Below are positions 1 to 64,000 of a stretch of DNA of 64,000 bases, piece by piece; position 1 is the stretch's first letter; each line of letters starts with the position of its first letter. This DNA is from Hymenobacter sp. YIM 151858-1. Its GTDB lineage: Bacteria; Bacteroidota; Bacteroidia; Cytophagales; Hymenobacteraceae. The stretch is taken from positions 4,216,001-4,280,000 of the forward strand of contig NZ_CP110136.1 of NCBI RefSeq assembly GCF_025979705.1. Direction: 5' to 3'. The position numbers and the translations under genes are program-made. The notes below the pieces were generated by a model. The model did no database searches. It was not told the origin of the DNA and saw only the letters and a list, made by a program, of their open reading frames with translations.

Positions 1-3000
1 GCCGCCCGCCTGGCCGCGCAAGTGGTGCGCCACTACCGTGCTTCCGCCGAAACCGAGGCCGCCCGCCTTCAGCAAACCACCCTGCGCGACCTAGGCCCGC
101 TGGCCACGCCCGCCGATGCCCCGGGCCAGCAGCTGCGCCCCACGCTCTACGACTTGCTGGCCCACCGCGCCATCGAGGCCCTCCGCGACGACGAGCTGTA
201 CCTCACCCGGCCCGCCGAGCAGTTTCGCTTTACCGATGCTCGCCTGCTGGCCCCGGCCGAGGCGTTTGCCCAGCTGCCCCTAGGTGCCCCGGCCGCCGAC
301 TCGCTCAATGGGCCCCTGCACGCCCTGCGCCTGTGGCAACAGCTCACGGCTTTTCGGCTGCGCGATGCCCAAAACCCGGCTGCCCTGGCCGATGCGGAGC
401 GCCTACGCCTGGCCTTCGTGCATGAGAAAGCCGCCTTCGCCAACAAAACCGCGGCCTACACCGCCGCCCTGCGCCGCGCCCAGCATCGCTACGATGCCTT
501 GCCCGCCTGGGCCGATTTTCAGGCCGAGCTTGCGGAACAGGCCCAGCGCCAAAAGCGCCTCCCCGAAGCCCTGGAGCTGGCGCGGGCGGCCGTGCGGCGC
601 TACCCCAAATCGGTAGGTGCGGCGCGGGCCCAGGGCATCATCAACGAGCTGGAGCGGCCCGAGCTGCAGGTACGTACCGCCGAGGTAGCGCTGCCCAACC
701 AGGCCATGCTGCTGAGCGTGCGCTACCGCAACCTGCGGCAGGTGTACGGCTTTGCCTGGAAGCTGCCCGCCGCGGCCCTGCTGCGCGAGCAGCTGGGCCA
801 GCGCGATGCCGAAATTCCGAAAGCCTACGCCAGGCGCCTGGGAGCCAAGCCCGCCGCCACCTGGACGATGGCCCTGCCCGGCCCCGCCGATTACCGCGCG
901 CACCGCGCCGAGGTAGCCGGGCCAAAACTACCGGCCGGGCACTACCTGGTGTTGTTGAGCACCGCCAACGAACGGCCTGCCCAGGAGCGCGAAAACGTAG
1001 CCACCGCCTATGCGTTCGTGTCGGTAAGTGAGCTGGGCGAAGTGCACCGCGCTGCCCCCGCCAGCGGCACCGACCTCTGGACGCTCGACCGCCGCACCGG
1101 CCAGCCGCTGGCGGGTGTGGGCGTGCAGCTGTGGTACCAGGAGTATACCAACGGCAAAGAGCGGCACCGCGCCGGCCCCGTGCTGCAAAGCAGCGCCGAG
1201 GGCTTTTTGAACGTGCCGCCCGACAACGAACGCCGTGCTTATCAGCAAGCCCTGCTGCTGCGCCGCGGTGCCGACTCGCTGGTGGTGCAAACCAACCTAG
1301 GCAACAACCGCGCCTTCCCCAACCGCAACCCCGCCCAGGAGCAGCGCCCGCAGGCGTTCCTTTACACCGACCGCGCCATTTACCGCCCCGGCCAAACGCT
1401 TTACTTCAAAGGCATCGTAGCCCAAAAACAAAACGGCCGCAGCCAGGTGCTGCAAAACACCCAAGTGCAAGTGCGCCTGCTCGATGTGAACGGCCAGCCG
1501 GTGCAGGAGTTCAGCTTTACCACCTCCGACTACGGCAGCTTTCACGGCTCCGCGGTGCTGCCCACCGGCTTGCTCAACGGGCAAATGCAGCTGCAGGTAC
1601 GTAGCAAATTCTTCAGCGAAGCGCAGGACCTAGGGCAGGCGTTTATTTCGGTGGAGGATTACAAGCGCCCCACGTTCTTCGTCGCGCTCGATCCGGTAAA
1701 AGGCACGCCCAAGCTCGGCGATACGCTCTCGGTGCGGGGCACGGCCACAGCCTACGCCGGCCCGGCCGTGGATGGCGCCACGGTGCAATACCGCGTGGTA
1801 CGCCGTACGGTGTGGCCCATGTTTGCGTGGGCTGAGCTGGATTTCGGCTTTGGCGGTCCGGGCATCGAGCGCCCATACTTCCCGAACCGCGGAGGCGAGC
1901 AGCAAATTGCCACAGGTACCGTCACCACCGATGCGCAGGGCCGCTTCCGGGTAAGCTTCACGGCTACCCCGCCCGACGATGCCGCCAACGACGACACGCC
2001 CGACGACGAGGACCAAGACGACTACCGCCCGCCCGGCCCGTGGCGCCCCAGCTACGTGTTCGAGGTAACGGCCGATGTAACCGACCCCAACGGCGAAACG
2101 CGCTCCGCCGAGCGCGGCGTTACCCTAGGTGGGCAGCCGCTCAATCTTGCCCTGAGCGGCCCACGTCAGGTAAATCAGCAGCAGATTGGTGATGCGTTTG
2201 TGCTGCGCAGTCAGAACGCCACCGGCGAGGCCGTGCCCGCTACCGGCACTCTGCGCCTCTACCGCCTCACGCCGCCGGCGCGCGTGCTGCGCCCGCGCTT
2301 GTGGCAACGCCCCGATCAGCCTGGCCTCAGCCGCGAACAGCACCAGCAGCTGTTCCCGCTCGATGCCTGGCTCAGCGAAGACGACCCCGACAAGTGGCCG
2401 CGCACCGCGGTAGGCGAGTGGCGCTTCGATACCGGCCAGCGCACCGGGCTGCCGGAGGTTGCCAAAGCCCTAGGTCCTCAAACGCCGGGTGCGTACCTGC
2501 TCGAGGCCAACACCACTACCGGCTCCGACACCGCCCGCACCCGCCTGGGCTTCACGCTGTATAACCCCACCGCGCAGCAGTTGCCGTTGCCCGTGCCGCA
2601 GTGGCTTACCGCCTTGCGCGATACCGTGGCGCCGGGCCAGGCCGCGCAGGTGCTCATTGGCTCGGGCTTTGAGGCGGTGCAAGCGCGCTTGGAGGTGGAA
2701 AGCCAGGGCCAGCTGGTGCGCGCCGAGTGGCTGACGCTGCGCCGCGAGCAGCGCCTCATTGCTTTGCCCACCACGGCCGCCAACGCCGGGCCCATGCACG
2801 TGCGGCTGATGTTTGTGCACGCCGGACGCTTCTATCAGCAGGAAGCCACCGTGCAAGTAGCCGAGCCCGAGCGGCCGTTGCAGCTTGCCATCAGCACCTT
2901 TCGCGACAAGCTGCAACCGGGCCAGAAGGAAACCTGGCGCGTCACCATTCGCAACAGCCAAAACCAGCCAGCCGCGGCCGAGCTGCTGGCCTCGCTCTAC

Positions 3001-5817
3001 GATCAGTCGCTCGATTACTTCCGCCCGCACGCCTTTGCAAAGCCCGTGTTGCCGCAGCCTTATTTCGGGCAGCGTTTTGCGTGGAGCGGGGCAGGGTTTT
3101 GGGCGGATAATTGGCCGTTGCTGATTGCCCGGTTTGCTGGCGAAGCCACGGGCCGGCAGCAATACCTGTACCCCGATTTGCGAACCACGCTGTGGCAATG
3201 GCAGCGCGTTGGGAAACCCGGGGAAATTTTGCGGCCCAGAAGCATGGCCGACCGGCAGTTATCGGAAGTAGTGGTAACCGGCTACGGCGGTGGCCGCAAC
3301 GTGCGCATCCGGGGTGCCAGCACCATGCAGGCTGCCCCAATGGCGGCCAGCGCCCAAAGCAGCGATGCAATGGTAATGGTCGAGGAAGTTGTGGAACACA
3401 AAGCCAAGGGTGCCGTGTCCGAAGTCAAAAGAACTCCGCGTGACCTCTCCACCGTACCCGTACGTTCCGACTTCCGCGAAACGGCCCTGTGGGCGCCCGC
3501 CGTGCGCACCAACGACAAAGGCGAAGTAGTGCTGGAGTTTCAGATGCCTGAAGCCGTGACGCGCTGGCAGCTGCTCACGCTGGCGCACACGCCCGATTTG
3601 CAAACCGGCATGCTGGCGCGGCAGCTCGTCACGCAAAAGCAGCTGATGGTAACGCCCAACGCGCCGCGGTTCTTCCGCGAAGGCGACCAGCTGCGCCTCA
3701 CCGCCAAAATCAGCAACCTCACCGGCAAAGCCCTAGGTGGCACGGCCCAGCTGCTGCTGCTGGATGCTCGCACCAACCAGCCCATCGACAAGCAACTGCT
3801 GCGCGGCAAAGCCCAGGAGAAATTTAAGGTAGCGGCCAACCAAAGCACCACGGTAGGGTGGGAGCTGAGCATTCCGGCCGGGCTTGAGGCCGTAACCTAC
3901 CGCGTGGTAGCGCAAGCCAAAAACTACTCCGATGGCGAGGAAAACACCCTGCCCGTGCTGCCCAACCGCCTGCTCGTTACCGAGGCGCTGCCCCTTACCG
4001 TGCGCGGCAATTCGGTGCGCGCGTTTGAGCTGCGCAAGCTGACGAGCACCACCTCGGCCACGCGCCAGAATCAAAGCCTCACGCTGGAGCTGACGAGCAA
4101 CCCCGCCTGGTACGCCGTGCAAAGCTTGCCCTACCTGATGGAGTACCCCTACGAGTGCTCCGAGCAGGTATTCTCGCGCCTCTATGCCAACACGCTTGCG
4201 GCGCGCATTGTGCAGCAAAACCCGCGCATCCGGCCCGTGCTGGAAGAGTGGAAGCGCGCTGCCGCCAGCGGCGACAAGAACGCGTTGCGCTCCAAACTCG
4301 AGCAAAACCAGGAGCTGAAGGCCTTGCTGCTGCAGGAAACCCCGTGGGTGCGCGAAGGGCAGTCGGACACGGAGCGCATGCGTCGCCTGGCCGAGCTGTT
4401 CGACGAGGCCCGCCTGCAGGCCGAAACCCAGCGCGCTGCCCAAAAGCTGCAGGAGCTGCAAAGCCCCAGCGGTGCCTTCCCGTGGTTTAAGCAAATGCCC
4501 GACAACCGCTACATCACGCAGGTGGTAGTGGCGGGCTTCGGCCGCCTGCGCCGCCTGGGCGCTTTTGATGCCCAGCAAGATGCCCAAACCGCCGATGTGC
4601 TCCTCCGCGCCGTGGCTTACCTCGACCGCCAGCTGGCCGCCGATTACGCCCAGCTGCGCCGCCAAAAAGGCCTCAAGCTCACCGACGACCACTTAGGCGA
4701 CGCCACGCTGCACGCGCTCTACGCCCGCTCGTTTTGGGCCACTGAGCTGCCCGTGCCCGCCGAGGCCAAACCAGCTTACGACTACTACCGCGAGCAAACC
4801 GCCAAGTACTGGCCCAAGCGCAACCGCTACCTGCAAGGCTTTGCCGCCGTGGTGCTGCACCGCAACGGCCAGGCCAAACCCGCCCGCGAAGTGCTGGAGG
4901 CGCTGCGCCAAAACGCCCTCCGCTCCGACGAACTCGGCATGTATTGGAAGGACGTGCAGCCGGGCTTCTACTGGCAGCAGGCGCCCACCGAAACCCAGGC
5001 GCAGCTAATCGAGGCCTTCAGCGAAGTAGCCCCGGCGGATCAGCAGTCGGTAGAGGAAATGAAGCTCTGGCTGCTGGCGCACAAGCGCACCCACAACTGG
5101 GAAAGCACCCGCGCCACCGCCGATGCCTGCTACGCTTTGTTGCTGCAAGGCGGGCGCAACTGGCTCGAGCCCGCGCAACCGTTGCAGGTTTCCCTAGGTG
5201 CCCAGGCCATCAACACCAGCCAAGGGGCCGAGGCCGGCACCGGCTACCTCAAGCGCAGCTACCCAGCTGCCGAGGTAAAGCCGACCATGGGCAAAGTGCG
5301 CGTGCACAAAACCGATGCGGGCGTGGCTTGGGGCGCGCTGTACTGGCAGTACTTCGAGCAGCTCGATAAGATTACGCAGGCCGACAAAGCGCCCATCACG
5401 CTCACGCGCCAGCTCTTCCGCGAAAATCCTAGCAACAACGGCCCCGTGCTTACGCCCCTGCAAGCTGCTGCGCCGCTGCGGGTGGGCGAGGTGCTGGTGG
5501 TGCGCCTGGTGCTGAAAACCGACCGCGAGCTGGAGTTTGTGCACCTGAAAGACACGCGCGCCGCCGGCCTCGAGCTGATAAGCCAAACCTCGGGCTACCG
5601 CTATCAGCAGGGCCTCGGTTACTACGAAAGCCCGCGCGACGCCGCTACCAACTTCTTCATGGATGTACTGCCCCGCGGCACGCACGTGTTCGAGTACCGC
5701 CTGCGCGCGGCCCAGGCCGGCGACTTTTCGTCGGGCATCAGCCAGGTGCAGTGCCTCTACGCGCCCGAGTTCACCAGCCACTCGGCCGGGCAGCGGCTGC
5801 GCATCGGGCCGCAGTAG
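1..5817 (+). CDS. Alpha-2-macroglobulin family protein, 5' end outside window
   Basis: The frame is open from base 1, so the start lies upstream and at least 1938 residues are present. The middle holds macroglobulin-type beta domains. Bases 4156-4167 encode Cys-Ser-Glu-Gln, the CxEQ thioester motif, in an alpha-helical thioester-domain context. The thioester traps attacking proteases by covalent bonding, and bacterial relatives act in the periplasm or on the outer membrane as protease traps. Bases 3259-3318 carry an unusual insertion reading LSEVVVTGYGGG followed by VRIRGAS, which resembles the TonB-box/plug start of SusC-type receptors. It lies just before the domain beginning FRETALWAP. No PBP1C partner is visible because the upstream region is missing. 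Seven CCTAGG words lie in the gene. The family call is secure; the target is unknown. Confidence 0.93.
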   Translation, partial: AARLAAQVVRHYRASAETEAARLQQTTLRDLGPLATPADAPGQQLRPTLYDLLAHRAIEALRDDELYLTRPAEQFRFTDARLLAPAEAFAQLPLGAPAADSLNGPLHALRLWQQLTAFRLRDAQNPAALADAERLRLAFVHEKAAFANKTAAYTAALRRAQHRYDALPAWADFQAELAEQAQRQKRLPEALELARAAVRRYPKSVGAARAQGIINELERPELQVRTAEVALPNQAMLLSVRYRNLRQVYGFAWKLPAAALLREQLGQRDAEIPKAYARRLGAKPAATWTMALPGPADYRAHRAEVAGPKLPAGHYLVLLSTANERPAQERENVATAYAFVSVSELGEVHRAAPASGTDLWTLDRRTGQPLAGVGVQLWYQEYTNGKERHRAGPVLQSSAEGFLNVPPDNERRAYQQALLLRRGADSLVVQTNLGNNRAFPNRNPAQEQRPQAFLYTDRAIYRPGQTLYFKGIVAQKQNGRSQVLQNTQVQVRLLDVNGQPVQEFSFTTSDYGSFHGSAVLPTGLLNGQMQLQVRSKFFSEAQDLGQAFISVEDYKRPTFFVALDPVKGTPKLGDTLSVRGTATAYAGPAVDGATVQYRVVRRTVWPMFAWAELDFGFGGPGIERPYFPNRGGEQQIATGTVTTDAQGRFRVSFTATPPDDAANDDTPDDEDQDDYRPPGPWRPSYVFEVTADVTDPNGETRSAERGVTLGGQPLNLALSGPRQVNQQQIGDAFVLRSQNATGEAVPATGTLRLYRLTPPARVLRPRLWQRPDQPGLSREQHQQLFPLDAWLSEDDPDKWPRTAVGEWRFDTGQRTGLPEVAKALGPQTPGAYLLEANTTTGSDTARTRLGFTLYNPTAQQLPLPVPQWLTALRDTVAPGQAAQVLIGSGFEAVQARLEVESQGQLVRAEWLTLRREQRLIALPTTAANAGPMHVRLMFVHAGRFYQQEATVQVAEPERPLQLAISTFRDKLQPGQKETWRVTIRNSQNQPAAAELLASLYDQSLDYFRPHAFAKPVLPQPYFGQRFAWSGAGFWADNWPLLIARFAGEATGRQQYLYPDLRTTLWQWQRVGKPGEILRPRSMADRQLSEVVVTGYGGGRNVRIRGASTMQAAPMAASAQSSDAMVMVEEVVEHKAKGAVSEVKRTPRDLSTVPVRSDFRETALWAPAVRTNDKGEVVLEFQMPEAVTRWQLLTLAHTPDLQTGMLARQLVTQKQLMVTPNAPRFFREGDQLRLTAKISNLTGKALGGTAQLLLLDARTNQPIDKQLLRGKAQEKFKVAANQSTTVGWELSIPAGLEAVTYRVVAQAKNYSDGEENTLPVLPNRLLVTEALPLTVRGNSVRAFELRKLTSTTSATRQNQSLTLELTSNPAWYAVQSLPYLMEYPYECSEQVFSRLYANTLAARIVQQNPRIRPVLEEWKRAAASGDKNALRSKLEQNQELKALLLQETPWVREGQSDTERMRRLAELFDEARLQAETQRAAQKLQELQSPSGAFPWFKQMPDNRYITQVVVAGFGRLRRLGAFDAQQDAQTADVLLRAVAYLDRQLAADYAQLRRQKGLKLTDDHLGDATLHALYARSFWATELPVPAEAKPAYDYYREQTAKYWPKRNRYLQGFAAVVLHRNGQAKPAREVLEALRQNALRSDELGMYWKDVQPGFYWQQAPTETQAQLIEAFSEVAPADQQSVEEMKLWLLAHKRTHNWESTRATADACYALLLQGGRNWLEPAQPLQVSLGAQAINTSQGAEAGTGYLKRSYPAAEVKPTMGKVRVHKTDAGVAWGALYWQYFEQLDKITQADKAPITLTRQLFRENPSNNGPVLTPLQAAAPLRVGEVLVVRLVLKTDRELEFVHLKDTRAAGLELISQTSGYRYQQGLGYYESPRDAATNFFMDVLPRGTHVFEYRLRAAQAGDFSSGISQVQCLYAPEFTSHSAGQRLRIGPQ

Positions 5818-5827
5818 TTGAGCACCT

Positions 5828-5945
5828 AGGGCTTTTCGTTGCTCCGGACCGGAGTTTGGAATCTGGTTGAGGTATTCGGCGTGCACGTCTGCGCAGCCTG
5901 TCTGCCCCAGGTTCCAAACTGCGGCCCGACGCAAGGAAAAGCCCT
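5828..5945. repeat. Long imperfect inverted repeat, MITE-like
   Basis: Arms at 5828-5866 and 5907-5945 match at 33 of 39 positions when one is reverse-complemented, with a 40-nt spacer. The left arm begins inside a CCTAGGG word. It lies just after the alpha-2-macroglobulin stop codon. It could act as a terminator-like structure or be a non-autonomous mobile element. No second copy was seen in this window. Confidence 0.6.
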
Positions 5946-6126
5946 TTGGCTGCCGCCGCCGGGCACGGCAAGGCAGCTCGTCAATACTATTCAACGAGCT
6001 TTAGCGTTTGTCATCTTTCCGGGAATAAACAGGCCGCCAGAATGCTATTCGGGCCGGGTTTTGCCTCTTTCCAAGATGATTGGTATTTTTGCGCCCCGGT
6101 TGATTTTTGGATTGAGAGGATTGCTG

Positions 6127-6678
6127 ATGATACGAACCGCTTTACTTACGGCTGCTCTGGCCGCTTTTGCTCTGACTACCCACGGCCAACACGGGCGCCG
6201 TGCGGCCGTGTCGCACGCCAAGCAGCCCGACACCGCCGGCAAAGTAGCCGTGCCCGTAGGCCCCGCGTTGCCCGGCGAAGAAACGCTTTCGGCCCAGGAG
6301 CGCGCCGAGCGCACGTTCATCATGCCGGTGCGTAAGAAAATGCCCTCAGTAGCACGCCCGGCCGCCGCGCCGCGCCCCCAGCTCGACCCCACCAGCACCG
6401 ACGCGGTAGCCATTGGCCCGCCCACCGCCGAAGAAGCCGCCGAGGAAGCCACCAGCAAAGCCGAAGCCGCCAAAACCACGGCCGCGCGCACGGCCCGCCG
6501 CACTTCGGGCCGCCGCAGCAGCACTGCGCACCGCAGCAGCTCGCGCAGCCGGAGCAGCAGCAAAAAAAGCTCGTCGGCTAGGCGCAGCACCTCCAGCAAA
6601 AAGAAGAGCACGGCCCGGAAGAGCACCAGCAAATCATCGGCCGCCAAAAAGAAATCCTCGTCGCGCCGTCGGCGCTAA
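6127..6678 (+). CDS. Secreted Lys/Ser/Arg-rich protein of unknown function
   Basis: This 183-residue protein starts with a clear signal peptide (MIRTALLTAALAAFALTTHG). AGAGGA lies six bases before the chosen ATG; an in-frame ATG at 6076 would put the signal peptide out of position. The middle is Ala/Pro/Glu-rich. From about residue 125 the protein is almost only Ser, Arg, Lys, Thr and Ala and ends in SSSRRRR, like a histone H1-type or polycationic tail. No enzyme domain is visible. A strong hairpin follows. It could bind polyanions (DNA, LPS or teichoic-like polymers) outside the inner membrane, but that is inference. An opposite-strand frame of 200 codons is rejected as a shadow. Confidence 0.75.
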   Translation: MIRTALLTAALAAFALTTHGQHGRRAAVSHAKQPDTAGKVAVPVGPALPGEETLSAQERAERTFIMPVRKKMPSVARPAAAPRPQLDPTSTDAVAIGPPTAEEAAEEATSKAEAAKTTAARTARRTSGRRSSTAHRSSSRSRSSSKKSSSARRSTSSKKKSTARKSTSKSSAAKKKSSSRRRR

Positions 6679-6690
6679 CCAAGCATACCT

Positions 6691-6730
6691 CAACAAAAAA
6701 GCACCCCCACTCGGAGGTGCTTTTTTGTTG
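6691..6730. terminator. Bidirectional terminator
   Basis: A perfect 15-bp stem (6691-6705 and 6716-6730) starts with an A-run and ends with a T-run, so it works on both strands. It separates the + strand secreted protein from the convergent ferredoxin gene. Confidence 0.9.
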
Positions 6731-6761
6731 GTGGCAAGTGCCCGGCGGGCGGCACCTAGGG

Positions 6762-7100
6762 CTATACGTTCTGCGGCATCAGGCGCACCACCAGGCCATC
6801 GAGGCGCGGCGTAATGCGAATCTGGCACGACAAGCGGCTGCCGTTTGACATGATGGGCAACGATTCGAGCATGGCCATTTCGTCGTCGCCGGGCTCGGGC
6901 AGCTCGGGGCCGGCCAGCACCTCCACGTGGCAGGTGCCGCACAGCGCCATGCCGCCGCAGGTGGCTTGTATGTCGTAGCCCGAGGCTTTCATCACCTCCA
7001 TCAGGCTCAGGCCCATATCGGTAGGGGCAACCAGCTCGGTGCGCTGGCCGGGGGCGTCCTCAACGTATACGCGTACTTCCGTAATATCTTCCAAGCTCAT
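6762..7100 (-). CDS. [2Fe-2S] ferredoxin, adrenodoxin/ISC type
   Basis: A 112-residue electron carrier. Three cluster cysteines are in TCGGMALCGTC (Cys-X5-Cys-X2-Cys) and the fourth is in RLSCQ, the spacing of adrenodoxin/ISC-type ferredoxins. The start is set at the ATG giving MSLEDITEV; longer in-frame extension reads through the upstream hairpin and is not protein-like. The ferredoxin-NADP reductase gene lies 162 bp upstream on the same strand, so the two probably form a redox pair: the reductase passes electrons between NADPH and this ferredoxin. A hairpin between them suggests the ferredoxin may also have its own transcript. Confidence 0.93.
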   Translation of the reverse strand: MSLEDITEVRVYVEDAPGQRTELVAPTDMGLSLMEVMKASGYDIQATCGGMALCGTCHVEVLAGPELPEPGDDEMAMLESLPIMSNGSRLSCQIRITPRLDGLVVRLMPQNV

Positions 7101-7170
7101 AGCAGGAGGTCTTAGTTGTCGGTGGCGAGTTGTCGGGCGCAGCAATTGGCCCAACGGCGGTGCGAAAAAA

Positions 7171-7214
7171 CGCAAAAACCGGGAGCCAACCTGCATCGGC
7201 TCCCGGTTCTTGCG
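7171..7214 (-). terminator. Hairpin after reductase gene
   Basis: A 17-bp stem with one mismatch (7171-7187 and 7198-7214), followed on the minus strand by a T-rich run. It lies between the reductase and ferredoxin genes and could end or attenuate transcription. On its ferredoxin side the leader carries GACAACT word repeats. Confidence 0.75.
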
Positions 7215-7262
7215 CATCAGCCCACCGGACTGACAACTAATAGCCAATAACTGGCAACGGAT

Positions 7263-8279
7263 TTACAGCGTGGGTACCCCGTTTACGGTGGTGTACTTCA
7301 GCACGTATTTCTTGTCGGGGAACATGTATTTGTACGCTCCTTGCGCCATCAGGGCCGCCTCGTGGAAGCCGCACAAAATGAGCTTCAGCTTGCCGGGGTA
7401 GGTATTGATGTCGCCGATGGCGTACACGCCGGGCACCGAGGTAGAGTAGTCGAGGGTGTTCACCTTCACGGCGTCGTCTTCGAGCTCCAGGCCCCACTCG
7501 CCAATCGGGCCGAGCTTGGGCGTGAGGCCGAACAGCGGAATAAAGCTGTCGACGGTGATGGTGTTGGTGCTGCCGTCGTTAGCCGTGATGGTAACGGCCT
7601 CCAGCGCCTCCTGGCCGTGCACGTGCGTCACGTTGCTGCTCAGCACCAGGTTTACTTTGCCGGCCTCGTGCAGGGCCTTCACTTTCTCGGCCGAGTCGGC
7701 GGCGCCGCGGAAAGTGGTACCGCGGTGCACCAAAGTAACCTCTTTGGCTACGTTGGCCAGGAAAATGGTCCAGTCGAGGGCCGAGTCGCCGCCGCCGGCA
7801 ATTACGATGCGCTGGTCGCGGAAGGTTTCGGGGTCGCGCACCATGTAGTACACGCCTTTGCCGCCTTCGTACTTCTCGAGCTCCTCGATGGCCGGCTTGC
7901 GGGGCTCAAACGAACCCAGGCCGCCGGCAATGGCAATGGCTTTGCAGCGGATTTCGGTGCCGTCGGTGGTGGTGAGCATAAAGGAGCCGTCTTCCAGCTT
8001 CTCGAACGACTCGACCCGCTCGCCCAGCGTGAAGGTGGGGTGGAAGGGCTCGATCTGGCGCATCAGGTTCTGCACCAGGTCGCCGGCCAGTACCTCGGGG
8101 TAGCCGGGAATGTCGTAAATGGGTTTCTTCGGGTAGATTTCCGACAGCTGGCCGCCTACTTGCGGCAGGGCGTCGACTACGTGGCAGCGGAGCTTAAGCA
8201 AACCGGCTTCGAAGACGGCAAACAGCCCCACGGGGCCGGCACCGATGATGCAGATGTCAGTGGAAATGGTAGCGTGCAT
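7263..8279 (-). CDS. Ferredoxin--NADP(+) reductase, thioredoxin-reductase-like type
   Basis: A 338-residue flavoprotein. The N-terminus has the FAD-binding GAGPVGLFAVFEAG motif. The NADP-binding domain carries GGGDSALDW. A C-terminal FAD motif reads VYAIGDINTYPG. The CxxC active site of true thioredoxin reductases is absent, as in YumC-type ferredoxin-NADP reductases. The ATG giving MHATISTDICIIGAGP was chosen because the Rossmann strand begins directly after it. The downstream ferredoxin is its likely partner. The product is cytoplasmic and supplies or withdraws low-potential electrons. Confidence 0.92.
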   Translation of the reverse strand: MHATISTDICIIGAGPVGLFAVFEAGLLKLRCHVVDALPQVGGQLSEIYPKKPIYDIPGYPEVLAGDLVQNLMRQIEPFHPTFTLGERVESFEKLEDGSFMLTTTDGTEIRCKAIAIAGGLGSFEPRKPAIEELEKYEGGKGVYYMVRDPETFRDQRIVIAGGGDSALDWTIFLANVAKEVTLVHRGTTFRGAADSAEKVKALHEAGKVNLVLSSNVTHVHGQEALEAVTITANDGSTNTITVDSFIPLFGLTPKLGPIGEWGLELEDDAVKVNTLDYSTSVPGVYAIGDINTYPGKLKLILCGFHEAALMAQGAYKYMFPDKKYVLKYTTVNGVPTL

Positions 8280-8476
8280 TACGGAGGTAAAACAATCAGC
8301 AATTGCCACCGCGGCCGGTGGCTGCTCGTTTGTATCGGGTAGATAACCAATGCCAAGGGCAAGAGGTTGCCGCTCATGCGAAAACGGTGCGCAAAGGTAC
8401 GGGGCTTCGGGCAAAACATAGCGCCGCAAGCATAAAGTCGCGGCACCCGGTTGCCGTTGGGCGGGGCCCAAACGCA

Positions 8477-8512
8477 CCACGGGCGGGCGCACCTAGGTGC
8501 GCCCGCCCGTGG
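8477..8512 (-). terminator. Perfect palindrome terminator with CCTAGG centre
   Basis: Two 18-nt arms (8477-8494 and 8495-8512) form a perfect 36-bp palindrome with no spacer, and the centre is ACCTAGGT. It follows the M36 protease gene on the minus strand. It is GC-rich with little T-run, so it may work as a structural or bidirectional element. Confidence 0.7.
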
Positions 8513-8539
8513 GTTGGGGTGGCAGCCGGAGGCGGCGCG

Positions 8540-11500
8540 TTAGTCGCGCAGCTCCATCCGGATAACCTTGCTTTGCGTGCCCGCTACGAGGCGCACAATG
8601 TAAAGGCCGCCGCGCAGCTTCTCGCGCACAAACTCGTGGCGGTACTGCTGGCCCACGCGGGCTTCGCCTTCGGCCAGCACGCGCACCACGCGGCCCTGCA
8701 TGTCAATCACCTCCAACCGGAACGGCCCGTTTTGGGGCACCTCAAACCACAGCGTGGTGCGGCTGTCGGCGGGGTTGGGGGCAGCGCTCAGCATGGCGGC
8801 GCTGGTGGGGGCGGCTGCCGGGGCCTGGGCCAGCTCGGTGCCGCACGTGCCCAGCTTGTCGCCGTGGGCCAGGTGGTCGGTGGCACCTAGGGCATCCACG
8901 CACAGGGTGCGGCCGTTGTGGCACACCTGCACTTTGTTGTTCTTGTTGCCGCAGCGCATATCCAGCACCGTAATGGTTACCTCGGCGGTTTCCACGCACT
9001 GGTTTTTGTCGGTGGCCGTTACCGTAAAGGTGTAGGTGCCGGCCTGCGTGGGCGTAAACACCGTTTGGGCCTCGTTGGGAGTGCTCAGGCCCGTAGCCGG
9101 CGCCCAGCGGTACTGCTCGTAGGCGGTGCTGCGGGCAAGCAGCGTTACGCTCTGCGGGCCGTAGCCCAGCACAATGGTGGTGGCGGGCAGGCCGGTACGC
9201 TCGGCCGAGTAGGCCGGAATCACGTCGAGCGTGGGCGCCACGCAGGCGTACATGGGCGGCAGATCAAAAGCCTCCACCTGATCGAGGCGGCTGGTGCTCA
9301 GGCCCTGCTTGGCGCTGAAGCCCAGGCCGCGGCGGGCAAACACCTGCCAGATCAGCTTCTGGTTTTTGCCGCCGTAGCGCAGCTGGTCGGCTTTCAGGAT
9401 GGCGTCGCGGGCATCCACGAAGCCCGGGCTGCACGGTTGCAGCTTCAGGCCGTCAATCACCAGGTACATGGCCATGTTGTTGCCGCCGGTGCCGGTGTGC
9501 AGGTTGGGGTCGTAGCCGTACTTATCCACCAGGGCCCAGGTCATGTCCCAGATCATGGTTGCCCACACAAAGCCCACGCCGTGCGGCTGCGAGAGGGCCG
9601 GGTTGTTGGTGGCGGCGTAGGTGTAGTTGTTGATGGCGAAATCGGTGCTGTACGGGGCCGGCCGGATGCCGCGGCCCGTGGTGGGCTGGCCTTGGGCGTA
9701 GGTGCCAATGCCGCGCACCTTGCTGCCTTTGTCGCCGGGCTTCATGGTCAGCATCAGGCCAAACCAGTCGCTCCAGCCCTCGCCGGCCTGCTCGGCGTTG
9801 TTGAGGCAGCTCGAGGTAAGGCGGCCGCCCGTCAGGCGCGTCGAAATGCCGTGGCCGTACTCGTGGGCGATAATGCCGTTGTCGAAGTCGCCGTCGATTT
9901 CGGGGCCCGAGCCGGCGTTTTTCAGCGCAATGCGGGTTTCGGCGCCCAGGTCGAGCAAGGCGCGCAACGCGGCGCCGTCTTCCTGGCTGATCATTACGGC
10001 CGGCACCGTTACCGGCGCCACCGGCGAGCCGCCCATCACGATGGGCGCGCCCGGGGCGTTGTTAATCACGATTACGGCCGTGGCACCGGCTTGCTGTGCG
10101 TTCAGCACCTTGGTGGCAAAGTCGCAGGAGCCGCGGTACACCACCGCAAAGTTGCCGGCTATGGCGCCGGCGTTGCTCAGGGCGGTGCAGCCTTGCTCGC
10201 TGGTGCCGCTGGCGGTGGCCACCAGCACTGCCTTGCCCTCGAGCGGCGTGGCCGTAAGGGGCTTGCTGAAGGCGGCCTCCACGGCCGGGTACGTAGCCGC
10301 GGCGCGGGCCGGGGCCGTTATCCGGAACATCTCCCGGTCGGGGATGCCGCTCCACAGGTACATCTGCATGCGCGGCCGGAACCCATCGATGGGCGTGGCG
10401 AAGTTGGCGTTGTTGCGGGTGGTAGCAATGTTGCGGCTATCCTGGGCCTCGGCGCGCACGTCGTCGTTGGCGCCGGGTGCGCCGGTATAGTTCGTCACCT
10501 GGAAGTTGCCGCTGGCCTCGTCGAACCCGTAGCGCTGCCACACGTCGTGCATCATGTTGCTCAGGTAGAACAAGTTGGTGATGGCCGCGTCGCGGTAGGT
10601 TACGGGCTGCTTGGTTAAGTCAACGGGGAAGTCGAACAAGAGCGCAGCGCCGCCATCGGGGCTGTAGTTGATGGCGCCGTTGTTGTTGTTGGTGGGGTCC
10701 TCGTAGGCGTGCACGTTGTTGCCCCGCGTAGTGGTAAACTCGGGCCCGGCTGCGCCGTTGGTGTCGTGCCAGCCGAAGGGCGAGGCCACGGCATCGGCAG
10801 TGGTGCCGCTCACGTACTCGCGCGGGCCGTGGCTGGGGCTTTCGGCGGGCAGGGCATACACGTTGTAGGCGTTGCTGGCCGGTGCCGCGTAGGGCGCTGG
10901 TGCCACGGCGGCCTGCTGGGCAAAGGGGGCCAGCAGCGGGTGCGCATCGCCCAGCGCCACGCCGCCCGGGCCGTGGTTATCAAACTCGCAGTGGGTTACC
11001 AGGTTGTTTTTATCGAGCACCTCGCCGGTGCTGGCATCCAGCCTGATTTCCCACCAGTTCAGGGCATTCAGCTCGTAAATCGATACCTCCCAGGCCAGGC
11101 GCAGGCTGCCATCGGCGAGGGGTTGGTACACCAGCTTGGCCGTAATGGGCTCGAGCGAAATGCCACCGGTGCCAAACACGGTGCTGCGGTCGGGCTCGGT
11201 GCTGCGGCTGCGCGCCGCTACCGGCCCTTTGGGGCTAAGCCCTAGGTGCCGGGCGGCCGCCGCCACGGCGGCATCGGCCGTGAGCGTGGCCTTGCTCACC
11301 TTGGCGCGGCGGCCGAGGTTGTTGTAGAAGCGGTTGGCCACGTGCACCACCTCGTCGGTACGGTTGGTGTTTACCGTGCTAATGGCGTTGTGAATCTCGA
11401 CGCCGCGGTACCGCTGCTGCACGTACAAGTGGCGCATGCCGTTGTGCTTGCTCACGGTTTCGCTGCTCAGCACCAGGCTGCTGAGGTCGTCGTCGGCTAG

Positions 11501-11659
11501 CTGCAACGATTTTTGCTGCTGCCGAAGTTGCTGGGCCACGCGCGCGGGCACGTCGTGGGTGCGGGCCTCGGGTCGGGTTTGCGCAAAACCGGCAGCGCCA
11601 GCCAGCAGCAGTGCCGAAAATAGCAGCGGCCGCCCTAGGGTAAGTACATGGTTTGGCAT
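8540..11659 (-). CDS. M36 (fungalysin-type) metalloprotease with PA domain and T9SS tail
   Basis: A 1039-residue secreted protease. Order: signal peptide ending near AGFAQ; FTP-like propeptide to about 250; M36 catalytic domain carrying zinc motif HEYGH at 599-603 and the third ligand in EGWSDW (Glu627); a protease-associated (PA) insert at about 455-590 before the zinc motif; a PKD/Ig-like domain near 790-870; a Cys/His module with CHNGRTLCVDALGA near 880-915; and a C-terminal Por-type sorting domain (NPADSRTTLWFEV to the end). The tail marks export by the type IX system and attachment to or release from the outer membrane. Its role is degrading extracellular protein. The upstream 100 bp is AT-rich, but no clean promoter pair was found. 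Confidence 0.94.
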   Translation of the reverse strand: MPNHVLTLGRPLLFSALLLAGAAGFAQTRPEARTHDVPARVAQQLRQQQKSLQLADDDLSSLVLSSETVSKHNGMRHLYVQQRYRGVEIHNAISTVNTNRTDEVVHVANRFYNNLGRRAKVSKATLTADAAVAAAARHLGLSPKGPVAARSRSTEPDRSTVFGTGGISLEPITAKLVYQPLADGSLRLAWEVSIYELNALNWWEIRLDASTGEVLDKNNLVTHCEFDNHGPGGVALGDAHPLLAPFAQQAAVAPAPYAAPASNAYNVYALPAESPSHGPREYVSGTTADAVASPFGWHDTNGAAGPEFTTTRGNNVHAYEDPTNNNNGAINYSPDGGAALLFDFPVDLTKQPVTYRDAAITNLFYLSNMMHDVWQRYGFDEASGNFQVTNYTGAPGANDDVRAEAQDSRNIATTRNNANFATPIDGFRPRMQMYLWSGIPDREMFRITAPARAAATYPAVEAAFSKPLTATPLEGKAVLVATASGTSEQGCTALSNAGAIAGNFAVVYRGSCDFATKVLNAQQAGATAVIVINNAPGAPIVMGGSPVAPVTVPAVMISQEDGAALRALLDLGAETRIALKNAGSGPEIDGDFDNGIIAHEYGHGISTRLTGGRLTSSCLNNAEQAGEGWSDWFGLMLTMKPGDKGSKVRGIGTYAQGQPTTGRGIRPAPYSTDFAINNYTYAATNNPALSQPHGVGFVWATMIWDMTWALVDKYGYDPNLHTGTGGNNMAMYLVIDGLKLQPCSPGFVDARDAILKADQLRYGGKNQKLIWQVFARRGLGFSAKQGLSTSRLDQVEAFDLPPMYACVAPTLDVIPAYSAERTGLPATTIVLGYGPQSVTLLARSTAYEQYRWAPATGLSTPNEAQTVFTPTQAGTYTFTVTATDKNQCVETAEVTITVLDMRCGNKNNKVQVCHNGRTLCVDALGATDHLAHGDKLGTCGTELAQAPAAAPTSAAMLSAAPNPADSRTTLWFEVPQNGPFRLEVIDMQGRVVRVLAEGEARVGQQYRHEFVREKLRGGLYIVRLVAGTQSKVIRMELRD

Positions 11660-11903
11660 AGAATAGTAGGTAAAGTGAGTATTGATGAGGTAATATATTT
11701 GTATTTATATAATATGTCATATAATGTTATTTATAATCATATGTTCTCTGAATTGTGCTAAGTGCCAGTGCCACTGCTTTTACCATGCCCAGCACCTAGG
11801 GGCGCAGCGCGATAAGCGCCACCACGCCGCCGCAGCGCTGGTTTTTAAGCAGGTGGCCCAAGGCGCAGCACGCCGCGCGACCTAGGCCAGCGCCCAACAC
11901 ACA
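11660..11903. other. Intergenic stretch, AT-rich promoter region
   Basis: 11660-11760 is strongly AT-rich and lies upstream of the minus-strand M36 gene. It should hold that gene's promoter, though I could not find a paired TTG/TANNTTTG on the correct strand. Two CCTAGG words are at 11795 and 11881. No gene is seen. Confidence 0.5.
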
Positions 11904-11940
11904 CAACAGCCGGTGCAGGGAGGGCCCGCACCGGCTGTTG
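11904..11940 (-). terminator. Terminator of the Gly/Tyr/Arg-rich gene
   Basis: A perfect 13-bp stem (11904-11916 and 11928-11940) just after the stop codon of the minus-strand gene at 11966. Confidence 0.75.
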
Positions 11941-11965
11941 GGCCAGTCAGCGTTTGGCGCAGGGG

Positions 11966-12850
11966 TTAGCGGCCCCGGCCGTACCGGTCAAAATCGTCGT
12001 CTAGGTCGCGCCCGCGTCGGTTGCCGTAGCTGCCGCTGCGGCCGTAGTCGTCGTCGAGGCCACCCGAAAACTCGTTGCCGAACGACGAGCCGTACATCGA
12101 GGTATCGTACGAACCGTAGTTCGAGCCATAGTTCAGGTTGTTGCGGCCCATGTCGCCGGCGCTGTCCGCGCCGCTCATGCCGGCGCCGCGGTGGCTGCCG
12201 CCGCGGTAGTTATCGGTGTTGTCGTAGCTGTTGCGGCTGTTCCTGTTATCGGAGTTGCCTAGGTGGCGGTCCATGTCGCGGCTGAATGATTGGTCGCGGC
12301 CGCTCATGCCCATGCTGCTGCGGCCCGACGAGCCGTAGTTGCTGCTGCCGTAGCCATCGTAGTCGAAGTTGTCGCCGCCGCGGCCTCGGCTGCTCATATC
12401 GCCGCGGTTGCTGCCGCCATAGCCGCCCGTGTTGCGGCTGCGGCCGTAGTCGTCGTTGCCGTACATCGACGACGACGAGAAGGAACCCATGCCGCCCGAA
12501 TAGCCGCCGCGGCCTTGCATGCCGTAGCCGCGCGAGTCATCGTCCATGCGGCCCGTCATGTCGCCCATTCCAAAGTCGGAGCGGCGGCCGTAGCCTTGCG
12601 TGTTGCCCATGCCGCCTTGCGTGTCGCGGCCGCTGCGGTAGTCGTTATAATCCGGGCCCGTGCCGTAGCCGCCCTGGTTACGCCCCGAGCCGCCCTGCCC
12701 CGCGTACATGCCGCCGCGCGAATCGCCGTAATCCGAACCCCGGCCATAGCTGCTGCGGTCTTGGTAGTCGTGGTTGCCACCCGAGTGCTGGTTGCGGTTG
12801 CGCTGTTCGTATCGGTCGTCGTCGGGGCGGTGCTGATTGTGATTTGCCAT
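11966..12850 (-). CDS. Gly/Tyr/Arg/Ser/Asp-rich disordered protein
   Basis: This 294-residue protein has no signal peptide, no membrane segment and no folded domain. From residue 20 to the end it consists of Gly, Ser, Tyr, Asp, Arg, Asn and Met in short irregular units such as YGS, GYGG, RGRGG and DYGR, with both acidic (DDD) and basic (RGR) patches. The make-up resembles RGG/YG low-complexity proteins that condense with nucleic acids, but it has no RNA-binding domain. The first 20 residues are His/Asn/Arg-rich. Codon use looks normal for the genome, and the two long frames opposite are Cys/Arg or Ala/Val shadows. Function unknown; a cytoplasmic location is inferred from the missing signal. 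Confidence 0.75.
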   Translation of the reverse strand: MANHNQHRPDDDRYEQRNRNQHSGGNHDYQDRSSYGRGSDYGDSRGGMYAGQGGSGRNQGGYGTGPDYNDYRSGRDTQGGMGNTQGYGRRSDFGMGDMTGRMDDDSRGYGMQGRGGYSGGMGSFSSSSMYGNDDYGRSRNTGGYGGSNRGDMSSRGRGGDNFDYDGYGSSNYGSSGRSSMGMSGRDQSFSRDMDRHLGNSDNRNSRNSYDNTDNYRGGSHRGAGMSGADSAGDMGRNNLNYGSNYGSYDTSMYGSSFGNEFSGGLDDDYGRSGSYGNRRGRDLDDDFDRYGRGR

Positions 12851-12886
12851 GGTACAAAAGGGTTTTGGTTTGGCCTTGTTGTACCA
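12850..12886 (-). promoter_or_regulatory. Inverted repeat overlapping the start codon
   Basis: TGGTACAA (12850-12857) and TTGTACCA (12879-12886) are perfect inverted repeats. The inner one overlaps the ATG of the disordered-protein gene. In RNA it could hide the start codon; in DNA it could be an operator. Confidence 0.4.
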
Positions 12887-13181
12887 CCCCCCAAACCGAA
12901 AGGTTACTGGTCGAGGTAGGGGATAAGTGGGCTATTGTTCAGCTTGTTAGCTGATAACGAATTGGCGGGCAAACGCTTTGGCAGGCCGGGTGGAGTTATC
13001 AGACGGGCCAGCCCCGGCATTGTTTTTTGGGGTTCAGGCATCAGCCGGAGCCCTGCTCGCAGGGCGCCGCGGCCGCCCTCCGGCGCCCGCCTCAGCAGCC
13101 CAAACCCGCGTGGCCCAGGGCCGCCCAATTGGCTACCCGGCAGCCGGCAATGTTACGATAATGTTACCTACTTTTGCTTGC
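12887..13181. other. Intergenic stretch with a -7 element
   Basis: No gene was found. TACTTTTG at 13169-13176 matches the TANNTTTG -7 element for the following + strand gene and lies only five bases before its ATG. If used, the transcript would be almost leaderless. No good TTG is found at -33. Confidence 0.4.
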
Positions 13182-13379
13182 ATGAGACTCAAGCGCCTGT
13201 CCGAGTTGCCGCCGCGCATCCAGGGTATGCTTGATAAGCTATTGCTTGCCGCGCTCGTTTTGCTGGTTCTCATCAGCATGCGTTCCTGCGTGCGCAACGT
13301 GGCCGATGCCATTGGCCTGGGCACCCTTACCGCCGCGGAGCACCAGGCACGCGAACGGTCGCACCTGCCTTCCGACTGA
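13182..13379 (+). CDS. Small single-pass membrane protein, unknown
   Basis: A 65-residue protein. A basic N-terminus (MRLKRLSELPPR) is followed by one hydrophobic helix at about residues 20-36 (LLLAALVLLVLI), then a short hydrophilic tail. The ATG was chosen because it directly precedes the hydrophobic protein and follows a -7 promoter element. A longer in-frame extension upstream is low-complexity and has no membrane sense. The gene is too small to assign to a family. It lies between the disordered-protein gene and the sensor kinase and may be independent of both. Confidence 0.5.
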   Translation: MRLKRLSELPPRIQGMLDKLLLAALVLLVLISMRSCVRNVADAIGLGTLTAAEHQARERSHLPSD

Positions 13380-13549
13380 TGCCCCATAATTATGCCTAGC
13401 CACCTAGGCGCCCCCAACTGCCAACTTTGGCGCAGCGGTTGCGGCCAGCCTTGCAGCACGGGTAGCAGATGGGTTCGCACAGACGAAGCATGAAATGCAA
13501 TTAATTCTTGCTTCGATTACTATATTGCTTGCATTCTATATTATTAGGT

Positions 13550-15646
13550 ATGAAGCAAGCTATACCCAATTGGTTGCTACTAGTCGTTCTGGCTTTGTTG
13601 GGTGCGCAGGCAGCGCGCGCTCAAAGTCCTCAAACGGCCATGCTGCGCCGGTCTTTGGCTACGGCAACCACGGATACCGCCCGGGTGTTGCTGCTGGCCG
13701 ATTTGAGTGCCTCCTATCGGTATTCCGACTTCGATTCGGTGGAGTACTACGCCAAGCAAGGGCTGCAACTAGCGCGGCGCATCGGCTACACCAAAGGAGC
13801 AGGGCGCTGCTTATCGCGCATCGGTATTCTGATGGGGGAGCGGGGCAACCTGCCGCAAGCCCTGCGCACCGATTTGCAGGCGCTGCAGCTCAACGAAGAA
13901 AGCCACGACCTGGAAGGCACCGCGCGCACGCTCAACCAAACCGGCTTGCTGTACTTCGCCCTCGACGATTTTCGTCCTTCTATTGCGTATTACCTGCGGG
14001 CCAAGCGCATTTATGAGCAAGCCGGCGTAACCGACGACTCGCAGCTGGTGAGCGTGTTCACCAACCTGGGAGCCAGCTACGAGGGCCTCCAAATGCTCGA
14101 CTCGGCTGCGTATTACCTCAACCTGGCCTACACCCGCGCGCGTCAGTCGCGCAATGTGCACACCAGCTGCTGGGGCAACCCCATGCCTTACGTATTGCGC
14201 GAGCTGGGCTTGCTGCAGGTTGCCCTCGGTAACGAGGCGGCTGCCCTAGGGTACTACAACCGCAGTGCCCGCGCCGCCCTGCCCGAAAACGACCGGCGCA
14301 GCCGCTGCCGCACGTATCAGTACCTGGCCGAGCTGTACGAGCAGCGCCAGCAAACCGACTCCAGCATTTACTACGCGCGCAAAGCCCTGGCCGTGGGGCA
14401 ATCGTTGCCGTTTGTGGTGGGCGTGGTGCGCACCAGCTCGTTGCTGGCCGGTGCCTTTGAGGCCCGCGGCCAGCGCGACAGCACCCTCAAATACCTGCGC
14501 ATCAAGCAGCAAGCCGAAGACAGTCTGTACAACCCGCAGCGCATCAAGCAACTCGATGCCATCGGCTTTGCCGAGCAGCAGCGGCTGCGCGTTCTGGAGC
14601 AGGGCCAGCGCCACCACCGCGAGCAGGAGCGCACCTATGCGTTGCTGGCGGGCGTGGGCGCCCTAGGTGCGCTGGCGTTGCTGCAGTGGCGCAACAACCG
14701 GCGGCAGCGGGGTGCCAACGCCCGCCTGAGCGCCCTCAACCGCCAGGTAACTCAGCAAAAAGAGGAGCTTACCAACCAGCGCGACCGGCTGAGCGCCATG
14801 CTGCACGAGCTGAAAGCCACCCAAAGCCAATTGGTGATGCGCGAAAAAATGGCTTCGCTGGGCGAGCTGATGGCTGGTGTGGCCTACGAGGTGCAGGTGC
14901 CCATGAAGCACATCAGGAACCTCACGGGCGTAAATCAGCAATTGGTGGCCGAGCTGAAAGCCGAGCTTGCCCGCCTGCCTTTGGCCTACGACGAGCTGGA
15001 ACACCTGAACGACCCGCTGACTTCGCTGGGGCTCAACCAGGCCAAGATCGAGCAGGCCAGCCAACGGGCCGATTCGATTGTGCGCGGCATGCTGGAATAC
15101 GCGAGCAGCAGCCCCGCGCCGCGCCAACTAACCGACATAAACGCCTTTGTGGAGGACTACCTGCGCCTTACCTACCACGATGTGCGCGTCAAAAACAAAA
15201 ACTTCCATGCGGCGCTGCTGCCCCGCCTCGATGCAAATGCCGGCAGCCTCAGCGTGGTGCGCCACGACCTAGGGCGCGTGCTGATTTCCTTGTTTGCCCA
15301 TGCCTTCAACGCCGTGCAGCAACGCCTGCCGCTTGCCGAGGAGGACTACGTGCCGCAGGTGATGGTAAGCACGCACCGCACCGCCGAGCACGTCGAAATC
15401 CGCATCCGCGACAACGGCCTTGGCCTGTCAAAAGCCGCGCAGGCCACTGCGTTCGAGCGGTTTCTGACGCCCGCTGCCGCCACCGAGCACGCCAACCTGG
15501 GCCTCTCGCTCAGCCATGACTTAATTGTGCAGGGACACAACGGCACTTTGTCCATCAACAGCGAGGCCGGGCATTACACCGAGTACCTCATTACCCTGCC
15601 TTTGCATATGCACAAGCCCGCCCAATTAGGGCTGGTGCATGCGTAG
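13550..15646 (+). CDS. TPR sensor histidine kinase-like protein, probably inactive (pseudokinase)
   Basis: A 698-residue protein. It has a signal peptide (MKQAIPNWLLLVVLALLG), TPR-type helical repeats to about 330, one membrane helix near 365-385 and a coiled coil to about 430. A kinase core very like Bacteroidota TPR kinases follows. The H-box reads GVAYEVQVPM where GVAHEIQNPL is usual, so the phospho-acceptor His is Tyr446. The N-box reads SLFAHAFNAV, with His584 and Ala583 in place of Asn. The lid reads TEHANLGLSL and lacks the Gly-X-Gly run. Only the DNG of the G1 box remains. No response regulator is adjacent. It may sense through its TPR domain and act as a scaffold or decoy. Confidence 0.88.
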   Translation: MKQAIPNWLLLVVLALLGAQAARAQSPQTAMLRRSLATATTDTARVLLLADLSASYRYSDFDSVEYYAKQGLQLARRIGYTKGAGRCLSRIGILMGERGNLPQALRTDLQALQLNEESHDLEGTARTLNQTGLLYFALDDFRPSIAYYLRAKRIYEQAGVTDDSQLVSVFTNLGASYEGLQMLDSAAYYLNLAYTRARQSRNVHTSCWGNPMPYVLRELGLLQVALGNEAAALGYYNRSARAALPENDRRSRCRTYQYLAELYEQRQQTDSSIYYARKALAVGQSLPFVVGVVRTSSLLAGAFEARGQRDSTLKYLRIKQQAEDSLYNPQRIKQLDAIGFAEQQRLRVLEQGQRHHREQERTYALLAGVGALGALALLQWRNNRRQRGANARLSALNRQVTQQKEELTNQRDRLSAMLHELKATQSQLVMREKMASLGELMAGVAYEVQVPMKHIRNLTGVNQQLVAELKAELARLPLAYDELEHLNDPLTSLGLNQAKIEQASQRADSIVRGMLEYASSSPAPRQLTDINAFVEDYLRLTYHDVRVKNKNFHAALLPRLDANAGSLSVVRHDLGRVLISLFAHAFNAVQQRLPLAEEDYVPQVMVSTHRTAEHVEIRIRDNGLGLSKAAQATAFERFLTPAAATEHANLGLSLSHDLIVQGHNGTLSINSEAGHYTEYLITLPLHMHKPAQLGLVHA

Positions 15647-15754
15647 CCAGGGAATAGTAAATGAGGTAATGCTGCCTCGCTGAATAATATAATTATGTAA
15701 CTACTTAAATTAAATGATAGCGCTTTGCATCACATGATTTAGCGAAGGCGTTGC

Positions 15755-16882
15755 CTATGGGTTCGGTGTCCTACGTACTATGCGAATAAGTCGTTTATGT
15801 AATGGTTCTTCGATGATGTAGTGCAAAATAAGTGATAACAATACCAGCAGCCCAAATAGCACCCATACATTACCACTAACGTAGCGCGAAAGCCATACCT
15901 GAAGTACGCCCATATGAATCAGGTAAAAGCTATAGGAGCTCTTCCCAAGTTGTTGGCTAACTCGGCTAGATAATACTCTTCGAAAGAAAGTAAACTCATA
16001 CATCAAGCCGTATAACAAAAACACTACGGATAGGGGCAACAATAGGCCTCCGGTGGTTGAATTCAGGGGATGCCGTGTAAGTATATTGCCCTCATCTGGC
16101 GACTCAAAATACGCATACACGCACATGCAAACGATAATCCCGAGGCAACCTAGCCAAGTCATTAACGAGTTGCTGGTTTGTTGAATGCTATAGCGTTTGA
16201 CCCAAAAGGCGAGAGCCATGCCAAACAGAAAAGAAACGCTGCAGCCAAAAAATGTTTGGTCGAGAACAAAAGTAAGTGACCCAAAAAAACCAAAGAATTG
16301 AATTTTTGAAAACACCAAAGCTAGGCCAATACCTATGCTTAGGAACAAAAATGCATACACAAGCAACGGCCAAAACCTTTTTTTGGCCGCAAAGAGTAAG
16401 AATGGAGCAGTTAAATAAAATGTTTCTTCGACAGTCAGGGTCCATCCCTGTGCAACTCCTGTGAATACGAACCGCTCAGAAAAGCCGCGAAGGAAAGTAA
16501 AATTCAGAAGCGGTATTAAGATTTTGTCGCTCGTAACATAGCTAGGCCATTGCCCGGTTATATCCAAAGCTGGTTCTCGCCAAATGGCGAAAAATGTGAC
16601 AGCCGTTAACAGGAAATACATCGGATAAATGCGGGAGAAACGCCCCCATACGTACCGAGTCGCCCATGCCATTGTGCCCTGGATGTGGTCCATATAGCGA
16701 ATGGTAATCAAAAAGCCGCTTAGTACAAAAAATATAGCAACACCCACATGGCCCTCATGCATAATGCGACCAAGCCAAGTATCTAGTGGGAAAGGCACGA
16801 AGTGATAAAAGTAAACCAGGTATGCAGCAATGGCTCGAATGCCTGTTAAAGCTGGGTAGTATGGTTTTGGGCTGGTAGACAC
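15755..16882 (-). CDS. Acyltransferase 3 family membrane protein (OafA-like)
   Basis: A 375-residue integral membrane protein with about ten hydrophobic helices. The N-terminal PALTGIRAIAAYLVYFYHF has the RxxA and catalytic His of acyltransferase-3 enzymes, followed by VGVAIFFVLSGFLI and WSLTVEE-like TLTVEETFYL. Members transfer acetyl or other acyl groups to extracytoplasmic sugars such as LPS or capsule. Base composition is visibly AT-richer than all neighbours, no CCTAGG word occurs here, and tRNA-Arg lies beyond the intergenic gap, so recent acquisition is likely. It is a lone gene with no polysaccharide cluster in view, so the substrate is unknown. Confidence 0.9.
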   Translation of the reverse strand: MSTSPKPYYPALTGIRAIAAYLVYFYHFVPFPLDTWLGRIMHEGHVGVAIFFVLSGFLITIRYMDHIQGTMAWATRYVWGRFSRIYPMYFLLTAVTFFAIWREPALDITGQWPSYVTSDKILIPLLNFTFLRGFSERFVFTGVAQGWTLTVEETFYLTAPFLLFAAKKRFWPLLVYAFLFLSIGIGLALVFSKIQFFGFFGSLTFVLDQTFFGCSVSFLFGMALAFWVKRYSIQQTSNSLMTWLGCLGIIVCMCVYAYFESPDEGNILTRHPLNSTTGGLLLPLSVVFLLYGLMYEFTFFRRVLSSRVSQQLGKSSYSFYLIHMGVLQVWLSRYVSGNVWVLFGLLVLLSLILHYIIEEPLHKRLIRIVRRTPNP

Positions 16883-17257
16883 AGTATAGGTTTATGAGAA
16901 AAAAGGCAAAGGAATAAATTGTGTTGAAGGGATCAGGAAAATCCAGCCCACCTGCAATTCGTTTCCATAGAAAGTTAGCTTTTCGTATCAAACTAGGTCA
17001 GTATTTGCTGACGTTACAAAGAGCATTCACTGCGTAGCCCTTCTCACTATGCTTTGAATAAAATGCAACCTAATACCGTGGCCGGTAATATACCGTAGAT
17101 ACGATCTTCGTTGCTGGCATCTATACCTTAAACAACGTGGAATGAAAGTGGCTTTTCAACGCGCCGGCCATTGATAGAGTAAAAGTGCCGACCCCACTCA
17201 GTTATAACTTGGGACTGAGAGGAAGAGAGGTTTTGGCGCTTCCTGCGCTAGAAATAA
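16883..17257. other. AT-rich intergenic stretch
   Basis: I see no gene, integrase or direct repeat of the tRNA 3' end here. Composition resembles the adjacent acyltransferase gene more than the chromosome, so it is probably part of the same acquired segment. Confidence 0.4.
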
Positions 17258-17290
17258 GAAACCCTCTCTGCGGGCTGCAAAGAGGGTTTC
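17258..17290 (-). terminator. tRNA terminator
   Basis: A perfect 10-bp stem (17258-17267 and 17281-17290) followed on the minus strand by a T-rich run, 12 bases past the tRNA 3' end. Confidence 0.8.
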
Positions 17291-17302
17291 AGTACGAAGT
17301 AG

Positions 17303-17376
17303 TGGTCACGTAGGGAGTCGAACCCCAAACCTCCTGGTTCGTAGCCAGGTGCTCTATCCAGTTGAGCTACGTGACC
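17303..17376 (-). tRNA. tRNA-Arg (anticodon ACG)
   Basis: The minus strand folds as a standard cloverleaf: acceptor stem GGTCACG/CGTGACC, D arm GCTC/GAGC, anticodon stem CCTGG/CCAGG with loop CTACGAA, and T arm TGGGG with loop TTCGACT. The anticodon is ACG, whose first base is read as inosine, so it decodes CGT/CGC/CGA arginine. The 3' CCA is not encoded. It lies next to an AT-rich island. Confidence 0.96.
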
Positions 17377-17484
17377 GTTTTCCGTTTTGGTGCTGCAAAG
17401 ATAGGCGGTCCGTTTTGGCTTCTGCAAGTGTTACGCGAATATTTCCGGCTGCGGGCGTTGGCTGCGGCGGCAAGAAGCTGAAAG

Positions 17485-18198
17485 TCAGGCGGAATTTTTT
17501 TGCGTTTTTTTCAGGGCGCGCTTCAGGGCCCGGTCGAAAAGCCAGTACAGGCCAAACACCGAAATGGCAATCAGCCCGGCCACGAGCAACTTGCCGGCCG
17601 TGCCGCTGTCGGGGTCGCGGATTAGGGCAAACACGTCCTGCGCTTTGGTGCCCAGCCAGTAAAAAAACATGCTGCGCGGCAACATGCCCAGCACCGAGGC
17701 CGACAAAAACCGCTTCTTATCCACGCGCATCACCGTGAGCACAAACGTCATGAGCGCAAACGGCAGCACCGGCGAAATGCGCGTGAGCAAAATCAGCTGC
17801 CAGCTTTCGTTTTTGAGCTCCTGCATCACGGCTTCGGCCTTCGGGAAGTGGTGCAGAAAGCGCATCATCTTGCCGTGGTCGAGGCTGGCGGCTACGGCGT
17901 AGCCAACCATGGCCGCCAGCATGTAGCTCAGCACCATGCCCGGAAAGCCCCACCACCCCAAGTAAAACCCCGTTACCAGCGCCACGAAGGTGGTTGGCGT
18001 GAGGGCAAACGCCATGGTAAAAGCAATAATGGCGAAGTAGAGCAGTATTTGCCAGGCCGTGAGGTGCTGCAGCAGTTGCTGGTTTTGGTAGAGCACCCAG
18101 CTAAGCGAAGAACTGCCCACCACCGGCAAAGCCACCAGCAGCCCCATCGAAAACAGGGTGGAAAAGTTGGTGCGAAGCAGTTCGCGGAAGATGCGCAT
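17485..18198 (-). CDS. TVP38/TMEM64 (DedA/VTT-domain) membrane protein
   Basis: A 237-residue inner-membrane protein with five or six hydrophobic segments. The VTT/SNARE-associated signature lies in ALTPTTFVALVTGFYLGWW, with two re-entrant-like parts, and LLTRISPVLPFALMTFVL is the second conserved block (R-x-x-P). Relatives take part in phospholipid flipping or envelope homeostasis. The C-terminus is Lys-rich and faces the cytoplasm. A strong hairpin lies 14 bases upstream of the start codon. The gene runs toward the tRNA, away from the + strand glycosyltransferase. Confidence 0.85.
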   Translation of the reverse strand: MRIFRELLRTNFSTLFSMGLLVALPVVGSSSLSWVLYQNQQLLQHLTAWQILLYFAIIAFTMAFALTPTTFVALVTGFYLGWWGFPGMVLSYMLAAMVGYAVAASLDHGKMMRFLHHFPKAEAVMQELKNESWQLILLTRISPVLPFALMTFVLTVMRVDKKRFLSASVLGMLPRSMFFYWLGTKAQDVFALIRDPDSGTAGKLLVAGLIAISVFGLYWLFDRALKRALKKTQKNSA

Positions 18199-18212
18199 AG
18201 GCTAATAATGAA

Positions 18213-18243
18213 AGCACGGACCGGTTTGGGGCCGGTCCGTGCT
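18213..18243 (-). promoter_or_regulatory. Strong hairpin in leader of VTT-domain gene
   Basis: A perfect 12-bp stem (18213-18224 and 18232-18243) with a 7-nt loop, followed on the minus strand by a T-rich stretch, lies 14-45 bases upstream of the start codon. No minus-strand gene lies upstream that would need a terminator, so it may be an attenuator-like leader structure. Confidence 0.5.
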
Positions 18244-18474
18244 GAACAAAACGAAATCCAATAAAAAAGGTCGAGGCGTGGGCGCCCGATGGGCTATGTG
18301 GCGCGCAGCGGCAACTGCCTCCGTGCGGGCATTGGCGGAGCGAAAGTAGGGAAAGGGACGAATACGCTTGGTAGTTAGGCCGCGGGGCTTTGGGTGCCGG
18401 CGGGGCGTTTTTCAGGTCTGTTATCTTTGTCGGCCGGCGCGTTGCCCTGCGCCCGCTCATCAGCCCTTGTTGTC

Positions 18475-19785
18475 ATGTTCAGTACCCAACAGAAAGCGCT
18501 ATTTCTGCTTTTTTTCACTTTGCTGCTACTGGTGGTGCCGCATGCTGGCTTTAAGGGCGATGTGGACTGCTGGGCGCGCTGGTCGGATAATATCCTGAAC
18601 GAGGGGTTGCCCAACCTGTATCAGTACCCCGATGTCAACTACAACCCCCTGTACCCGTACGTGCTGTGGGTTTATACCAAGCTGATGGGCACGCATGAGA
18701 AGATCATGCACTACCCGCACGCGCTGAAATCCTTTACGCTGCTGTTCGACTTTGCCGGCGCTTTCGCGGCCGTATCGTTGCTGAAGGGGCAGGAGCGCCG
18801 GTTTATGCTGGCGCTGTTGCTGCTGTTCAACGTGGGGTATATGTACAATACCCTGGCCTGGGAGCAGATCGATGCCATCTACACCTTTTTCGGGTTTATG
18901 GCCGTGCTGCTGGCCCTCCGGGGCAACACCGTCGGCAGCGTGCTTTGCCTGTTGCTGGCGCTCAACACCAAGGCCCAGGCCATCATCTTTCTGCCGCCGT
19001 TGCTGTTGCTGTGGTTGCCACAGTGGCTGCGGAGCGCGCGCCGGCAAGTGCTGCCGGCGTTGGGTATTGCGGCGGTACTGCAGCTGCTGATTCTTACGCC
19101 GTTCATTTGGTTTGGGACGCAGAACTACGGCCCGCGCATCGCTTACATCAATTTGCACGCCGCCGACATGTACCCGCACCTCTACATGGGCGCCTGCAAC
19201 CTCTGGACGATTATTGCGCCCGACAGCCCGCTGAAAGTGGTGGAACACTGGACCGACCTGGCCGTGGCGCACGGGCTTACCTACCGCCAGTGGGGCATGC
19301 TGATGTTTATGGGCGCTTCGGCGGTGGCGCTGCTGCCGCTGCTGGCCCTGGCCTGGCAAAACTGGCGGGCCAACCGGCTTCCGGCGCGCTCCGAGCTGGC
19401 TTTGGTGCTGCTCAGCTTCGGCATTATCCCGCTGCTGGCCACTTATTTCAACACCCAAATGCACGAGCGGTACTGGCATCCTGCCGTATTGTTTATGGCT
19501 GCTTACGGTTTCCTGACGCGCCGCTACTGGCTGTACGTGCTGCTTTCGGCGGCTTACTTTCTGCAGCTCGAAGCCATTTTGCAATACCTGCAGCTGCGCA
19601 AGTACTCGGTGTTGCTGTTCGATAAGTATTTCATTGCCGGCTTGTTTACGCTGCTGGTGGTGGGCGCCATGGTTGAGCTGTACTGGCAAGCCCTGCGCAC
19701 CTTGCGCGCGGCCGGCCCGCCTGCTGCCGATGAGGCGCCCTCCGAGGCCCCGGTGCAAGCGGCCCCTTCGCTCTCGGGCACCTAG
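18475..19785 (+). CDS. GT-C fold glycosyltransferase-like membrane protein
   Basis: A 436-residue protein with 9-11 hydrophobic helices. The first luminal loop carries an acidic motif (HAGFKGDVDCWARWSD), as in GT-C mannosyltransferase-like proteins related to PIG-V/Gpi18 or GT87. Later loops contain NLYQYPDVNYNPLYPYV and NTQMHERYWHPA. Such enzymes take polyprenyl-phosphate sugars and add them to lipids or glycans on the outer face of the inner membrane. TATCTTTG at 18422-18429 is a -7 element. The stop codon TAG is formed by a CCTAGG word. The sugar and acceptor cannot be told from sequence. Confidence 0.8.
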   Translation: MFSTQQKALFLLFFTLLLLVVPHAGFKGDVDCWARWSDNILNEGLPNLYQYPDVNYNPLYPYVLWVYTKLMGTHEKIMHYPHALKSFTLLFDFAGAFAAVSLLKGQERRFMLALLLLFNVGYMYNTLAWEQIDAIYTFFGFMAVLLALRGNTVGSVLCLLLALNTKAQAIIFLPPLLLLWLPQWLRSARRQVLPALGIAAVLQLLILTPFIWFGTQNYGPRIAYINLHAADMYPHLYMGACNLWTIIAPDSPLKVVEHWTDLAVAHGLTYRQWGMLMFMGASAVALLPLLALAWQNWRANRLPARSELALVLLSFGIIPLLATYFNTQMHERYWHPAVLFMAAYGFLTRRYWLYVLLSAAYFLQLEAILQYLQLRKYSVLLFDKYFIAGLFTLLVVGAMVELYWQALRTLRAAGPPAADEAPSEAPVQAAPSLSGT

Positions 19786-19915
19786 GGCCGCGCACCCGGA
19801 ACGAATCGTGGCAGCGCGCCGGTTACCCCGGCCAGTGGTATCGACCCTAGGCCCCGCACCTGCCGTTCAAGCAACTGGCCCTAATCACCTAGGGGTTGGC
19901 AGCGGCTGCCAACCG

Positions 19916-19944
19916 TTGGGTTAAGGTTGTCTCGTTTAACTTTG
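19916..19944 (+). promoter_or_regulatory. Bacteroidota-type promoter of the trans-sulfuration gene
   Basis: TTG (19916-19918), an 18-nt spacer, then TAACTTTG (19937-19944), matching the -33/-7 pattern. Transcription should start near 19951, about 36 bases before the ATG. Three CCTAGG words lie just upstream within 110 bp. Confidence 0.75.
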
Positions 19945-19986
19945 GCCGGCCGCACACCCGCGGCCCTGTACCTGCAGCACTAGCGC

Positions 19987-21126
19987 ATGAAATTCGGAAC
20001 GAAAGCTATCCACGCCGGCGTGCACCCCGACCCGACCACGGGGGCCATCATGACGCCGATTTATCAAACCTCGACCTACGTGCAACGCTCGCCCGGCGAC
20101 CACAAAGGCTTCGAGTACTCCCGTACCCACAACCCCACCCGCACGCAGTTGCAAGACGCCCTGGCCGCGCTCGAAAACGGCAAGCACGGCCTGTGCTTCG
20201 CCACGGGTATGGCCGCTATCGATGCGATGGTGAAGCTGCTGGAGCCCGGCGACGAAGTAGTGGCCACCAACGACTTGTACGGCGGCTCGTACCGCATCTT
20301 CACCAAGGTTTTCGCCAAGTACGGCATCGTGTTCAAGTTCGTGCCGATGCACGACGTGCAGGCCGTGCGCGCCGCCATGACGGAGCGCACCAAGCTGGTG
20401 TGGGCCGAAACCCCCACCAACCCGCTGCTGCACATCATCGACATTAAGGCCATGGCCGAAGTGGCGCACGAGTTCGGGGCGCTGCTGGTGGTGGATAATA
20501 CCTTTGCTACCCCGTACCTGCAAACCCCCCTCGACCTAGGCGCCGACGTGGTGATGCACTCGCTCACCAAGTACATGGGCGGCCACTCCGATGTGGTAAT
20601 GGGCGCCCTCATCGTGAAAGACGACGAGCTGCACCAGCGCATCGCCTTCATTCAGAACGCCTCGGGCGGCACGCCCGGGCCCCAGGACTGCTTCCTGATT
20701 TTGCGCGGCCTGAAAACCCTGCACGTGCGCATGCAGCGCCACTGCGAAAACGGCCGTGCCGTGGCCGAGTTTCTGCGCCAGCATCCGCGCGTGGCCCAGG
20801 TGTACTGGCCCGGGCTGGAGTCGCACCCCAACCACCAGGTGGCCCGCCAGCAAATGCGCGACTTCGGCGGCATGATTTCCTTTGTGCTGAAAGGCGACAA
20901 AGTAGAAGATGCCGTGCAGGTGCTCGAGAAATTCCAGCTGTTTTCGCTGGCCGAAAGCCTAGGTGGCGTCGAGAGTCTGAGCGGCCACCCGGCCACGATG
21001 ACGCACGCCAGCATTCCGGCCGAAGAGCGCCGCAAAGCCGGCCTGTCCGACTCGCTCATTCGTTTGTCGGTGGGTATTGAGGATGCCGAAGACCTGATCG
21101 AAGACCTGGCTCAGGCCCTGGGGTAA
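19987..21126 (+). CDS. Cystathionine gamma-synthase / gamma-lyase family PLP enzyme
   Basis: A 379-residue fold-type I PLP enzyme of the Cys/Met metabolism family. Lys195 in SLTKYMGGHSDV is the Schiff-base lysine. YSRTHNPTR binds PLP phosphate from the neighbouring subunit, and ETPTNPLLHIIDI and VVDNTFATPYLQ are standard. The C-terminal SVGIEDAEDLIEDL binds the substrate carboxylate. Length is typical. Sequence alone does not separate cystathionine gamma-synthase (methionine synthesis) from gamma-lyase (cysteine synthesis); methionine or cysteine biosynthesis is a safe role. It has its own promoter, and a small interrupted gene follows within six bases. Confidence 0.92.
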   Translation: MKFGTKAIHAGVHPDPTTGAIMTPIYQTSTYVQRSPGDHKGFEYSRTHNPTRTQLQDALAALENGKHGLCFATGMAAIDAMVKLLEPGDEVVATNDLYGGSYRIFTKVFAKYGIVFKFVPMHDVQAVRAAMTERTKLVWAETPTNPLLHIIDIKAMAEVAHEFGALLVVDNTFATPYLQTPLDLGADVVMHSLTKYMGGHSDVVMGALIVKDDELHQRIAFIQNASGGTPGPQDCFLILRGLKTLHVRMQRHCENGRAVAEFLRQHPRVAQVYWPGLESHPNHQVARQQMRDFGGMISFVLKGDKVEDAVQVLEKFQLFSLAESLGGVESLSGHPATMTHASIPAEERRKAGLSDSLIRLSVGIEDAEDLIEDLAQALG

Positions 21127-21131
21127 GCTTC

Positions 21132-21587
21132 ATGTTGCGCCATTATGTGTTGCTCTTAGGTATGCTGCTGGGAATGTGGAGCCCGATCCACGCCCAGCAG
21201 TCTGCCGAAAGCGCGGAGCCGTTTCGTAAAGCCAATGCTGTGCTGCTATACACAAATGCGGCGCCTGATTCGGTATTACATGCGATGGCCGAAAACCTCC
21301 GTCGCCGCGGCTTCGAAACTGCTGAATAGGATGATCATCATCTGGTGACAGTACCCGGCATAGAAACCGGCAGCCAAGGCTGGCCGCTAGTCATTCGGGC
21401 GGAGCGCATGGCTGGCGGCGTGGTGCTCACGGGAACATACCGCATGGAAGAATTAGCCGGTCGGCCCGAGTTTGCTGCCGAATTTTTAGGATTCGAATGG
21501 TCGCCGGCCAAAAGCAGTTTCAGGCAAGTCGAGAAAACAGCTCGCCTTGTTGGCCGCGGCACCGTTAAGTACAGCCGACGCAAGTAG
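21132..21587 (+). pseudogene. Small secreted protein interrupted by an in-frame TAG
   Basis: One reading frame runs from ATG 21132 to TAG 21587 with a single amber codon at 21327-21329. The first part (65 residues) has a signal peptide (MLRHYVLLLGMLLGMWSPIHAQ) and ends in RRRGFETAE. After the TAG the same frame goes on for 86 codons with protein-like sequence (DDHHLVTVPGIETG and later GGVVLTGTYRMEEL). No frameshift is needed to join them. Either the gene was recently broken, the base is a sequence error, or the stop is read through. It starts five bases after the PLP enzyme, so it may be co-transcribed. Family not recognised. Confidence 0.65.
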
Positions 21588-21604
21588 CATTTCCAGTTTC
21601 AGCC

Positions 21605-21639
21605 AAAAGCCCCGGCAGAGCAAATCTGTCGGGGCTTTT
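21605..21639. terminator. Bidirectional terminator
   Basis: A 14-bp stem with one G-T pair (21605-21618 and 21626-21639), with A-run before and T-run after, between two convergent genes. Confidence 0.88.
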
Positions 21640-21664
21640 GTTAGAGTTCAGCTGGAAAAATAAG

Positions 21665-22675
21665 CTACTTCGCCGGTGTCGAGTTCGACTCCAGCATCTG
21701 GAACAGCTCGTCAAGCTTAGGCGTGAGGATAATCTCGGTGCGGCGGTTCAGGGCCTTGTTCTGGGGCGAGTCGTTTTTGGCGACGGGCACGTACTGCGAG
21801 CGGCCCGATGCCGTAACGCGCTCGGGCTGCACGCCACCTACGGTTAGCAGGCGCGCAATTTCGGTAGCACGCAGGGCCGAGAGGTCCCAGTTGTCGGCCA
21901 TGCCGGCGGTGCCTTTCAGGATGGGCACGTTATCGGTGTGGCCTTCTACCACCACGTTCACGTCGCGCTGGTCTTTCAGCACGCCGGCCAGTTTGGTAAG
22001 CGCCTCCTGGCCTTTCGGGTCGACTTTGGTGGAGCCCGACTTGAACAGCAGCTGCTCCGACAGCGACACGTACACCTTGCCGTCCTTTACCTGCACCTGC
22101 AAGTCGCTGGCCTTAAACGAGAGCAGGGCATTGCTTACCTTGGCTTTGAGGGCGTTTACGGCAGCGTCTTTCTCGGCCAGGGCCTTTTCGAGCTCGGCCA
22201 GCTTCGCCTCGCGCGACTTCACGTCGGAAGCCAGCTTGTCGATTTCGTTGCGGCTTTTGTTGAGGTTGTTGGCCAGGTCGCCCAGCTCGGCCTCGCGGCG
22301 GGCCAGGTCTTGCGCTACCTTTTGGTAGTCGGCATTCTTGTTGGCCAGCACCTTTTCGTTGTTCTTCAGCAGCTTGTCGTAGGTGTCGCTCAGCTCGCGG
22401 TACAAGCCTTGGGTGCGGCGCAAAATGGTGCCGGTTTGGGCCGAGTCGTTTACGAGGCGCTTGTTTTCGAGGCGCAGCGCACTCAGCTCCTCGTTGGCTT
22501 TCTTCAGCTCGGCCACCGCGTCGCGGGCCTGGCGCTCGGCCGATTCGCGGGCTTGTTCGGTGGCCTCGTGGCGGGCCTTCAGGTCGTCAAACTTTTTGGA
22601 GGCAACGCAGCTGGGCAGTGCCGTGCCAGCCAGGATTAAAGCGGCCAGCAGCAGGGGAGAGGTTGACTTCTTCAC
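21665..22675 (-). CDS. OmpA-family coiled-coil protein, probable lipoprotein
   Basis: 336 residues from a GTG start ([17 protein letters not shown], then a possible lipobox LPSC). Residues about 25-190 form a long Lys/Glu/Ala-rich coiled coil with heptads. The C-terminal 140 residues are an OmpA peptidoglycan-binding domain: [28 protein letters not shown] and [10 protein letters not shown]. This layout spans the periplasm and ties the membrane to the cell wall. No ATG lies at the start of the signal sequence; the upstream in-frame ATG (MFGLAADVF) would bury it, so GTG is preferred. It is divergent from the aldolase gene and shares about 280 bp with it. Confidence 0.87.
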
Positions 22676-22902
22676 AGACAAAATTGGGCAAAACACGTCG
22701 GCCGCCAGGCCGAACATACGGCCTTGGCAAGGTAGCTTTTTTAGCGGCAGCAAGCCCCAAAGAGGCCGCGGAATATGCGCCCGGACGGTGCCTGGCTGTG
22801 GGCGGGCCTGTTCACCTAGGGCCAGCCGGCATAATGGTTTGCGGTGGCCATTGCCAGCTAAACACTCGTTCGTTTCCGGCCCGCCAGAACGGATTCGGCC
22901 TA

Positions 22903-22910
22903 TATATTTG
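22903..22910 (+). promoter_or_regulatory. -7 element of the aldolase gene
   Basis: TATATTTG matches TANNTTTG, 45 bases before the aldolase ATG. A convincing TTG at -33 is missing. Confidence 0.5.
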
Positions 22911-22955
22911 CGGCATCGTTCTATTTCCCATTCCCACCCTTTCACCCCATTTTCA

Positions 22956-24008
22956 ATGGAAACGAGCACCCTCCAGGTAAGCGCCGAAGTTGACGCGCTG
23001 CTCCAGCACGAGTGTCAGACCATCACCAAGGACCAGATTCACCAGCCGGGTCCCGACTTTATCGACCGTTGCTTTCTGCAGTCGAACCGCTCGCCGCAGG
23101 TGCTGCGCAGCCTGGGCCAGCTCTACAACTCGGGCCGGTTGGCCGGCACCGGCTACATGAGCATTCTGCCCGTCGACCAAGGCATCGAGCACACGGCCGG
23201 CGCCTCGTTCGGCCCGAACCCGATGTACTTCGACCCCGAAAACATCATCAAGCTGGCTGTTGAAGGAGGCTGCAACGCGGTGGCTACCACCTTCGGCACG
23301 TTTGGTACGGTGGCCCGCAAGTACGCCCACAAAATCCCGTTCCTGGTTAAAATCAACCACAACGAGCTGCTGACCTACCCCAACAAGTTCGACCAGATCA
23401 TGTTCGGCTCGGTGGAAGAAGCCTGGAACCTGGGCGCTACGGCCGTGGGGGCTACCATTTACTTCGGTTCCGAGGAGTCGGGCCGCCAGATTCAGGAAGT
23501 GGCCGCCGCCTTCGAGCGCGCCCACGAGCTGGGCATGGCCACGGTGCTGTGGTGCTACACCCGCAACAACGCCTTCAAAAACGGCGACAAAGACTTCCAC
23601 GTGTCGGCCGACCTCACCGGCCAGGCCAACCACCTGGGCGTAACCATCGGGGCCGACATCATCAAGCAGAAGCTGCCCGAAAACAACGGCGGTTTCTCGA
23701 CCTTGAAGTTCGGCAAAACGCACAAGGCCATGTACGAAACCTTGTCGTCGGAAAACCCCATCGACCTAGCGCGCTACCAGGTGGCCAACTGCTACATGGG
23801 CCGCATCGGTCTCATCAACTCGGGCGGCGAGAGCAAAGGCGCTACCGACCGCGAAGAGGCCATCCGCACGGCCATCATCAACAAGCGGGCCGGGGGCCAG
23901 GGCCTGATTTCGGGCCGCAAAGCCTTCCAGCGCCCCTTTGCCGAAGGCGTAGACCTGCTGAACGCCATTCAGGACGTGTACCTCGACGAGCGCATCACGC
24001 TGGCGTAA
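22956..24008 (+). CDS. fbaB: Class I fructose-bisphosphate aldolase (DhnA/FbaB type)
   Basis: A 350-residue cytoplasmic enzyme that splits fructose 1,6-bisphosphate into dihydroxyacetone phosphate and glyceraldehyde 3-phosphate through a Schiff base. The DhnA-type TIM barrel shows [14 protein letters not shown] near 70, [11 protein letters not shown] near 125, and Lys237 in [15 protein letters not shown] as the likely Schiff-base lysine. [11 protein letters not shown] binds phosphate. The ATG at 22956 was chosen because longer in-frame sequence reads back through the divergent gene. Length matches FbaB. Confidence 0.93.
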
Positions 24009-24023
24009 GTTTTTTGGGCCGAT

Positions 24024-24158
24024 AGCTGCTGGCTGTTAGCTGTTAGCTTTCTTTGCAGAAAGAAAGCGACGCTGGCAGCCAGCAGTTTTCTTTGTTTGCG
24101 CAACTTAAAAGAGCAGTTTCAATAAGCTAGCAGCCAGCAGCTGATAGCTAATAGCTTA
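24024..24158. repeat. Low-complexity inverted-repeat cassette before accD
   Basis: An 18-nt arm at 24024-24041 (AGCTGCTGGCTGTTAGCT) is matched 17 of 18 by the complement of 24125-24142. Further AGCTGTTAGC and GATAGCTAATAGC words surround them. The block fills almost the whole leader between the aldolase and accD. Confidence 0.65.
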
Positions 24159-24165
24159 CGACACA

Positions 24166-25041
24166 ATGGCTTGGTTTAAGCGTCAGGAGAAAGGCATCAT
24201 CACCCCCACGGAGCAGAAAAAGGAGACCCCCGACGGCCTCTGGTACAAGTGCCCGGAGTGCGGCACCGTGAGCGACATGGGCGAACATCGTCGGCTCCTG
24301 TATACGTGCGCCAAGTGCAACTACCACGACCGCATCGACTCGGCCGAGTACTTTGAGGTGCTGTTTGACAACAACCGCTTCGAGGAGCTCGACGCCGATT
24401 TATCGTCGGGCGACCCGCTCCACTTCGTCGATACCAAGCCGTACCCGCAGCGCATCAGCTCAACGCAGTGCGCCACGGGCCTGAAGGACGCCGTGCGCAC
24501 CGCACACGGCCAGATCAACGGCCTCGACCTGGTAGTGGCCTGCATGGATTTTAAATTCATCGGTGGCTCGATGGGCTCGGTAGTGGGCGAGAAGATTGCC
24601 CGCGCTATTGACTATGCCCGCAAAAACCGCATTCCGTTCCTGATGATCAGCAAATCGGGTGGGGCGCGCATGATGGAGGCCGGCTACTCGCTGATGCAAA
24701 TGGCCAAAACCTCGGCCAAGCTGGCCTTGCTGGCCGAAGCCGGCGTGCCTTACATCTCCTTGCTCACCGACCCTACCACCGGCGGCGTTACGGCCTCGTA
24801 CGCCATGCTCGGCGACTTCAACATCTCGGAGCCCGGCGCGCTGATTGGCTTTGCCGGACCTAGGGTTATCAAGGAAACCATCGGCAAGGACTTGCCCAAG
24901 GGTTTCCAGAGCGCCGAGTTCGTGCTGGAGCACGGCTTCCTCGATTTCATTGTGGATCGGAAGCAGCTGAAGCAAAAGCTCAGCGACCTGCTCACGATGC
25001 TGCGCCCGGCCGAGGTGCCCGCCGACCCGGCCCGCGCCTAG
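24166..25041 (+). CDS. accD: Acetyl-CoA carboxylase carboxyltransferase subunit beta
   Basis: A 291-residue subunit which, with AccA, moves CO2 from carboxybiotin to acetyl-CoA to make malonyl-CoA, the first step of fatty-acid synthesis. The N-terminal zinc ribbon is complete (KCPECGTV and YTCAKCNYH). The crotonase-like body has the oxyanion segments [29 protein letters not shown] and [17 protein letters not shown]. Length is typical. The GPRVI sequence is coded through a CCTAGG word, and the stop TAG is formed by another. A strong terminator follows, so the gene is probably transcribed alone. Confidence 0.96.
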
Positions 25042-25065
25042 GTCGAGTTCGGCACGCTTGTTGGT

Positions 25066-25104
25066 AAACCCCGTTTGGCTCTGTGCGAGAGCCAAACGGG
25101 GTTT
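25066..25104 (+). terminator. accD terminator
   Basis: A perfect 15-bp stem (25066-25080 and 25090-25104) with a 9-nt loop, just after accD. Confidence 0.88.
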
Positions 25105-25264
25105 GCTGCTTTCAACCCGTTGTTCGGCCAGACGAACACCTTGCGGAAAGGCAGCCTTTATTAACCCTACTCTATATTCATCCGAACATTTTCGGGCTGA
25201 ATGCAGTAAGTACCGGGAAAAGACAATCTGGCTAAGTCTCTCAACTCATTCCAAACATACGTTC

Positions 25265-26032
25265 ATGAAATCTTTCAAATCCCTTCTGGCGCTACTGATG
25301 GTGTTTACCATGCTGTTCAGCGCGTGTCAATCTTCGCGTCCGGCCGCTGGTGGCAGCACCGGCAGCACCAGCACCGGCAACGACCTGCCCTCCGGCAATG
25401 GCTCGGGCGAGCGTAAAACCGGCATGAGCAAAACGGCCAAAGGCGGCATTATCGGCGCCGGCGCCGGTGCCGTGGCGGGTGGTGTGCTGGGCCGCGTAAT
25501 CGGCGGCAAAAACGGTACGGCTGCGGGCGCCATTATTGGTGCTACCGTGGGTGGTGCTTCGGGCGCCATCATCGGCCGCAAAATGGATAAGCAAGCCGAA
25601 GAGCTGCAGCGCGACATGAAGAATGCCCGCGTTGAGCGCGTAGGCGAAGGCATCAAGATTACCTTCGATGCCGGTATCCTGTTCGATACCAACAAGTCGG
25701 ACTTGCGTGCGGCTTCGGTACAGGAAATCGACAAGATGGCTGAGGTGCTGAAAAAGTACCCCGACACGAACGTTATCGTGGAAGGCCACACCGACAACAC
25801 CGGTTCGGATGCCATCAACCAGCCGCTGTCGGAGCGCCGCGCCCAGGCCGTTGCCAACGAGGCAATTGCCAAAGGCGTAGAAACGGGCCGCATCACCACC
25901 AAGGGCTACGGTTCGTCGCAGCCGGTGGCCGACAACACCACGGCTGAAGGCCGCCAGGCTAACCGCCGCGTTGAAATTGCCATCTTCGCCAACGAAAAGA
26001 TGAAGAAGGCAGCCGAGCGCGGCGAACTGTAA
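25265..26032 (+). CDS. OmpA-family lipoprotein with glycine-zipper segment
   Basis: 255 residues. A lipoprotein signal ends in LFSACQ. Then comes a Ser/Gly-rich linker, a glycine-zipper segment at about 55-105 (GAGAGAVAGGVLGRVIGG and GATVGGASGAIIG), and an OmpA domain with VIVEGHTDNTGSDA, LSERRAQAVANEAI and NRRVEIAIFANEK. The glycine zipper probably inserts in or packs against the outer membrane while the OmpA domain holds peptidoglycan. It is a close paralogue of the gene at 26924, with most motifs identical; here the anchor is a lipid, there it is not. It ends in a strong terminator. Confidence 0.92.
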   Translation: MKSFKSLLALLMVFTMLFSACQSSRPAAGGSTGSTSTGNDLPSGNGSGERKTGMSKTAKGGIIGAGAGAVAGGVLGRVIGGKNGTAAGAIIGATVGGASGAIIGRKMDKQAEELQRDMKNARVERVGEGIKITFDAGILFDTNKSDLRAASVQEIDKMAEVLKKYPDTNVIVEGHTDNTGSDAINQPLSERRAQAVANEAIAKGVETGRITTKGYGSSQPVADNTTAEGRQANRRVEIAIFANEKMKKAAERGEL

Positions 26033-26060
26033 GCCAGCCGCTGCCAGAGCACTTTATCGC

Positions 26061-26092
26061 AAAGAAGGCCGCACCTGGGTGCGGCCTTCTTT
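26061..26092 (+). terminator. Terminator
   Basis: A 15-bp stem (26061-26075 and 26078-26092) with a tiny loop and a T-run, after the OmpA lipoprotein gene. Confidence 0.88.
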
Positions 26093-26227
26093 TTTGTATG
26101 CCGTTCAGGCTGTAGCACATACCTGCGCCGTTGTGTAACCTAGGGCGTATGAGTCTGCGTTTAAAGTCCTATAAAACCTGGATTGGTCAATGTCATTGAC
26201 TTAGTATCCATTTAAACCAGAACTCCC

Positions 26228-26527
26228 ATGAAACTTCATAAAGCTATTGTTGCCGCCGTTCTTTCGGTTACGCTGTTGGGCGGCGCTACGGTAACTGCCG
26301 AGGCGCAGGTTACCAAACCCAAAACCTGGAGCAAGAAAGGCAAAGGCGCTGCTGTTGGCGCCGGTGCCGGCGCCGTAACGGGTGCCGTAATTGCCGGTAA
26401 AGGCGACCGGGGCAAAGGGGCCCTCATCGGGGGCGCTGCCGGTGCGGTAGGCGGTGCGCTTATCGGCCGCAAAAAGGATAAAAAGAAAGACCCGCAGCGC
26501 TACGAGCAGTACACGCGCAAGGACTAA
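26228..26527 (+). CDS. Small glycine-zipper envelope protein
   Basis: A 99-residue protein: signal peptide (MKLHKAIVAAVLSVTLLGG, cleavage near AEAQ), a Lys-rich stretch, then a glycine zipper (AAVGAGAGAVTGAVIAG and IGGAAGAVGGALIG), and a Lys/Asp/Arg-rich tail. It looks like the glycine-zipper part of its two OmpA neighbours without the peptidoglycan domain. Such proteins associate with the outer membrane; the role here is unknown. It has its own terminator, so the three genes are likely separate transcripts despite their clustering. Confidence 0.8.
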   Translation: MKLHKAIVAAVLSVTLLGGATVTAEAQVTKPKTWSKKGKGAAVGAGAGAVTGAVIAGKGDRGKGALIGGAAGAVGGALIGRKKDKKKDPQRYEQYTRKD

Positions 26528-26555
26528 GCTGCGGCACCTTGTCCTAGGTGCTTTT

Positions 26556-26597
26556 CAGCAAAAAGGCCACTCCGCTTGCGGGGTGGCCTTTTTGCTG
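26556..26597 (+). terminator. Terminator
   Basis: A 15-bp outer stem (26556-26570 and 26583-26597), extended inward by a further short stem, with T-run. Confidence 0.87.
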
Positions 26598-26870
26598 GAG
26601 CTTAGCGGCAACTTTTGGCTTATGGGCGCGTTCAAGGGCTCGGCTCGATGGTGGCTGCCGTACGCAAGCCCGGGGCCCAACGGCCATCGGCAAGCCGGGT
26701 ACCTAGGGAAAACCAAAGCGCCGCAAAATAGAGCCTGCGCTGAGCTACAAAAATAAATGCCTGAAATTCAGGGCTTGCAGGTGAATATTGTGCCGGTAGC
26801 CTGTTTTTGGCAAGGAGGTTGCCTTAAACCAAACAAGCCAGCAGGCAAGGCCCAAACGCCCACTCTGCGT
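26598..26870. other. Intergenic stretch with no gene seen
   Basis: No coding signal stands out. One CCTAGG word is at 26702. The right part turns AT-rich before the next promoter element. Confidence 0.45.
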
Positions 26871-26878
26871 TAAGTTTG
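26871..26878 (+). promoter_or_regulatory. -7 element of the second OmpA gene
   Basis: TAAGTTTG matches TANNTTTG, 45 bases before the ATG at 26924. No clear -33 TTG was found. Confidence 0.5.
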
Positions 26879-26923
26879 CACGCTGGCCCACATTCCGAAA
26901 CTCAACAACCCAATTCCATACCC

Positions 26924-27637
26924 ATGAACAAGCTCCGTTCGACGTTTGCCTTTTTGCTGGCACTCGTGCTGCTGATGACCTCTACGCTCTCGCAGGCTCA
27001 AACTACTACTCCCACTGCCAAGAAGCCGATGAGCAAAACGGCCAAAGGCGCCATTATTGGTGGCTTGGGTGGTGCTGCCGGTGGTGCGGTACTGGGCCGC
27101 GTAATTGGCGGTAAAAAAGGCACGGCTGCTGGCGCTGTAATTGGTGCTGCTGTAGGTGGCGGTGCCGGCGCCCTGATTGGCCGCCGCATGGACAAGCAAG
27201 CCGAGGAGCTGCGCCGCGACATGGCCGGTGCCAAAGTTGAGCGCGTAGGCGAAGGCATCAAGATTACCTTCGACTCGGGTATCCTGTTCGCCAAGAACTC
27301 GTCGACCCTGACCTCGACCGCCCAGAACAACATCCAGACGCTGGCCGAAACCCTGAAGAAGTACGGCGACACCAACGTACTGATCGAAGGCCACACCGAC
27401 AACACCGGTTCCAACGCCATCAACGACCCGCTGTCGGTACGCCGCGCCCAAGCCGTTGCCAACTACGCCATGAACCAGGGCGTGGAGTCGTCGCGCTTCG
27501 AAGTGAAAGGCTACGGCTCGAAGCAGCCGATTGCTGACAACACCACCGAAGAAGGCCGCCGCCAGAACCGCCGCGTGGAAGTTGCCATCTACGCCAACGA
27601 AAAGCTGAAGAAAGCTGCCGAAAAAGGCCAGATCTAA
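26924..27637 (+). CDS. OmpA-family protein with glycine zipper, non-lipidated paralogue
   Basis: 237 residues with a cleavable signal peptide (MNKLRSTFAFLLALVLLMTS, cleavage near SQAQ). A glycine zipper lies at about 40-90 and an OmpA domain with VLIEGHTDNTGSNA, LSVRRAQAVANYAM and NRRVEVAIYANEKLK. It shares long identical runs with the gene at 25265, such as KVERVGEGIKITFD versus RVERVGEGIKITFD, so the pair arose by tandem duplication. This copy lacks the lipobox cysteine and should be periplasmic or embedded by its zipper. Confidence 0.92.
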   Translation: MNKLRSTFAFLLALVLLMTSTLSQAQTTTPTAKKPMSKTAKGAIIGGLGGAAGGAVLGRVIGGKKGTAAGAVIGAAVGGGAGALIGRRMDKQAEELRRDMAGAKVERVGEGIKITFDSGILFAKNSSTLTSTAQNNIQTLAETLKKYGDTNVLIEGHTDNTGSNAINDPLSVRRAQAVANYAMNQGVESSRFEVKGYGSKQPIADNTTEEGRRQNRRVEVAIYANEKLKKAAEKGQI

Positions 27638-27672
27638 GCCGGGCCGGCCATAGCCGCAGTCCCGTTGCTCGT

Positions 27673-27704
27673 CCGGCGGTTTCCCCTCAGTGGGAAGCCG
27701 CCGG
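27673..27704 (+). terminator. Terminator
   Basis: A 13-bp stem (27673-27685 and 27692-27704) with one G-T pair, then a run of seven T. Confidence 0.88.
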
Positions 27705-27785
27705 ATTTTTTTGTGCCCACCCAAGCTCGGCTTAACAATAAGATAATACGGCAAGAGCGGCAGCCGTGCTTCTATCTTTACTCGC

Positions 27786-29243
27786 ATGTCGCATACCCGT
27801 TTTTTTTGGCACCGCGTAGCCCTGCGTGCGAGCACCTGGGGCACGGGCTGCCTGCTGCTGGCAACTTTGGCAGGTACCGCCTCGGCGCAGTCGGCTGTTG
27901 TTCCGGCAGTAGTCACCCTCACGCAAACCGCCGCCCGCTCTACCACCAAACCAACCAAAACCAAACCTGTACGTGGGGCCGCCACCCTGCTGCGCTCCGG
28001 CCCCATGGTGGGCTATTCCGAAATGCGCGAGGTAATGCTGTGGGTGCAAACCACCAGCCCGGCCACCGCGCACATCGAGTATTGGGAGAAAGGCAAACCC
28101 GACGAGCGTTACCAAACCGCCGAAGTAGAAACCAACGAAACCAGCGGCCTGACCGCGCACCTGCTGGCCGATAAGGTGCAGCCGGGCCACCGCTACGAGT
28201 ACGCGCTGTACCTCAACCGCCGGCCCGTGGCCCGGCCGTATCCGCTGGAGTTCCAAAGCCAGGAGCTGTGGCAGTGGCGCAAAGACCCCGCGAACTTCCG
28301 GATGGCCATGGGCAGCTGCACCTACGTGAACGAGGCCGCCTACGACCGGCCCGGCGCGCCCTACGCCTCCGATTACGGCATCTTCACGGCCATCGATCAG
28401 CAGAAGCCCGACCTGATGCTGTGGCTGGGCGACAACGTGTACCTGCGCGAGGCCGACTGGAACACCCGCACCGGCATTTGGCACCGCAACGCCCACACCC
28501 GCGCCCTGCCCGAAATGCAGCCGCTGCTGGGGCGCACCCACAACTACGCCCTCTGGGACGACCACGATTACGGCCCCAACGACTCGGGCTATTCCTTTGC
28601 GCATAAGCAACTCACGCTCGAAGCCTTTAAGCAATTCTGGGCCAACCCCAACTACGAGCAGGGCGGGGGCGGCATCACGGGCACGTTTCAGTGGAACGAT
28701 GTGCAGTTCTTCCTGATGGACGACCGGTGGCTGCGTTCGGCCAATAAGCTGCCCACCGCCAACGCCAGCTACCTCGGCGAAACCCAGTTGCAGTGGCTTG
28801 TTGATGCCCTGGCCAGCAGCACCGCTACGTTTAAGTTTGTGGCCGTGGGCGGGCAGGTGCTCAACCCAGCCAAGGTGTTCGAAAACTACAGCAACTACGA
28901 GCAGGAGCGCAGCCGCCTGCTTAATGCCATTGCCGCGGCCCGCATACCCGGCGTTATTTTCCTGAGCGGCGACCGGCACCACACCGAGCTAACGCGCCTG
29001 GAGCGCCCCACTGGCTACCCACTCTACGACCTGACGGTGTCGCCGCTGACGAGTGCACCCGCCCTAGGTGCCCGCGACGAAGCCAACACCAGCCGGGTAG
29101 ACGGCACCCTCGTGATGCAGCGCAACTTCGCCATCCTCGATGTGTCGGGGCCGCACTTCGATCGGCGCCTGCAAATCCGCATCCACGATGCCAAAGGCAA
29201 GCTGCTGTGGGAGCAAAGCCTGGCCGCTAAAGATTTACGCTAG
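27786..29243 (+). CDS. PhoD-like alkaline phosphatase family metallophosphatase
   Basis: A 485-residue secreted enzyme. It has a signal peptide (cleavage near ASAQ), a fibronectin-like N-terminal PhoD domain to about 165, and a metallophosphatase domain with MAMGSCTYVNE, LMLWLGDNVYLREADW, ALWDDHDYGPNDSG and FLSGDRHHTEL, the metal-binding residues of PhoD-like phosphatases. Members release phosphate from phosphate mono- or diesters outside the cytoplasm. Length is normal. TATCTTTA, a near -7 match, lies about 10 bases before the start. No pho box or transport genes are near. Confidence 0.9.
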   Translation: MSHTRFFWHRVALRASTWGTGCLLLATLAGTASAQSAVVPAVVTLTQTAARSTTKPTKTKPVRGAATLLRSGPMVGYSEMREVMLWVQTTSPATAHIEYWEKGKPDERYQTAEVETNETSGLTAHLLADKVQPGHRYEYALYLNRRPVARPYPLEFQSQELWQWRKDPANFRMAMGSCTYVNEAAYDRPGAPYASDYGIFTAIDQQKPDLMLWLGDNVYLREADWNTRTGIWHRNAHTRALPEMQPLLGRTHNYALWDDHDYGPNDSGYSFAHKQLTLEAFKQFWANPNYEQGGGGITGTFQWNDVQFFLMDDRWLRSANKLPTANASYLGETQLQWLVDALASSTATFKFVAVGGQVLNPAKVFENYSNYEQERSRLLNAIAAARIPGVIFLSGDRHHTELTRLERPTGYPLYDLTVSPLTSAPALGARDEANTSRVDGTLVMQRNFAILDVSGPHFDRRLQIRIHDAKGKLLWEQSLAAKDLR

Positions 29244-29272
29244 GCACGTCCCTAGGTCAGGATTGCTGAACC

Positions 29273-29308
29273 AGCCCCTGCGCCGCAACCGCAAGCAGCG
29301 CAGGGGCT
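29273..29308 (+). terminator. Terminator
   Basis: An 11-bp stem (29273-29283 and 29298-29308) followed by TAATTTTG, after the PhoD-like gene. Confidence 0.78.
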
Positions 29309-29497
29309 TAATTTTGTTAGCGCTCCTAAAAGTGCAGGCGAGGCCAATGCTGCCAGGCACATACGGCCTGAGGCAAAGGGCTTTTCTGAGATGACAAGGA
29401 GCCGCGGCTAGCTGTTGGTGATGATGAAGCTGCCAAGCACCTAGGCCGCGCCCGTTGTAGCTGTAACCCCGAGGGTAGCGCAACGGTACAACCCAGC

Positions 29498-30262
29498 ATG
29501 CCTATTGCCGCGCTTCCTGTTGCCTACCACCTGCCTGCGCCCGATAAAACGCTGCTGGTGCACCACGTGCTCAACGATTTTTACGGCCCGCTGCCTACTG
29601 CGCCGCGCCGCTCGCCCATGCGCGAGCTGATTAGCACGGTACTATCGCACCGCACCACCCACCGCGACGAAGAGCTGGCCTACGACCGCATGCTCGAAAC
29701 CTTCGGCGACTGGGCCGGCGTGGAGCAAGCGCCCACGGCCGAGCTGGCCCACGCCATCCGGACCACGCGCTGGCCCGATACGCAGGCGCCGCGCATTCAG
29801 GAAATTCTGCGCCGCATCCGCACCGAATTCGGTACTTATTCGCTCGATGCCCTCGCCGACTGGCCCACCGAAAAGGGCTTGGCCTGGCTTACCGATATGC
29901 CCGGCATCGGCCTGAAAACGGCCTCGTTGGTGCTGCTGTTCAACTTCCAGAAGCCGGTGCTGCCCGTGGATACGCACGTGCACCGCGTAGCGCAGCGCGT
30001 GGGGCTGATCGGGCCGAAAACATCGGTGGAAAAGGCGCACCAGGTGCTGCTGGCCCAACTGCCCGCCGATGCCGTGGCGCTGCTCAACTTTCATAAGCAC
30101 AACTATTGGCTGGGCCAGCACATTTGCTTTTTCGCCAAGCCCAACTGCCCCGTGTGCCCGCTGAAAGGCGTGTGCAACTATTACGTCGAGCACTACGGCC
30201 CCGCCGACGAGGCCGCCCTGGCCGAGGTGCCCCGCAGCTGGGAAGGGGAGAAGCTACACTAG
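29498..30262 (+). CDS. Endonuclease III-like HhH-GPD DNA glycosylase
   Basis: A 254-residue base-excision repair enzyme. The helix-hairpin-helix reads MPGIGLKTASLVL with the catalytic Lys, and the catalytic Asp is in PVDTHVHRVAQRV. The C-terminus has the [4Fe-4S] loop Cys-X6-Cys-X2-Cys-X5-Cys (CFFAKPNCPVCPLKGVC). Classic Nth has LSAQTTD; here the equivalent reads LSHRTTHRD, and the protein is about 40 residues longer than E. coli Nth. It may be a divergent Nth paralogue with altered base choice. It is followed by a radical SAM gene in the same direction. Confidence 0.88.
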   Translation: MPIAALPVAYHLPAPDKTLLVHHVLNDFYGPLPTAPRRSPMRELISTVLSHRTTHRDEELAYDRMLETFGDWAGVEQAPTAELAHAIRTTRWPDTQAPRIQEILRRIRTEFGTYSLDALADWPTEKGLAWLTDMPGIGLKTASLVLLFNFQKPVLPVDTHVHRVAQRVGLIGPKTSVEKAHQVLLAQLPADAVALLNFHKHNYWLGQHICFFAKPNCPVCPLKGVCNYYVEHYGPADEAALAEVPRSWEGEKLH

Positions 30263-30460
30263 GCGGGCGTTATTTGTTTTCGGTTGTTTGTTGTTCGGGA
30301 TTTCGCGTTAGCGCTGGCTGATGGGCTCAGACCATTAACGCCACCTGGCGTGCCCACGACGCGCCCGACAAACGCCGCTCGGCTAAAGAAAGTAACTTGC
30401 GCTGTCGGAAAGCCGCGCGCAGCGCCGAAAAACGAACAACCAACCACGAAAAACGCATCC
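30263..30460. other. Leader with inverted low-complexity words
   Basis: GTTGTTTGTTGTTCGG near 30280 and its rough complement CGAACAACCAACC near 30433 frame the stretch before the radical SAM gene. It resembles the word-repeat leaders before accD and dnaE. No gene. Confidence 0.4.
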
Positions 30461-31444
30461 ATGCGCCTCGTCCGTCATCCGGTTCTGTGCAACTACTACG
30501 TTACCTACCGGTGCAATGCGAAGTGCTCGTTTTGCGACATCTGGGAAAAACCCTCGCCCTACATTCAGCTGGCCGATGTGGAGCAGAACCTGCGCGACCT
30601 GAAACGGCTGGGCGTGCGGGTAATCGATTTTACCGGCGGCGAGCCGCTGCTGCACCGCCAGCTGCCCGAGTTCCTGGAGCTGGCCCACCGCCTGGGCTTC
30701 ATCACCACCGTTACCACCAACGGCCTGCTTTACCCCAAGTACGCCGAGCGCCTGCGCGGCAAGGTGGATATGCTGCATTTCTCGCTCGATAGCAGCGAGA
30801 AAGAGCAACACGACCGCGGCCGCGGCGTGGCCTGCTTCGATTTTGTGCTCGAAAGCATTCGGGTGGCCAAAAGCCTGGGCGAGCGGCCCGATGTGCTCTT
30901 CACGGTTTTCCGCGAAAACCTAGGGCAGCTCGAGGCCGTGTACCGCAACATTACCCAGACCAACGGCCTGGTGCTCATCATCAACCCAGCCTTCGAGTAC
31001 AACGCCGTGGAAACCGGCGAGCGGCTAACGGAGGAGGAGATGCAGTACCTATCGGCCTTCGGCAAGCGCCCCGGCGTGTACCTCAACGAGGCCTTTATTC
31101 AGCTGCGGCGCGACGGCGGCAACCACGTAGCCGCGCCCGTGTGCCGCGCCGCCAGCACCACGCTGGTGATTTCGCCCGCCAACGAGTTGGTGCTGCCCTG
31201 CTACCACCTGGGCACCAAGGTTTTCCCGATCGAAGGCAAGCTGCACGAGCTGTACTGCTCCGACGAAGTACAAACCCTGGCCGCCCTGGAGGGCCGCTTG
31301 CCCCAGTGCGAGGGCTGCACCATCAACTGCTACATGCAGCCGAGCTTTGCCGTGGAAACCAGCAAATACTTTTGGCAGGCGCTGCCTAGCACCCTGCGGT
31401 ACAACTGGTACAAAGGCACCTGGAAGCGCATGCTGCGCCGCTAG
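30461..31444 (+). CDS. Radical SAM protein with SPASM-like C-terminus
   Basis: A 327-residue enzyme. The radical SAM motif CNAKCSFC (Cys-X3-Cys-X2-Cys) binds the [4Fe-4S] cluster that cleaves S-adenosylmethionine, and VIDFTGGEPLLH is the SAM-binding GGE. C-terminal cysteines (CRAAS, LPCYHLG and QCEGCTINCYM) suggest one or two auxiliary clusters, as in SPASM/Twitch proteins. These modify peptides, proteins or lipids. No precursor peptide gene is seen nearby, so the substrate is unknown. The longer upstream frame is discarded because it reads through the repeat leader. The stop TAG overlaps the stop of the convergent gene by three bases. Confidence 0.87.
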   Translation: MRLVRHPVLCNYYVTYRCNAKCSFCDIWEKPSPYIQLADVEQNLRDLKRLGVRVIDFTGGEPLLHRQLPEFLELAHRLGFITTVTTNGLLYPKYAERLRGKVDMLHFSLDSSEKEQHDRGRGVACFDFVLESIRVAKSLGERPDVLFTVFRENLGQLEAVYRNITQTNGLVLIINPAFEYNAVETGERLTEEEMQYLSAFGKRPGVYLNEAFIQLRRDGGNHVAAPVCRAASTTLVISPANELVLPCYHLGTKVFPIEGKLHELYCSDEVQTLAALEGRLPQCEGCTINCYMQPSFAVETSKYFWQALPSTLRYNWYKGTWKRMLRR

Positions 31445-31938
31445 GGCGTGGGCGTGGGCGTGCGGCTCAGGGCATCGAGGGCTTGCTGCAACTTGGCTGG
31501 GCGCTGCGTGCCCAGCAGCAGGCGGCTGCCGTCGTGCAACTCCAGCTGCAGGCCATCGAAGCCGGCAATGTTGAGGGCGCGGTTGCTGCCCAGCCCCCGC
31601 AGGCCCCAGCCGCCGTATTCACCTAGGGGGCTGTAGGAGCGCACGTAGGCGCGGCTGATCTGGCTCCAGGCGCGGTGCCGCCAAGTGCGGTGCAACGGGG
31701 CCATGCGGTAGTGCACCCCGGCGGCATCGAGGCGGGTTTCCAGGCGCAGCGTCAGCAGCAGAAAGGCCACCAGCAGGGCCGTGGCTCCGCCAACCCACGA
31801 AACGTACTCGGCGTTGTGCCGCAGGCCGGTAAGCTGCAGTGCCGCCGGTAGCAGCGCAATTACGGCGGGCAGCAGCAGCAGGGGCCACCAGTGCCGAAGA
31901 AAGCGTTGGTTTTCGAGGTAAACGACCGTGGAGTTCAT
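31441..31938 (-). CDS. Conserved membrane protein with PH-like C-terminus
   Basis: A 165-residue protein. An N-terminal soluble strand is followed by two hydrophobic helices (LLLLPAVIALLPAAL near 20-35 and ATALLVAFLLLTL near 55-70), then a beta-rich C-terminal domain containing EYGGWGLRGLG, LQLELHDGSRLLLGTQRP and a final helix. This pattern is common in a family of bacterial PH-like membrane proteins of unknown role. The ATG giving MNSTVVYLENQ was chosen because the upstream extension lies inside the divergent anhydrase gene. The two convergent stops share the palindrome CTAG at 31441-31444. Confidence 0.78.
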   Translation of the reverse strand: MNSTVVYLENQRFLRHWWPLLLLPAVIALLPAALQLTGLRHNAEYVSWVGGATALLVAFLLLTLRLETRLDAAGVHYRMAPLHRTWRHRAWSQISRAYVRSYSPLGEYGGWGLRGLGSNRALNIAGFDGLQLELHDGSRLLLGTQRPAKLQQALDALSRTPTPTP

Positions 31939-32023
31939 GCCGAATAATGGAAACGCTGCGCCGTCTTTTAACTTTCGGGCCGCGCTGCAAGCTAACCATC
32001 CGCGCCCGAACCGCATTCTGCTT

Positions 32024-32560
32024 ATGCCCGCTATTATCCGGCCCGTACAGGGCAAACACCCGCAACTCGGCCCCAACTGCTTTGTGGCCGACAACGCCAC
32101 CATCGTAGGCGACGTGCACCTGGGGCCCAACTGCACCGTGTGGTTCAATGCCGTGGTGCGCGGCGACGTGAACAGCATCCGCATCGGGGAGAAAACGAAC
32201 ATCCAGGACGGCGCCATAATCCACTGCACCTACCAGCGCGCCGCTACCACCATCGGCTCGCGCGTGAGCATCGGCCACAACGCCATTGTGCACGGCTGTA
32301 CCGTGGAGGACGACGTGCTCATCGGCATGGGCTCTATCGTGATGGACAACGCCGTGGTAGGCCGCGGCTGCATCATCGCGGCCGGCGCCATCGTGCTCGA
32401 AAACACCCAGTGCGAGCCGGGCTACCTGTACGCCGGTGTGCCCGCCAAAAAAATCAAGCCCGTTACGGAGCAGCAAACCCAGAACATGAGCCGCACCGCC
32501 GACAACTACGTGATGTACGCCAGCTGGTTCGACGATGAAGCCGGGCAGCCTACCAGCTAA
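32024..32560 (+). CDS. Gamma-carbonic anhydrase family / hexapeptide protein
   Basis: 178 residues. A left-handed beta-helix of hexapeptide repeats covers residues 10-150. The three zinc-ligand histidines of gamma-carbonic anhydrases are present (IIHCTY, SIGHNAIVHGC), as is the conserved FNAVVRGDVNSIRIG. The family (YrdA/PaaY-like) binds zinc; some members hydrate CO2, others show weak or no activity. It is cytoplasmic. The ATG at 32024 gives the normal length; an in-frame start at 31928 would overlap the divergent gene. A near -7 element (TAACTTTC) sits at 31969. Confidence 0.9.
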   Translation: MPAIIRPVQGKHPQLGPNCFVADNATIVGDVHLGPNCTVWFNAVVRGDVNSIRIGEKTNIQDGAIIHCTYQRAATTIGSRVSIGHNAIVHGCTVEDDVLIGMGSIVMDNAVVGRGCIIAAGAIVLENTQCEPGYLYAGVPAKKIKPVTEQQTQNMSRTADNYVMYASWFDDEAGQPTS

Positions 32561-32561
32561 A

Positions 32562-32617
32562 CACGCGAAGCAAAAAGGCCCGGCAACTATAGTTGCCGGG
32601 CCTTTTTGCTTCGCGTG
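32562..32617. terminator. Perfect 56-bp palindromic bidirectional terminator
   Basis: Arms of 28 nt (32562-32589 and 32590-32617) are exact complements with no spacer, with A-run and T-run on both strands. It lies between two convergent genes, and a CCTAGG word follows at 32621. Confidence 0.92.
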
Positions 32618-32629
32618 CCACCTAGGGCA

Positions 32630-33964
32630 TTACTCCTCCATATCGGGCATTTCGCCGGCGGCTTCGCGTTCGGCGGGCTCCAGCACGCGCAGCTGCACCA
32701 GCTCCACGGCGCGGCGCGAGCGGTTGAGGATGCGGAACTCGTAGTTCTCGAACACGGCCACGTCGCCCAGTTCCGGGATGGTGCCGTAAATCACGTTCAC
32801 CAGGCCGCCCACGGTTTCGTAGTCGTCGCCTTCGGGCAGGGCAAAGGGCAGAAACTCGTTGGCGTCGCTGATGGCCGTGGCGGCGTTTACGCGGTACTCC
32901 AGCTCCGAAACCTTTTCCACCACGGGTACTTCGTTGTCGTACTCGTCCTGAATTTCGCCCACCAACTCCTCCATGATGTCCTCGATGGTAACGATGCCCG
33001 ACACGCCGCCGAACTCATCCGACACGATGGCCATGTGCAGGTGCTTGCGCTGAAACTGGCGCAGCAGGCGGTTGATCTTCTTGGTTTCGGGCACGAAAAA
33101 GGCCGGGCGCATGATCTTGGCCAGGTCGATGTCTTCGCCGCGCCGGATCAGGGCAAACATATCCTTCACGTACAGGATGCCCACGATGTTGTCGATGTTG
33201 TCCTCGTACACCGGAATGCGCGAGTAGCCTTCGTTGAAGGCGGCCTCCACGATTTCCTCCTGCGAGCAGCTCACATCGATGGCCGAAATCCGGGTGCGCG
33301 GCACCATGATTTGCTTTACCATCCGGTCGTTGAACTGAAACACGTTCTCGATCAGCTCGTGCTGCGACTCCTGGATTTCGCCGCTTTGCTTGCTTTGGTC
33401 GATCAGCAAGCGCAGCTCCTCGGCCGTGTGCACCTCATGCTCGCCGGCGGGCTGAATGCCGAACAAGCGCAGAATGGCGTTGCTGATCTTGTTCATGGTC
33501 CAGATCAGCGGGAACGTGGCGTAATAAAACGCCTGCAGCGGCCCGGCTACTACCAAGCTTACCGTTTCGGAGCGCTGAATGGCCAACGATTTGGGCACCA
33601 GCTCGCCGAGCACAATGTGCAGCAGCGTTATCAGGCCAAACGAAATAGGCAAGGCAATGCTGTGGGCAGCGGCGGGCGTCAGGTCGTAGCCGAGGCTGTG
33701 CATGGTAGCCACCACCATTTCGGCTACTACGTCTTCGCCCACCCAACCCAGGGCCAGCGAAGCCAGCGTAATGCCCAACTGCGTGGCCGACAGGTAGGCG
33801 TCGAGGTTCTGAACGAGGCGCAGTGTAAGTTTGGCAAACCGGTTGCCATCCTGCGCGCGTAACTCTATCTGTGATAGACGGACCTTAACTATGGCAAACT
33901 CGGCGGCTACAAAAAAGCCGTTTGCGAGAACCAACAGAAGCGTCCAAAAGATGTTTAAGCCCAT
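32630..33964 (-). CDS. CorC/HlyC family transporter-like protein (CNNM, CBS)
   Basis: A 444-residue membrane protein. The N-terminal CNNM/DUF21 domain has three or four membrane helices (MGLNIFWTLLLVLANGFFVA onward), with HIVLGELVPKSLA as its signature. Two CBS domains follow (MVPRTRISAIDV and IVSDEFGGVSGIVTIEDIME), then a CorC_HlyC domain. Family members are linked to Mg2+/Co2+ efflux or resistance. The ATG at 33964 is preferred over a GTG at 33985. On the minus strand TACTTTTG (34016-34009) is a -7 element 45 bases upstream, and it lies back to back with the dsbD-like promoter. Confidence 0.92.
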   Translation of the reverse strand: MGLNIFWTLLLVLANGFFVAAEFAIVKVRLSQIELRAQDGNRFAKLTLRLVQNLDAYLSATQLGITLASLALGWVGEDVVAEMVVATMHSLGYDLTPAAAHSIALPISFGLITLLHIVLGELVPKSLAIQRSETVSLVVAGPLQAFYYATFPLIWTMNKISNAILRLFGIQPAGEHEVHTAEELRLLIDQSKQSGEIQESQHELIENVFQFNDRMVKQIMVPRTRISAIDVSCSQEEIVEAAFNEGYSRIPVYEDNIDNIVGILYVKDMFALIRRGEDIDLAKIMRPAFFVPETKKINRLLRQFQRKHLHMAIVSDEFGGVSGIVTIEDIMEELVGEIQDEYDNEVPVVEKVSELEYRVNAATAISDANEFLPFALPEGDDYETVGGLVNVIYGTIPELGDVAVFENYEFRILNRSRRAVELVQLRVLEPAEREAAGEMPDMEE

Positions 33965-34077
33965 AAATCCAGAGCCGACCGGCACCCGCGGCGGGTCTCT
34001 GTATGCAACAAAAGTACGAGAATCCGTCTAAGCGGTTCGGGCGACGTGCCCGCACGGGTAGGATGCAACGCTTGGCG

Positions 34078-34085
34078 TAACTTTG
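34078..34085 (+). promoter_or_regulatory. -7 element of the dsbD-like gene
   Basis: TAACTTTG, 29 bases before the ATG. The divergent CorC/HlyC gene has its own -7 element at 34009-34016 on the minus strand, so both promoters lie within about 75 bp. Confidence 0.55.
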
Positions 34086-34113
34086 TTTCTTCTTCGGAAA
34101 TTCCGACTGCCTT

Positions 34114-36336
34114 ATGTTTTTGCGAATAACCTCCTGGCTAAGTTTGGCTTTGCTGCTCCTCTGGAGCACGGTCACCACGGCCCAGGTGCTCGAGCCCACC
34201 AAGCTGAGCACCGCCGTGAGCAAGCCCACGGCCAAAGTAGGCGACGAGCTGGAGCTCATCGTCAATGCCCGCATCGACCCCACGTGGCACCTCTACGCCA
34301 CCGACTTCGACCCCGACCTAGGGCCCACGGTGTTCACGTTCAGCTGGGCCAAGTCGCCGGCCTACGAGGTGGTAGGCGCCCCCAAATCGGTGTCGCCCAA
34401 AAAGAAATTCGACACGGTATTTAAGGGCGACGTAACCTACTTCGAAACCACCGGCCAGATTCGGCAGCGCATCCGGCTGCTGCAGCCCGGCAGCATCAGC
34501 ATCAAAGCCGAGGCCGAGTACCAAAGCTGCACCGAAACCGACGGCCGCTGCATTCCGGGCAACAACTCGCTCACCTTCGGGCCCATCGAGGTAACGGGTA
34601 CCGCCGCAGCACCTACCGCCGCGCCTGTTGCACCCGCTAGCAAGGCCCCGGCAACGGCCGCGGCCGCACCCGCTACCGCCGCTCCGGCCAGCGTAGCCAC
34701 CGCCCCCGCAACCGCCACCCCCGATACTGCTTCGGTAGCCCTAGCCGCAGCGCCGGCCGCTGCCACCGCGCCCGATGCTCCGGCAGGGGTTTCGGCCGAA
34801 GCGCCCGTAGCGGCGCCAGCGGCGGCGGTGGCAACAGCCGCTGCCCCGGCTGCCAGCCCGCAGGCCACCCTAGGGCTGCTCGAGTACCTGCTGCTGGCGT
34901 TTGGCGCCGGCCTGCTGGCTGTGCTGATGCCCTGCGTGTACCCCATGCTGCCCATGACGGTGTCGTACTTCACCAACAGCAGCGGCTCGCGGGCCCAGGG
35001 CATTGCCAAAGCATTGGTGTACGGCCTCTCCATTATTGCCATTTACACCACCGCGGGCGTGCTGCTAAGCGTGCTGCTCGGGGCCGATGCGGCCAATGTT
35101 ATCAGCTCGCACTGGCTGCCCAACGTTATTTCGTTTGTCATTTTCGTGCTGTTCGGGCTTTCCTTCCTAGGTCTGTTCGAGATTCAGGCGCCCTCGGGGC
35201 TGGTCAACTCGGTCGATCGGCAGGCCGACAAGGGCGGCTGGTCGGGCCTGTTTTTCATGGCTGCCACGCTGGTACTGGTGTCGTTTTCGTGCACGGTGCC
35301 GTTTGTGGGCTCGGTGGCCATTGCCTCGGCCGGCGGCGAGTTGCTGCGGCCTACGCTGGGCATGATGAGCTTTGCCCTGGCGTTTGCCCTGCCCTTTGTG
35401 CTGTTTGCCTTGTTCCCCTCGTGGCTCAAGAGCATGCCTAGGTCGGGTGGCTGGCTGAATACCCTGAAGGTGACCATGGGCTTCGTGGAGCTGGCCCTGG
35501 CTTTTAAATTCCTGAGCTCGGCCGACCTATCGTACCACTGGGGCCTGCTGCCGCGCGGTGTGTTTATTGCCATTTGGGCGGTGCTGGCCCTGCTGCTGGG
35601 TTTGTACCTGCTGGGCTTCATCCGCCTGCCGCACGACGACGAAAGCACCCGCGTAAGCGTGCCGCGCCTGCTGCTGGCCGGCGTTTCGCTCACGTTTATG
35701 CTGTACCTGCTGCCCGGCTTGTTCGGGGCGCCGCTGCCGGCGCTGTCGGCGCTGGTGCCGCCGCCCAGCCGCCACGATTTTTCGCTGGCCGCGCCTACAG
35801 CCGGCGCTGCCGCCATGCCGGTAAGCACCGCCGCCAACACCCTCTGCGAAACCCCACGCCACGCCGATTTTCTGGAGCTGCCGCACAACCTGCAGGGCTA
35901 TTTTGATCTGAAGCAGGCCCTGGCCTGCGCCAAGCAGCAGAACAAGCCCGTATTTGTCGACTTTACGGGCCACAACTGCGGCAACTGCCGCCTGATGGAA
36001 GCCTCGGTATGGGCCGACCCACGCGTGCTGCAGCGCCTGCGCAACGATTACGTAGTGGTAGCGCTGTACGTAGATGATAAAACCGAGCTGCCCGAGGCGG
36101 AGTGGTTTACCTCGCAGCGCGACGGCCGCCAGAAAAAGTCGATCGGCGAGCAAAACCTCGATTTCGAAATCAGCCGTTTCGGGGCCAATGCCCAGCCGTA
36201 CTACGTGTTGCTCTCGCCCGACGGCCAACAGCTGGTTGAGCCCAAAGCCTACGAATCGGATGCCACGCGCTTCGTGGAGTTCCTCGACGCTGGCCTGGCA
36301 CGCCACCGCGCGGCTGCGCCCGTGGCAACTCGTTAG
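34114..36336 (+). CDS. dsbD: Thiol:disulfide interchange protein, DsbD family
   Basis: A 740-residue inner-membrane protein that passes electrons from cytoplasmic thioredoxin to the periplasm. It has a signal peptide, then an N-terminal DsbD-alpha-like domain with a cysteine pair (SCTETDGRC). A long Ala/Pro-rich linker spans about 160-250. The eight-helix core carries its two cysteines in LMPCVYPM and SFSCTVPF. The C-terminal thioredoxin-like domain has CGNC at 622-625. Compared with E. coli, the linker is longer and the last motif is CGNC rather than CVAC. The cytoplasmic partner may be the thioredoxin at 40517. Confidence 0.92.
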   Translation: MFLRITSWLSLALLLLWSTVTTAQVLEPTKLSTAVSKPTAKVGDELELIVNARIDPTWHLYATDFDPDLGPTVFTFSWAKSPAYEVVGAPKSVSPKKKFDTVFKGDVTYFETTGQIRQRIRLLQPGSISIKAEAEYQSCTETDGRCIPGNNSLTFGPIEVTGTAAAPTAAPVAPASKAPATAAAAPATAAPASVATAPATATPDTASVALAAAPAAATAPDAPAGVSAEAPVAAPAAAVATAAAPAASPQATLGLLEYLLLAFGAGLLAVLMPCVYPMLPMTVSYFTNSSGSRAQGIAKALVYGLSIIAIYTTAGVLLSVLLGADAANVISSHWLPNVISFVIFVLFGLSFLGLFEIQAPSGLVNSVDRQADKGGWSGLFFMAATLVLVSFSCTVPFVGSVAIASAGGELLRPTLGMMSFALAFALPFVLFALFPSWLKSMPRSGGWLNTLKVTMGFVELALAFKFLSSADLSYHWGLLPRGVFIAIWAVLALLLGLYLLGFIRLPHDDESTRVSVPRLLLAGVSLTFMLYLLPGLFGAPLPALSALVPPPSRHDFSLAAPTAGAAAMPVSTAANTLCETPRHADFLELPHNLQGYFDLKQALACAKQQNKPVFVDFTGHNCGNCRLMEASVWADPRVLQRLRNDYVVVALYVDDKTELPEAEWFTSQRDGRQKKSIGEQNLDFEISRFGANAQPYYVLLSPDGQQLVEPKAYESDATRFVEFLDAGLARHRAAAPVATR

Positions 36337-36369
36337 TAAAGTATCGGCCGCCTTCGTTACTTGCCCTTT

Positions 36370-37521
36370 ATGAAAAAGCTCCTGTACCTGCTGCCTCTGG
36401 CGCTGCTTCACCTAGGGGTAGGCGCGCAGGCCCAAACCCCGGCACCCGCCAAGCCCGCATCGGCTACCTCAACTGCCGACCCCAGCCGTATTACCCTGGT
36501 TGTTCATGGCGGAGCCGGTACCATTACCCGCGCCAACATGACGCCCGACCAGGAGAAGGCCTACCGCGAGGTGCTCAACCAGGCGCTGCAGGTGGGCTAC
36601 GGCGTGCTGCAGAAGGGCGGCACCTCGCTCGATGCCGTGGAGGCCACGGTGCGCATCATGGAGGATTCGCCGCTGTTCAACGCTGGCAAAGGAGCCGTTT
36701 TCACCCACGAGGGCCGCAACGAGCTCGATGCTTCTATTATGGACGGCAAAACGCTTAAGGCTGGCTCGGTGGCCGGCGTAACCGTTGTGCGCAACCCCAT
36801 TACGGCTGCCCGCACCGTGATGGAAAAGTCGGAGCACGTGATGATGGTAGGGCCCGGCGCCGAGTTGTTTGCCAAAGAGAAAGGCCTGCAGATCGTTGAG
36901 CCCAGCTACTTCTACACCGAGGCGCGTTACAACCAGCTGCAAAAAGCCATTGCCAAGGAGCAGGGCGCCGTTACCGATCAGCTGAACACGCCTACCAAAG
37001 CTGCGGCGCCCGCAGCGCCGGCTACCGAGTCGAAGAAGATTAAGGTAAAACAGAAGGCCGGCAGCATGCCCCAGGGCTACCAGGAGCCGCCCATCTTCAC
37101 GGAGGGGCGCAAGTACGGCACGGTAGGCGCCGTGGCCCTCGACCAATACGGCAACCTGGCCGCCGCCACCAGCACCGGCGGCATGACCAACAAACGCTAC
37201 GGCCGCGTCGGCGATGCACCCATCATCGGGGCCGGCACCTACGCCGATAACCAGTCGTGCGCTATTTCGTGCACGGGCTGGGGCGAGTACTTTATCCGGG
37301 CCACGGTAGCCCGCGACATTGCCGCCCGCATGGAGTATGGCAAGCAGCCGCTGCAGCAGGCCGCCCAGGCCACCATCGATAAGGTAGCCCAGTTGGGCGG
37401 CGACGGCGGCCTCATCGGCCTCGATAGGCAAGGCAACATTACCATGCCTTTTAATTCTGAAGGCATGTACCGCGGCTACATCAAGGCCAATGGGCAAAGC
37501 GAAGTGCTCATTTACAAGTAA
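36370..37521 (+). CDS. Isoaspartyl peptidase / L-asparaginase (plant type, Ntn hydrolase)
   Basis: A 383-residue precursor with a signal peptide (MKKLLYLLPLALLHLGVG), so it acts in the periplasm or outside. The alpha part has LVVHGGAGTI and LFNAGKGAVF. Self-cleavage is expected before Thr251 in KYGTVGAVALDQ, which becomes the nucleophile. The beta part has TGGMTNKRYGRVGDAPIIGAG and SCTGWGEYF. The linker just before the nucleophile is long and Ala/Lys-rich, typical of the autocleavage region. It hydrolyses isoaspartyl dipeptides and asparagine. An Lrp/AsnC-type regulator lies downstream beyond a putative RNA gene. Confidence 0.93.
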   Translation: MKKLLYLLPLALLHLGVGAQAQTPAPAKPASATSTADPSRITLVVHGGAGTITRANMTPDQEKAYREVLNQALQVGYGVLQKGGTSLDAVEATVRIMEDSPLFNAGKGAVFTHEGRNELDASIMDGKTLKAGSVAGVTVVRNPITAARTVMEKSEHVMMVGPGAELFAKEKGLQIVEPSYFYTEARYNQLQKAIAKEQGAVTDQLNTPTKAAAPAAPATESKKIKVKQKAGSMPQGYQEPPIFTEGRKYGTVGAVALDQYGNLAAATSTGGMTNKRYGRVGDAPIIGAGTYADNQSCAISCTGWGEYFIRATVARDIAARMEYGKQPLQQAAQATIDKVAQLGGDGGLIGLDRQGNITMPFNSEGMYRGYIKANGQSEVLIYK

Positions 37522-37546
37522 GCCGCCCCAACGCAATGCACCAGTT

Positions 37547-37590
37547 AAAAGCCGCCGTTCCTGAGCATGTTTGCCAGAGCGGCGGCTTTT
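37547..37590 (+). terminator. Terminator of the isoaspartyl peptidase gene
   Basis: An 11-bp stem (37547-37557 and 37580-37590) with a 22-nt loop and T-run. Confidence 0.75.
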
Positions 37591-37796
37591 CTATTGCCCT
37601 AGGTGCCATGGGCAAAGCGGCTTATTATGAGCCCGCGCCACGACTAATGTTTGGCAAAGCCGGAAACATTTGGAGTTTTGTAGCGCAAAAGCTTGCATTA
37701 CCTGCCCTCAGCGCGTTTGTCCGCGCGTTATCCATGTTGCCTGGATTAGTTTCTTCAGTGCCTTATTGCCGAGCCGTAGCCGGCTGCCCTCTGGGC

Positions 37797-38027
37797 AAAA
37801 AAAAGGCGGCACCCACCCAGATGCCGCCTCTAGAACAGAACGTACCCACCCAGATACGTTCCGCAAGTTCCCTCTTCACAAGTTCCACCCTGGTTGTAGC
37901 CGAAGGAGTTGCACCTTCGCAAGCACGCGTTGCGGCCAGGCCGCCCAGCTGACTTGGCACCACGGCAGCAATTTGCCTGCGTGATGTGCGCTGCTCTACA
38001 AAGTTCTTAACGCCGGCTGCGTTTTGT
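37797..38027 (-). ncRNA. Putative structured small RNA with twin identical loops
   Basis: On the minus strand, two hairpins lie in tandem with different perfect stems but the same 10-nt loop TCTGGGTGGG. One has stem GAACGTA/TACGTTC (37838-37861). The other has stem AGGCGGCA/TGCCGCCT (37804-37829), which ends in eight U and so is an intrinsic terminator. A third small hairpin with stem CGAAGG/CCTTCG lies at 37901-37919. TACATTTG on the minus strand (38040-38033) is a possible -7 element, giving a transcript of about 230 nt. No minus-strand protein gene ends here. A Cys-rich frame of 58 codons with no ATG, stopping at 37830, is the main alternative reading. Confidence 0.5.
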
Positions 38028-38149
38028 TATCACAAATGTAAAGCTGGCGCGTAATAGGTAAAATATTAACATCATATATGACGAACATTTACATACTTCT
38101 TCACTTTTAGTTCGTTCTCTTGAAAATCTCGCAAGTTAAACCCGATAAG

Positions 38150-38614
38150 ATGTCTCGTAATTACGAACTTGACGACACCGACCGTAAAATACTGGCGCTG
38201 TTACTCGAAGACGCCAAAATGCCTTACACCGAAATTGCGCGTCGGGTACACGTATCGGGAGGCACGGTGCACGTGCGAATGGGCCGCCTCGAAGAGCTGG
38301 GTATTGTACGCGGTGCTACGCTTAAAATTGATTATGCCAAGCTGGGCTACGGCGTAAACGCCTTTTTGGGCATCTACTTGCTCAAAAGCTCGGTGTACAA
38401 CAGCGTGGCCGAGCAGCTGCGCGATATTCCGGAGGTGGTAAGCATCCACTTTACTACCGGCGCCTACGGGGTGTTTGCCCGCCTGGTATGCCGCGATACG
38501 CAACACCTGCGCGATGTGCTTCACGACAAGATTCAGCTGATCGAGGGCATCGAACGCACCGAAACCCTTATTTCGCTGGAAGAAACGCTGAACCGGCCCA
38601 TACAATTGCTTTAA
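38150..38614 (+). CDS. Lrp/AsnC family transcriptional regulator
   Basis: A 154-residue protein. The N-terminal winged helix-turn-helix reads ELDDTDRKILALLLED, then IARRVHVSGGTVHVRMGRLE. The C-terminal RAM/AsnC ligand domain has FLGIYLLKSS and IEGIERTETLISLEE. The ATG at 38150 gives the normal start of the family; a TTG 30 bases upstream is in frame but less likely. Such regulators bind amino acids and control amino-acid genes, and its neighbour is an asparaginase-type enzyme. The flanks on both sides are AT-rich and share CATATAT words (near 38074 and 38749), possible binding sites for self-control. Confidence 0.92.
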   Translation: MSRNYELDDTDRKILALLLEDAKMPYTEIARRVHVSGGTVHVRMGRLEELGIVRGATLKIDYAKLGYGVNAFLGIYLLKSSVYNSVAEQLRDIPEVVSIHFTTGAYGVFARLVCRDTQHLRDVLHDKIQLIEGIERTETLISLEETLNRPIQLL

Positions 38615-38630
38615 GTCGCCAACGCCAGAC

Positions 38631-38664
38631 AGCGGGCCCCGGGTATGGTAACCTCGGGCCCGCT
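38631..38664 (+). terminator. Terminator of the Lrp-type gene
   Basis: A 9-bp GC-rich stem (38631-38639 and 38656-38664) followed by a T-rich stretch. Confidence 0.75.
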
Positions 38665-38846
38665 TTGCATTTTATTGCACTGAGCGCAGGGCTTTTGCAC
38701 ATCTAAAAAAATTAGCTGTAAAAAAATTAACAAGGTTAATGTCGTATCATATATAGTATTATTATTACAAAAAATTGAACAAGTAAACATCGGCACCACC
38801 CTACAAAGGGCTGGCAGCAGGTGGCTTTGCCCTACCGTCGAGCCCT

Positions 38847-39403
38847 ATGATTTCTGCTTGCACTAGCTCTGCTCATCGAACTAGCCAGCCACCAAAGCGG
38901 TGCCTGAGCCGGGCCGAGCTTGCGCAGCTACCTAGGGAGGGACAAAAACTAAATGCGCTTTCAGTTAGGCTAGGTGAAAAACCGTTGTTGGATTATTGCA
39001 ACAACAGCGCCCTCATGAGTATACCGGCCTCGGGAAGCTGGTCCTGCGCTTTGATAGCACACGGTGGGCTTACCCACAGCGCGACTTCGGGCTGGCAACC
39101 AGCCGAAAGCAAGTTGTATAGCGTGTGCCCTGAACACCTAGGCTTGCCTAGGTGCCAAGCTGCTGCGGTGCAAGTGGGGAGTAAGGTTGTGAGCGGTAGC
39201 CCGGGTAAAAACTGCCTGATTGCCAGTGCTAACACCAATGCCTGGCTTGCCCATGGGGCAGCCGCGGCAAGGTTTGGCTAGAAGATATGCCTGAGGTGGT
39301 GCAAGCCCGTATTGCGCCTCCCAACGACATTGCACTACAGCCTCAACTTCGTGCAGGTGGAGACGAAGTTGAGCGGTGTGCGAGGGCGTTTATTCCTAAG
39401 TAA
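38847..39403 (+). pseudogene. Possible decayed gene, no intact frame
   Basis: No complete gene is present between 38665 and 39520. Two protein-like fragments lie in the same frame (codon starts at position modulo 3 = 2). One is about 38978-39115 (with YTGLGKLVLRFDSTRWAYP). The other is 39233-39403, ending in VVQARIAPPNDIALQPQ and FIPK before TAA 39401-39403. Stops separate them. A + strand terminator follows the second fragment directly, as expected for a real gene end. A 144-codon frame at 38847-39281 in another phase looks random. The family is not recognised. Confidence 0.35.
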
Positions 39404-39411
39404 ACGTCCGG

Positions 39412-39441
39412 CGTCGGCCGTGGGTGGCGCCACGGCCGACG
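39412..39441 (+). terminator. Terminator
   Basis: A perfect 12-bp stem (39412-39423 and 39430-39441) followed by TTATTTTTT. It ends a + strand transcript for which no intact gene is seen upstream. A second hairpin with 9-bp stem CAACTTCGT/ACGAAGTTG lies at about 39352-39379. Confidence 0.82.
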
Positions 39442-39520
39442 TTATTTTTTGTAAATAACCGTGGTGGCTGTCTATTTCTTTGTAGCCGCCGGCGTATATT
39501 TCGGAACTGTTGCCCTGCCC

Positions 39521-40459
39521 ATGAAAGCTTTGCTTGCTGCCTTGCTGCTTTTCGGCGGCGCCTCCGTAGCCGAGGCCCAGAGCCTACCGGCTGTGTACCT
39601 GAACGAGCTAAATCAGGAGGCCGTACCCGACAGCGCCACGCACTACCGGGTGGTGGAGCAACAACCCGAGAACGGCCTGTACCCTATACGCGAGTACGCC
39701 CTGAACGGCACCCTGCTGTTGCGGGGCTACCTCGATAGCATAACGCCGCCCAGACGCAGCGGCTTGTTCACTACCTACTATCCCAGCGGCGCCAAGGCCA
39801 GCCAGGTACACTTTCAGAACGACCAGCCCAACGGGTTGTACGTAGCCTGGTACGAAGACGGCAAGGTGCAGGAGCGGGGCGAGTACCACAACGGCGAGCG
39901 TACCGGCCGCTGGCTAAGCGTACACCGCAACGGGCAGCGCCGCTCCACCGGCCTGTACCACGAAAACCAGCCCACCGGCGAGTGGCGCTATTATTACAGC
40001 TCAGGCCAGCCCGCAGCGGTAGAGCAAATAGGCCAGGAAGCCAGCGTAAAGCTCTTCAACGAAGACGGCAGCCGCTACGAGGGCATGGTGCGGCGGCGGC
40101 AGGCGCCCGAGTTCCCGGGCGGCGAGCAAGCCTTGGTCGAGTACCTGATTCAGCACACTAACTACCCCAAAGATGCCCGCCGCAAGGGCATTACCGGTAA
40201 AGTGTACGTGAGCTACACCGTGGGCGAAGACGGCCGGGTAGGGCAGGTGCGCGTGCTGCGCGGCCTCTCGCCCGATACCGACCTGGAGGCCAAGCGCGTG
40301 GTGGAAAGCCTGCCTAGGTTCCGGCCGGGCCGCGAGTACAACGTGCCCACCAGTTTCACCTACACGGTGCCTATTTACTTCGCCCCACAGTTCAATTTGT
40401 TTGGCGGGCCCAAGCCCCCGCCCACGCCGCCGGTAGAGGCCCGCGCCAACTGGGAGTAA
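39521..40459 (+). CDS. TonB C-terminal domain protein with MORN-type repeats
   Basis: 312 residues. It has a signal peptide (MKALLAALLLFGGASVAEAQ). Residues 70-190 hold MORN-like toxin_YwqK repeats (GLFTTYYPSGAKAS, NGLYVAWYEDGKVQERGEY, TGRWLSVHRNGQ and TGEWRYYYSSGQ). The end has a TonB C-terminal domain (APEFPGGEQALVEYLIQ, GKVYVSYTVGEDGRV and VVESLPRFRPG). It has no N-terminal membrane anchor of the TonB type, so it is likely secreted or periplasmic rather than a true energy transducer. The longer in-frame extension at 39461 is rejected because it lacks signal-peptide sense. Confidence 0.87.
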   Translation: MKALLAALLLFGGASVAEAQSLPAVYLNELNQEAVPDSATHYRVVEQQPENGLYPIREYALNGTLLLRGYLDSITPPRRSGLFTTYYPSGAKASQVHFQNDQPNGLYVAWYEDGKVQERGEYHNGERTGRWLSVHRNGQRRSTGLYHENQPTGEWRYYYSSGQPAAVEQIGQEASVKLFNEDGSRYEGMVRRRQAPEFPGGEQALVEYLIQHTNYPKDARRKGITGKVYVSYTVGEDGRVGQVRVLRGLSPDTDLEAKRVVESLPRFRPGREYNVPTSFTYTVPIYFAPQFNLFGGPKPPPTPPVEARANWE

Positions 40460-40461
40460 AC

Positions 40462-40501
40462 GCAAAGCGGCCCCGCCACCTAGGTGGCGGGGCCGCTTTG
40501 C
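40462..40501. terminator. Perfect 40-bp palindrome with CCTAGG at its centre
   Basis: Arms of 20 nt (40462-40481 and 40482-40501) are exact complements with no spacer, and ACCTAGGT is the middle. It lies between two convergent genes and should terminate both. Confidence 0.85.
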
Positions 40502-40516
40502 TTAGGCAGGGGGCAA

Positions 40517-40846
40517 TTAGGCCGTTACCTGCGCATCCAGCTTCTGGGCCAGCACGTGCTTGGGCACGGCGCCCACTTGCTTGTCAACCACCTGGCCGTT
40601 CTTGAACACCAGCAGCGTAGGGATGCTGCGGATGCCGAACTTCATCGAGGTTTGCGGGTTGGCGTCTACGTCAACTTTGCCGATAACGGCGCGGCCTTCG
40701 TACTCACCGGCCAGTTCCTCCACTACCGGGCCTACCATGCGGCACGGGCCGCACCATTCGGCCCAAAAGTCTACCAGTACAGGCTTATCGGAGTTGATGA
40801 TTTCGTCGAAGTTGGCGTCGGTGATTTCAATGGCTTTGTGTCCCAT
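40517..40846 (-). CDS. trxA: Thioredoxin
   Basis: A 109-residue cytoplasmic disulfide reductase with the classic active site [10 protein letters not shown], the buried Asp in VLVDFWAEW, the cis-proline in SIPTLLVF, and full normal length. It supplies electrons to ribonucleotide reductase, methionine sulfoxide reductases and, probably, the DsbD protein encoded at 34114. It lies 131 bp after dnaE on the same strand, with an AT-rich leader, so its own promoter is likely although read-through is possible. Confidence 0.96.
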
Positions 40847-40977
40847 TGTCTTATTCGGGTTAAGAAAGTGAGTGCCTTTGTTAATTAACCTGCTTACGCG
40901 AGTTGGGCGCGCAAGGTAGCAGATTGGATGGCAAACATGGAGCCTACGGAAAAGTTCGAGTACGCTAGCAGCACAAA

Positions 40978-43900
40978 TTAGATGAGCTGGCAGGCGTCAA
41001 TTTCCATTTCGCGCATCCGGAAGATAAACGACTTGGGCTCGATGCGGTAGCGGCGCGAGTAGGTATCCACCGTGAGGTGCTCGTGCGGCTCGGCAAACTT
41101 GATTTCGAGCTTTTTGGAGCCCGCGCACTCCTCCACGGCCGACATAAAGCGGTCCATGAAGGGCTCCGTAATCGTGCGCAGATCGAGCTGCACGCGCACG
41201 CCGTTGGCCAGCTTCTCGGCCACGTTGAACAGCGGCTCCATGGTCATGATCTTGAACTCGTACTGATCGGAGTCGCGGAACCGCTGGGCGTACTTGCCCC
41301 GGATGAACATCGGCGGAATCTGCTCCTTGTCGTAGTTGCGTGGGTTGATGATGCTCGAAAACTTGGTGTAGTCGTCGCGGAACAAGGCCAGGTTGATGCT
41401 CGATTCGTAGTCTTCCACGTTGAACGACACGAACGGCTGGCCCGTCTTGGTCGTCTTGAACATCACGTTCGAAATCAGCCCCGCCACCGTAATGTCGCGG
41501 TTCTTGTACGTCTCAATCTTGTCGAGGCCGCAGGTGCAGTAGCTGTCTATTTCCAGCTTGAAGTCGTCGAGCGGGTGGCCCGAGAGGTAAAAGCCCACCA
41601 CTTCCTTTTCGCGGCGCAGCTGCTCGGTAGCGGGCCAGGGCTCCATGTCGGCCACCTTGGGCAGCGGCATGGCCACCGCCCCGAAAGCGCCGCCCCCAAA
41701 CAAGCTCTGCTGGGCCGAGTCCTGGTCGGCCTGGTGCTGCTGACCTAGGCGCACCGCCTTGTCGATGAGGTGCTGGTCGCCGGCCGGGGCCTCCACAAAC
41801 TGGCGGCGGTGGTAGCGCTCAAACGAGTCGAAGGCTCCAGCCAAAGCCAGGCTTTCGAACGTTTTCTTGTTCACGGCGCGCAGGTTCACGCGCTTGGCAA
41901 AGTCGAAAATGTCGGAGTACGGGCCTTTCTTTTCGCGTTCGGCCACAATGTTCTCGATGGCGGCTTCGCCGGCACCCTTCACGGCGGCCATGCCGAAACG
42001 AATCTGACCCTTCTCGTTCACGTTGAACTTCAGCACCGATTCGTTCACGTCGGGGCCGAGTACCTGCACACCCTGGCGGCGCGCCTCCTCGATAAAGAAG
42101 GTCACCTTCTTGATGTCCGACATGTTGTTCGTCAGCACCGCCGCCATGTATTCGGCCGGGTAGTTGGCCTTCAGATAACCCGTCTGATAAGCCACCACCG
42201 AGTAGGCGGCCGAGTGGGAGCGGTTGAAGCCGTAGGCCGCAAACTTCTCCATCACGTCGAACACCTCGTTGGCTTTCTTCTCCTTGATGCCGTGCAGCTC
42301 CAAAGCGCCCTTGCAGAATTTCTCCCGCTCCTGCGCCATCTTCTTCATGTCCTTCTTACCCATGGCGCGGCGCAGCAGGTCGGCGCCACCTAGGGAGTAG
42401 CCGGCCAGGATCTGGGCCGTTTGCATGATCTGCTCCTGGTACACCATGATGCCCTGGGAGTAGTTCAGGATGGGCTCCAGCAGCTCGTGTGGGTACTCAA
42501 TCGGCTCGCGCCCGTGCTTGCGGTTGATGAAGTTCGGAATGAACTGCATCGGGCCGGGGCGGTACAGGGCGTTCATGGCAATCAGGTCCTCGATGTTGGT
42601 GGGCTTGAGGTCCTTGAGGTACATGCGCATGCCCTCCGATTCGAACTGGAACGTGCCGATGGTGTCGCCGCGCTGGTACAGTTCGTAGGTCTTGGGGTCG
42701 TCGAGCGGAATGTCGTCGATGTTGATGTCGACGCCGTGGTTCTTCTTGATCAGCGTGAGGGCGTCCACGATAATCGTGAGCGTCTTCAGCCCCAGGAAGT
42801 CCATCTTCAGCATCCCCGCCGACTCAATCACCTTGCCGTCGAACTGCGTCACCAAGAGGTCCGAGTCCTTGGAGGTCGACACCGGAATGTACTTCGTGAT
42901 GTCGTCGGGGGCGATGATGACGCCGGCCGCGTGGATGCCCGTATTGCGCACCGAGCCTTCGAGCTTTTCGGCAAGGCGCAGAATCTGGCCGCGCAAGTTG
43001 TCCGGCGCGTCGTCGCGGCGGATCATGTCCAGCTCCTGGTTTTCGGCAAAAGCCCCGGCCAGCGTGGTGCCGGGCTTTTCGGGCACCATCTTGGCCAGCT
43101 CGTTGGTGGCGGGCAGGGGCAGCTCCATGGCCCGCGCTACGTCCTTGATGCTCGACTTGGCGGCCATGGTACCGAAGGTGATAATCTGGGCCACCTGCGT
43201 TTTGCCGTACTTGTCTACCACGTAGTCAATCACGCGCTGGCGGTTCACGTCGTCGAAGTCGATATCGATATCGGGCATCGACACGCGCTCGGGGTTCAGG
43301 AAACGCTCGAACAGCAAGGAGTACTTAATCGGGTCGATGTTGGTGATGCCTACGCAGTAGGCCACCGCCGAGCCGGCCGCCGAGCCACGGCCCGGGCCCA
43401 CGGCCACGCCCATGTCGCGGCCCTTGTTGATGAAGTCCTGCACGATGAGGAAGTAGCCCGCAAAGCCCATCGTCTGGATGATGCGCAGCTCGTATTCCAG
43501 CCGTTCCTCGATTTCGGGCGTGCGCTCGGAGTAGCGCGGCGGCTTGGTCATCGTCACGATGCCCTTGCCCGCCCCCGGCCCGAACGCGCCCACGTAGGTC
43601 AGTTCGCGCAGGAATTCGTCGGCATTGGCAAAGCCAGCCGGCAGCGGGAAGTTGGGCAACAGGATATCGCGCGCCAGCTTGGGCGGCGTGATTTTATCAA
43701 CGATTTCGTTCGTGTTGTCCACGCTTTCCGGCACGTCTGCGAAAAGCGCGTTCATCTCTTCCTGCGACTTGAAGTAGAACTGGTCGTTGGGGAAGCCAAA
43801 GCGCGAGCGGGGCTTGGGCATCTGCATTTCCTCGTCGATGCGCATGAGCTGCCGGCGCACCTCGTCGTCTTTGGCGGCGCGCGGGCGCAGGTTGTCGAGG

Positions 43901-44694
43901 TGGTCGTACAGCACTTCCTTCTCGCCCGAAATCAGGCGGAAGTACTTCGTCTGGAAGTCGCCCACGGGGATGCTGTATTCCTCGCCGGTGTTCACGCACA
44001 GCAGCAAATCGTGCGGGGCAAAGTCCTGCTGATCGACGTAGTGCGAGTCGTTGGTGCAGATGACCTTAACGTTGTACTTCTTGGCCCACTTCAACAGGGT
44101 TTGGTTCAGGTCTTCCTGGCTTTTGCCCGTGTTATCGATGTTCATCAGCCCGTGGCGCTGAATCTCGATGTAGTAGTCCTCGCCGAACACGTCGAGCCAC
44201 CATTTCAGGATTTGCTCCGCTTCTGCTTCCGATTTCCACAGCAGCGCCTGCGGAATTTCGGCCCCGATGCAGCACGAGGTAGCAATCAGGCCCTCGTGAT
44301 ACTGCAGCAGCAGCTCCTTATCGATGCGCGGGTACTTGGAGTACACGCCCTCGATGTAGCTCATGGAGCAAAGCTTGGCCAGGTTCTGGTAGCCGGCCTG
44401 GTCTTTGGCCAGCAGCAGCTGGTGAAAGCGGTTGTCCCGCTCGCCCTTTTCGCGGCTGAAAGACTTTTTGTGCCGATCCTCCACCAAGTAAAACTCGCAG
44501 CCCACGATGGGTTTCACGTTGTACTTGTTGGCCTCGGCCACAAAGTTGAACGCCCCAAACATGTTGCCGTGGTCGGTGAGGGCCACGGCGGGCATACCGT
44601 CCTTCTGCGCCTTTTTCATCAGCGCCGAAATGCTGGCTTGGCCGTCGAGCAGGGAGTATTGGGTGTGGCAGTGGAGGTGCGAGAACGTGGGCAT
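40978..44694 (-). CDS. dnaE: DNA polymerase III subunit alpha
   Basis: A 1238-residue replicative polymerase. The N-terminal PHP domain has [13 protein letters not shown] and [10 protein letters not shown] with the metal-binding residues that E. coli DnaE has lost, so a proofreading-like or metal-binding role of PHP is possible. The palm carries catalytic aspartates in [10 protein letters not shown] (Asp477 and Asp479). Then come the fingers, tandem HhH and an OB-fold ([18 protein letters not shown]). Length is normal for the DnaE1 class. A perfect 26-bp inverted repeat lies 10 bases upstream of the ATG. The long + strand frame opposite is a shadow. Confidence 0.97.
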
Positions 44695-44703
44695 CCTTCG
44701 GAG

Positions 44704-44776
44704 GAATTATGAATTCTGAATGCTGAATTATGAATTGGGAAGGGGCTGAAAATTCAGCATTCAGAATTCATAATTC
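44704..44776. repeat. Perfect 26-bp inverted repeat in the dnaE leader
   Basis: Arms at 44704-44729 and 44751-44776 are exact complements of AT-rich words (GAATTATGAATTCTGAATGC and following), with a 21-nt loop. It begins 10 bases upstream of the dnaE start codon, so any dnaE transcript that crosses it would carry a very stable hairpin next to its ribosome site. Confidence 0.85.
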
Positions 44777-44862
44777 AGAATTGAGCAGGGTAAAGTTACC
44801 GCCGGGGCAGGGGAAAGGAAACGTTGCGGCGGCCGTAGTTTTTGCGTATTGATGCTAACAAA

Positions 44863-44889
44863 AGCAGGCGGCTTTTAGAGCCGCCTGCT
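44863..44889 (-). terminator. Terminator of the gene at 45008
   Basis: An 11-bp stem (44863-44873 and 44879-44889) with a 5-nt loop and, on the minus strand, a T-run. Confidence 0.78.
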
Positions 44890-45007
44890 GTGCTTAAAAC
44901 GCTGATGATTAGCGCTATTGATTCTTTATTAACCTATGGGTACGCCGGGCGCCTTCCTAGGTGTTTAGACCTTACTCGCTGATTAGCACCCCAAAGCAGC
45001 GCATTGC

Positions 45008-45472
45008 TTAGTGGGTTATGGGCTGTCCTATATGCGTGCGGCGCTCAAACAGGGCAGCCACCAGCTGGGCATGGGCGGGGGCTAGTTGGGGGTTGGCTTT
45101 TGCGCGCTGCGCAAAAGGGCCGGTAGTTAGCTCTTTCATTTGCGCCATCATCTCCGGAAACCAGCTTTCGGCCTCTACGCGCCGGCGAAGTGCCTCGTGG
45201 CGGGCCGTGGGCAAGGCCGTTACCTCGGCGCCCACCTGCCGGAAACCGGGGGCCAGGTCGCGCAGCATGGTTTGCATCAGCAGCAGGGCGCGGGCATCGT
45301 CGGGCTCGGCAGTGAGCTTTTGGGTTTCGGCCACAAGTACCTGCCCGTAGGCGCTTAGGCGCTGCAGCAGTTTTTCGTCGGGGTAGGTTTGGTTAGCTGG
45401 GGTTTGTGCTTGGGCTGCCAGGGGCAAACCGGGGCTGGCACCCAGCAGGCACAAAAGGAGCAGTCTTTTCAT
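45008..45472 (-). CDS. Small secreted alpha-helical protein, unknown
   Basis: 154 residues. A signal peptide (MKRLLLLCLLGASPGLPLAA, cleavage near AQAQ) is followed by an all-helical body rich in Ala, Leu, Gln and Arg, with no cysteine, no metal motif and no repeat. The C-terminus reads THIGQPITH. It may belong to a Hymenobacter-specific set of small periplasmic proteins, but I do not recognise the family. A terminator follows. The gene upstream on the same strand is a lytic transglycosylase separated by its own terminator, so it is not an operon. Confidence 0.72.
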   Translation of the reverse strand: MKRLLLLCLLGASPGLPLAAQAQTPANQTYPDEKLLQRLSAYGQVLVAETQKLTAEPDDARALLLMQTMLRDLAPGFRQVGAEVTALPTARHEALRRRVEAESWFPEMMAQMKELTTGPFAQRAKANPQLAPAHAQLVAALFERRTHIGQPITH

Positions 45473-45543
45473 GGGCGTAAGTAGCGCAAACTTTCGCTAA
45501 GCCGGAGGCAGTCCGGCCCATTTAGGGAGTCGCCGAAAAAGCA

Positions 45544-45572
45544 GCTGGCCGCCCTAGGTAGGAGCGGCCAGC
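45544..45572 (-). terminator. Terminator with CCTAGG in its loop
   Basis: A 9-bp stem (45544-45552 and 45564-45572) with loop CCTAGGTAGGA, followed on the minus strand by a run of five T. It ends the lytic transglycosylase gene. Confidence 0.82.
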
Positions 45573-45602
45573 CGTAGGCACAGGAGGGAAGCGTGGATGT
45601 GG

Positions 45603-47897
45603 CTACTTGGTGGGTTTTACAACGAGTACCTCGCCGGGGCGCACGTTGAAATCGGGCTTGCCGTTCCACTCCATAATGTCTTTGATGGTGACGCCGTACT
45701 TGCGCGAAATGCCGTACATCGACTCGCCCGGCGCTACCGTGTGCCTGATGGTGCCCGAAGCCGCTGGGCCCGGAGCAGGTGCCGCAGCGGCCACCGTGGC
45801 CGGCTTGGCGGCAGGGGCAGGAGTAGCGGCAGGTTTGGCCGGGGCCGGGGTGGTGGCCCCAGCCGTCGAGGCCGCAGTACCCGGAGCCGGCGGCGCTACC
45901 CGAATTATCTGCCCGATCAACAAGGCGGGGCTAGGTGGCAGGTTGTTCCAGGCAATGATATCGGCGGGCCGAATGCCAAAGCGGCGGGCAATGGAGTACA
46001 CGTTTTCTTTGGGCTGAACCGTGTGCATGCCCGAGGCCGGAACGGGCTCAACAACCGTGGGCGCGGGGGCTGGTGTAGCCACCGGGGCGGCCGGCTTGGG
46101 GGCCGGCACTGCCGCAACCGGCTTATCGGGCGTGGTGGCGGGAGCAGGGGCCGCAGGCTTGGTAGCAGCGGGGACAGGATTGGCCGGGGCAGGTTTGCTG
46201 TCAGGCAGAATGGCAGGAGCGGAGCCGACGGGCTTTGTGGGCGCCGCAACGGGTTCGGGTTCATCCGCCACTGCATCGGCGGCGGGCTCATCGGCTACCG
46301 GGGTCGAGGGCGGTAAGCTTTTGCTGGGGGCCGGGCTGGTGCTGCCGTACTCGGGTTGCTGGGCAGGCAAAGGGGCCGGGGTTGCTGCCACCGGCGCCGG
46401 ATCGGGGGCGGCCACATCGTTGATGTTCTCCAGATTCGAGTCGGCGGCTTCGGTACCGGCATCGGCCAGCGCGGGCTCATCCTGAATGGGCTGCGCAGGC
46501 TTGTTGGCGGTGGCAGCCGGCGCGGCCGGGGCAGGCTTGGGTGCGGCCGGTTTCGGCGCAGAAGCTGCTGCCGCGGTTACGGGCTCGGCCGGAGCAGCGC
46601 TGCCGGTTGGGCGCTCCAGCGCTGCCGCTACGGCGCCGTTGGTATCCTTTACGTACTCCACGGCCACCTCGCGCGGGCGGGTGTGCTGCATCCAGAGCAC
46701 GCGGCCGGTTTGCAGCTGCTCGTTGGCGGCCATGCGGTTTTTGCTCCGGATAGCCTTGCTGCGCATCCCGTACTTCTGCGACACCGAGGCCACGCTTTCG
46801 CCGGGTTGGGCCACGTGGTACTCCACGGCGGCCTTGTCGCGCTTCTTCTGCACGAAGTAAGGCTGACCTACGACAATCTGATCGAAGGGCTTCAGGTCGT
46901 TGTACTGCAAGAGTTTGCGCAGCTTAATACCGGTGCGCTGAGCCAGGTCTTCTTTGCTCTCGCCGGGCAGCGCCACCACGGCGCGCAGGCCGTTCACCGT
47001 TACAAAAGCGGCGTTGGTGGGGTCGGTTTCGGGCTTGGTTACCAGCTTGGAGGCTGCCTGGCGCTGCTGCACGGCCATGGCCAGCAGCTGCAGCGAGTCG
47101 GTTACGGGCACCAGCGCCGTGTACGACTTATCGGTGGGCACCGCGGCAGCCAGCAGCCAGCGGTTGTGCTTGCTCAGCTCGGCCGCCGGCGTCTGGATGG
47201 CCTGCGCCAGCATATCCAACGATTGACCACCTAGGGCGGGGTACTCGCGCAGCATCATGGCCGGGCGCGGATTGGCCCCGATGGCAGGCTCGTAGGCTAT
47301 TTTATGGGCCAGGAAAGTCAGCACGTAAGGGTGCGTTTTTTCCGATACCTCCATTTCGGTGGCGGTGGCATCGGTGGGCAGGGTGTAAGGCTTCACGCCG
47401 CCGGGCCCTAGGTTGTAGCTGAGCAGGGTATTCAGCCAGTTGCGGTACATCTGCTGCGAGCGAAGCAGGTACTTGGCCGCGCCGTGGGTAGCCGCCACCA
47501 GGTGCTTGCGTTCGTCTACCTCATCGTTCACCAGCAAGCCAAAATCAGAAGCAGCCTCGCGCTTAAACTGCCAGTAGCCTACAGCGTCGTGAATGCTTTG
47601 CGCATCGCCCTGCAGGCCGCTTTCCTGCAAGCAGAGGTAACGGAAATCGAGCGGTACGCCCTCCTGCTGCAGCACCCGATCGATGATCGGGAAGGCTGCA
47701 TCGGCCAAGGCTACCCGCGCCTGAAACGACGTGGGGTGCCGCCGCAGGGCATCTACTTTTTGCTGCACGGCCGCCCGCCCACCATCGGTAAGGCGCAGGC
47801 GCAGGCCAGCAAACTGGATTTCCGAAGGAACAGGTACGCTCTGGGCCGCTACCAGCAACGGCAGCAAGCAAAGCAGCAAGAACAACAGTCTTTTCAT
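45603..47897 (-). CDS. LysM lytic transglycosylase (MltD-like)
   Basis: A 764-residue envelope protein. After the signal peptide, an SLT-type lytic transglycosylase domain has the catalytic Glu92 in CLQESGLQGDAQ and SYNLGPGGVKPY. LysM-like domains at about 300-340 and 355-400 are followed by a 200-residue Ala/Pro/Val linker. Two typical LysM domains close the protein (MHTVQPKENVYSIARRFGI and HTVAPGESMYGISRKYGV). It cleaves peptidoglycan between MurNAc and GlcNAc while LysM modules hold the wall. The linker makes it much longer than E. coli MltD. Confidence 0.92.
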   Translation of the reverse strand: MKRLLFLLLCLLPLLVAAQSVPVPSEIQFAGLRLRLTDGGRAAVQQKVDALRRHPTSFQARVALADAAFPIIDRVLQQEGVPLDFRYLCLQESGLQGDAQSIHDAVGYWQFKREAASDFGLLVNDEVDERKHLVAATHGAAKYLLRSQQMYRNWLNTLLSYNLGPGGVKPYTLPTDATATEMEVSEKTHPYVLTFLAHKIAYEPAIGANPRPAMMLREYPALGGQSLDMLAQAIQTPAAELSKHNRWLLAAAVPTDKSYTALVPVTDSLQLLAMAVQQRQAASKLVTKPETDPTNAAFVTVNGLRAVVALPGESKEDLAQRTGIKLRKLLQYNDLKPFDQIVVGQPYFVQKKRDKAAVEYHVAQPGESVASVSQKYGMRSKAIRSKNRMAANEQLQTGRVLWMQHTRPREVAVEYVKDTNGAVAAALERPTGSAAPAEPVTAAAASAPKPAAPKPAPAAPAATANKPAQPIQDEPALADAGTEAADSNLENINDVAAPDPAPVAATPAPLPAQQPEYGSTSPAPSKSLPPSTPVADEPAADAVADEPEPVAAPTKPVGSAPAILPDSKPAPANPVPAATKPAAPAPATTPDKPVAAVPAPKPAAPVATPAPAPTVVEPVPASGMHTVQPKENVYSIARRFGIRPADIIAWNNLPPSPALLIGQIIRVAPPAPGTAASTAGATTPAPAKPAATPAPAAKPATVAAAAPAPGPAASGTIRHTVAPGESMYGISRKYGVTIKDIMEWNGKPDFNVRPGEVLVVKPTK

Positions 47898-48049
47898 AAG
47901 CAGGCGGAGCAGACGGAACCGACACTGCGCGGCTAATTCGGCGGCTCCTCAGCTTACAAAGTAGGCGAAAAATTGCGTCGGCACGGCCTGCTAGGGCCTG
48001 CCAATGTTGTTTTTATGTGCGGCCACCTAGGGCGCAGCGGCTCTATAAA

Positions 48050-48090
48050 CGAAAAGCGGAGCTGGTACATTTTACCGGCTCCGCTTTTCG
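48050..48090 (-). terminator. Terminator of the receptor gene
   Basis: A 13-bp stem (48050-48062 and 48078-48090), with extra pairs inside the loop, just downstream of the receptor gene's stop codon. CCTAGG lies at 48026. Confidence 0.85.
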
Positions 48091-48100
48091 GCAAGGCGTA

Positions 48101-51094
48101 CTACATGGGGCCACCGGACGGAGGGCCGCCCTGAGAACCACCACCCGGAAAGCCGCCCGGCCGGCCGCCGGGCCCAAAGCTACCGGGGGTGCCGGGCTGA
48201 TCAGGAGCCGGCCCGCCCGCGCCGCCGAAGTTGCGGATGTTGTAGGTGAACATCAGCATCAGGTAGCGCTGCAGAATGTTGGTGCGCACGTCCTCGGTGT
48301 AGGCCGGCGCAATGTTGCGCTGAATGCTGTTGTTCTGGCCCAGCAAATCGAAGGCGTACAGGCGAAGCTCGCCCTGCTGCTTCGGCAGTATTTTTTTACC
48401 TAGGCTGGCGTTCCAGAGCACAAAGTTCTGGTTGAAGCCCGCCGTAAGCCCCGAAAACGCCACGTGGTTTACGTCGGACTGCAGCGTGATGCCCTTCGTG
48501 ATGATCCAGCTAAAGCGCAGCGTGGTGTTCTGGCGGAAAAACCGGCTGTTGCTCTGGGTTTGCAGCGAGTTGCGCACGTACGTCTGCGAGGAATTCGACG
48601 ATAGCGTGAAGTCGAGCTCGGGGCTGATGTTGCTGCTGAGCACCGCGCCCAAGGTGAAAGCCGGCGTGCGGTTGTAGTTGAGCTGCTCGTTCACGAGGCC
48701 AGGGGTTTGGCTGTAGCTGGCGCCCGCGTTCAAATTCAGGTTCGATTTGATGAGCTTGAGCGGCACGGTGTAGTTGGCAAACGAGCGCAGCGTGTACTGC
48801 CGGTTCAGGTTTACGGGGCGCGTAATCTGGCCGCCGGCCGGCACCACCACGCCGCCGATGGCCGTGGGCCGCTCCACGATGCGCGTGCTGTTGGTGATGA
48901 AGTTATCGGTGTACGAGCCGCCGATGAGCGCAAAAAACGAGGTCGACTTTTCGGGCTTGGCGGCCGAGTAGCGCACAAACAGGTTGTGCGTAAACTCCTG
49001 CTGCAGCAAAGGGTTGCCGGTGGTAATCTGCAGCGGGTTGGCGTTGTTCACCACCTCCTGCAGCTGCCCGATGCTGGGCTCCTGGGTGCGCATGCGGTAG
49101 TTGAAGCGTAGGTTTTGCTGCCGCGAAAAGTTGTAGCGCAGCATGGCGTTGGGCAGCACGTTCAGGAAAGTGCGGCGCGTAAGGGCAGCCTGCGGAAACT
49201 CCTGCGTGTTGCGCAGCACGGCTTGCTGCACCGCGGCGCCCACCATCCACTGCAGCTGACGGTCGTTGTAGCGGTAGCTCAGGCCGGCGGCGTTGGTGGT
49301 GTAGCTGCTCCGGAACACGTTGCTCAGCGGCGTGCTGAGGGCGGTGTAGCGGCCGGTGCTCGGCTCAAAGTTGTAGGTTTTGCGGTCCGAGTCGTTGGGC
49401 GTGTAGCCCAGGGTGTAGTTGAGCTGCAACTGGCTCTTGGGGCTGATGGGCTCGGTGTACAGCACCGTGGCGTTCCAGTTCCAGCCCACCTGGTCGAGGC
49501 GGGCGTACTGGTCGGTAAGGCGCCGCGACTCGGGCGTGCTCGTGAAGTCGAGGTTCTCCGAAAACAGGTAGTTGCTGCCGTTGCGGTCGTTGTAGGTGGT
49601 GTTCAGACCTAGGGAAAACGTGCGCCCGCGCTTCAGAAAGCGGTGGCGGTACAGCAGTTGGTTGCCCAGCGTAATGCCTGTGTTGGCCGAGCGGTAGTCG
49701 CTGCGGTTGGTGCTCTGGGTGCTATCGGGCACGTCGGCAAAAGCATCCCGGAAAATGCGCCCGTCGAGGGCGTTGTTGCTGGTGTTGCGCTGTACCGAGA
49801 GGCGCGGCTGCCACAGCAGCGAGTTCAGCGAGTCGAACTTATGCTCGATGCGCAGCGAAGCGCGGTTGTTGATGTTGCGGCTGGTGGTGCGGGAGTCTTC
49901 GTGGTAGCGCAACAAATCCACGTTGAAGGCGCGGGCCGTGGTACTACTCAGAGTATTGTCGCTCAGGTTGAAAAAGTAGCTGCCCTGCACGTCCGTCTTC
50001 TGGCCCCAGCTGTCGGAGTAGTTCAGACCTAGGGCGTGCGTGCGCGAAATGCCGCCGCTCTGGTTCACCAGAAAGTTGCTGGCGTTGTTGCCGCCGCCGG
50101 GCCCGCCCTGGCCGCCGCCGAAGTTGCCGCCCGGGCCGCCACCGCCGGGCCGGCCCCCGCCGCCGCGCGGCCCATCGCCTCCTCCGCCGCTACCCTGGCG
50201 CGAGTTGCCCACCACCCCAAGCAAATCCTCGGTGCCGAAGTTTTGCTCGTTTACGTTGTTGCTCTGGGCAATTACCGACAGGCGCTGCTTGCCCTTAAAC
50301 GAGTTGATGTTGCCGCTGGCCCGGTAGCGCGTTTCGCCGTCGGTGCCCTGGCCGGCGCCGGCCAGCACCCGGCCAAACTGCCCGTTCCGGAATTGCGGCC
50401 GCGTAACGATGTTGATGGTTTTCTGCTGGTTGCCGTCGTCGAACCCGGTAAACTGCGACTGGTCGGAGGCGCGGTCGTACACCTGAATCTTGTCGATAAC
50501 CTCAGCCGGGATGTTGCGCAGCACGGCATCGGGGTCGTTGCCGAAAAACTCCTTTCCGTCCACCAAAATGCGCTGCACCTGCTCGCCCTGGGCCTGCACG
50601 CGGCCATCGGTGCCCACGGTTACGCCGGGCATTTTGGTAATCAGGTCCTGCGCATTGGCATCGGGGTTGGTCTTGAAGGCGCGGCTGTCGAACTGCGCCG
50701 TATCGCCCTTTTGCACGGCCGCCGGGGCGCGGCCCGTTACCTCCACGCCGCGCAGCGTAACGCCCGAGCCCTGCAGCGCGAGCGTGCCTAGGTTCAGCGG
50801 AGCGCCGCCGACGGTAACCGCCCGCTTAAGCGTTTGGTACCCCAGGAACGAAACCGTGAGGCGGTAATTGCCCGCTTCGGCGCCCGGAATAGTAAAGCTG
50901 CCATCGGGGTTTACGGCCGCGCCCACCCGCACCGAGTCGGCCTGCAGGCGGGTAAGCAACACGTTGGCGCCAATTAGCGGGGCCTGGTCTTTGGCATCGA
51001 GCACACGGCCGCTCACCGGGTAGGTTTGCGCCTGCGCCGGCGCGGCCGCCGCTACAATAAGTGGTGCGAGTAGCCCTAGGTAGGAGTGTTTCAT
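48101..51094 (-). CDS. Outer-membrane beta-barrel receptor (CarboxypepD + plug + barrel)
   Basis: A 997-residue outer-membrane protein: signal peptide, CarboxypepD_reg-like domain (VSGRVLDAKDQAPLIGANV), a TonB-plug-like domain (MPGVTVGTDGRVQAQGEQVQ and ILVDGKEFF), then a barrel of the outer-membrane beta-barrel type 3 family. Two odd Gly-rich segments occur. One is inside the barrel at about 300-340, of GGGG/RPGGGGPGG type. The other is at the C-terminus, rich in Gly/Pro and ending in GGPPSGGPM, where barrels normally end in an aromatic residue. It may import peptides or glycans or secrete. No SusD partner is present. Confidence 0.88.
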   Translation of the reverse strand: MKHSYLGLLAPLIVAAAAPAQAQTYPVSGRVLDAKDQAPLIGANVLLTRLQADSVRVGAAVNPDGSFTIPGAEAGNYRLTVSFLGYQTLKRAVTVGGAPLNLGTLALQGSGVTLRGVEVTGRAPAAVQKGDTAQFDSRAFKTNPDANAQDLITKMPGVTVGTDGRVQAQGEQVQRILVDGKEFFGNDPDAVLRNIPAEVIDKIQVYDRASDQSQFTGFDDGNQQKTINIVTRPQFRNGQFGRVLAGAGQGTDGETRYRASGNINSFKGKQRLSVIAQSNNVNEQNFGTEDLLGVVGNSRQGSGGGGDGPRGGGGRPGGGGPGGNFGGGQGGPGGGNNASNFLVNQSGGISRTHALGLNYSDSWGQKTDVQGSYFFNLSDNTLSSTTARAFNVDLLRYHEDSRTTSRNINNRASLRIEHKFDSLNSLLWQPRLSVQRNTSNNALDGRIFRDAFADVPDSTQSTNRSDYRSANTGITLGNQLLYRHRFLKRGRTFSLGLNTTYNDRNGSNYLFSENLDFTSTPESRRLTDQYARLDQVGWNWNATVLYTEPISPKSQLQLNYTLGYTPNDSDRKTYNFEPSTGRYTALSTPLSNVFRSSYTTNAAGLSYRYNDRQLQWMVGAAVQQAVLRNTQEFPQAALTRRTFLNVLPNAMLRYNFSRQQNLRFNYRMRTQEPSIGQLQEVVNNANPLQITTGNPLLQQEFTHNLFVRYSAAKPEKSTSFFALIGGSYTDNFITNSTRIVERPTAIGGVVVPAGGQITRPVNLNRQYTLRSFANYTVPLKLIKSNLNLNAGASYSQTPGLVNEQLNYNRTPAFTLGAVLSSNISPELDFTLSSNSSQTYVRNSLQTQSNSRFFRQNTTLRFSWIITKGITLQSDVNHVAFSGLTAGFNQNFVLWNASLGKKILPKQQGELRLYAFDLLGQNNSIQRNIAPAYTEDVRTNILQRYLMLMFTYNIRNFGGAGGPAPDQPGTPGSFGPGGRPGGFPGGGSQGGPPSGGPM

Positions 51095-51214
51095 GTGACA
51101 GCAAAGCGTAGCCCGACGAAGTGGCTTAGACAGCCCGCGGGCGTCAGCGTTTAATCGTCGGGGCGTATACGCAAAGCGCCGCCATCAGGTAATTACAGCT
51201 AAGCGGCTGAAGTG

Positions 51215-51859
51215 CTACCGTTTGCGCACCAAAAATAATCCGTCGCGCAGGGGTAAAAACACGTTTTCCACGCGCGCATCCTGCTGCACAAAGTCGTTGA
51301 ACTCGCGCACGGCGTGGGCGTCTTTGTCGGCTGCCTTCAGCTGATAGGAGGGCAGGGCCTTACCGCTCCACAGTACGTTATCAATCAGGATGAACCCGCC
51401 CGCCCGCACTTGCGGCAGCACCAGCTCGTAGTACACGCGGTTGCGAATCTTATCGGCATCGATGAACACCATATCCCAGGTTTCGGCCAAGCTCGGAATC
51501 ACCTGCTCCGCATCGCCGATGTGCAGGTGCACGCGGCCACCCAGGCCGGCCTGCTCCACGTAGCGCGCCACGCGGCTGCGCAGCTCGGGGTTCTGCTCCA
51601 CGGTGTGCAGCTTGCCATCGGGCGCCAAGCCCTCGCCCAGGCACAGGGCCGAGTAGCCCGTAAACGTACCCAGCTCCAGCACGCGCCTGGGTTGCACCAT
51701 GTGGCTAAGCATGCTTAGCAGCCGGCCCTGGTAGTGGCCCGAGAGCATGCGCGGCATCAGGGTTTGCAGGTGCGTTTCGCGCACCAGGCGGCCGAGCAGG
51801 GCTGGTTCGGGCGAGGTGTGGTCGTCGGCGTATTGCTGAAGTTCGTCGGCGGGGTACAT
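51215..51859 (-). CDS. SAM-dependent O-methyltransferase
   Basis: A 214-residue class I methyltransferase of the catechol/caffeoyl-CoA O-methyltransferase family. VLELGTFTGYSALCL binds S-adenosylmethionine, and MVFIDADKIRNRVYYE and LIDNVLWSGK carry the metal-binding acidic residues. The N-terminal helices match the family, and the length is normal. It is cytoplasmic and methylates a catechol-like hydroxyl, but the substrate cannot be told. It stands alone between the receptor gene and a repeat. Confidence 0.91.
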   Translation of the reverse strand: MYPADELQQYADDHTSPEPALLGRLVRETHLQTLMPRMLSGHYQGRLLSMLSHMVQPRRVLELGTFTGYSALCLGEGLAPDGKLHTVEQNPELRSRVARYVEQAGLGGRVHLHIGDAEQVIPSLAETWDMVFIDADKIRNRVYYELVLPQVRAGGFILIDNVLWSGKALPSYQLKAADKDAHAVREFNDFVQQDARVENVFLPLRDGLFLVRKR

Positions 51860-51894
51860 GGGCAGAGTAAAGTCAGGGTGATTTTTTGCCGGTT

Positions 51895-52006
51895 GTCATC
51901 CTGAGGCGCTAGCCGAAGGACCTTCTCACGCAAGAACGACCTAGGGTTAGGCAGTTACTATCCGACGTGGTAAGGTCCTTCGCTGTGCTCAGGATGACAA
52001 ACGGCG
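51895..52006. repeat. Dispersed inverted-repeat element, copy 1
   Basis: GTCATCCTGAG (51895-51905) pairs with CTCAGGATGAC (51988-51998), and CGAAGGACCTT (51914-51924) with AAGGTCCTTCG (51972-51982). Its right end TGCTCAGGATGACAAACGGC and G, AGTTACTATCC and AACGACCTAGGG all recur in the element at 58975-59316, so it is one repeat family. Confidence 0.78.
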
Positions 52007-52045
52007 AGCAGGGTACGCAACGCCGCACCGAGGGCGAACGACGAC

Positions 52046-52492
52046 TCAAGCTTGAAACGGCACCAGCCGAAACCGCCACACGCCTTTCCCAGACTTCCCA
52101 GTTTCGAAAGCATGGCCGGCGACGCGATACAGGCCCTCGTAGCGAAACACCAGCTCACTGCTGAGCTCATCGAGCACCTTGCGGAAAACGCGCACGGGCA
52201 GGCCGGTTTCGGCACTCTTCACCAAGGCCAGGTTGCGGTCGTTCAGCACCTGATCCGACACTTGGTGCCCCGATTTCGGGTCGCGGCCGCCCTGGCCGGT
52301 GTAAATGATTTCGTCGTCGGTGAACACGTCATCCTCGTACACCTGCGACATCACAATGCTTTCGGCGCCGGTGTGCTGCGAGCCCGCAATGCCCGCCCGC
52401 ACCGGCCGGTGCATGCCCGATAGGCGCAGCTCCAGCCGCGAACGGAACGTGTCGCCGGGGAGGTAAGTACCGATGTGGCCGAACTGGGGCAT
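52046..52492 (-). CDS. Stand-alone SRA (YDG) domain protein
   Basis: A 148-residue protein that is one complete SRA/YDG domain. Marks are GDTFRSRLELRLSGMHRP, AGIAGSQHTGAESIVMSQ, VYEDDVFTDDEIIYTGQGG followed by RD, the DQVLNDRNLAL helix, GLPVRVFR and FRYEGLYRV. SRA domains flip out and read modified cytosine (5mC or 5hmC) and in bacteria are usually fused to an HNH or other nuclease. Here nothing follows the domain, and no nuclease gene is adjacent. The start giving MPQFGHIG was chosen over a longer frame that reads into a repeat. Possible roles are a modified-DNA reader, an anti-restriction factor or a regulator. Confidence 0.85.
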   Translation of the reverse strand: MPQFGHIGTYLPGDTFRSRLELRLSGMHRPVRAGIAGSQHTGAESIVMSQVYEDDVFTDDEIIYTGQGGRDPKSGHQVSDQVLNDRNLALVKSAETGLPVRVFRKVLDELSSELVFRYEGLYRVAGHAFETGKSGKGVWRFRLVPFQA

Positions 52493-52501
52493 GGAAACAA
52501 C

Positions 52502-52630
52502 GTGGCGCGGAGTGGTACTCCGCGTGGCGCCGAAGGCGGCAATGAACGCCAGGCGCAATCCTCAATAACGTATTCGGCGCGGTGCCGGATGGCGGCTGTT
52601 GGCCGCCCGCGGAGTGCCACTCCGCGCCAC
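52502..52630. repeat. Paired palindromic element (REP doublet / MITE-like)
   Basis: Two 23-nt units in opposite orientation, 52502-52524 and 52608-52630, match at 22 of 23 positions after reverse complement. Each unit is itself a palindrome (CGCGGAGT, 3 nt, ACTCCGCG). The unit pair is about 129 bp, in the gap between the SRA and M16 genes. Confidence 0.8.
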
Positions 52631-52639
52631 GCGTGGGGG

Positions 52640-53878
52640 TTAGCGGCCCTCGGGCACGTACTGCAACACGCTGAGCTGGTCTTCGCGCAGCACGTCGTTG
52701 GCGAGGTCTTGCAGCTCTGGGGAGGTTACCTGCCGAATGCGGTCGAAGATTTCGTTGAGCGACTCGACGCGGCCTAGGTCGAGGGTGCTCTTGCCCAGCA
52801 GCTGCATCATGCCGCCGTTGCTTTCTTCGGCCATGGCTAGTTGGCCCATCAGCTGCTCTTTGGCCATGTGCAGCTGCGCGGTGGTCAGGGGCTTTTCGCG
52901 CAGCAGGCGCAACTCCCTCATTACCAACTGGGTGGTGCGCTCCAGGCGGGCTTTTTCGGTGGCGAAGTAAATGCCGAACAGGCCCGTATCGGTGTAGGGC
53001 GCGTAGTTGGCATCGATGCTGTACACGAAGCCGTACTTCTCGCGCACGGCCAGGTTCAGGCGCGAGTTCATGCCCGGCCCACCCAAAATGTTGGTGAGCA
53101 TGAAGAAGGGCAGGCGGCGCGCATCGGGCAGCGCATAGGCCGGGCAGCCAATAAGCGAGTGGGCCTGCGTGATGGGCTTGTGCTCGGTTTGGTGGTTGGG
53201 CTTGTACTCGGCAAAGGGCTGGCGCGGGCGGGCACCCAACTTGGCGGGCAGCGGTGCGAGGTACTTATCGGCCAGGCGTTTTACTTGCTTAAAGGGCAGG
53301 TTGCTAACGGAGCTGAACACCAGCTGATCGGTGCGCATGTTCTCCTGCAGAAACCGGAAAAAGTCTTGCTGCTGAAAGCCCGACACGCTCTCGCGCGTGC
53401 CGAGGATGTTGTGACCTAGGGCATGCTGGCCGTACACCACGCCGTCGAAATCGTCGATGATGGCGTCTTCGGGCGTGTCGACGTACATCGACATTTCCTC
53501 CAGAATTACGCCGCGCTCCTTCTCGATTTCCTTTACCGGAAACACCGAGTTAAAGGTCAAATCCGTCAGCAGCTCAAACGCGCGCTCGAAGTGCGTGCTC
53601 AGCAACGAGGCGTAAAAGCAGATTTTCTCCTTGGTCGTGTAGGCGTTCAGCTCGCCGCCCACGGCCTCCAGGCGGTTGAGGATGTGAATGGAGCGGCGCT
53701 TTTCGGTGCCTTTGAAAGCCATGTGCTCCCAAAAGTGCGCAAGGCCGTACTGCTCGGGACGTTCGTCGCGCGAGCCAATATCGAGTAGGAAACCGCAGTG
53801 GGCTACTTTGGTGTGCGGCACTTGCTTGTGCAGCACCCGAATGCCGTTGGGTAACTCGTAAAAATCGTATTCGAGCAT
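52640..53878 (-). CDS. M16 family zinc metallopeptidase
   Basis: A 412-residue processing-peptidase-like protein. The inverted zinc motif HFWEH is at 48-52, with the distal Glu near 127 (GVILEEMSMYVD). The C-terminal half carries the second, non-catalytic M16 domain with FFMLTNILGGPGMNSRLN and REKYGFVYSIDANY. No signal peptide is seen, so it is probably cytoplasmic or peripheral. Length is typical of the short single-chain M16B type that works as a dimer. The flanking genes are unrelated. Confidence 0.92.
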   Translation of the reverse strand: MLEYDFYELPNGIRVLHKQVPHTKVAHCGFLLDIGSRDERPEQYGLAHFWEHMAFKGTEKRRSIHILNRLEAVGGELNAYTTKEKICFYASLLSTHFERAFELLTDLTFNSVFPVKEIEKERGVILEEMSMYVDTPEDAIIDDFDGVVYGQHALGHNILGTRESVSGFQQQDFFRFLQENMRTDQLVFSSVSNLPFKQVKRLADKYLAPLPAKLGARPRQPFAEYKPNHQTEHKPITQAHSLIGCPAYALPDARRLPFFMLTNILGGPGMNSRLNLAVREKYGFVYSIDANYAPYTDTGLFGIYFATEKARLERTTQLVMRELRLLREKPLTTAQLHMAKEQLMGQLAMAEESNGGMMQLLGKSTLDLGRVESLNEIFDRIRQVTSPELQDLANDVLREDQLSVLQYVPEGR

Positions 53879-54041
53879 GGATATGGGAATGCGGAGCGGG
53901 GCTAAACAGCTCCCAAAGCGCTAAAAACCAGAGAAAGACAATTTGGTTGGCCTGGGCTAGCAAGCCAAGGCAAAGGGCAGCAAAGGTACAACAGCAAAGG
54001 GCGCTACTGTTACCTGGCCGGGTAATAGTGCGCAGAGCAGG

Positions 54042-55088
54042 CTAGTGGGCCGCTGCCACCGGTGCTGCCCAGGCCTCGGCTTCGGCCAGTACACCTAGGA
54101 GCTGCTGGGTTTCGATGCCGTGGGCGCAGCGGAAATGGCCGAGCGGGCACTTGCGGTAGCCGTGCAGGCCGCAGGGCTTGCACTCCAGCTCCTGGGCAAT
54201 TTCGACCACGCGGGCAAACGTACTCAGCGGCCCGAACCCGAAGTAGGGCACCGTGGAGCAGAACACCGCGCAGGTAGGCGCATCCACGGCCGAGGCCAGG
54301 TGTTGCGGGGCCGAATCGTTGACGTAGTTGAGTACGGCCCCGCGCATAAGCGCCGCCGAAGCCAGCAACGACAGCTTGCCCGCCAGGTTTACTACGCGCG
54401 GCCGCCCAGCTTTTTCGAGTAGCTCCTGGCACTCGGCCGCATCGGGCGGGCCGCCTAGCAGGTACACGGTGTAGTGCGCCGGCAAGGCCCGCAGCAGCTT
54501 AGCCCATTGCTCCTGCGGAAATTGCTTGGTATACCACACCGAGGTGGGCGCAATGCAGATGTACGGGCCCGCCTCGGCGTAGGGCGCGGCGGCAGCATCG
54601 TCGGCGGGGGTGGGGTAGAGGCGGGGGCGGGTAAGCGGGGCCGGTATGCCGGGCTCGAGCAGGCTCAGGTTGCGGCTTACCTCGTGCACGCCCGGCGCAA
54701 AGCCGTGGGGCAGGCGGTGCGTAAACAAAAAGCTCAGGGGGTTTTTGTCGAAGCCGATGCGCTGCTCAGCCCCCGAAAAAGCCGTAAGAAACCCCGTGGA
54801 GGCAAACCGCTGCAAGTTGATAACCCGCTCGTAGCGGGTGGCACGCACTTGCCCGAGCAGGCGCCACAAGCCGCCGTATTTCTCCTTTTTCTTGTCCCAT
54901 ACCAGCACTTGGCGCACGTGCGGGTGGCCTTTCAGCAAGCCTTCGTTGCCGCGGCGCACCAGCACGTCCACGGGCGTGTCGGGCTCGGTTTCGCGCAGGC
55001 GCTCGAGCAGGGCTGTAGCCAAAATCACGTCGCCGATGAAGGCGGTTTGGATCAGCAGAATGGCTCGGTTGGCAGCGGGGCTTTGCAT
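54042..55088 (-). CDS. Glycosyltransferase family 9 (heptosyltransferase-like)
   Basis: A 348-residue GT-B protein. ILLIQTAFIGDVILATALLE is the family N-terminus, and the C-terminal half carries YICIAPTSVWYTKQFP, VYLLGGPPDAAECQELLEK and NDSAPQHLASAV for nucleotide-sugar binding. Family 9 enzymes such as WaaC/WaaF/WaaQ add ADP-heptose to lipopolysaccharide. Close to the end is a Cys cluster (CKPCGLHGYRKCPLGHFRC) typical of this subgroup. The ATG at 55088 is 17 bases downstream of a perfect Bacteroidota promoter, fixing the start; a longer frame upstream is noncoding. Confidence 0.91.
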   Translation of the reverse strand: MQSPAANRAILLIQTAFIGDVILATALLERLRETEPDTPVDVLVRRGNEGLLKGHPHVRQVLVWDKKKEKYGGLWRLLGQVRATRYERVINLQRFASTGFLTAFSGAEQRIGFDKNPLSFLFTHRLPHGFAPGVHEVSRNLSLLEPGIPAPLTRPRLYPTPADDAAAAPYAEAGPYICIAPTSVWYTKQFPQEQWAKLLRALPAHYTVYLLGGPPDAAECQELLEKAGRPRVVNLAGKLSLLASAALMRGAVLNYVNDSAPQHLASAVDAPTCAVFCSTVPYFGFGPLSTFARVVEIAQELECKPCGLHGYRKCPLGHFRCAHGIETQQLLGVLAEAEAWAAPVAAAH

Positions 55089-55105
55089 AGGATAAAGCAA
55101 GGATA

Positions 55106-55135
55106 CAAATATACCTGCGGGCTGCCTTGCTACAA
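55106..55135 (-). promoter_or_regulatory. Consensus Bacteroidota promoter for the GT9 gene
   Basis: On the minus strand TTG (55135-55133), 19 nt, then TATATTTG (55113-55106). It is the best promoter in the window, only 17 bases before the ATG, so the leader should be very short. Confidence 0.85.
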
Positions 55136-55240
55136 CCGTTATTGTACAAATTGGTGCACGCACGCCTGGGGCGGCCCTGCGCGCTCCGGCAGTATAACAA
55201 GCAAGCCGGCACAATTAGCTCCCGGTTGCGGGCCGCGGCC

Positions 55241-55711
55241 CTAGGTGGGCAACGGCGCCCGGCTGGCACGGGCACCGCCCGGCCGCAGCAAGTAGTACGC
55301 GGCCCCCCAACAGGCCGCGGCACCTAGGGCCAACAAGGCACCGAGCGCGGGCCTGGCGGCGTGCAGCGCGTAGGCAATAGCCAGGGCTGCGGCCAAGCCT
55401 GCGCCTTCGGCGCAGAGCAGCACGGCGGCCAGCCAGCGCAGCCACGGCCCGCCCCACAACCGGTTCAGGAAAAAACACACGCCACCGAGGGCCGGCAGCA
55501 GCAAGCCCATGGCCCAAAGGTACTTGCCTGCCTGGGCCGGTTGGCCGGCCTCGGTGGCCCACAGTTGCGCCTGGGCCAGCCAGTGCAGGCACCACAGCGC
55601 CACGGCCAGCGCTGCCAGCAAGCCCGCCGCTGCGCCGGCCCTAGGTAGTGGGCGGGCAGGCAGGGCAGGTGGGGTGGCAGGCACCAAATCGGGAGTGGCT
55701 AAATCATGCAT
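55241..55711 (-). CDS. Small four-helix membrane protein, unknown
   Basis: 156 residues with about four hydrophobic helices (near 25-45, 65-80, 90-115 and 120-140) and short charged loops; very rich in Ala, Leu, Gly and Trp. No conserved motif is recognised. The stop codon TAG is contained in a CCTAGG word (55240-55245). It lies upstream of the GT9 gene on the same strand and could be co-transcribed, but the GT9 promoter lies between them. Function unknown. Confidence 0.6.
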   Translation of the reverse strand: MHDLATPDLVPATPPALPARPLPRAGAAAGLLAALAVALWCLHWLAQAQLWATEAGQPAQAGKYLWAMGLLLPALGGVCFFLNRLWGGPWLRWLAAVLLCAEGAGLAAALAIAYALHAARPALGALLALGAAACWGAAYYLLRPGGARASRAPLPT

Positions 55712-55845
55712 GGGCGCAGCGGGGCCGGCGCGGCGGCCACCGGCGGCAAGGTAGGTTATGGGCCCCGAACGAGCATCCGGCCATTCCGTCTAACTTGCAG
55801 CCGGCCGCCCAGGCGGCCGTTATCCCGCACGCCAATACCCACTCC

Positions 55846-57138
55846 ATGCGCTACGGCTCCATCTCCCCCGAACTCTTCATCCACAACCGCCGCAACTTCG
55901 AGCGGCAGCTGCTGCCCGGCTCGTTGGCCATATTCCACTCCAACGACATCATGCCTACCAACGCCGATGGTACCATGGCGTTCCGGCAAAACAACGACCT
56001 GTTTTACCTCTCGGGCGTCGATCAGGAGGAAAGCATCCTGCTCATCTTCCCCGATGCCAAGCTGCCGCAGTACCGCGAGATTCTGTTTCTGAAGGAAACC
56101 AGCGAGCATATCCTCGTGTGGGAGGGCTACAAGCTCACCAAAGAGCAGGCGCGCGAGCAGTCGGGCATCAAAACCATTCTGTGGCTCGATTCCTTTAAGC
56201 AGGTGCTGCACGCCCTCATGAACGAGGCCGAGCACGTGTACCTGAACACCAACGAGCACATCCGCTCGGTGGTGGAGGTGCAAACCCGCGACGCCCGCTT
56301 CATCCGGGAAATCCGGGAGCAGTACCCGCTGCACAACTACAAGCGCGCCGCGCCCCTTATGCACCATTTGCGCGCCATCAAGAGCCAGGAAGAAATCCGG
56401 CTGATGCGCCGCGCCTGCGAAATCACGGGCAGCGCTTTCCGCCGCTTGCTGCACTTTGTGAAGCCAGGCGTGATGGAGTACGAAATCGAGGCCGAAATCT
56501 TCCACGAGTTCCTGAAGAGCGGCTCGCGCGGCCCGGCCTACGGCAGCATTATCGCCTCGGGCGCCAATGCCTGCATTCTGCACTACGTAAGCAACGACCG
56601 CGAATGCCGCGACGGCGACGTGCTGCTGCTCGATTTCGGCGCCGAGTACGCCAACTACGCCGCCGACCTCTCGCGCTCCATCCCCGTGAACGGCAAGTTT
56701 ACCGAGCGCCAGCGCGAGGTGTACGAGGCCGTGCTGCGCGTGATGAAGTTCGCCAAATCGCAGCTCGTGGCCGGCAACAACATCGAGGATTACCACGCCG
56801 CCGTGGGCCGCACCATGGAGCAGGAGCTCATTGGCCTGGGGCTGCTAAGCCAGGGCGACGTGAACAACCAGGACCCCGCCGCGCCGCTGTACAAGAAGTA
56901 CTTCATGCACGGCACCTCGCACTACCTGGGCCTCGATGTGCACGACGTAGGCGCCAAGTACCGCACCTTCGAGCCGGGCATGGTGTACACCGTGGAGCCG
57001 GGCATTTACATCCGCGAGGAGGGCCTGGGCATCCGCCTTGAAAACGACGTGGTAATAACCCGCTCGCAGTGCGAAGACCTGATGGCCGACATTCCGCTGG
57101 AGGCCGATGACATTGAGCGGTTGATGGCACAACGCTAA
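55846..57138 (+). CDS. pepP: Xaa-Pro aminopeptidase (M24B)
   Basis: A 430-residue cytoplasmic metallopeptidase that removes an N-terminal residue before proline. The N-terminal creatinase-like domain starts MRYGSISPELFIHNRRNFER. The M24 domain carries dimetal ligands in LLLDFGAEYANYAADLSR (two Asp), FMHGTSHYLGLDVHD (His), YTVEPGIYI (Glu) and IRLENDVVIT (Glu). The length is standard. The ATG at 55846 follows a near -7 element (TAACTTGC near 55791). The in-frame extension to 55648 crosses the divergent membrane protein gene and is rejected. Confidence 0.94.
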   Translation: MRYGSISPELFIHNRRNFERQLLPGSLAIFHSNDIMPTNADGTMAFRQNNDLFYLSGVDQEESILLIFPDAKLPQYREILFLKETSEHILVWEGYKLTKEQAREQSGIKTILWLDSFKQVLHALMNEAEHVYLNTNEHIRSVVEVQTRDARFIREIREQYPLHNYKRAAPLMHHLRAIKSQEEIRLMRRACEITGSAFRRLLHFVKPGVMEYEIEAEIFHEFLKSGSRGPAYGSIIASGANACILHYVSNDRECRDGDVLLLDFGAEYANYAADLSRSIPVNGKFTERQREVYEAVLRVMKFAKSQLVAGNNIEDYHAAVGRTMEQELIGLGLLSQGDVNNQDPAAPLYKKYFMHGTSHYLGLDVHDVGAKYRTFEPGMVYTVEPGIYIREEGLGIRLENDVVITRSQCEDLMADIPLEADDIERLMAQR

Positions 57139-57161
57139 CAACACTGTGTCTTGAAATACTG

Positions 57162-57194
57162 CAAAACGCTGCCCCTTGCGGGGGCAGCGTTTTG
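57162..57194 (+). terminator. pepP terminator
   Basis: A perfect 14-bp stem (57162-57175 and 57181-57194) with a 5-nt loop and a run of T. Confidence 0.92.
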
Positions 57195-57419
57195 TTTTTT
57201 TATCGGCGCAGGTAAACGAGGGGTGCGGCCGGCCCAATGTTGCCGTCAGTTGTTGGTAATGAGGCAATAGTATCACCTAGGGCCACTGCCGACAAACAAG
57301 AATGTGCCCGAAAACACAACTAAGTGAGGCTTTGAAAAGTATAGTGTTGCGTTAATGTATGGGATGCAATTGCGTATTTCGCGCCCCAAACTGCTTTTCC
57401 TCACTTAAGCGTTTCGCAC

Positions 57420-58898
57420 ATGAAACATCTTATAACCACATCAGTCCTGGGTCTGGCGCTGCTGGCGGCGGCCCCGCGCGGACACGCTCAAAACGCCGAC
57501 CGGCGCTGGGGCATCGGCCTCAACGTAAGCGCGTTTCAGTACAAAGGCAACTTCGGCTCGGAGTACTGGAAGCTCGATCAGGCTGAGTTCGGCCCCGGCC
57601 TCAGCATCAACCGCTACATTTCGCCGGGCCTCGACATGGGCCTGCACCTGAGCTACGTGGAGCTGAAGCACACCACGGCGCAGGGCAACCCCTACTTCGG
57701 GTCGAGCTTCGAAACCAACGTGGTAAACGCCAACCTGGGCTTTAAGCTGAAGCTGAACAACGGCTGGGCCCTGAAAGAGGACGCCCGCGTGCAGCCCTAC
57801 CTGCTGGTTTCGCCGGGCCTGGCTTTTGCCAGCGCCGGTGGCACCCTCAACCGCGACAACCGCACCCAAACCTTCGACGAGAGCAAGACTTACTTCGACG
57901 TGCACGGCGCGGCGGGTATCAACTTCCGCCTGGGCGATGCCGTGGGGCTGTTCGTGCAAACGGGCCAGCACTTCCCCCTGGGTGCCAACCTCGATAACCA
58001 ACCCAACCGCGACGACAACAGCATCGACGACCGGTACCTGCAGCACACCGTGGGCCTGAACATCGGCCTGGGCAAAGCCAAGGATACCGACGGCGACGGC
58101 GTACGCGACAAAAAAGACAAGTGCCCCGACACGCCCGCCGGTGTGCAGGTTGACGAAAACGGCTGCCCGCTCGACGGCGACAAGGACGGCGTGGCCGATT
58201 ACCAGGACCAGTGCCCCACCGAAGCCGGCAAGCCCGAGCTGCAGGGCTGCCCCGATAAGGACAACGACGGCGTACGCGACAAAGACGACGACTGCCCCGA
58301 CCAGGCTGGTACGGCTGCCCTGCGCGGCTGCCCCGATGCCGATGGCGACGGCGTAGCCGATAAGAACGACAAGTGCCCCGACACGCCGAAGGGTGTGCAG
58401 GTAGATGCCAACGGCTGCCCGATTGACGCCGACGGCGACGGTGTGCCCGACAGCGCCGACCGCTGCCCCAACACCCCGGCCGGTGCCAAGGTAGATGCCA
58501 ACGGCTGCCCCGAAATTCCGCAGGACATCCGCAAGCTGGAGCAGCCCATCCGCTTCCGCACCAACAGCACGCAAATCCTGCCCTCGTCGTACCCAACGCT
58601 CGACAAGATGGTGCGTGCCCTGCAGGAGCACCCCGAGTACAGCATCCGCATCGTAGGCCACGCCGACTCGCGCGGTACCGATGAGTACAACCAGGGCCTC
58701 TCGGAGCGCCGGGCTATTTCGGCCAAAAACTACTTCACCCAGAAAGGGGTAGACCCGAGCCGCATCCCGACGCTGGGCATGGGCGAAAGCGCACCGGCCG
58801 CGCCCAACACCTCGGCCAAAAACATGTCGCAGAACCGTCGCGTAGAGTTCCGCTTCGAGTTCTTCATCCCCGGTCAGGAAGCTGCCCCGCAGCCCTAA
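57420..58898 (+). CDS. OmpA-family porin-like protein with thrombospondin type 3 repeats
   Basis: A 492-residue outer-membrane protein: signal peptide (MKHLITTSVLGLALLAAAPRG), an N-terminal OmpA-like beta-barrel to about 215, then five or so calcium-binding TSP3 repeats at about 221-365 (DTDGDGVRDKKDKCPDTP and DADGDGVADKNDKCPDTP), and an OmpA peptidoglycan-binding domain (IRIVGHADSRGTDE, LSERRAISAKNYF and NRRVEFRFEF). This is the usual major outer-membrane protein plan in Bacteroidota: barrel, Ca2+-stiffened stalk and cell-wall anchor. A strong terminator follows. The leader is AT-rich. Confidence 0.95.
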   Translation: MKHLITTSVLGLALLAAAPRGHAQNADRRWGIGLNVSAFQYKGNFGSEYWKLDQAEFGPGLSINRYISPGLDMGLHLSYVELKHTTAQGNPYFGSSFETNVVNANLGFKLKLNNGWALKEDARVQPYLLVSPGLAFASAGGTLNRDNRTQTFDESKTYFDVHGAAGINFRLGDAVGLFVQTGQHFPLGANLDNQPNRDDNSIDDRYLQHTVGLNIGLGKAKDTDGDGVRDKKDKCPDTPAGVQVDENGCPLDGDKDGVADYQDQCPTEAGKPELQGCPDKDNDGVRDKDDDCPDQAGTAALRGCPDADGDGVADKNDKCPDTPKGVQVDANGCPIDADGDGVPDSADRCPNTPAGAKVDANGCPEIPQDIRKLEQPIRFRTNSTQILPSSYPTLDKMVRALQEHPEYSIRIVGHADSRGTDEYNQGLSERRAISAKNYFTQKGVDPSRIPTLGMGESAPAAPNTSAKNMSQNRRVEFRFEFFIPGQEAAPQP

Positions 58899-58919
58899 TC
58901 CCTAGGTGATGATTCGCTA

Positions 58920-58957
58920 AAAAAGCGGCGCCCCAGCAATGAGGCGCCGCTTTTTTT
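58920..58957 (+). terminator. Terminator of the OmpA/TSP3 gene
   Basis: A 14-bp stem (58920-58933 and 58944-58957) with T-run. A CCTAGG word lies just before it at 58902. Confidence 0.92.
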
Positions 58958-58974
58958 GTGCTCATCCACGCCGT

Positions 58975-59316
58975 TTGTCAGCCTGAGCCCAGCGAAAGGC
59001 CTTGTCTCGTGAGAACCTCACCCCCCGGCCCCCTCTCCCATAGAGAGAGGGAGCCGGGCGACCTAGGGGAAGGCCGTCATGTCGAGCTTGCCGACACATC
59101 TCGCGTGCTGACGTTCGATACTAACTGCTCCCCTCTCTATGGGAAAGGGGCTGGTGGGTGAGGTCCAACTTGAGAAGGTCCTTCCTTCATCAGGATGACA
59201 GTTACTATCCAACGTCAGCACGCGAGATGTCTCGGCAAGCTCGACATGACAACGACCTAGGGAAAGTCGTGCGGGTGTGAGCAGGTTCTGCATTTTGCTC
59301 AGGATGACAAACGGCG
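58975..59316. repeat. Mosaic of interlocked inverted repeats, copy 2 of the dispersed family
   Basis: Arms at 59076-59126 and 59200-59250 match at 48 of 51 positions after reverse complement. A second pair (about 59016-59051 and 59126-59164) overlaps them, with CCCATAGAGAG as the common core. The right end repeats a 21-base string also seen at 51986-52006 and other words of the first copy. There is no coding sequence, and two CCTAGG words lie inside. Confidence 0.8.
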
Positions 59317-59346
59317 CAGTAAAGGCTTTGAGATGCCGCAACAAAA

Positions 59347-59379
59347 AAGGGCCGGAGCAGCAGTGCTGCCCCGGCCCTT
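59347..59379 (-). terminator. Terminator of the DUF4252 gene
   Basis: A 9-bp stem (59347-59355 and 59371-59379) with inner pairs, followed on the minus strand by a run of six T. Confidence 0.82.
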
Positions 59380-59398
59380 GGGTTTGTGGCTACCTAGG

Positions 59399-59962
59399 CT
59401 ACTTGGTGATTTCGCCCGTCATGCCCGGCAAAATTTTGGTCAGCTGATCGAGCTGCGCTTGCGTGAAGTCGCCGCTGATGGCGAGCAGAATAAACGAGTC
59501 CGGTACGTCCTGCACGCGGCTGGTGGCCACTACCTCGCGCACCCGGTCGCCGGTGCGGCGCACGGAGTAGCGGTAGGTGTTGCCGGCCGCGCCCTCGGCG
59601 GACGGGGCGTTCAGGGGCTCGTAGCGTTCGTTGCGGAGCAGGCCGTCAACCTCATCCAGCAAGCCGCGCTCGGTGAGGTTGCGGGCGCGGGCCGAGGTAG
59701 GCGTGAAGGTAAGCGCCCGGATGCTGCGCACGGCCGTTAGGGCCTGCACGGCATCGGCGTCGGACATGCGGCTTACGCGGCCCAGCACGATGCGCGTCAG
59801 GAAATTGGGCTCGTAGGTGGTGGCCCGGAAGCCGGAGCGGTTTTCGTATTTGTTGAAGAACTCGGCCACGGTACGGGCCGGGGTTTCGGGGCCGGCGGCG
59901 CGGCAGGCGCCGAGCCACAGCAGCACCAGCAGGGGCCAAAGGCGAAGCAGGGATTGTCTCAT
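59399..59962 (-). CDS. DUF4252-like lipoprotein
   Basis: A 187-residue lipoprotein with a signal ending in LWLGAC. The rest matches the DUF4252 pattern: a conserved FFNKYENRSGFRATTY start, ALTAVRSIRALTFTP, a VREVVATSRV strand and an SFILLAISGDFTQAQLDQL end. The family is widespread in Bacteroidota and of unknown role, anchored in the outer or inner membrane. The start at 59962 gives the lipobox. It lies 63 bp downstream of the gene at 60026 in the same direction, so the two are probably one transcript. Confidence 0.82.
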   Translation of the reverse strand: MRQSLLRLWPLLVLLWLGACRAAGPETPARTVAEFFNKYENRSGFRATTYEPNFLTRIVLGRVSRMSDADAVQALTAVRSIRALTFTPTSARARNLTERGLLDEVDGLLRNERYEPLNAPSAEGAAGNTYRYSVRRTGDRVREVVATSRVQDVPDSFILLAISGDFTQAQLDQLTKILPGMTGEITK

Positions 59963-60025
59963 GGGGGCTAAGTAAGGCGTTTGCGCAGATATGCACGCCT
60001 GTACGCACCCAAATGGGCACAAGAT

Positions 60026-61510
60026 TTACTCGAAAGCCACCACGTTCAGGAAAAACACCTCGCGGCTGCTGCCGTGCTCGGGGCGCACACGCTGGTAGCC
60101 GTAGGCCAGAAAGCGGCTGCCGTACCAGGGCAAAATGCCGGTGCGGTTGGTAGAAACCGATTTTTCGCGCAAGCCTTGGGTGTTGGTGGCCAGCGGCACG
60201 TGCAGGTCGTTGGGCGAGGGCGTGGTGCGGTCCACAATCTTGTACCGAATCTTCTCCTCATCCACGTACGCCAGGGCCAGGCGGCGGCCATCGGGGAGGG
60301 GGCGGGCCCGCACGGTTTCGGTGAGGGTAGGCCGCTCGGCGTTTCTCAGCACGAAGGTGTTGTCCCAGAGCAGGGTGCCGTTGCGGTCGAAGCCGCACAC
60401 GATGGCGTGCGACGAGCGGTAGCCATCAAAGCTGCGGTTGGGCGCAAACAGCACGAAGCCGTACGAATCGTAGCGGTAGCGGGGGTAATAGGCCTCGGCT
60501 ATCAGCACGTACCCATCGCCGAAGGGCAGCATGCGGTGCGTAAGGATGCGGTAGCGCAGGCGCAGGTCGCGGCCGGCGGCGCGGCGCTCGGCGCTGCGGG
60601 CGCGCAGGCGCTCGGCCCGGCGCGGCTTCATGAAATCGAAAAAGTGCTTAAGCACCGTGAAATCGTAGAAGCGCAGCGGCGGCCGAGCCGTGGGCCCGCC
60701 CGATAAGTCGGTAGCAAACAGGCCCTGCGAGTACCTGGGGTCGCGGAGGGTGTAGGTGCCCGTGAGCAGGCGGCGGGTGCTGTCGCCGGGGCTGAGCTCG
60801 GCCGTAACCAGCCCGCGGCCGCTTTCGGCCTGAATAAACTGCGAGGCCAGCAGCTGCCCGCGCGCCGAAAGCTGCTTTACCTGCAGGCGCGAGAGGCGGC
60901 CGTTGGTTTGGGTGAGCACGTAGCCCACGCGCTCGGTAGCCGAGTCGGCCAGAAAGGTGAGCTGCGTGGGCAGCGGCTCGTACACCGAGGGCAGCAGCCG
61001 AAACTCCTCGTGGTCCATATCCACGTGCATCACGGTGAGGTGCTGCGCCACCTGCACCGTAGCGAACAGCTTGCCGTTGAGCACCTCCAGGTCGTAGAGG
61101 TCGTTTACGATTTTGGTGTCGAAGGCAAAGCCCTGGGTTTCGCCGGTGCGCAAATCGAGCCGAAACACCTGAAACCGCGCCCCTAGGTAGCCCGACTGAA
61201 ACAGCGCGTAGGCATAGGGCGCCTCGGCGCAGGCAAACCGCAGGTCGAACTCGTTGGGCACGTCTACCTTCGCCTCCCGCGTCAGCTGCAAGTCGCGGTT
61301 GAAGTACAGGAAGCGGTAATCGACTTTGAACGAGCTGCTGGGCTCGTTTTCGACGAAGAGCACCACCGTGCTGTCGGGCAAGGGCACCACCTGCACGTCG
61401 CTGTAGCTGGGCTCAAGCTTGAGCTCCAGCCGTTTGGGCTGCGTAGGTGCGGGCTGGGCCCACAGGCGCAGCGGCAGCCACAGCAGCAACAACATCAAAG
61501 CGCGAGGCAT
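60026..61510 (-). CDS. Secreted beta-rich protein of unknown function
   Basis: 494 residues with a signal peptide (MPRALMLLLLWLPLRLWAQP). The body is a chain of beta-strands with many Tyr, Arg and Asp, suggestive of a beta-propeller or barrel-like fold (RFACAEAPYAYALFQSGYL and DGYVLIAEAYYPRYRYDSY). Near residues 295-320 sits an Arg/Ala-rich charged stretch (RRAERLRARSAERRAAGRD). No catalytic motif stands out. It is the first gene of the pair with the DUF4252 lipoprotein, so both may work at the envelope. Confidence 0.72.
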   Translation of the reverse strand: MPRALMLLLLWLPLRLWAQPAPTQPKRLELKLEPSYSDVQVVPLPDSTVVLFVENEPSSSFKVDYRFLYFNRDLQLTREAKVDVPNEFDLRFACAEAPYAYALFQSGYLGARFQVFRLDLRTGETQGFAFDTKIVNDLYDLEVLNGKLFATVQVAQHLTVMHVDMDHEEFRLLPSVYEPLPTQLTFLADSATERVGYVLTQTNGRLSRLQVKQLSARGQLLASQFIQAESGRGLVTAELSPGDSTRRLLTGTYTLRDPRYSQGLFATDLSGGPTARPPLRFYDFTVLKHFFDFMKPRRAERLRARSAERRAAGRDLRLRYRILTHRMLPFGDGYVLIAEAYYPRYRYDSYGFVLFAPNRSFDGYRSSHAIVCGFDRNGTLLWDNTFVLRNAERPTLTETVRARPLPDGRRLALAYVDEEKIRYKIVDRTTPSPNDLHVPLATNTQGLREKSVSTNRTGILPWYGSRFLAYGYQRVRPEHGSSREVFFLNVVAFE

Positions 61511-61592
61511 AAGCGGAGGAGTAGGAGTAGGACTGGGGCGGCTTCCTTAAAAATACAACAAAGCCTGGCCAAAACACATACCCCTAGGTGGG

Positions 61593-62000
61593 TTAGTGCC
61601 CCAACTCCAGCAGTACGTCGAACTCGGCAGGTTGCAAGGGCATTACGGATAAACGCGATTGGCGGAGCAGGCTGATTTGCTGCAGGCGCGCATCGGCCTT
61701 GATGGCGGCTAAGGATACGGTGCGGGGCAGGCGTTGGTGCGGGCGCAGATCCACGGCTACCCACGGCGTGTTGGGCTCGGCGGTGCGGTCGGGGTAGGCG
61801 GCGCGGGCTACTTCGGCCACGCCCACTACTTCTTTGTCGGTAACGCTGTGGTACACGAGCACCAGGTCGCCGGGCTGCATTTGGGTTAAAAAGTTGCGGG
61901 CCTGGTGGTTGCGCACGCCGGTCCAGTCGGTTTGGCCGTCGCGCTCCAGGTCGGAAAAGCTATACGCCGAGGGTTCGGATTTAACAAGCCAGTAGTTCAA
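61593..62000 (-). CDS. EVE-domain protein, modified-base reader
   Basis: 135 residues that form one EVE domain (PUA-like fold). NYWLVKSEPSAYSFSDL, TDWTGVRNHQARNFL, GDLVLVYHS and VGVAEVARAAYPD are the conserved blocks. A TTG at 62000 gives the standard family start; a GTG at 62033 would extend into a repeat-like leader. EVE domains bind modified bases (5mC, 5hmC or RNA marks) and often travel with restriction systems. None is seen adjacent here. A second reader, the SRA protein, lies about 9 kb away. Confidence 0.9.
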   Translation of the reverse strand: MNYWLVKSEPSAYSFSDLERDGQTDWTGVRNHQARNFLTQMQPGDLVLVYHSVTDKEVVGVAEVARAAYPDRTAEPNTPWVAVDLRPHQRLPRTVSLAAIKADARLQQISLLRQSRLSVMPLQPAEFDVLLELGH

Positions 62001-62108
62001 AGCAGGTGAAAGGAAAAAGGTGACAAGTAACACGCTGCAGGAAACCAGAGCGTGCCAGTCAAAAGTAGCACGAGCCGGGCAACCCGGCCTAGCAAAATCA
62101 GTTTCGCC

Positions 62109-62150
62109 CTGTCACCTGTCACCTGTCACCTGTCACCTGTCACCTGTCAC
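62109..62150. repeat. Tandem CTGTCAC heptamer, six copies
   Basis: Six exact consecutive CTGTCAC units fill 62109-62150 in the gap upstream of the EVE gene. Slippage could change the number. Confidence 0.95.
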
Positions 62151-62151
62151 C

Positions 62152-62547
62152 TTATTTCCTCCTCACTTTCAGCACCTCGTTTTCGAGCGACACGATTTCG
62201 AGCTCGTAGTCGGGGTCTTTTTTGTCTTCGAGGCTGATGCGCAGCGTGTTGTCGTTTACGGGCGTCCAGGTGCCTTTGCGGCCCTCAATGCCGTCGGTAG
62301 GGGCAATGTCGTACTGCGTAAACAGGCCGTTTTGCTCGAAGGCAAAGCCCGTGCGGCCGCGCGACGGCGGAAAGTTGTAGGTGTTGGGGCGGTACACGCG
62401 TACGTCGCCTTGGTCTTCTTCGTGGGCATGCAGCCAGGTGCGGTAGAGCATTTTCAGCTTAAGCTCGGCGGCGCCGGCCGAGTCGTTGCGGCAGGTGCTG
62501 GAGAGTAGCAGCACGCACAGGGAAAGAAGCAGGGCAGAGAGTCGCAT
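62152..62547 (-). CDS. Small secreted lipocalin-like protein, unknown
   Basis: 131 residues. The signal sequence MRLSALLLSLCVLLLSSTC has a possible but poor lipobox (SSTC). The body has LYRTWLHAHEE, RTGFAFEQNGLFTQYDIAP, GRKGTWTPVNDNTLRISL and YELEIVSLENEVLKVRRK, the pattern of lipocalin-like or DUF4488/5004-style proteins of Bacteroidota that fold as small beta-barrels. No catalytic residues are seen. The tandem heptamer repeat separates it from the EVE gene downstream on the same strand. Confidence 0.75.
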   Translation of the reverse strand: MRLSALLLSLCVLLLSSTCRNDSAGAAELKLKMLYRTWLHAHEEDQGDVRVYRPNTYNFPPSRGRTGFAFEQNGLFTQYDIAPTDGIEGRKGTWTPVNDNTLRISLEDKKDPDYELEIVSLENEVLKVRRK

Positions 62548-62645
62548 AGCGGCTAACATACGTAACCTGGGTGGCTTTTGCCGTAAGCTACCTACGCGGG
62601 CCAGCGGTTTTGCGTATAGCTTTACTGCTTCAAACGATACTTGCC

Positions 62646-64000
62646 TTGGAAAACCGCGCCCTCATTCGCGCCTTTCGGCTGATGGCCCAGCTGCTGGAGC
62701 TGCACGACGAAAACCCCTTTAAGGTGCGCGCCTACGAAAGCGCCGCCGCTGCCCTGGAGCGCCTCGAGCAGCCCCTGGCCTCGCTCGACCCAAGCGAGTT
62801 TACCACCGTGGCGGGCCTGGGTAAAGGTGCCGCTGTGGCGGCGCAGGAGCTGTTGCGCACCGGCACCTTCCCCGAGCTGGCGCGCCTGCAGGCCGCCACA
62901 CCGCCCGGCGTTATCAGCATGCTGAGCATCAAAGGCTTCGGGCCGAAAAAAATCCGGGTGCTGTGGCGCGAGCTGGGCGTCGAAACCATTGATGCCCTGC
63001 GCGAAGCCGCCGAGCAAAACCGCGTGGCTGCGCTCAAAGGCTTTGGGGCCAAAACCCAGGATGCCATTTTGCAGGCGTTGGAGTTTACGGCCCAAAGCCA
63101 GGGCAAGCTGCTCATCAGCCAGGGCCAGGCCCTAGGTGCCCAGCTGGTGGCGCTGCTGCAGGAGGCCGTGCGCACCGAGCAAGTAGCCGTGGCCGGCGAG
63201 GTGCGCCGCGCCCTGCCGGTGGTTGAAACCGTGCGGGTAGTGGTGGGCACCAACCAGGCCTGGGCCGTGCACGAGGCCCTAGGTGCCGTGGAGGGCTTAG
63301 CGGCCGATGAGGCCAACTCGGGCCCGTTTGTGTGGCGCGGCACGGCGCAGGAGTCGGGCGTGAAGGTGGAGGTGCAGATTGCTACCCCCGAGAATTACAC
63401 CAACTGCCTGTTTCTGCAAACTGGCTCCGATGCTCACCTCACGGCGCCCCTAGGTGCCAAAGCACCGGCGGCCACGCTGCGCCAGCTGGTGCGCCAAACC
63501 AAGTTTTTTAGCGAAGCGGCCATTTACGAAAAGGCTGGCCTGCAGTACATCGAGCCCGAAATGCGCGAAGGCGCCGGCGAGATTGAAGAGGCCGCCGCGC
63601 ACAAGCTGCCCACGCTGCTCACCGAGGCCGATTTGCGCGGCTCTTTGCACAACCACAGCACCTACTCCGACGGCGCCCACTCCTTGCGCCAGATGGCCGA
63701 GTTCCTGCGCGACAACGGCTACCAGTACCTCGGCATCTGCGACCATTCGCGCGCCGCGCACTACGCCAACGGCCTCAGCATCGAGCGGGTGGAGCAGCAG
63801 CACCAGGAGATTGAGCGCCTCAACCGCGAGCTGGCGCCCTTCCGCATCTTTAAAGGCATCGAGTCGGACATCCTGTCCGATGGCTCGCTCGATTACCCCG
63901 ACGACGTGCTGGCTTCCTTCGACTTTGTGGTGGCCTCGGTGCACTCGGGGCTGAAGATGGACAAGGAGCGCGCCACCGAGCGCCTGCTGCGCGCCATTGC
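62646..64000 (+). CDS. PolX-like protein (HhH, dead polymerase beta, PHP), 3' end outside window
   Basis: 451 codons are present and the end is cut by the window. A TTG at 62646 is taken as the start (LENRALIRAFRLMAQLLEL). The N-terminal HhH domain has the motif SIKGFGPKKI. The polymerase-X domain has lost its metal-binding aspartates: the usual GDxD site reads VETVRVVVGT, GSxRR reads GEVRR, and the third Asp is Glu in KVEVQI. The C-terminal PHP domain is well conserved (SLHNHSTYSDGAHSLRQMA and ICDHSRAAHYANGL), so a nuclease or phosphoesterase role remains likely. Three CCTAGG words lie in the gene. Confidence 0.87.
   Translation, partial: MENRALIRAFRLMAQLLELHDENPFKVRAYESAAAALERLEQPLASLDPSEFTTVAGLGKGAAVAAQELLRTGTFPELARLQAATPPGVISMLSIKGFGPKKIRVLWRELGVETIDALREAAEQNRVAALKGFGAKTQDAILQALEFTAQSQGKLLISQGQALGAQLVALLQEAVRTEQVAVAGEVRRALPVVETVRVVVGTNQAWAVHEALGAVEGLAADEANSGPFVWRGTAQESGVKVEVQIATPENYTNCLFLQTGSDAHLTAPLGAKAPAATLRQLVRQTKFFSEAAIYEKAGLQYIEPEMREGAGEIEEAAAHKLPTLLTEADLRGSLHNHSTYSDGAHSLRQMAEFLRDNGYQYLGICDHSRAAHYANGLSIERVEQQHQEIERLNRELAPFRIFKGIESDILSDGSLDYPDDVLASFDFVVASVHSGLKMDKERATERLLRAI

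Follow-up and report, generated by a model that had tools for sequence, protein, structure and literature searches.

The window, by which we mean the whole 64-kb stretch of DNA analyzed here, includes dnaE, an AT-rich segment with an acyltransferase gene, and a short word iterated in both genes and intergenic DNA. We counted 78 copies of CCTAGG, compared with the 21.3 predicted from base composition; a preliminary description of the window had given about 78 and about 20. The asymmetric 7-mer ACCTAGG is present on at least one strand at 74 of the 78 sites, on both strands at 2, and on neither at 4 (by strand, 42 ACCTAGG and 34 CCTAGGT). The longer ACCTAGGG occurs 29 + 21 = 50 times, against the 0.97 predicted, both strands summed, by an order-2 Markov model, and our recount reproduces both figures of the description, 74 and 50. 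A simple gene caller, which called 80% of the window coding, places 35 of the 78 sites in intergenic DNA (near the 33 or so claimed earlier), and 40 in coding DNA, with 3 partial. Of the window's 118 CTAG, all other NCTAGN words together account for only 40; the excess is thus one of CCTAGG itself, and the equal excess in other CTAG words that had been named as speaking against the claim is not seen. The sites, with their strands, are as follows.

89..95, plus, ACCTAGG word
279..285, minus, ACCTAGG word
1295..1301, plus, ACCTAGG word
1628..1634, plus, ACCTAGG word
2124..2130, minus, ACCTAGG word
2469..2475, minus, ACCTAGG word
3732..3738, minus, ACCTAGG word
5193..5199, minus, ACCTAGG word
5824..5830, plus, ACCTAGG word
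6754..6760, plus, ACCTAGG word
8491..8498, unstranded, ACCTAGGT, word on both strands
8885..8891, plus, ACCTAGG word
11241..11247, minus, ACCTAGG word
11634..11639, unstranded, CCTAGG without flanking A
11794..11800, plus, ACCTAGG word
11880..11886, plus, ACCTAGG word
12258..12264, minus, ACCTAGG word
13402..13408, plus, ACCTAGG word
14245..14250, unstranded, CCTAGG without flanking A
14662..14668, minus, ACCTAGG word
15267..15273, plus, ACCTAGG word
15622..17300, unstranded, word-free AT-rich segment (GC 0.44) with acyltransferase gene; aligns to neither word-bearing relative
19780..19786, plus, ACCTAGG word
19846..19851, unstranded, CCTAGG without flanking A
19887..19893, plus, ACCTAGG word
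20534..20540, plus, ACCTAGG word
20958..20964, minus, ACCTAGG word
22814..22820, plus, ACCTAGG word
24858..24864, plus, ACCTAGG word
25037..25043, minus, ACCTAGG word; its inner TAG is the stop of ORF 24166-25041
26138..26144, plus, ACCTAGG word
26543..26549, minus, ACCTAGG word
26701..26707, plus, ACCTAGG word
29063..29069, minus, ACCTAGG word
29251..29257, minus, ACCTAGG word
29439..29445, plus, ACCTAGG word
30918..30924, plus, ACCTAGG word
31621..31627, plus, ACCTAGG word
32620..32626, plus, ACCTAGG word
34316..34322, plus, ACCTAGG word
34869..34874, unstranded, CCTAGG without flanking A
35166..35172, minus, ACCTAGG word
35437..35443, minus, ACCTAGG word
36410..36416, plus, ACCTAGG word
37598..37604, minus, ACCTAGG word
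38930..38936, plus, ACCTAGG word
39136..39142, plus, ACCTAGG word
39147..39153, minus, ACCTAGG word
40313..40319, minus, ACCTAGG word
40478..40485, unstranded, ACCTAGGT, word on both strands
41743..41749, plus, ACCTAGG word in dnaE
42388..42394, plus, ACCTAGG word in dnaE
44956..44962, minus, ACCTAGG word
45553..45559, minus, ACCTAGG word
47229..47235, plus, ACCTAGG word
47407..47413, minus, ACCTAGG word
48025..48031, plus, ACCTAGG word
48398..48404, plus, ACCTAGG word
49607..49613, plus, ACCTAGG word
50027..50033, plus, ACCTAGG word
50787..50793, minus, ACCTAGG word
51075..51081, minus, ACCTAGG word
51939..51945, plus, ACCTAGG word
52773..52779, minus, ACCTAGG word
53414..53420, plus, ACCTAGG word
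54093..54099, plus, ACCTAGG word
55240..55246, minus, ACCTAGG word
55322..55328, plus, ACCTAGG word
55640..55646, minus, ACCTAGG word
57275..57281, plus, ACCTAGG word
58901..58907, minus, ACCTAGG word
59061..59067, plus, ACCTAGG word
59255..59261, plus, ACCTAGG word
59392..59398, plus, ACCTAGG word
61182..61188, minus, ACCTAGG word
61583..61589, minus, ACCTAGG word
63131..63137, minus, ACCTAGG word
63278..63284, minus, ACCTAGG word
63449..63455, minus, ACCTAGG word

The excess extends to the whole source genome (G000), which holds 3,106 copies of ACCTAGGG (1555 + 1551) versus 2 (0 + 2) of the reversed control; a count near the Markov expectation, likewise named earlier as telling against the claim, is not what is found. 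Among eight genomes of the genus Hymenobacter, the word is present in about 2,800 to 3,100 copies in three (G000, G005, and G007, the bearers) and in 8 to 20 copies in the other five, in which no comparable word of their own was found. By a 100% plasmid match, G005 is H. oligotrophus. The density in chromosome samples of the three bearers is about 1.2 words per kb, both strands, on a par with HIP1 and DNA uptake sequences (DUS), as had been proposed. The bearers are grouped on the basis of nucleotide identity (88% versus 79%) and median protein divergence (5.2% versus 20.9%) and not of the DnaE tree, which unites the three in only 44% of 200 bootstrap trees and so leaves them unresolved as a clade.

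The unit proved to be ACCTAGG plus any next base but T, both polar and exact, in agreement with the earlier view that it is longer than the palindrome and strand polar. T is avoided after the word, also when the control is freed of reverse copies of the word, and the polarity holds in coding as well as intergenic DNA. Variants with one letter altered at positions 2 to 7 are at background level, decay products excepted. The word-polarity and following-base counts, like the strand and pair counts below, leave out a phage-like stretch, L155, and the stretch counts omit L147, which is all N. Dcm-type deamination of CCAGG was rejected as a source, since the other NCTAGG words are not raised.

The word is 2.7 to 3.0 times denser in intergenic than in coding DNA. 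Within genes, its sense and antisense orientations are nearly equal, and 93 to 94% of copies read CTA-GGN in frame, bearing out the prediction that the word forces this pair; CTA is used by 30 to 44% of Leu-Gly pairs in the bearers versus 3.6% in the word-poor G003, and away from Leu-Gly its use is 3 to 6%. Conservation between species, which the description had proposed to check, is above control both in intergenic DNA (70 to 82% for the word versus 38 to 46% for neighboring 7-mers) and in genes (61 to 76% versus 47 to 49%), and over positions with clean three-way alignment the word is lost more slowly than expected (65 versus 108). With sites having gaps or poor flanks left out of the conservation and mismatch counts, nonconserved sites mostly carry a single mismatch, most often a transition, so replacement in blocks of three to five changes at once is not the rule. 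At least three mismatches occur at 8 to 26% of nonconserved sites versus 8 to 9% in permuted words, above control in five of six comparisons. In six of six comparisons, a private word lies within 200 bp of lost sites more frequently than of shared ones, but we did not use this as a sign of compensatory turnover because fast-evolving intergenic DNA could produce the same pattern.

The word is nearly absent from plasmid and phage-like DNA in the samples taken: plasmid contigs have 3 words in 100 kb in G000 and none in 51 kb in G005, and L155 has 1 versus a mean of 23. A 12.5-kb contig of G007 (C4) has 2, and short pieces private to G000 do bear words (28 in 16 kb). Such low density also fits any word that is slow to reach newly arrived DNA. 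Co-divergence of the plasmids was rejected as a sign of long residence, since the samples from G000 and G005 have nothing more in common than patches of 68 to 85% identity. In the window, the AT-rich acyltransferase island is free of the word, as first described: after the CCTAGG at 15268 the next is at 19781, a gap that alone is not improbable, and within it the segment from 15622 to 17300 (GC 0.44) has no alignment to G005 or G007 in the stretches compared.

In a sister genus (g3), words of the same skeleton were recovered from five of the seven genomes sampled, being AAGTATA, AACTATA, both, or ATATATA depending on the genome, with one genome having two. The skeleton common to the Hymenobacter and g3 words is ANNTANNV, and the g3 words are probably homologous to ACCTAGG. 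Two other words, AATATT (G023, Adhaeribacter) and GCTAGC (BT559), show weaker polarity and may represent something else.

We favor, at somewhat less than an even chance, the reading that ACCTAGG plus A, C, or G is a chromosomal self-recognition word working like a DUS. Cells would favor the uptake (or recombination) of conspecific DNA bearing the word, so that alleles gaining it would spread and alleles losing it would be replaced. The entry route might be Bacteroidota competence of the Riemerella kind, with ComEC, DprA, and ComF plus lineage-specific outer-membrane and surface proteins, and the dialects could stem from drift in the specificity of the putative receptor between lineages. What suggests this reading is that the word is genome-wide, clade limited (three of eight genomes), polar, strand balanced, exact, conserved, and rare in the plasmid and phage-like samples, together with the g3 dialects, ComEC in 10 of 10 genomes, and the Riemerella precedent. 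A receptor of the kind known for DUS is not expected because no type IV pilus ATPase (PF00437) scored above cut-off in any of 11 genomes (there were four weak matches in g3). Against uptake stand the presence of ComEC in the word-poor congeners also, the depletion of close pairs (34 within 80 bp, including 26 inverted pairs, versus 55.7 expected in all), and the lack of enrichment of one-letter variants, although DUS theory, in excerpts from PMC1939737, expects a gradual drive. Less clearly, word density is 0.83 per kb in genes that align to G003 and 0.96 in those confined to the trio, so it does not rise in the former. Judged by titles, no literature on natural transformation in Hymenobacter was found.

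The exactness of the word and its constraint in intergenic DNA too could also reflect the binding site of a chromosome-wide protein (a nucleoid organizer or a segregation or repair factor) reading A-NN-TA-NN-V, with selection keeping about one per kb. The few copies in plasmid samples, the depletion of close neighbors, and slightly even counts per 5 kb (variance/mean 0.75 to 0.86) would suit such a site, but gap lengths are no more even than simulated ones (CV 1.09 versus 1.02 +/- 0.06), selection on thousands of separate sites would be hard to sustain without drive, and the five word-poor congeners have no comparable word. No such protein was found, and none is known to us; we consider this alternative rather unlikely.

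Strand counts bear on a Chi-like site that would tame the AddAB recombination nuclease and thereby mark self DNA. Over 26 stretches, these counts are 334:339, with no clear skew (heterogeneity p = 0.095), and the best two-arc split (52.5% versus 40.1%) was chosen post hoc and is not origin based. This makes a Chi-like role quite unlikely, as do congeners with the same kind of protein but without a comparable word, even though the word is polar, exact over 7 to 8 bases, species specific, and depleted in the plasmid and phage-like samples and an AddB-like PD-(D/E)XK protein (PF12705) is present in 10 of 10 genomes. The idea that AddB is unusually conserved in the trio was rejected, its divergence being unremarkable (57 of 102 genes equal or exceed its ratio).

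A HIP1-like word, which would owe its origin and upkeep to a cognate DNA methyltransferase and methyl-directed mismatch repair, seems decidedly improbable. None of four methyltransferase families (PF01555, PF00145, PF02086, and PF02384) was matched in all three bearers, with no PF01555, PF00145, or PF02086 match in G005 and no PF00145, PF02086, or PF02384 match in G007; the methyltransferases present share at most short, weak similarity (47 to 74 aa), in a comparison that leaves out one PF00145 gene of G000. The polarity of the unit and g3 words without C, such as ATATATA, also disagree with it, whereas the spacing of about one per kb, the palindromic core, and species-specific alternates like the alternate HIPs (PMC4390886, in part) are as it would have them. 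Finally, a by-product of mutation or codon bias is scarcely credible, for in-frame CTA-GGN and single transitions at nonconserved sites would suit it but it is already contradicted by the one-letter variants, the higher intergenic density, and CTA use away from Leu-Gly, and loss is slower than it would lead one to expect.

Why genomes carry iterated words such as HIP1 and DUS is a long-standing question, and the occurrence of bearers and nonbearers in one genus, along with a g3 dialect series that includes a two-word genome, means that a putative reader of the word could be looked for through comparison of close relatives. If ACCTAGG is a true uptake word, it would supply a sequence code for Bacteroidota transformation, and its density would flag recently acquired DNA. 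It is conceivable, though we hold it doubtful, that Hymenobacteraceae practice self-recognition without type IV pili through 5'-ANNTANNV dialects, shifts in the specificity of a putative receptor rewriting thousands of chromosomal sites; this would be, to our knowledge, the first uptake-word system of the Bacteroidota.

Among known systems, the DUS/USS of Neisseriaceae and Pasteurellaceae share with this word polarity, a density near one per kb, balance on the strands, permissive positions, depletion in mobile-DNA samples, and dialects inside one family with a common core. DUS accumulate in core genomes, and inverted close pairs mark DUS at terminators; here, close inverted pairs are in no excess, no type IV pilus ATPase is above cut-off in 11 genomes, and the word is a sharp 7-mer without enriched near-matches in a Bacteroidota host. 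The likeness to DUS first proposed thus holds for behavior (polarity, dialects, and mobile-DNA depletion) and not for membership in the pilus-based DUS/USS. The proposed likeness to HIP1 (GCGATCGC) stands for its density of about one copy per kb genome-wide and extends to the palindromic core, and the sporadic species-specific replacement words of cyanobacteria (alternate HIPs; PMC4390886, in part) are reminiscent of the dialects; membership fails, as the unit here is polar, none of the four methyltransferase families is matched in all bearers, and the phylum is another. Chi (RecBCD/AddAB) is likewise a polar, exact, species-specific 7- to 8-mer and the AddB-like protein is present, but there is no clear strand skew here and congeners with that protein have no comparable word. 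Each of these three models thus falters on something examined here, HIP1 on the four methyltransferase families, pilus-type DUS on the pilus ATPase, and Chi on strand skew. Of the eight genes essential for transformation in Riemerella anatipestifer, four encode ComEC, DprA, ComF, and RecA, and the other four have no known function; in excerpts from PMC8459023 and PMC7965970, none of the eight bears a pilus ATPase or pilin annotation, and R. columbina shows a preference for DNA of its own. With ComEC present here, this is a phylum-level precedent for competence preferring own DNA, although in the excerpts from PMC7965970 frequent k-mers are only listed and no uptake word is established. On balance, the behavior of ACCTAGG resembles that of DUS more closely than that of HIP1.

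The window holds 78 copies of CCTAGG, 74 of them carrying ACCTAGG and 50 ACCTAGGG, exactly as the preliminary description had counted, against 21.3 CCTAGG expected from base composition and 0.97 ACCTAGGG expected on both strands under an order-2 Markov model. Across the 4.62-Mb genome of this Hymenobacter (G000), in which the window occupies C1 4216001 to 4280000, ACCTAGGG occurs 1555 + 1551 times and its reversed control 0 + 2 times. Two further genomes of the eight from this genus are comparable bearers (G000, 3106; G005, 2980; G007, 2808), whereas the remaining five (G001 to G004 and G006) have 8 to 20 copies, and none of the 50 further genomes searched in the family and order exceeds the 98 copies of G048. 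In the five word-poor congeners, no comparable word was present in the 40 to 60 kb checked per genome. What is shown is that ACCTAGG is maintained as a chromosomal word, exact and directional, and that lineages differ in it.

Of the CCTAGG sites in 284 kb, 155 have only the left A, 175 only the right T, 7 both, and 17 neither, the last two classes being far fewer than independence predicts, and this asymmetry is present separately in coding and intergenic DNA of all three bearers. The base 3' of ACCTAGG is G at 0.60, C at 0.30, A at 0.07, and T at 0.02, against T at 0.24 after other TAGG without contact to a word; the surrounding sequence has little information content. One-letter variants at positions 2 to 7 have densities 0.43 to 1.57 times those in the word-poor congeners (ACCTGGG is low at 0.59), except for the decay products ACTTAGG (2.7) and ACCTAAG (2.9). 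Changes at position 1 give variants enriched 9- to 45-fold, an effect that we attribute to their overlapping the word in reverse. The flank asymmetry and variant densities together indicate that recognition of ACCTAGG is exact and directional.

A simple gene caller applied to 260 to 264 kb per bearer placed the word at 2.46 to 2.77 per kb in intergenic DNA versus 0.83 to 1.04 in genes, with 19 or 20 copies per genome within 10 bases after a stop and a mere 7 or 8 in the 30 bases that precede a start. The Leu-Gly pair CTA-GGN, which had been proposed as forced by the word, is indeed the frame of 93 to 94% of coding copies, and sense and antisense copies in that frame are nearly equal (78/88, 92/108, and 100/112). 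Where Leu precedes Gly, its codon is CTA in 30, 37, and 44% of cases in G000, G005, and G007, respectively, versus 3.6% in the word-poor G003; outside Leu-Gly, the share of CTA is 3 to 6%. Over 26 stretches of G000, the orientations are 334:339 (heterogeneity P = 0.095); the largest difference between two arcs, chosen post hoc and without a mapped origin, is 52.5% versus 40.1%. Counts per 5 kb are slightly even (variance/mean, 0.75 to 0.86), and gaps below 200 bp are rarer than simulated (0.182 versus 0.227 ± 0.021), but the spread of gaps is no smaller than simulated (coefficient of variation, 1.09 versus 1.02 ± 0.06). Pairs within 80 bp number 34, versus 55.7 expected. At about 14880 to 14945 of stretch L090, an inverted pair flanks a hairpin resembling an intrinsic terminator.

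Plasmid contigs, labeled by size, by TraG/TraM conjugation genes (C2 and C3 of G000), and by plasmid matches of samples from G000 C3 and G005 C2, are nearly devoid of the word: G000 has 3 copies in the 100 kb sampled out of 259 kb, and G005 has none in 51 kb. The 12.5-kb contig C4 of G007 carries 2, so the absence is not absolute. A phage-like stretch (G000 C1, 1100001 to 1120000), encoding an endolysin-type amidase, a DNA repair exonuclease, and a DarB-like protein, has 1 copy versus a mean of 23 over the 26 stretches of 20 kb; methylase matches lie on either side of it, at 1.09 and 1.18 Mb. An AT-rich segment of the window (15622 to 17300) does not align to G005 or G007; it is bordered by tRNA-Arg(acg) at 17302 to 17376, possibly an insertion site. 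Shorter G000-private pieces hold 28 words in 16 kb overall, so failure to align does not by itself go with a shortage of words. Genes shared with G003 are no richer in words (0.83 versus 0.96 per kb).

Among the bearers, the word is conserved at 64 to 76% of 200 to 250 cleanly aligned sites per comparison, versus 53 to 54% for permuted 7-mers. The corresponding values are 61 to 76% versus 47 to 49% in genes and 70 to 82% versus 38 to 46% for nearby 7-mers in intergenic DNA (34 to 48 sites per comparison). Against an expectation from average rates, which ignores codon constraint, losses to one-letter variants number 65 versus 108, and gains from variants of positions 2 to 7 number 6 versus 3.3, too few to judge. 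Nonconserved sites differ mostly by a single letter; with the conservation above control, this means that most sites are explained by point mutation together with retention of the word. An excess of multiple changes stands apart: in aligned 200-kb blocks of the trio plus the window, sites with at least three differences make up 8 to 26% versus 8 to 9% in the control, exceeding it in five of six comparisons. Multidifference replacements are seen, for example, at window positions 24859 and 47230.

The bearers share 88% nucleotide identity in alignable DNA, versus about 79% with G003, and their median protein divergence over 102 genes is 5.2%, versus 20.9% to G003. The four isolates nearest to G000 by DnaE are all Hymenobacter strains, and G005 is H. 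oligotrophus, as 20 kb of its 42,169-bp plasmid matched at 100%. DnaE by itself does not firmly unite the three as a clade, so a single origin of the word in them is no more than likely.

A survey of five further genera covered 24 genomes in stretches of 12 to 20 kb, with ranked word lists judged by eye. Strong iterated words, at about 1 to 4 per kb, were found in five of seven genomes of a sister genus in Hymenobacteraceae (stretches L225, L242 to L245, L233, L246 to L249, L220, L239 to L241, L286, and L288):

G014: AAGTATA, 1.57 per kb
G026: AAGTATA, 1.75 per kb
G034: AACTATA, 3.75 per kb, with AAGTATA at 0.58 per kb
G022: both words, 2.17 and 1.39 per kb
G009: ATATATA, 0.97 per kb

The stretches sampled from the other two, G018 and G030, have no word of such strength. 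Like ACCTAGG, these words have A at positions 1 and 5 and T at position 4, and they avoid a following T as position 8 (0.04 to 0.10 versus 0.16 to 0.27 in word-free controls, with 21 and 45 copies for G026 and G034; 0.05 versus 0.37 in G009). This apparent skeleton is only suggestive, because it was noticed after the fact in words that are not independent. A less polar word, AATATT, marks one of seven genomes sampled from another genus (G023) and Adhaeribacter aerolatus; in L234 and L250 to L252 of the former and L004 of the latter, it is strongly over-represented, with densities of 2.2 per kb for coding and 3.4 per kb for intergenic DNA. The 5.1-Mb genome of Hymenobacter sp. BT559, a strain that the DnaE tree places in a different clade, has 6779 copies of the weakly polar GCTAGC versus 456 to 1230 in seven other Hymenobacter genomes, a 5- to 15-fold excess. 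In Nonlabens tegetincola (L058), CGCGAAAG and the 8-mers that overlap it total 12 occurrences in 23.5 kb, both strands counted together, versus 0.2 expected.

Turning to possible machinery, of four DNA methyltransferase families, G005 lacks matches to PF01555, G005 and G007 to PF00145, all three bearers to PF02086, and G007 to PF02384. The methylases present in the trio share at most short, weak similarity (47 to 74 aa) in a comparison that read L118 and L200 in a wrong frame. In G000 (C1, 3020053 to 3022109; L113 and L283), the gene for a short PD-(D/E)XK protein immediately precedes, in the same orientation, that for a DNA cytosine methylase; the two may form a restriction-modification pair. 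PF00437, the type IV pilus ATPase family, gave no match above the cutoff in 11 genomes and four weak ones in the sister genus. ComEC and an AddB-like protein are each found in 10 of 10 genomes; both are ordinary in outgroup-to-ingroup divergence ratio, as 57 and 85 of 102 genes equal or exceed AddB and ComEC, respectively.

Every step beyond a maintained word is one that we infer. Biased uptake and recombination would account for how many sites there are, why they favor neither strand and fit permissive positions, why their density is low in the plasmid and phage-like samples, and why there are dialects. Among the matches listed in searches of open-licence papers, none is by title on ACCTAGG in Bacteroidota, and one such listing has no entry with the name Hymenobacter. 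In the sections consulted, the cyanobacterial HIP paper of Elhai 2015 (PMC4390886) does not mention CCTAGG, and another source has GCCTAGGC among its tabulated examples as an underrepresented palindrome (PMC1939737). The likeness to HIP1 or uptake sequences drawn in the preliminary description stands short of membership in either. The DUS features of dialects, core-genome accumulation, and terminators were taken from PMC3630211. The word differs from DUS in that no PF00437 pilus match passed the cutoff in 11 genomes and close inverted pairs are not in excess, and we therefore do not claim membership. Membership of HIP1 fails because the word is polar and none of the four methylase families searched has a match in all three bearers. 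Chi fails because the 26 stretches show no clear strand skew. Riemerella offers a Bacteroidota precedent for competence and for a preference for own DNA; in the parts of the two reports consulted, none of its eight essential genes is annotated as pilus, though one protein was predicted to be fimbrial (PMC8459023 and PMC7965970).
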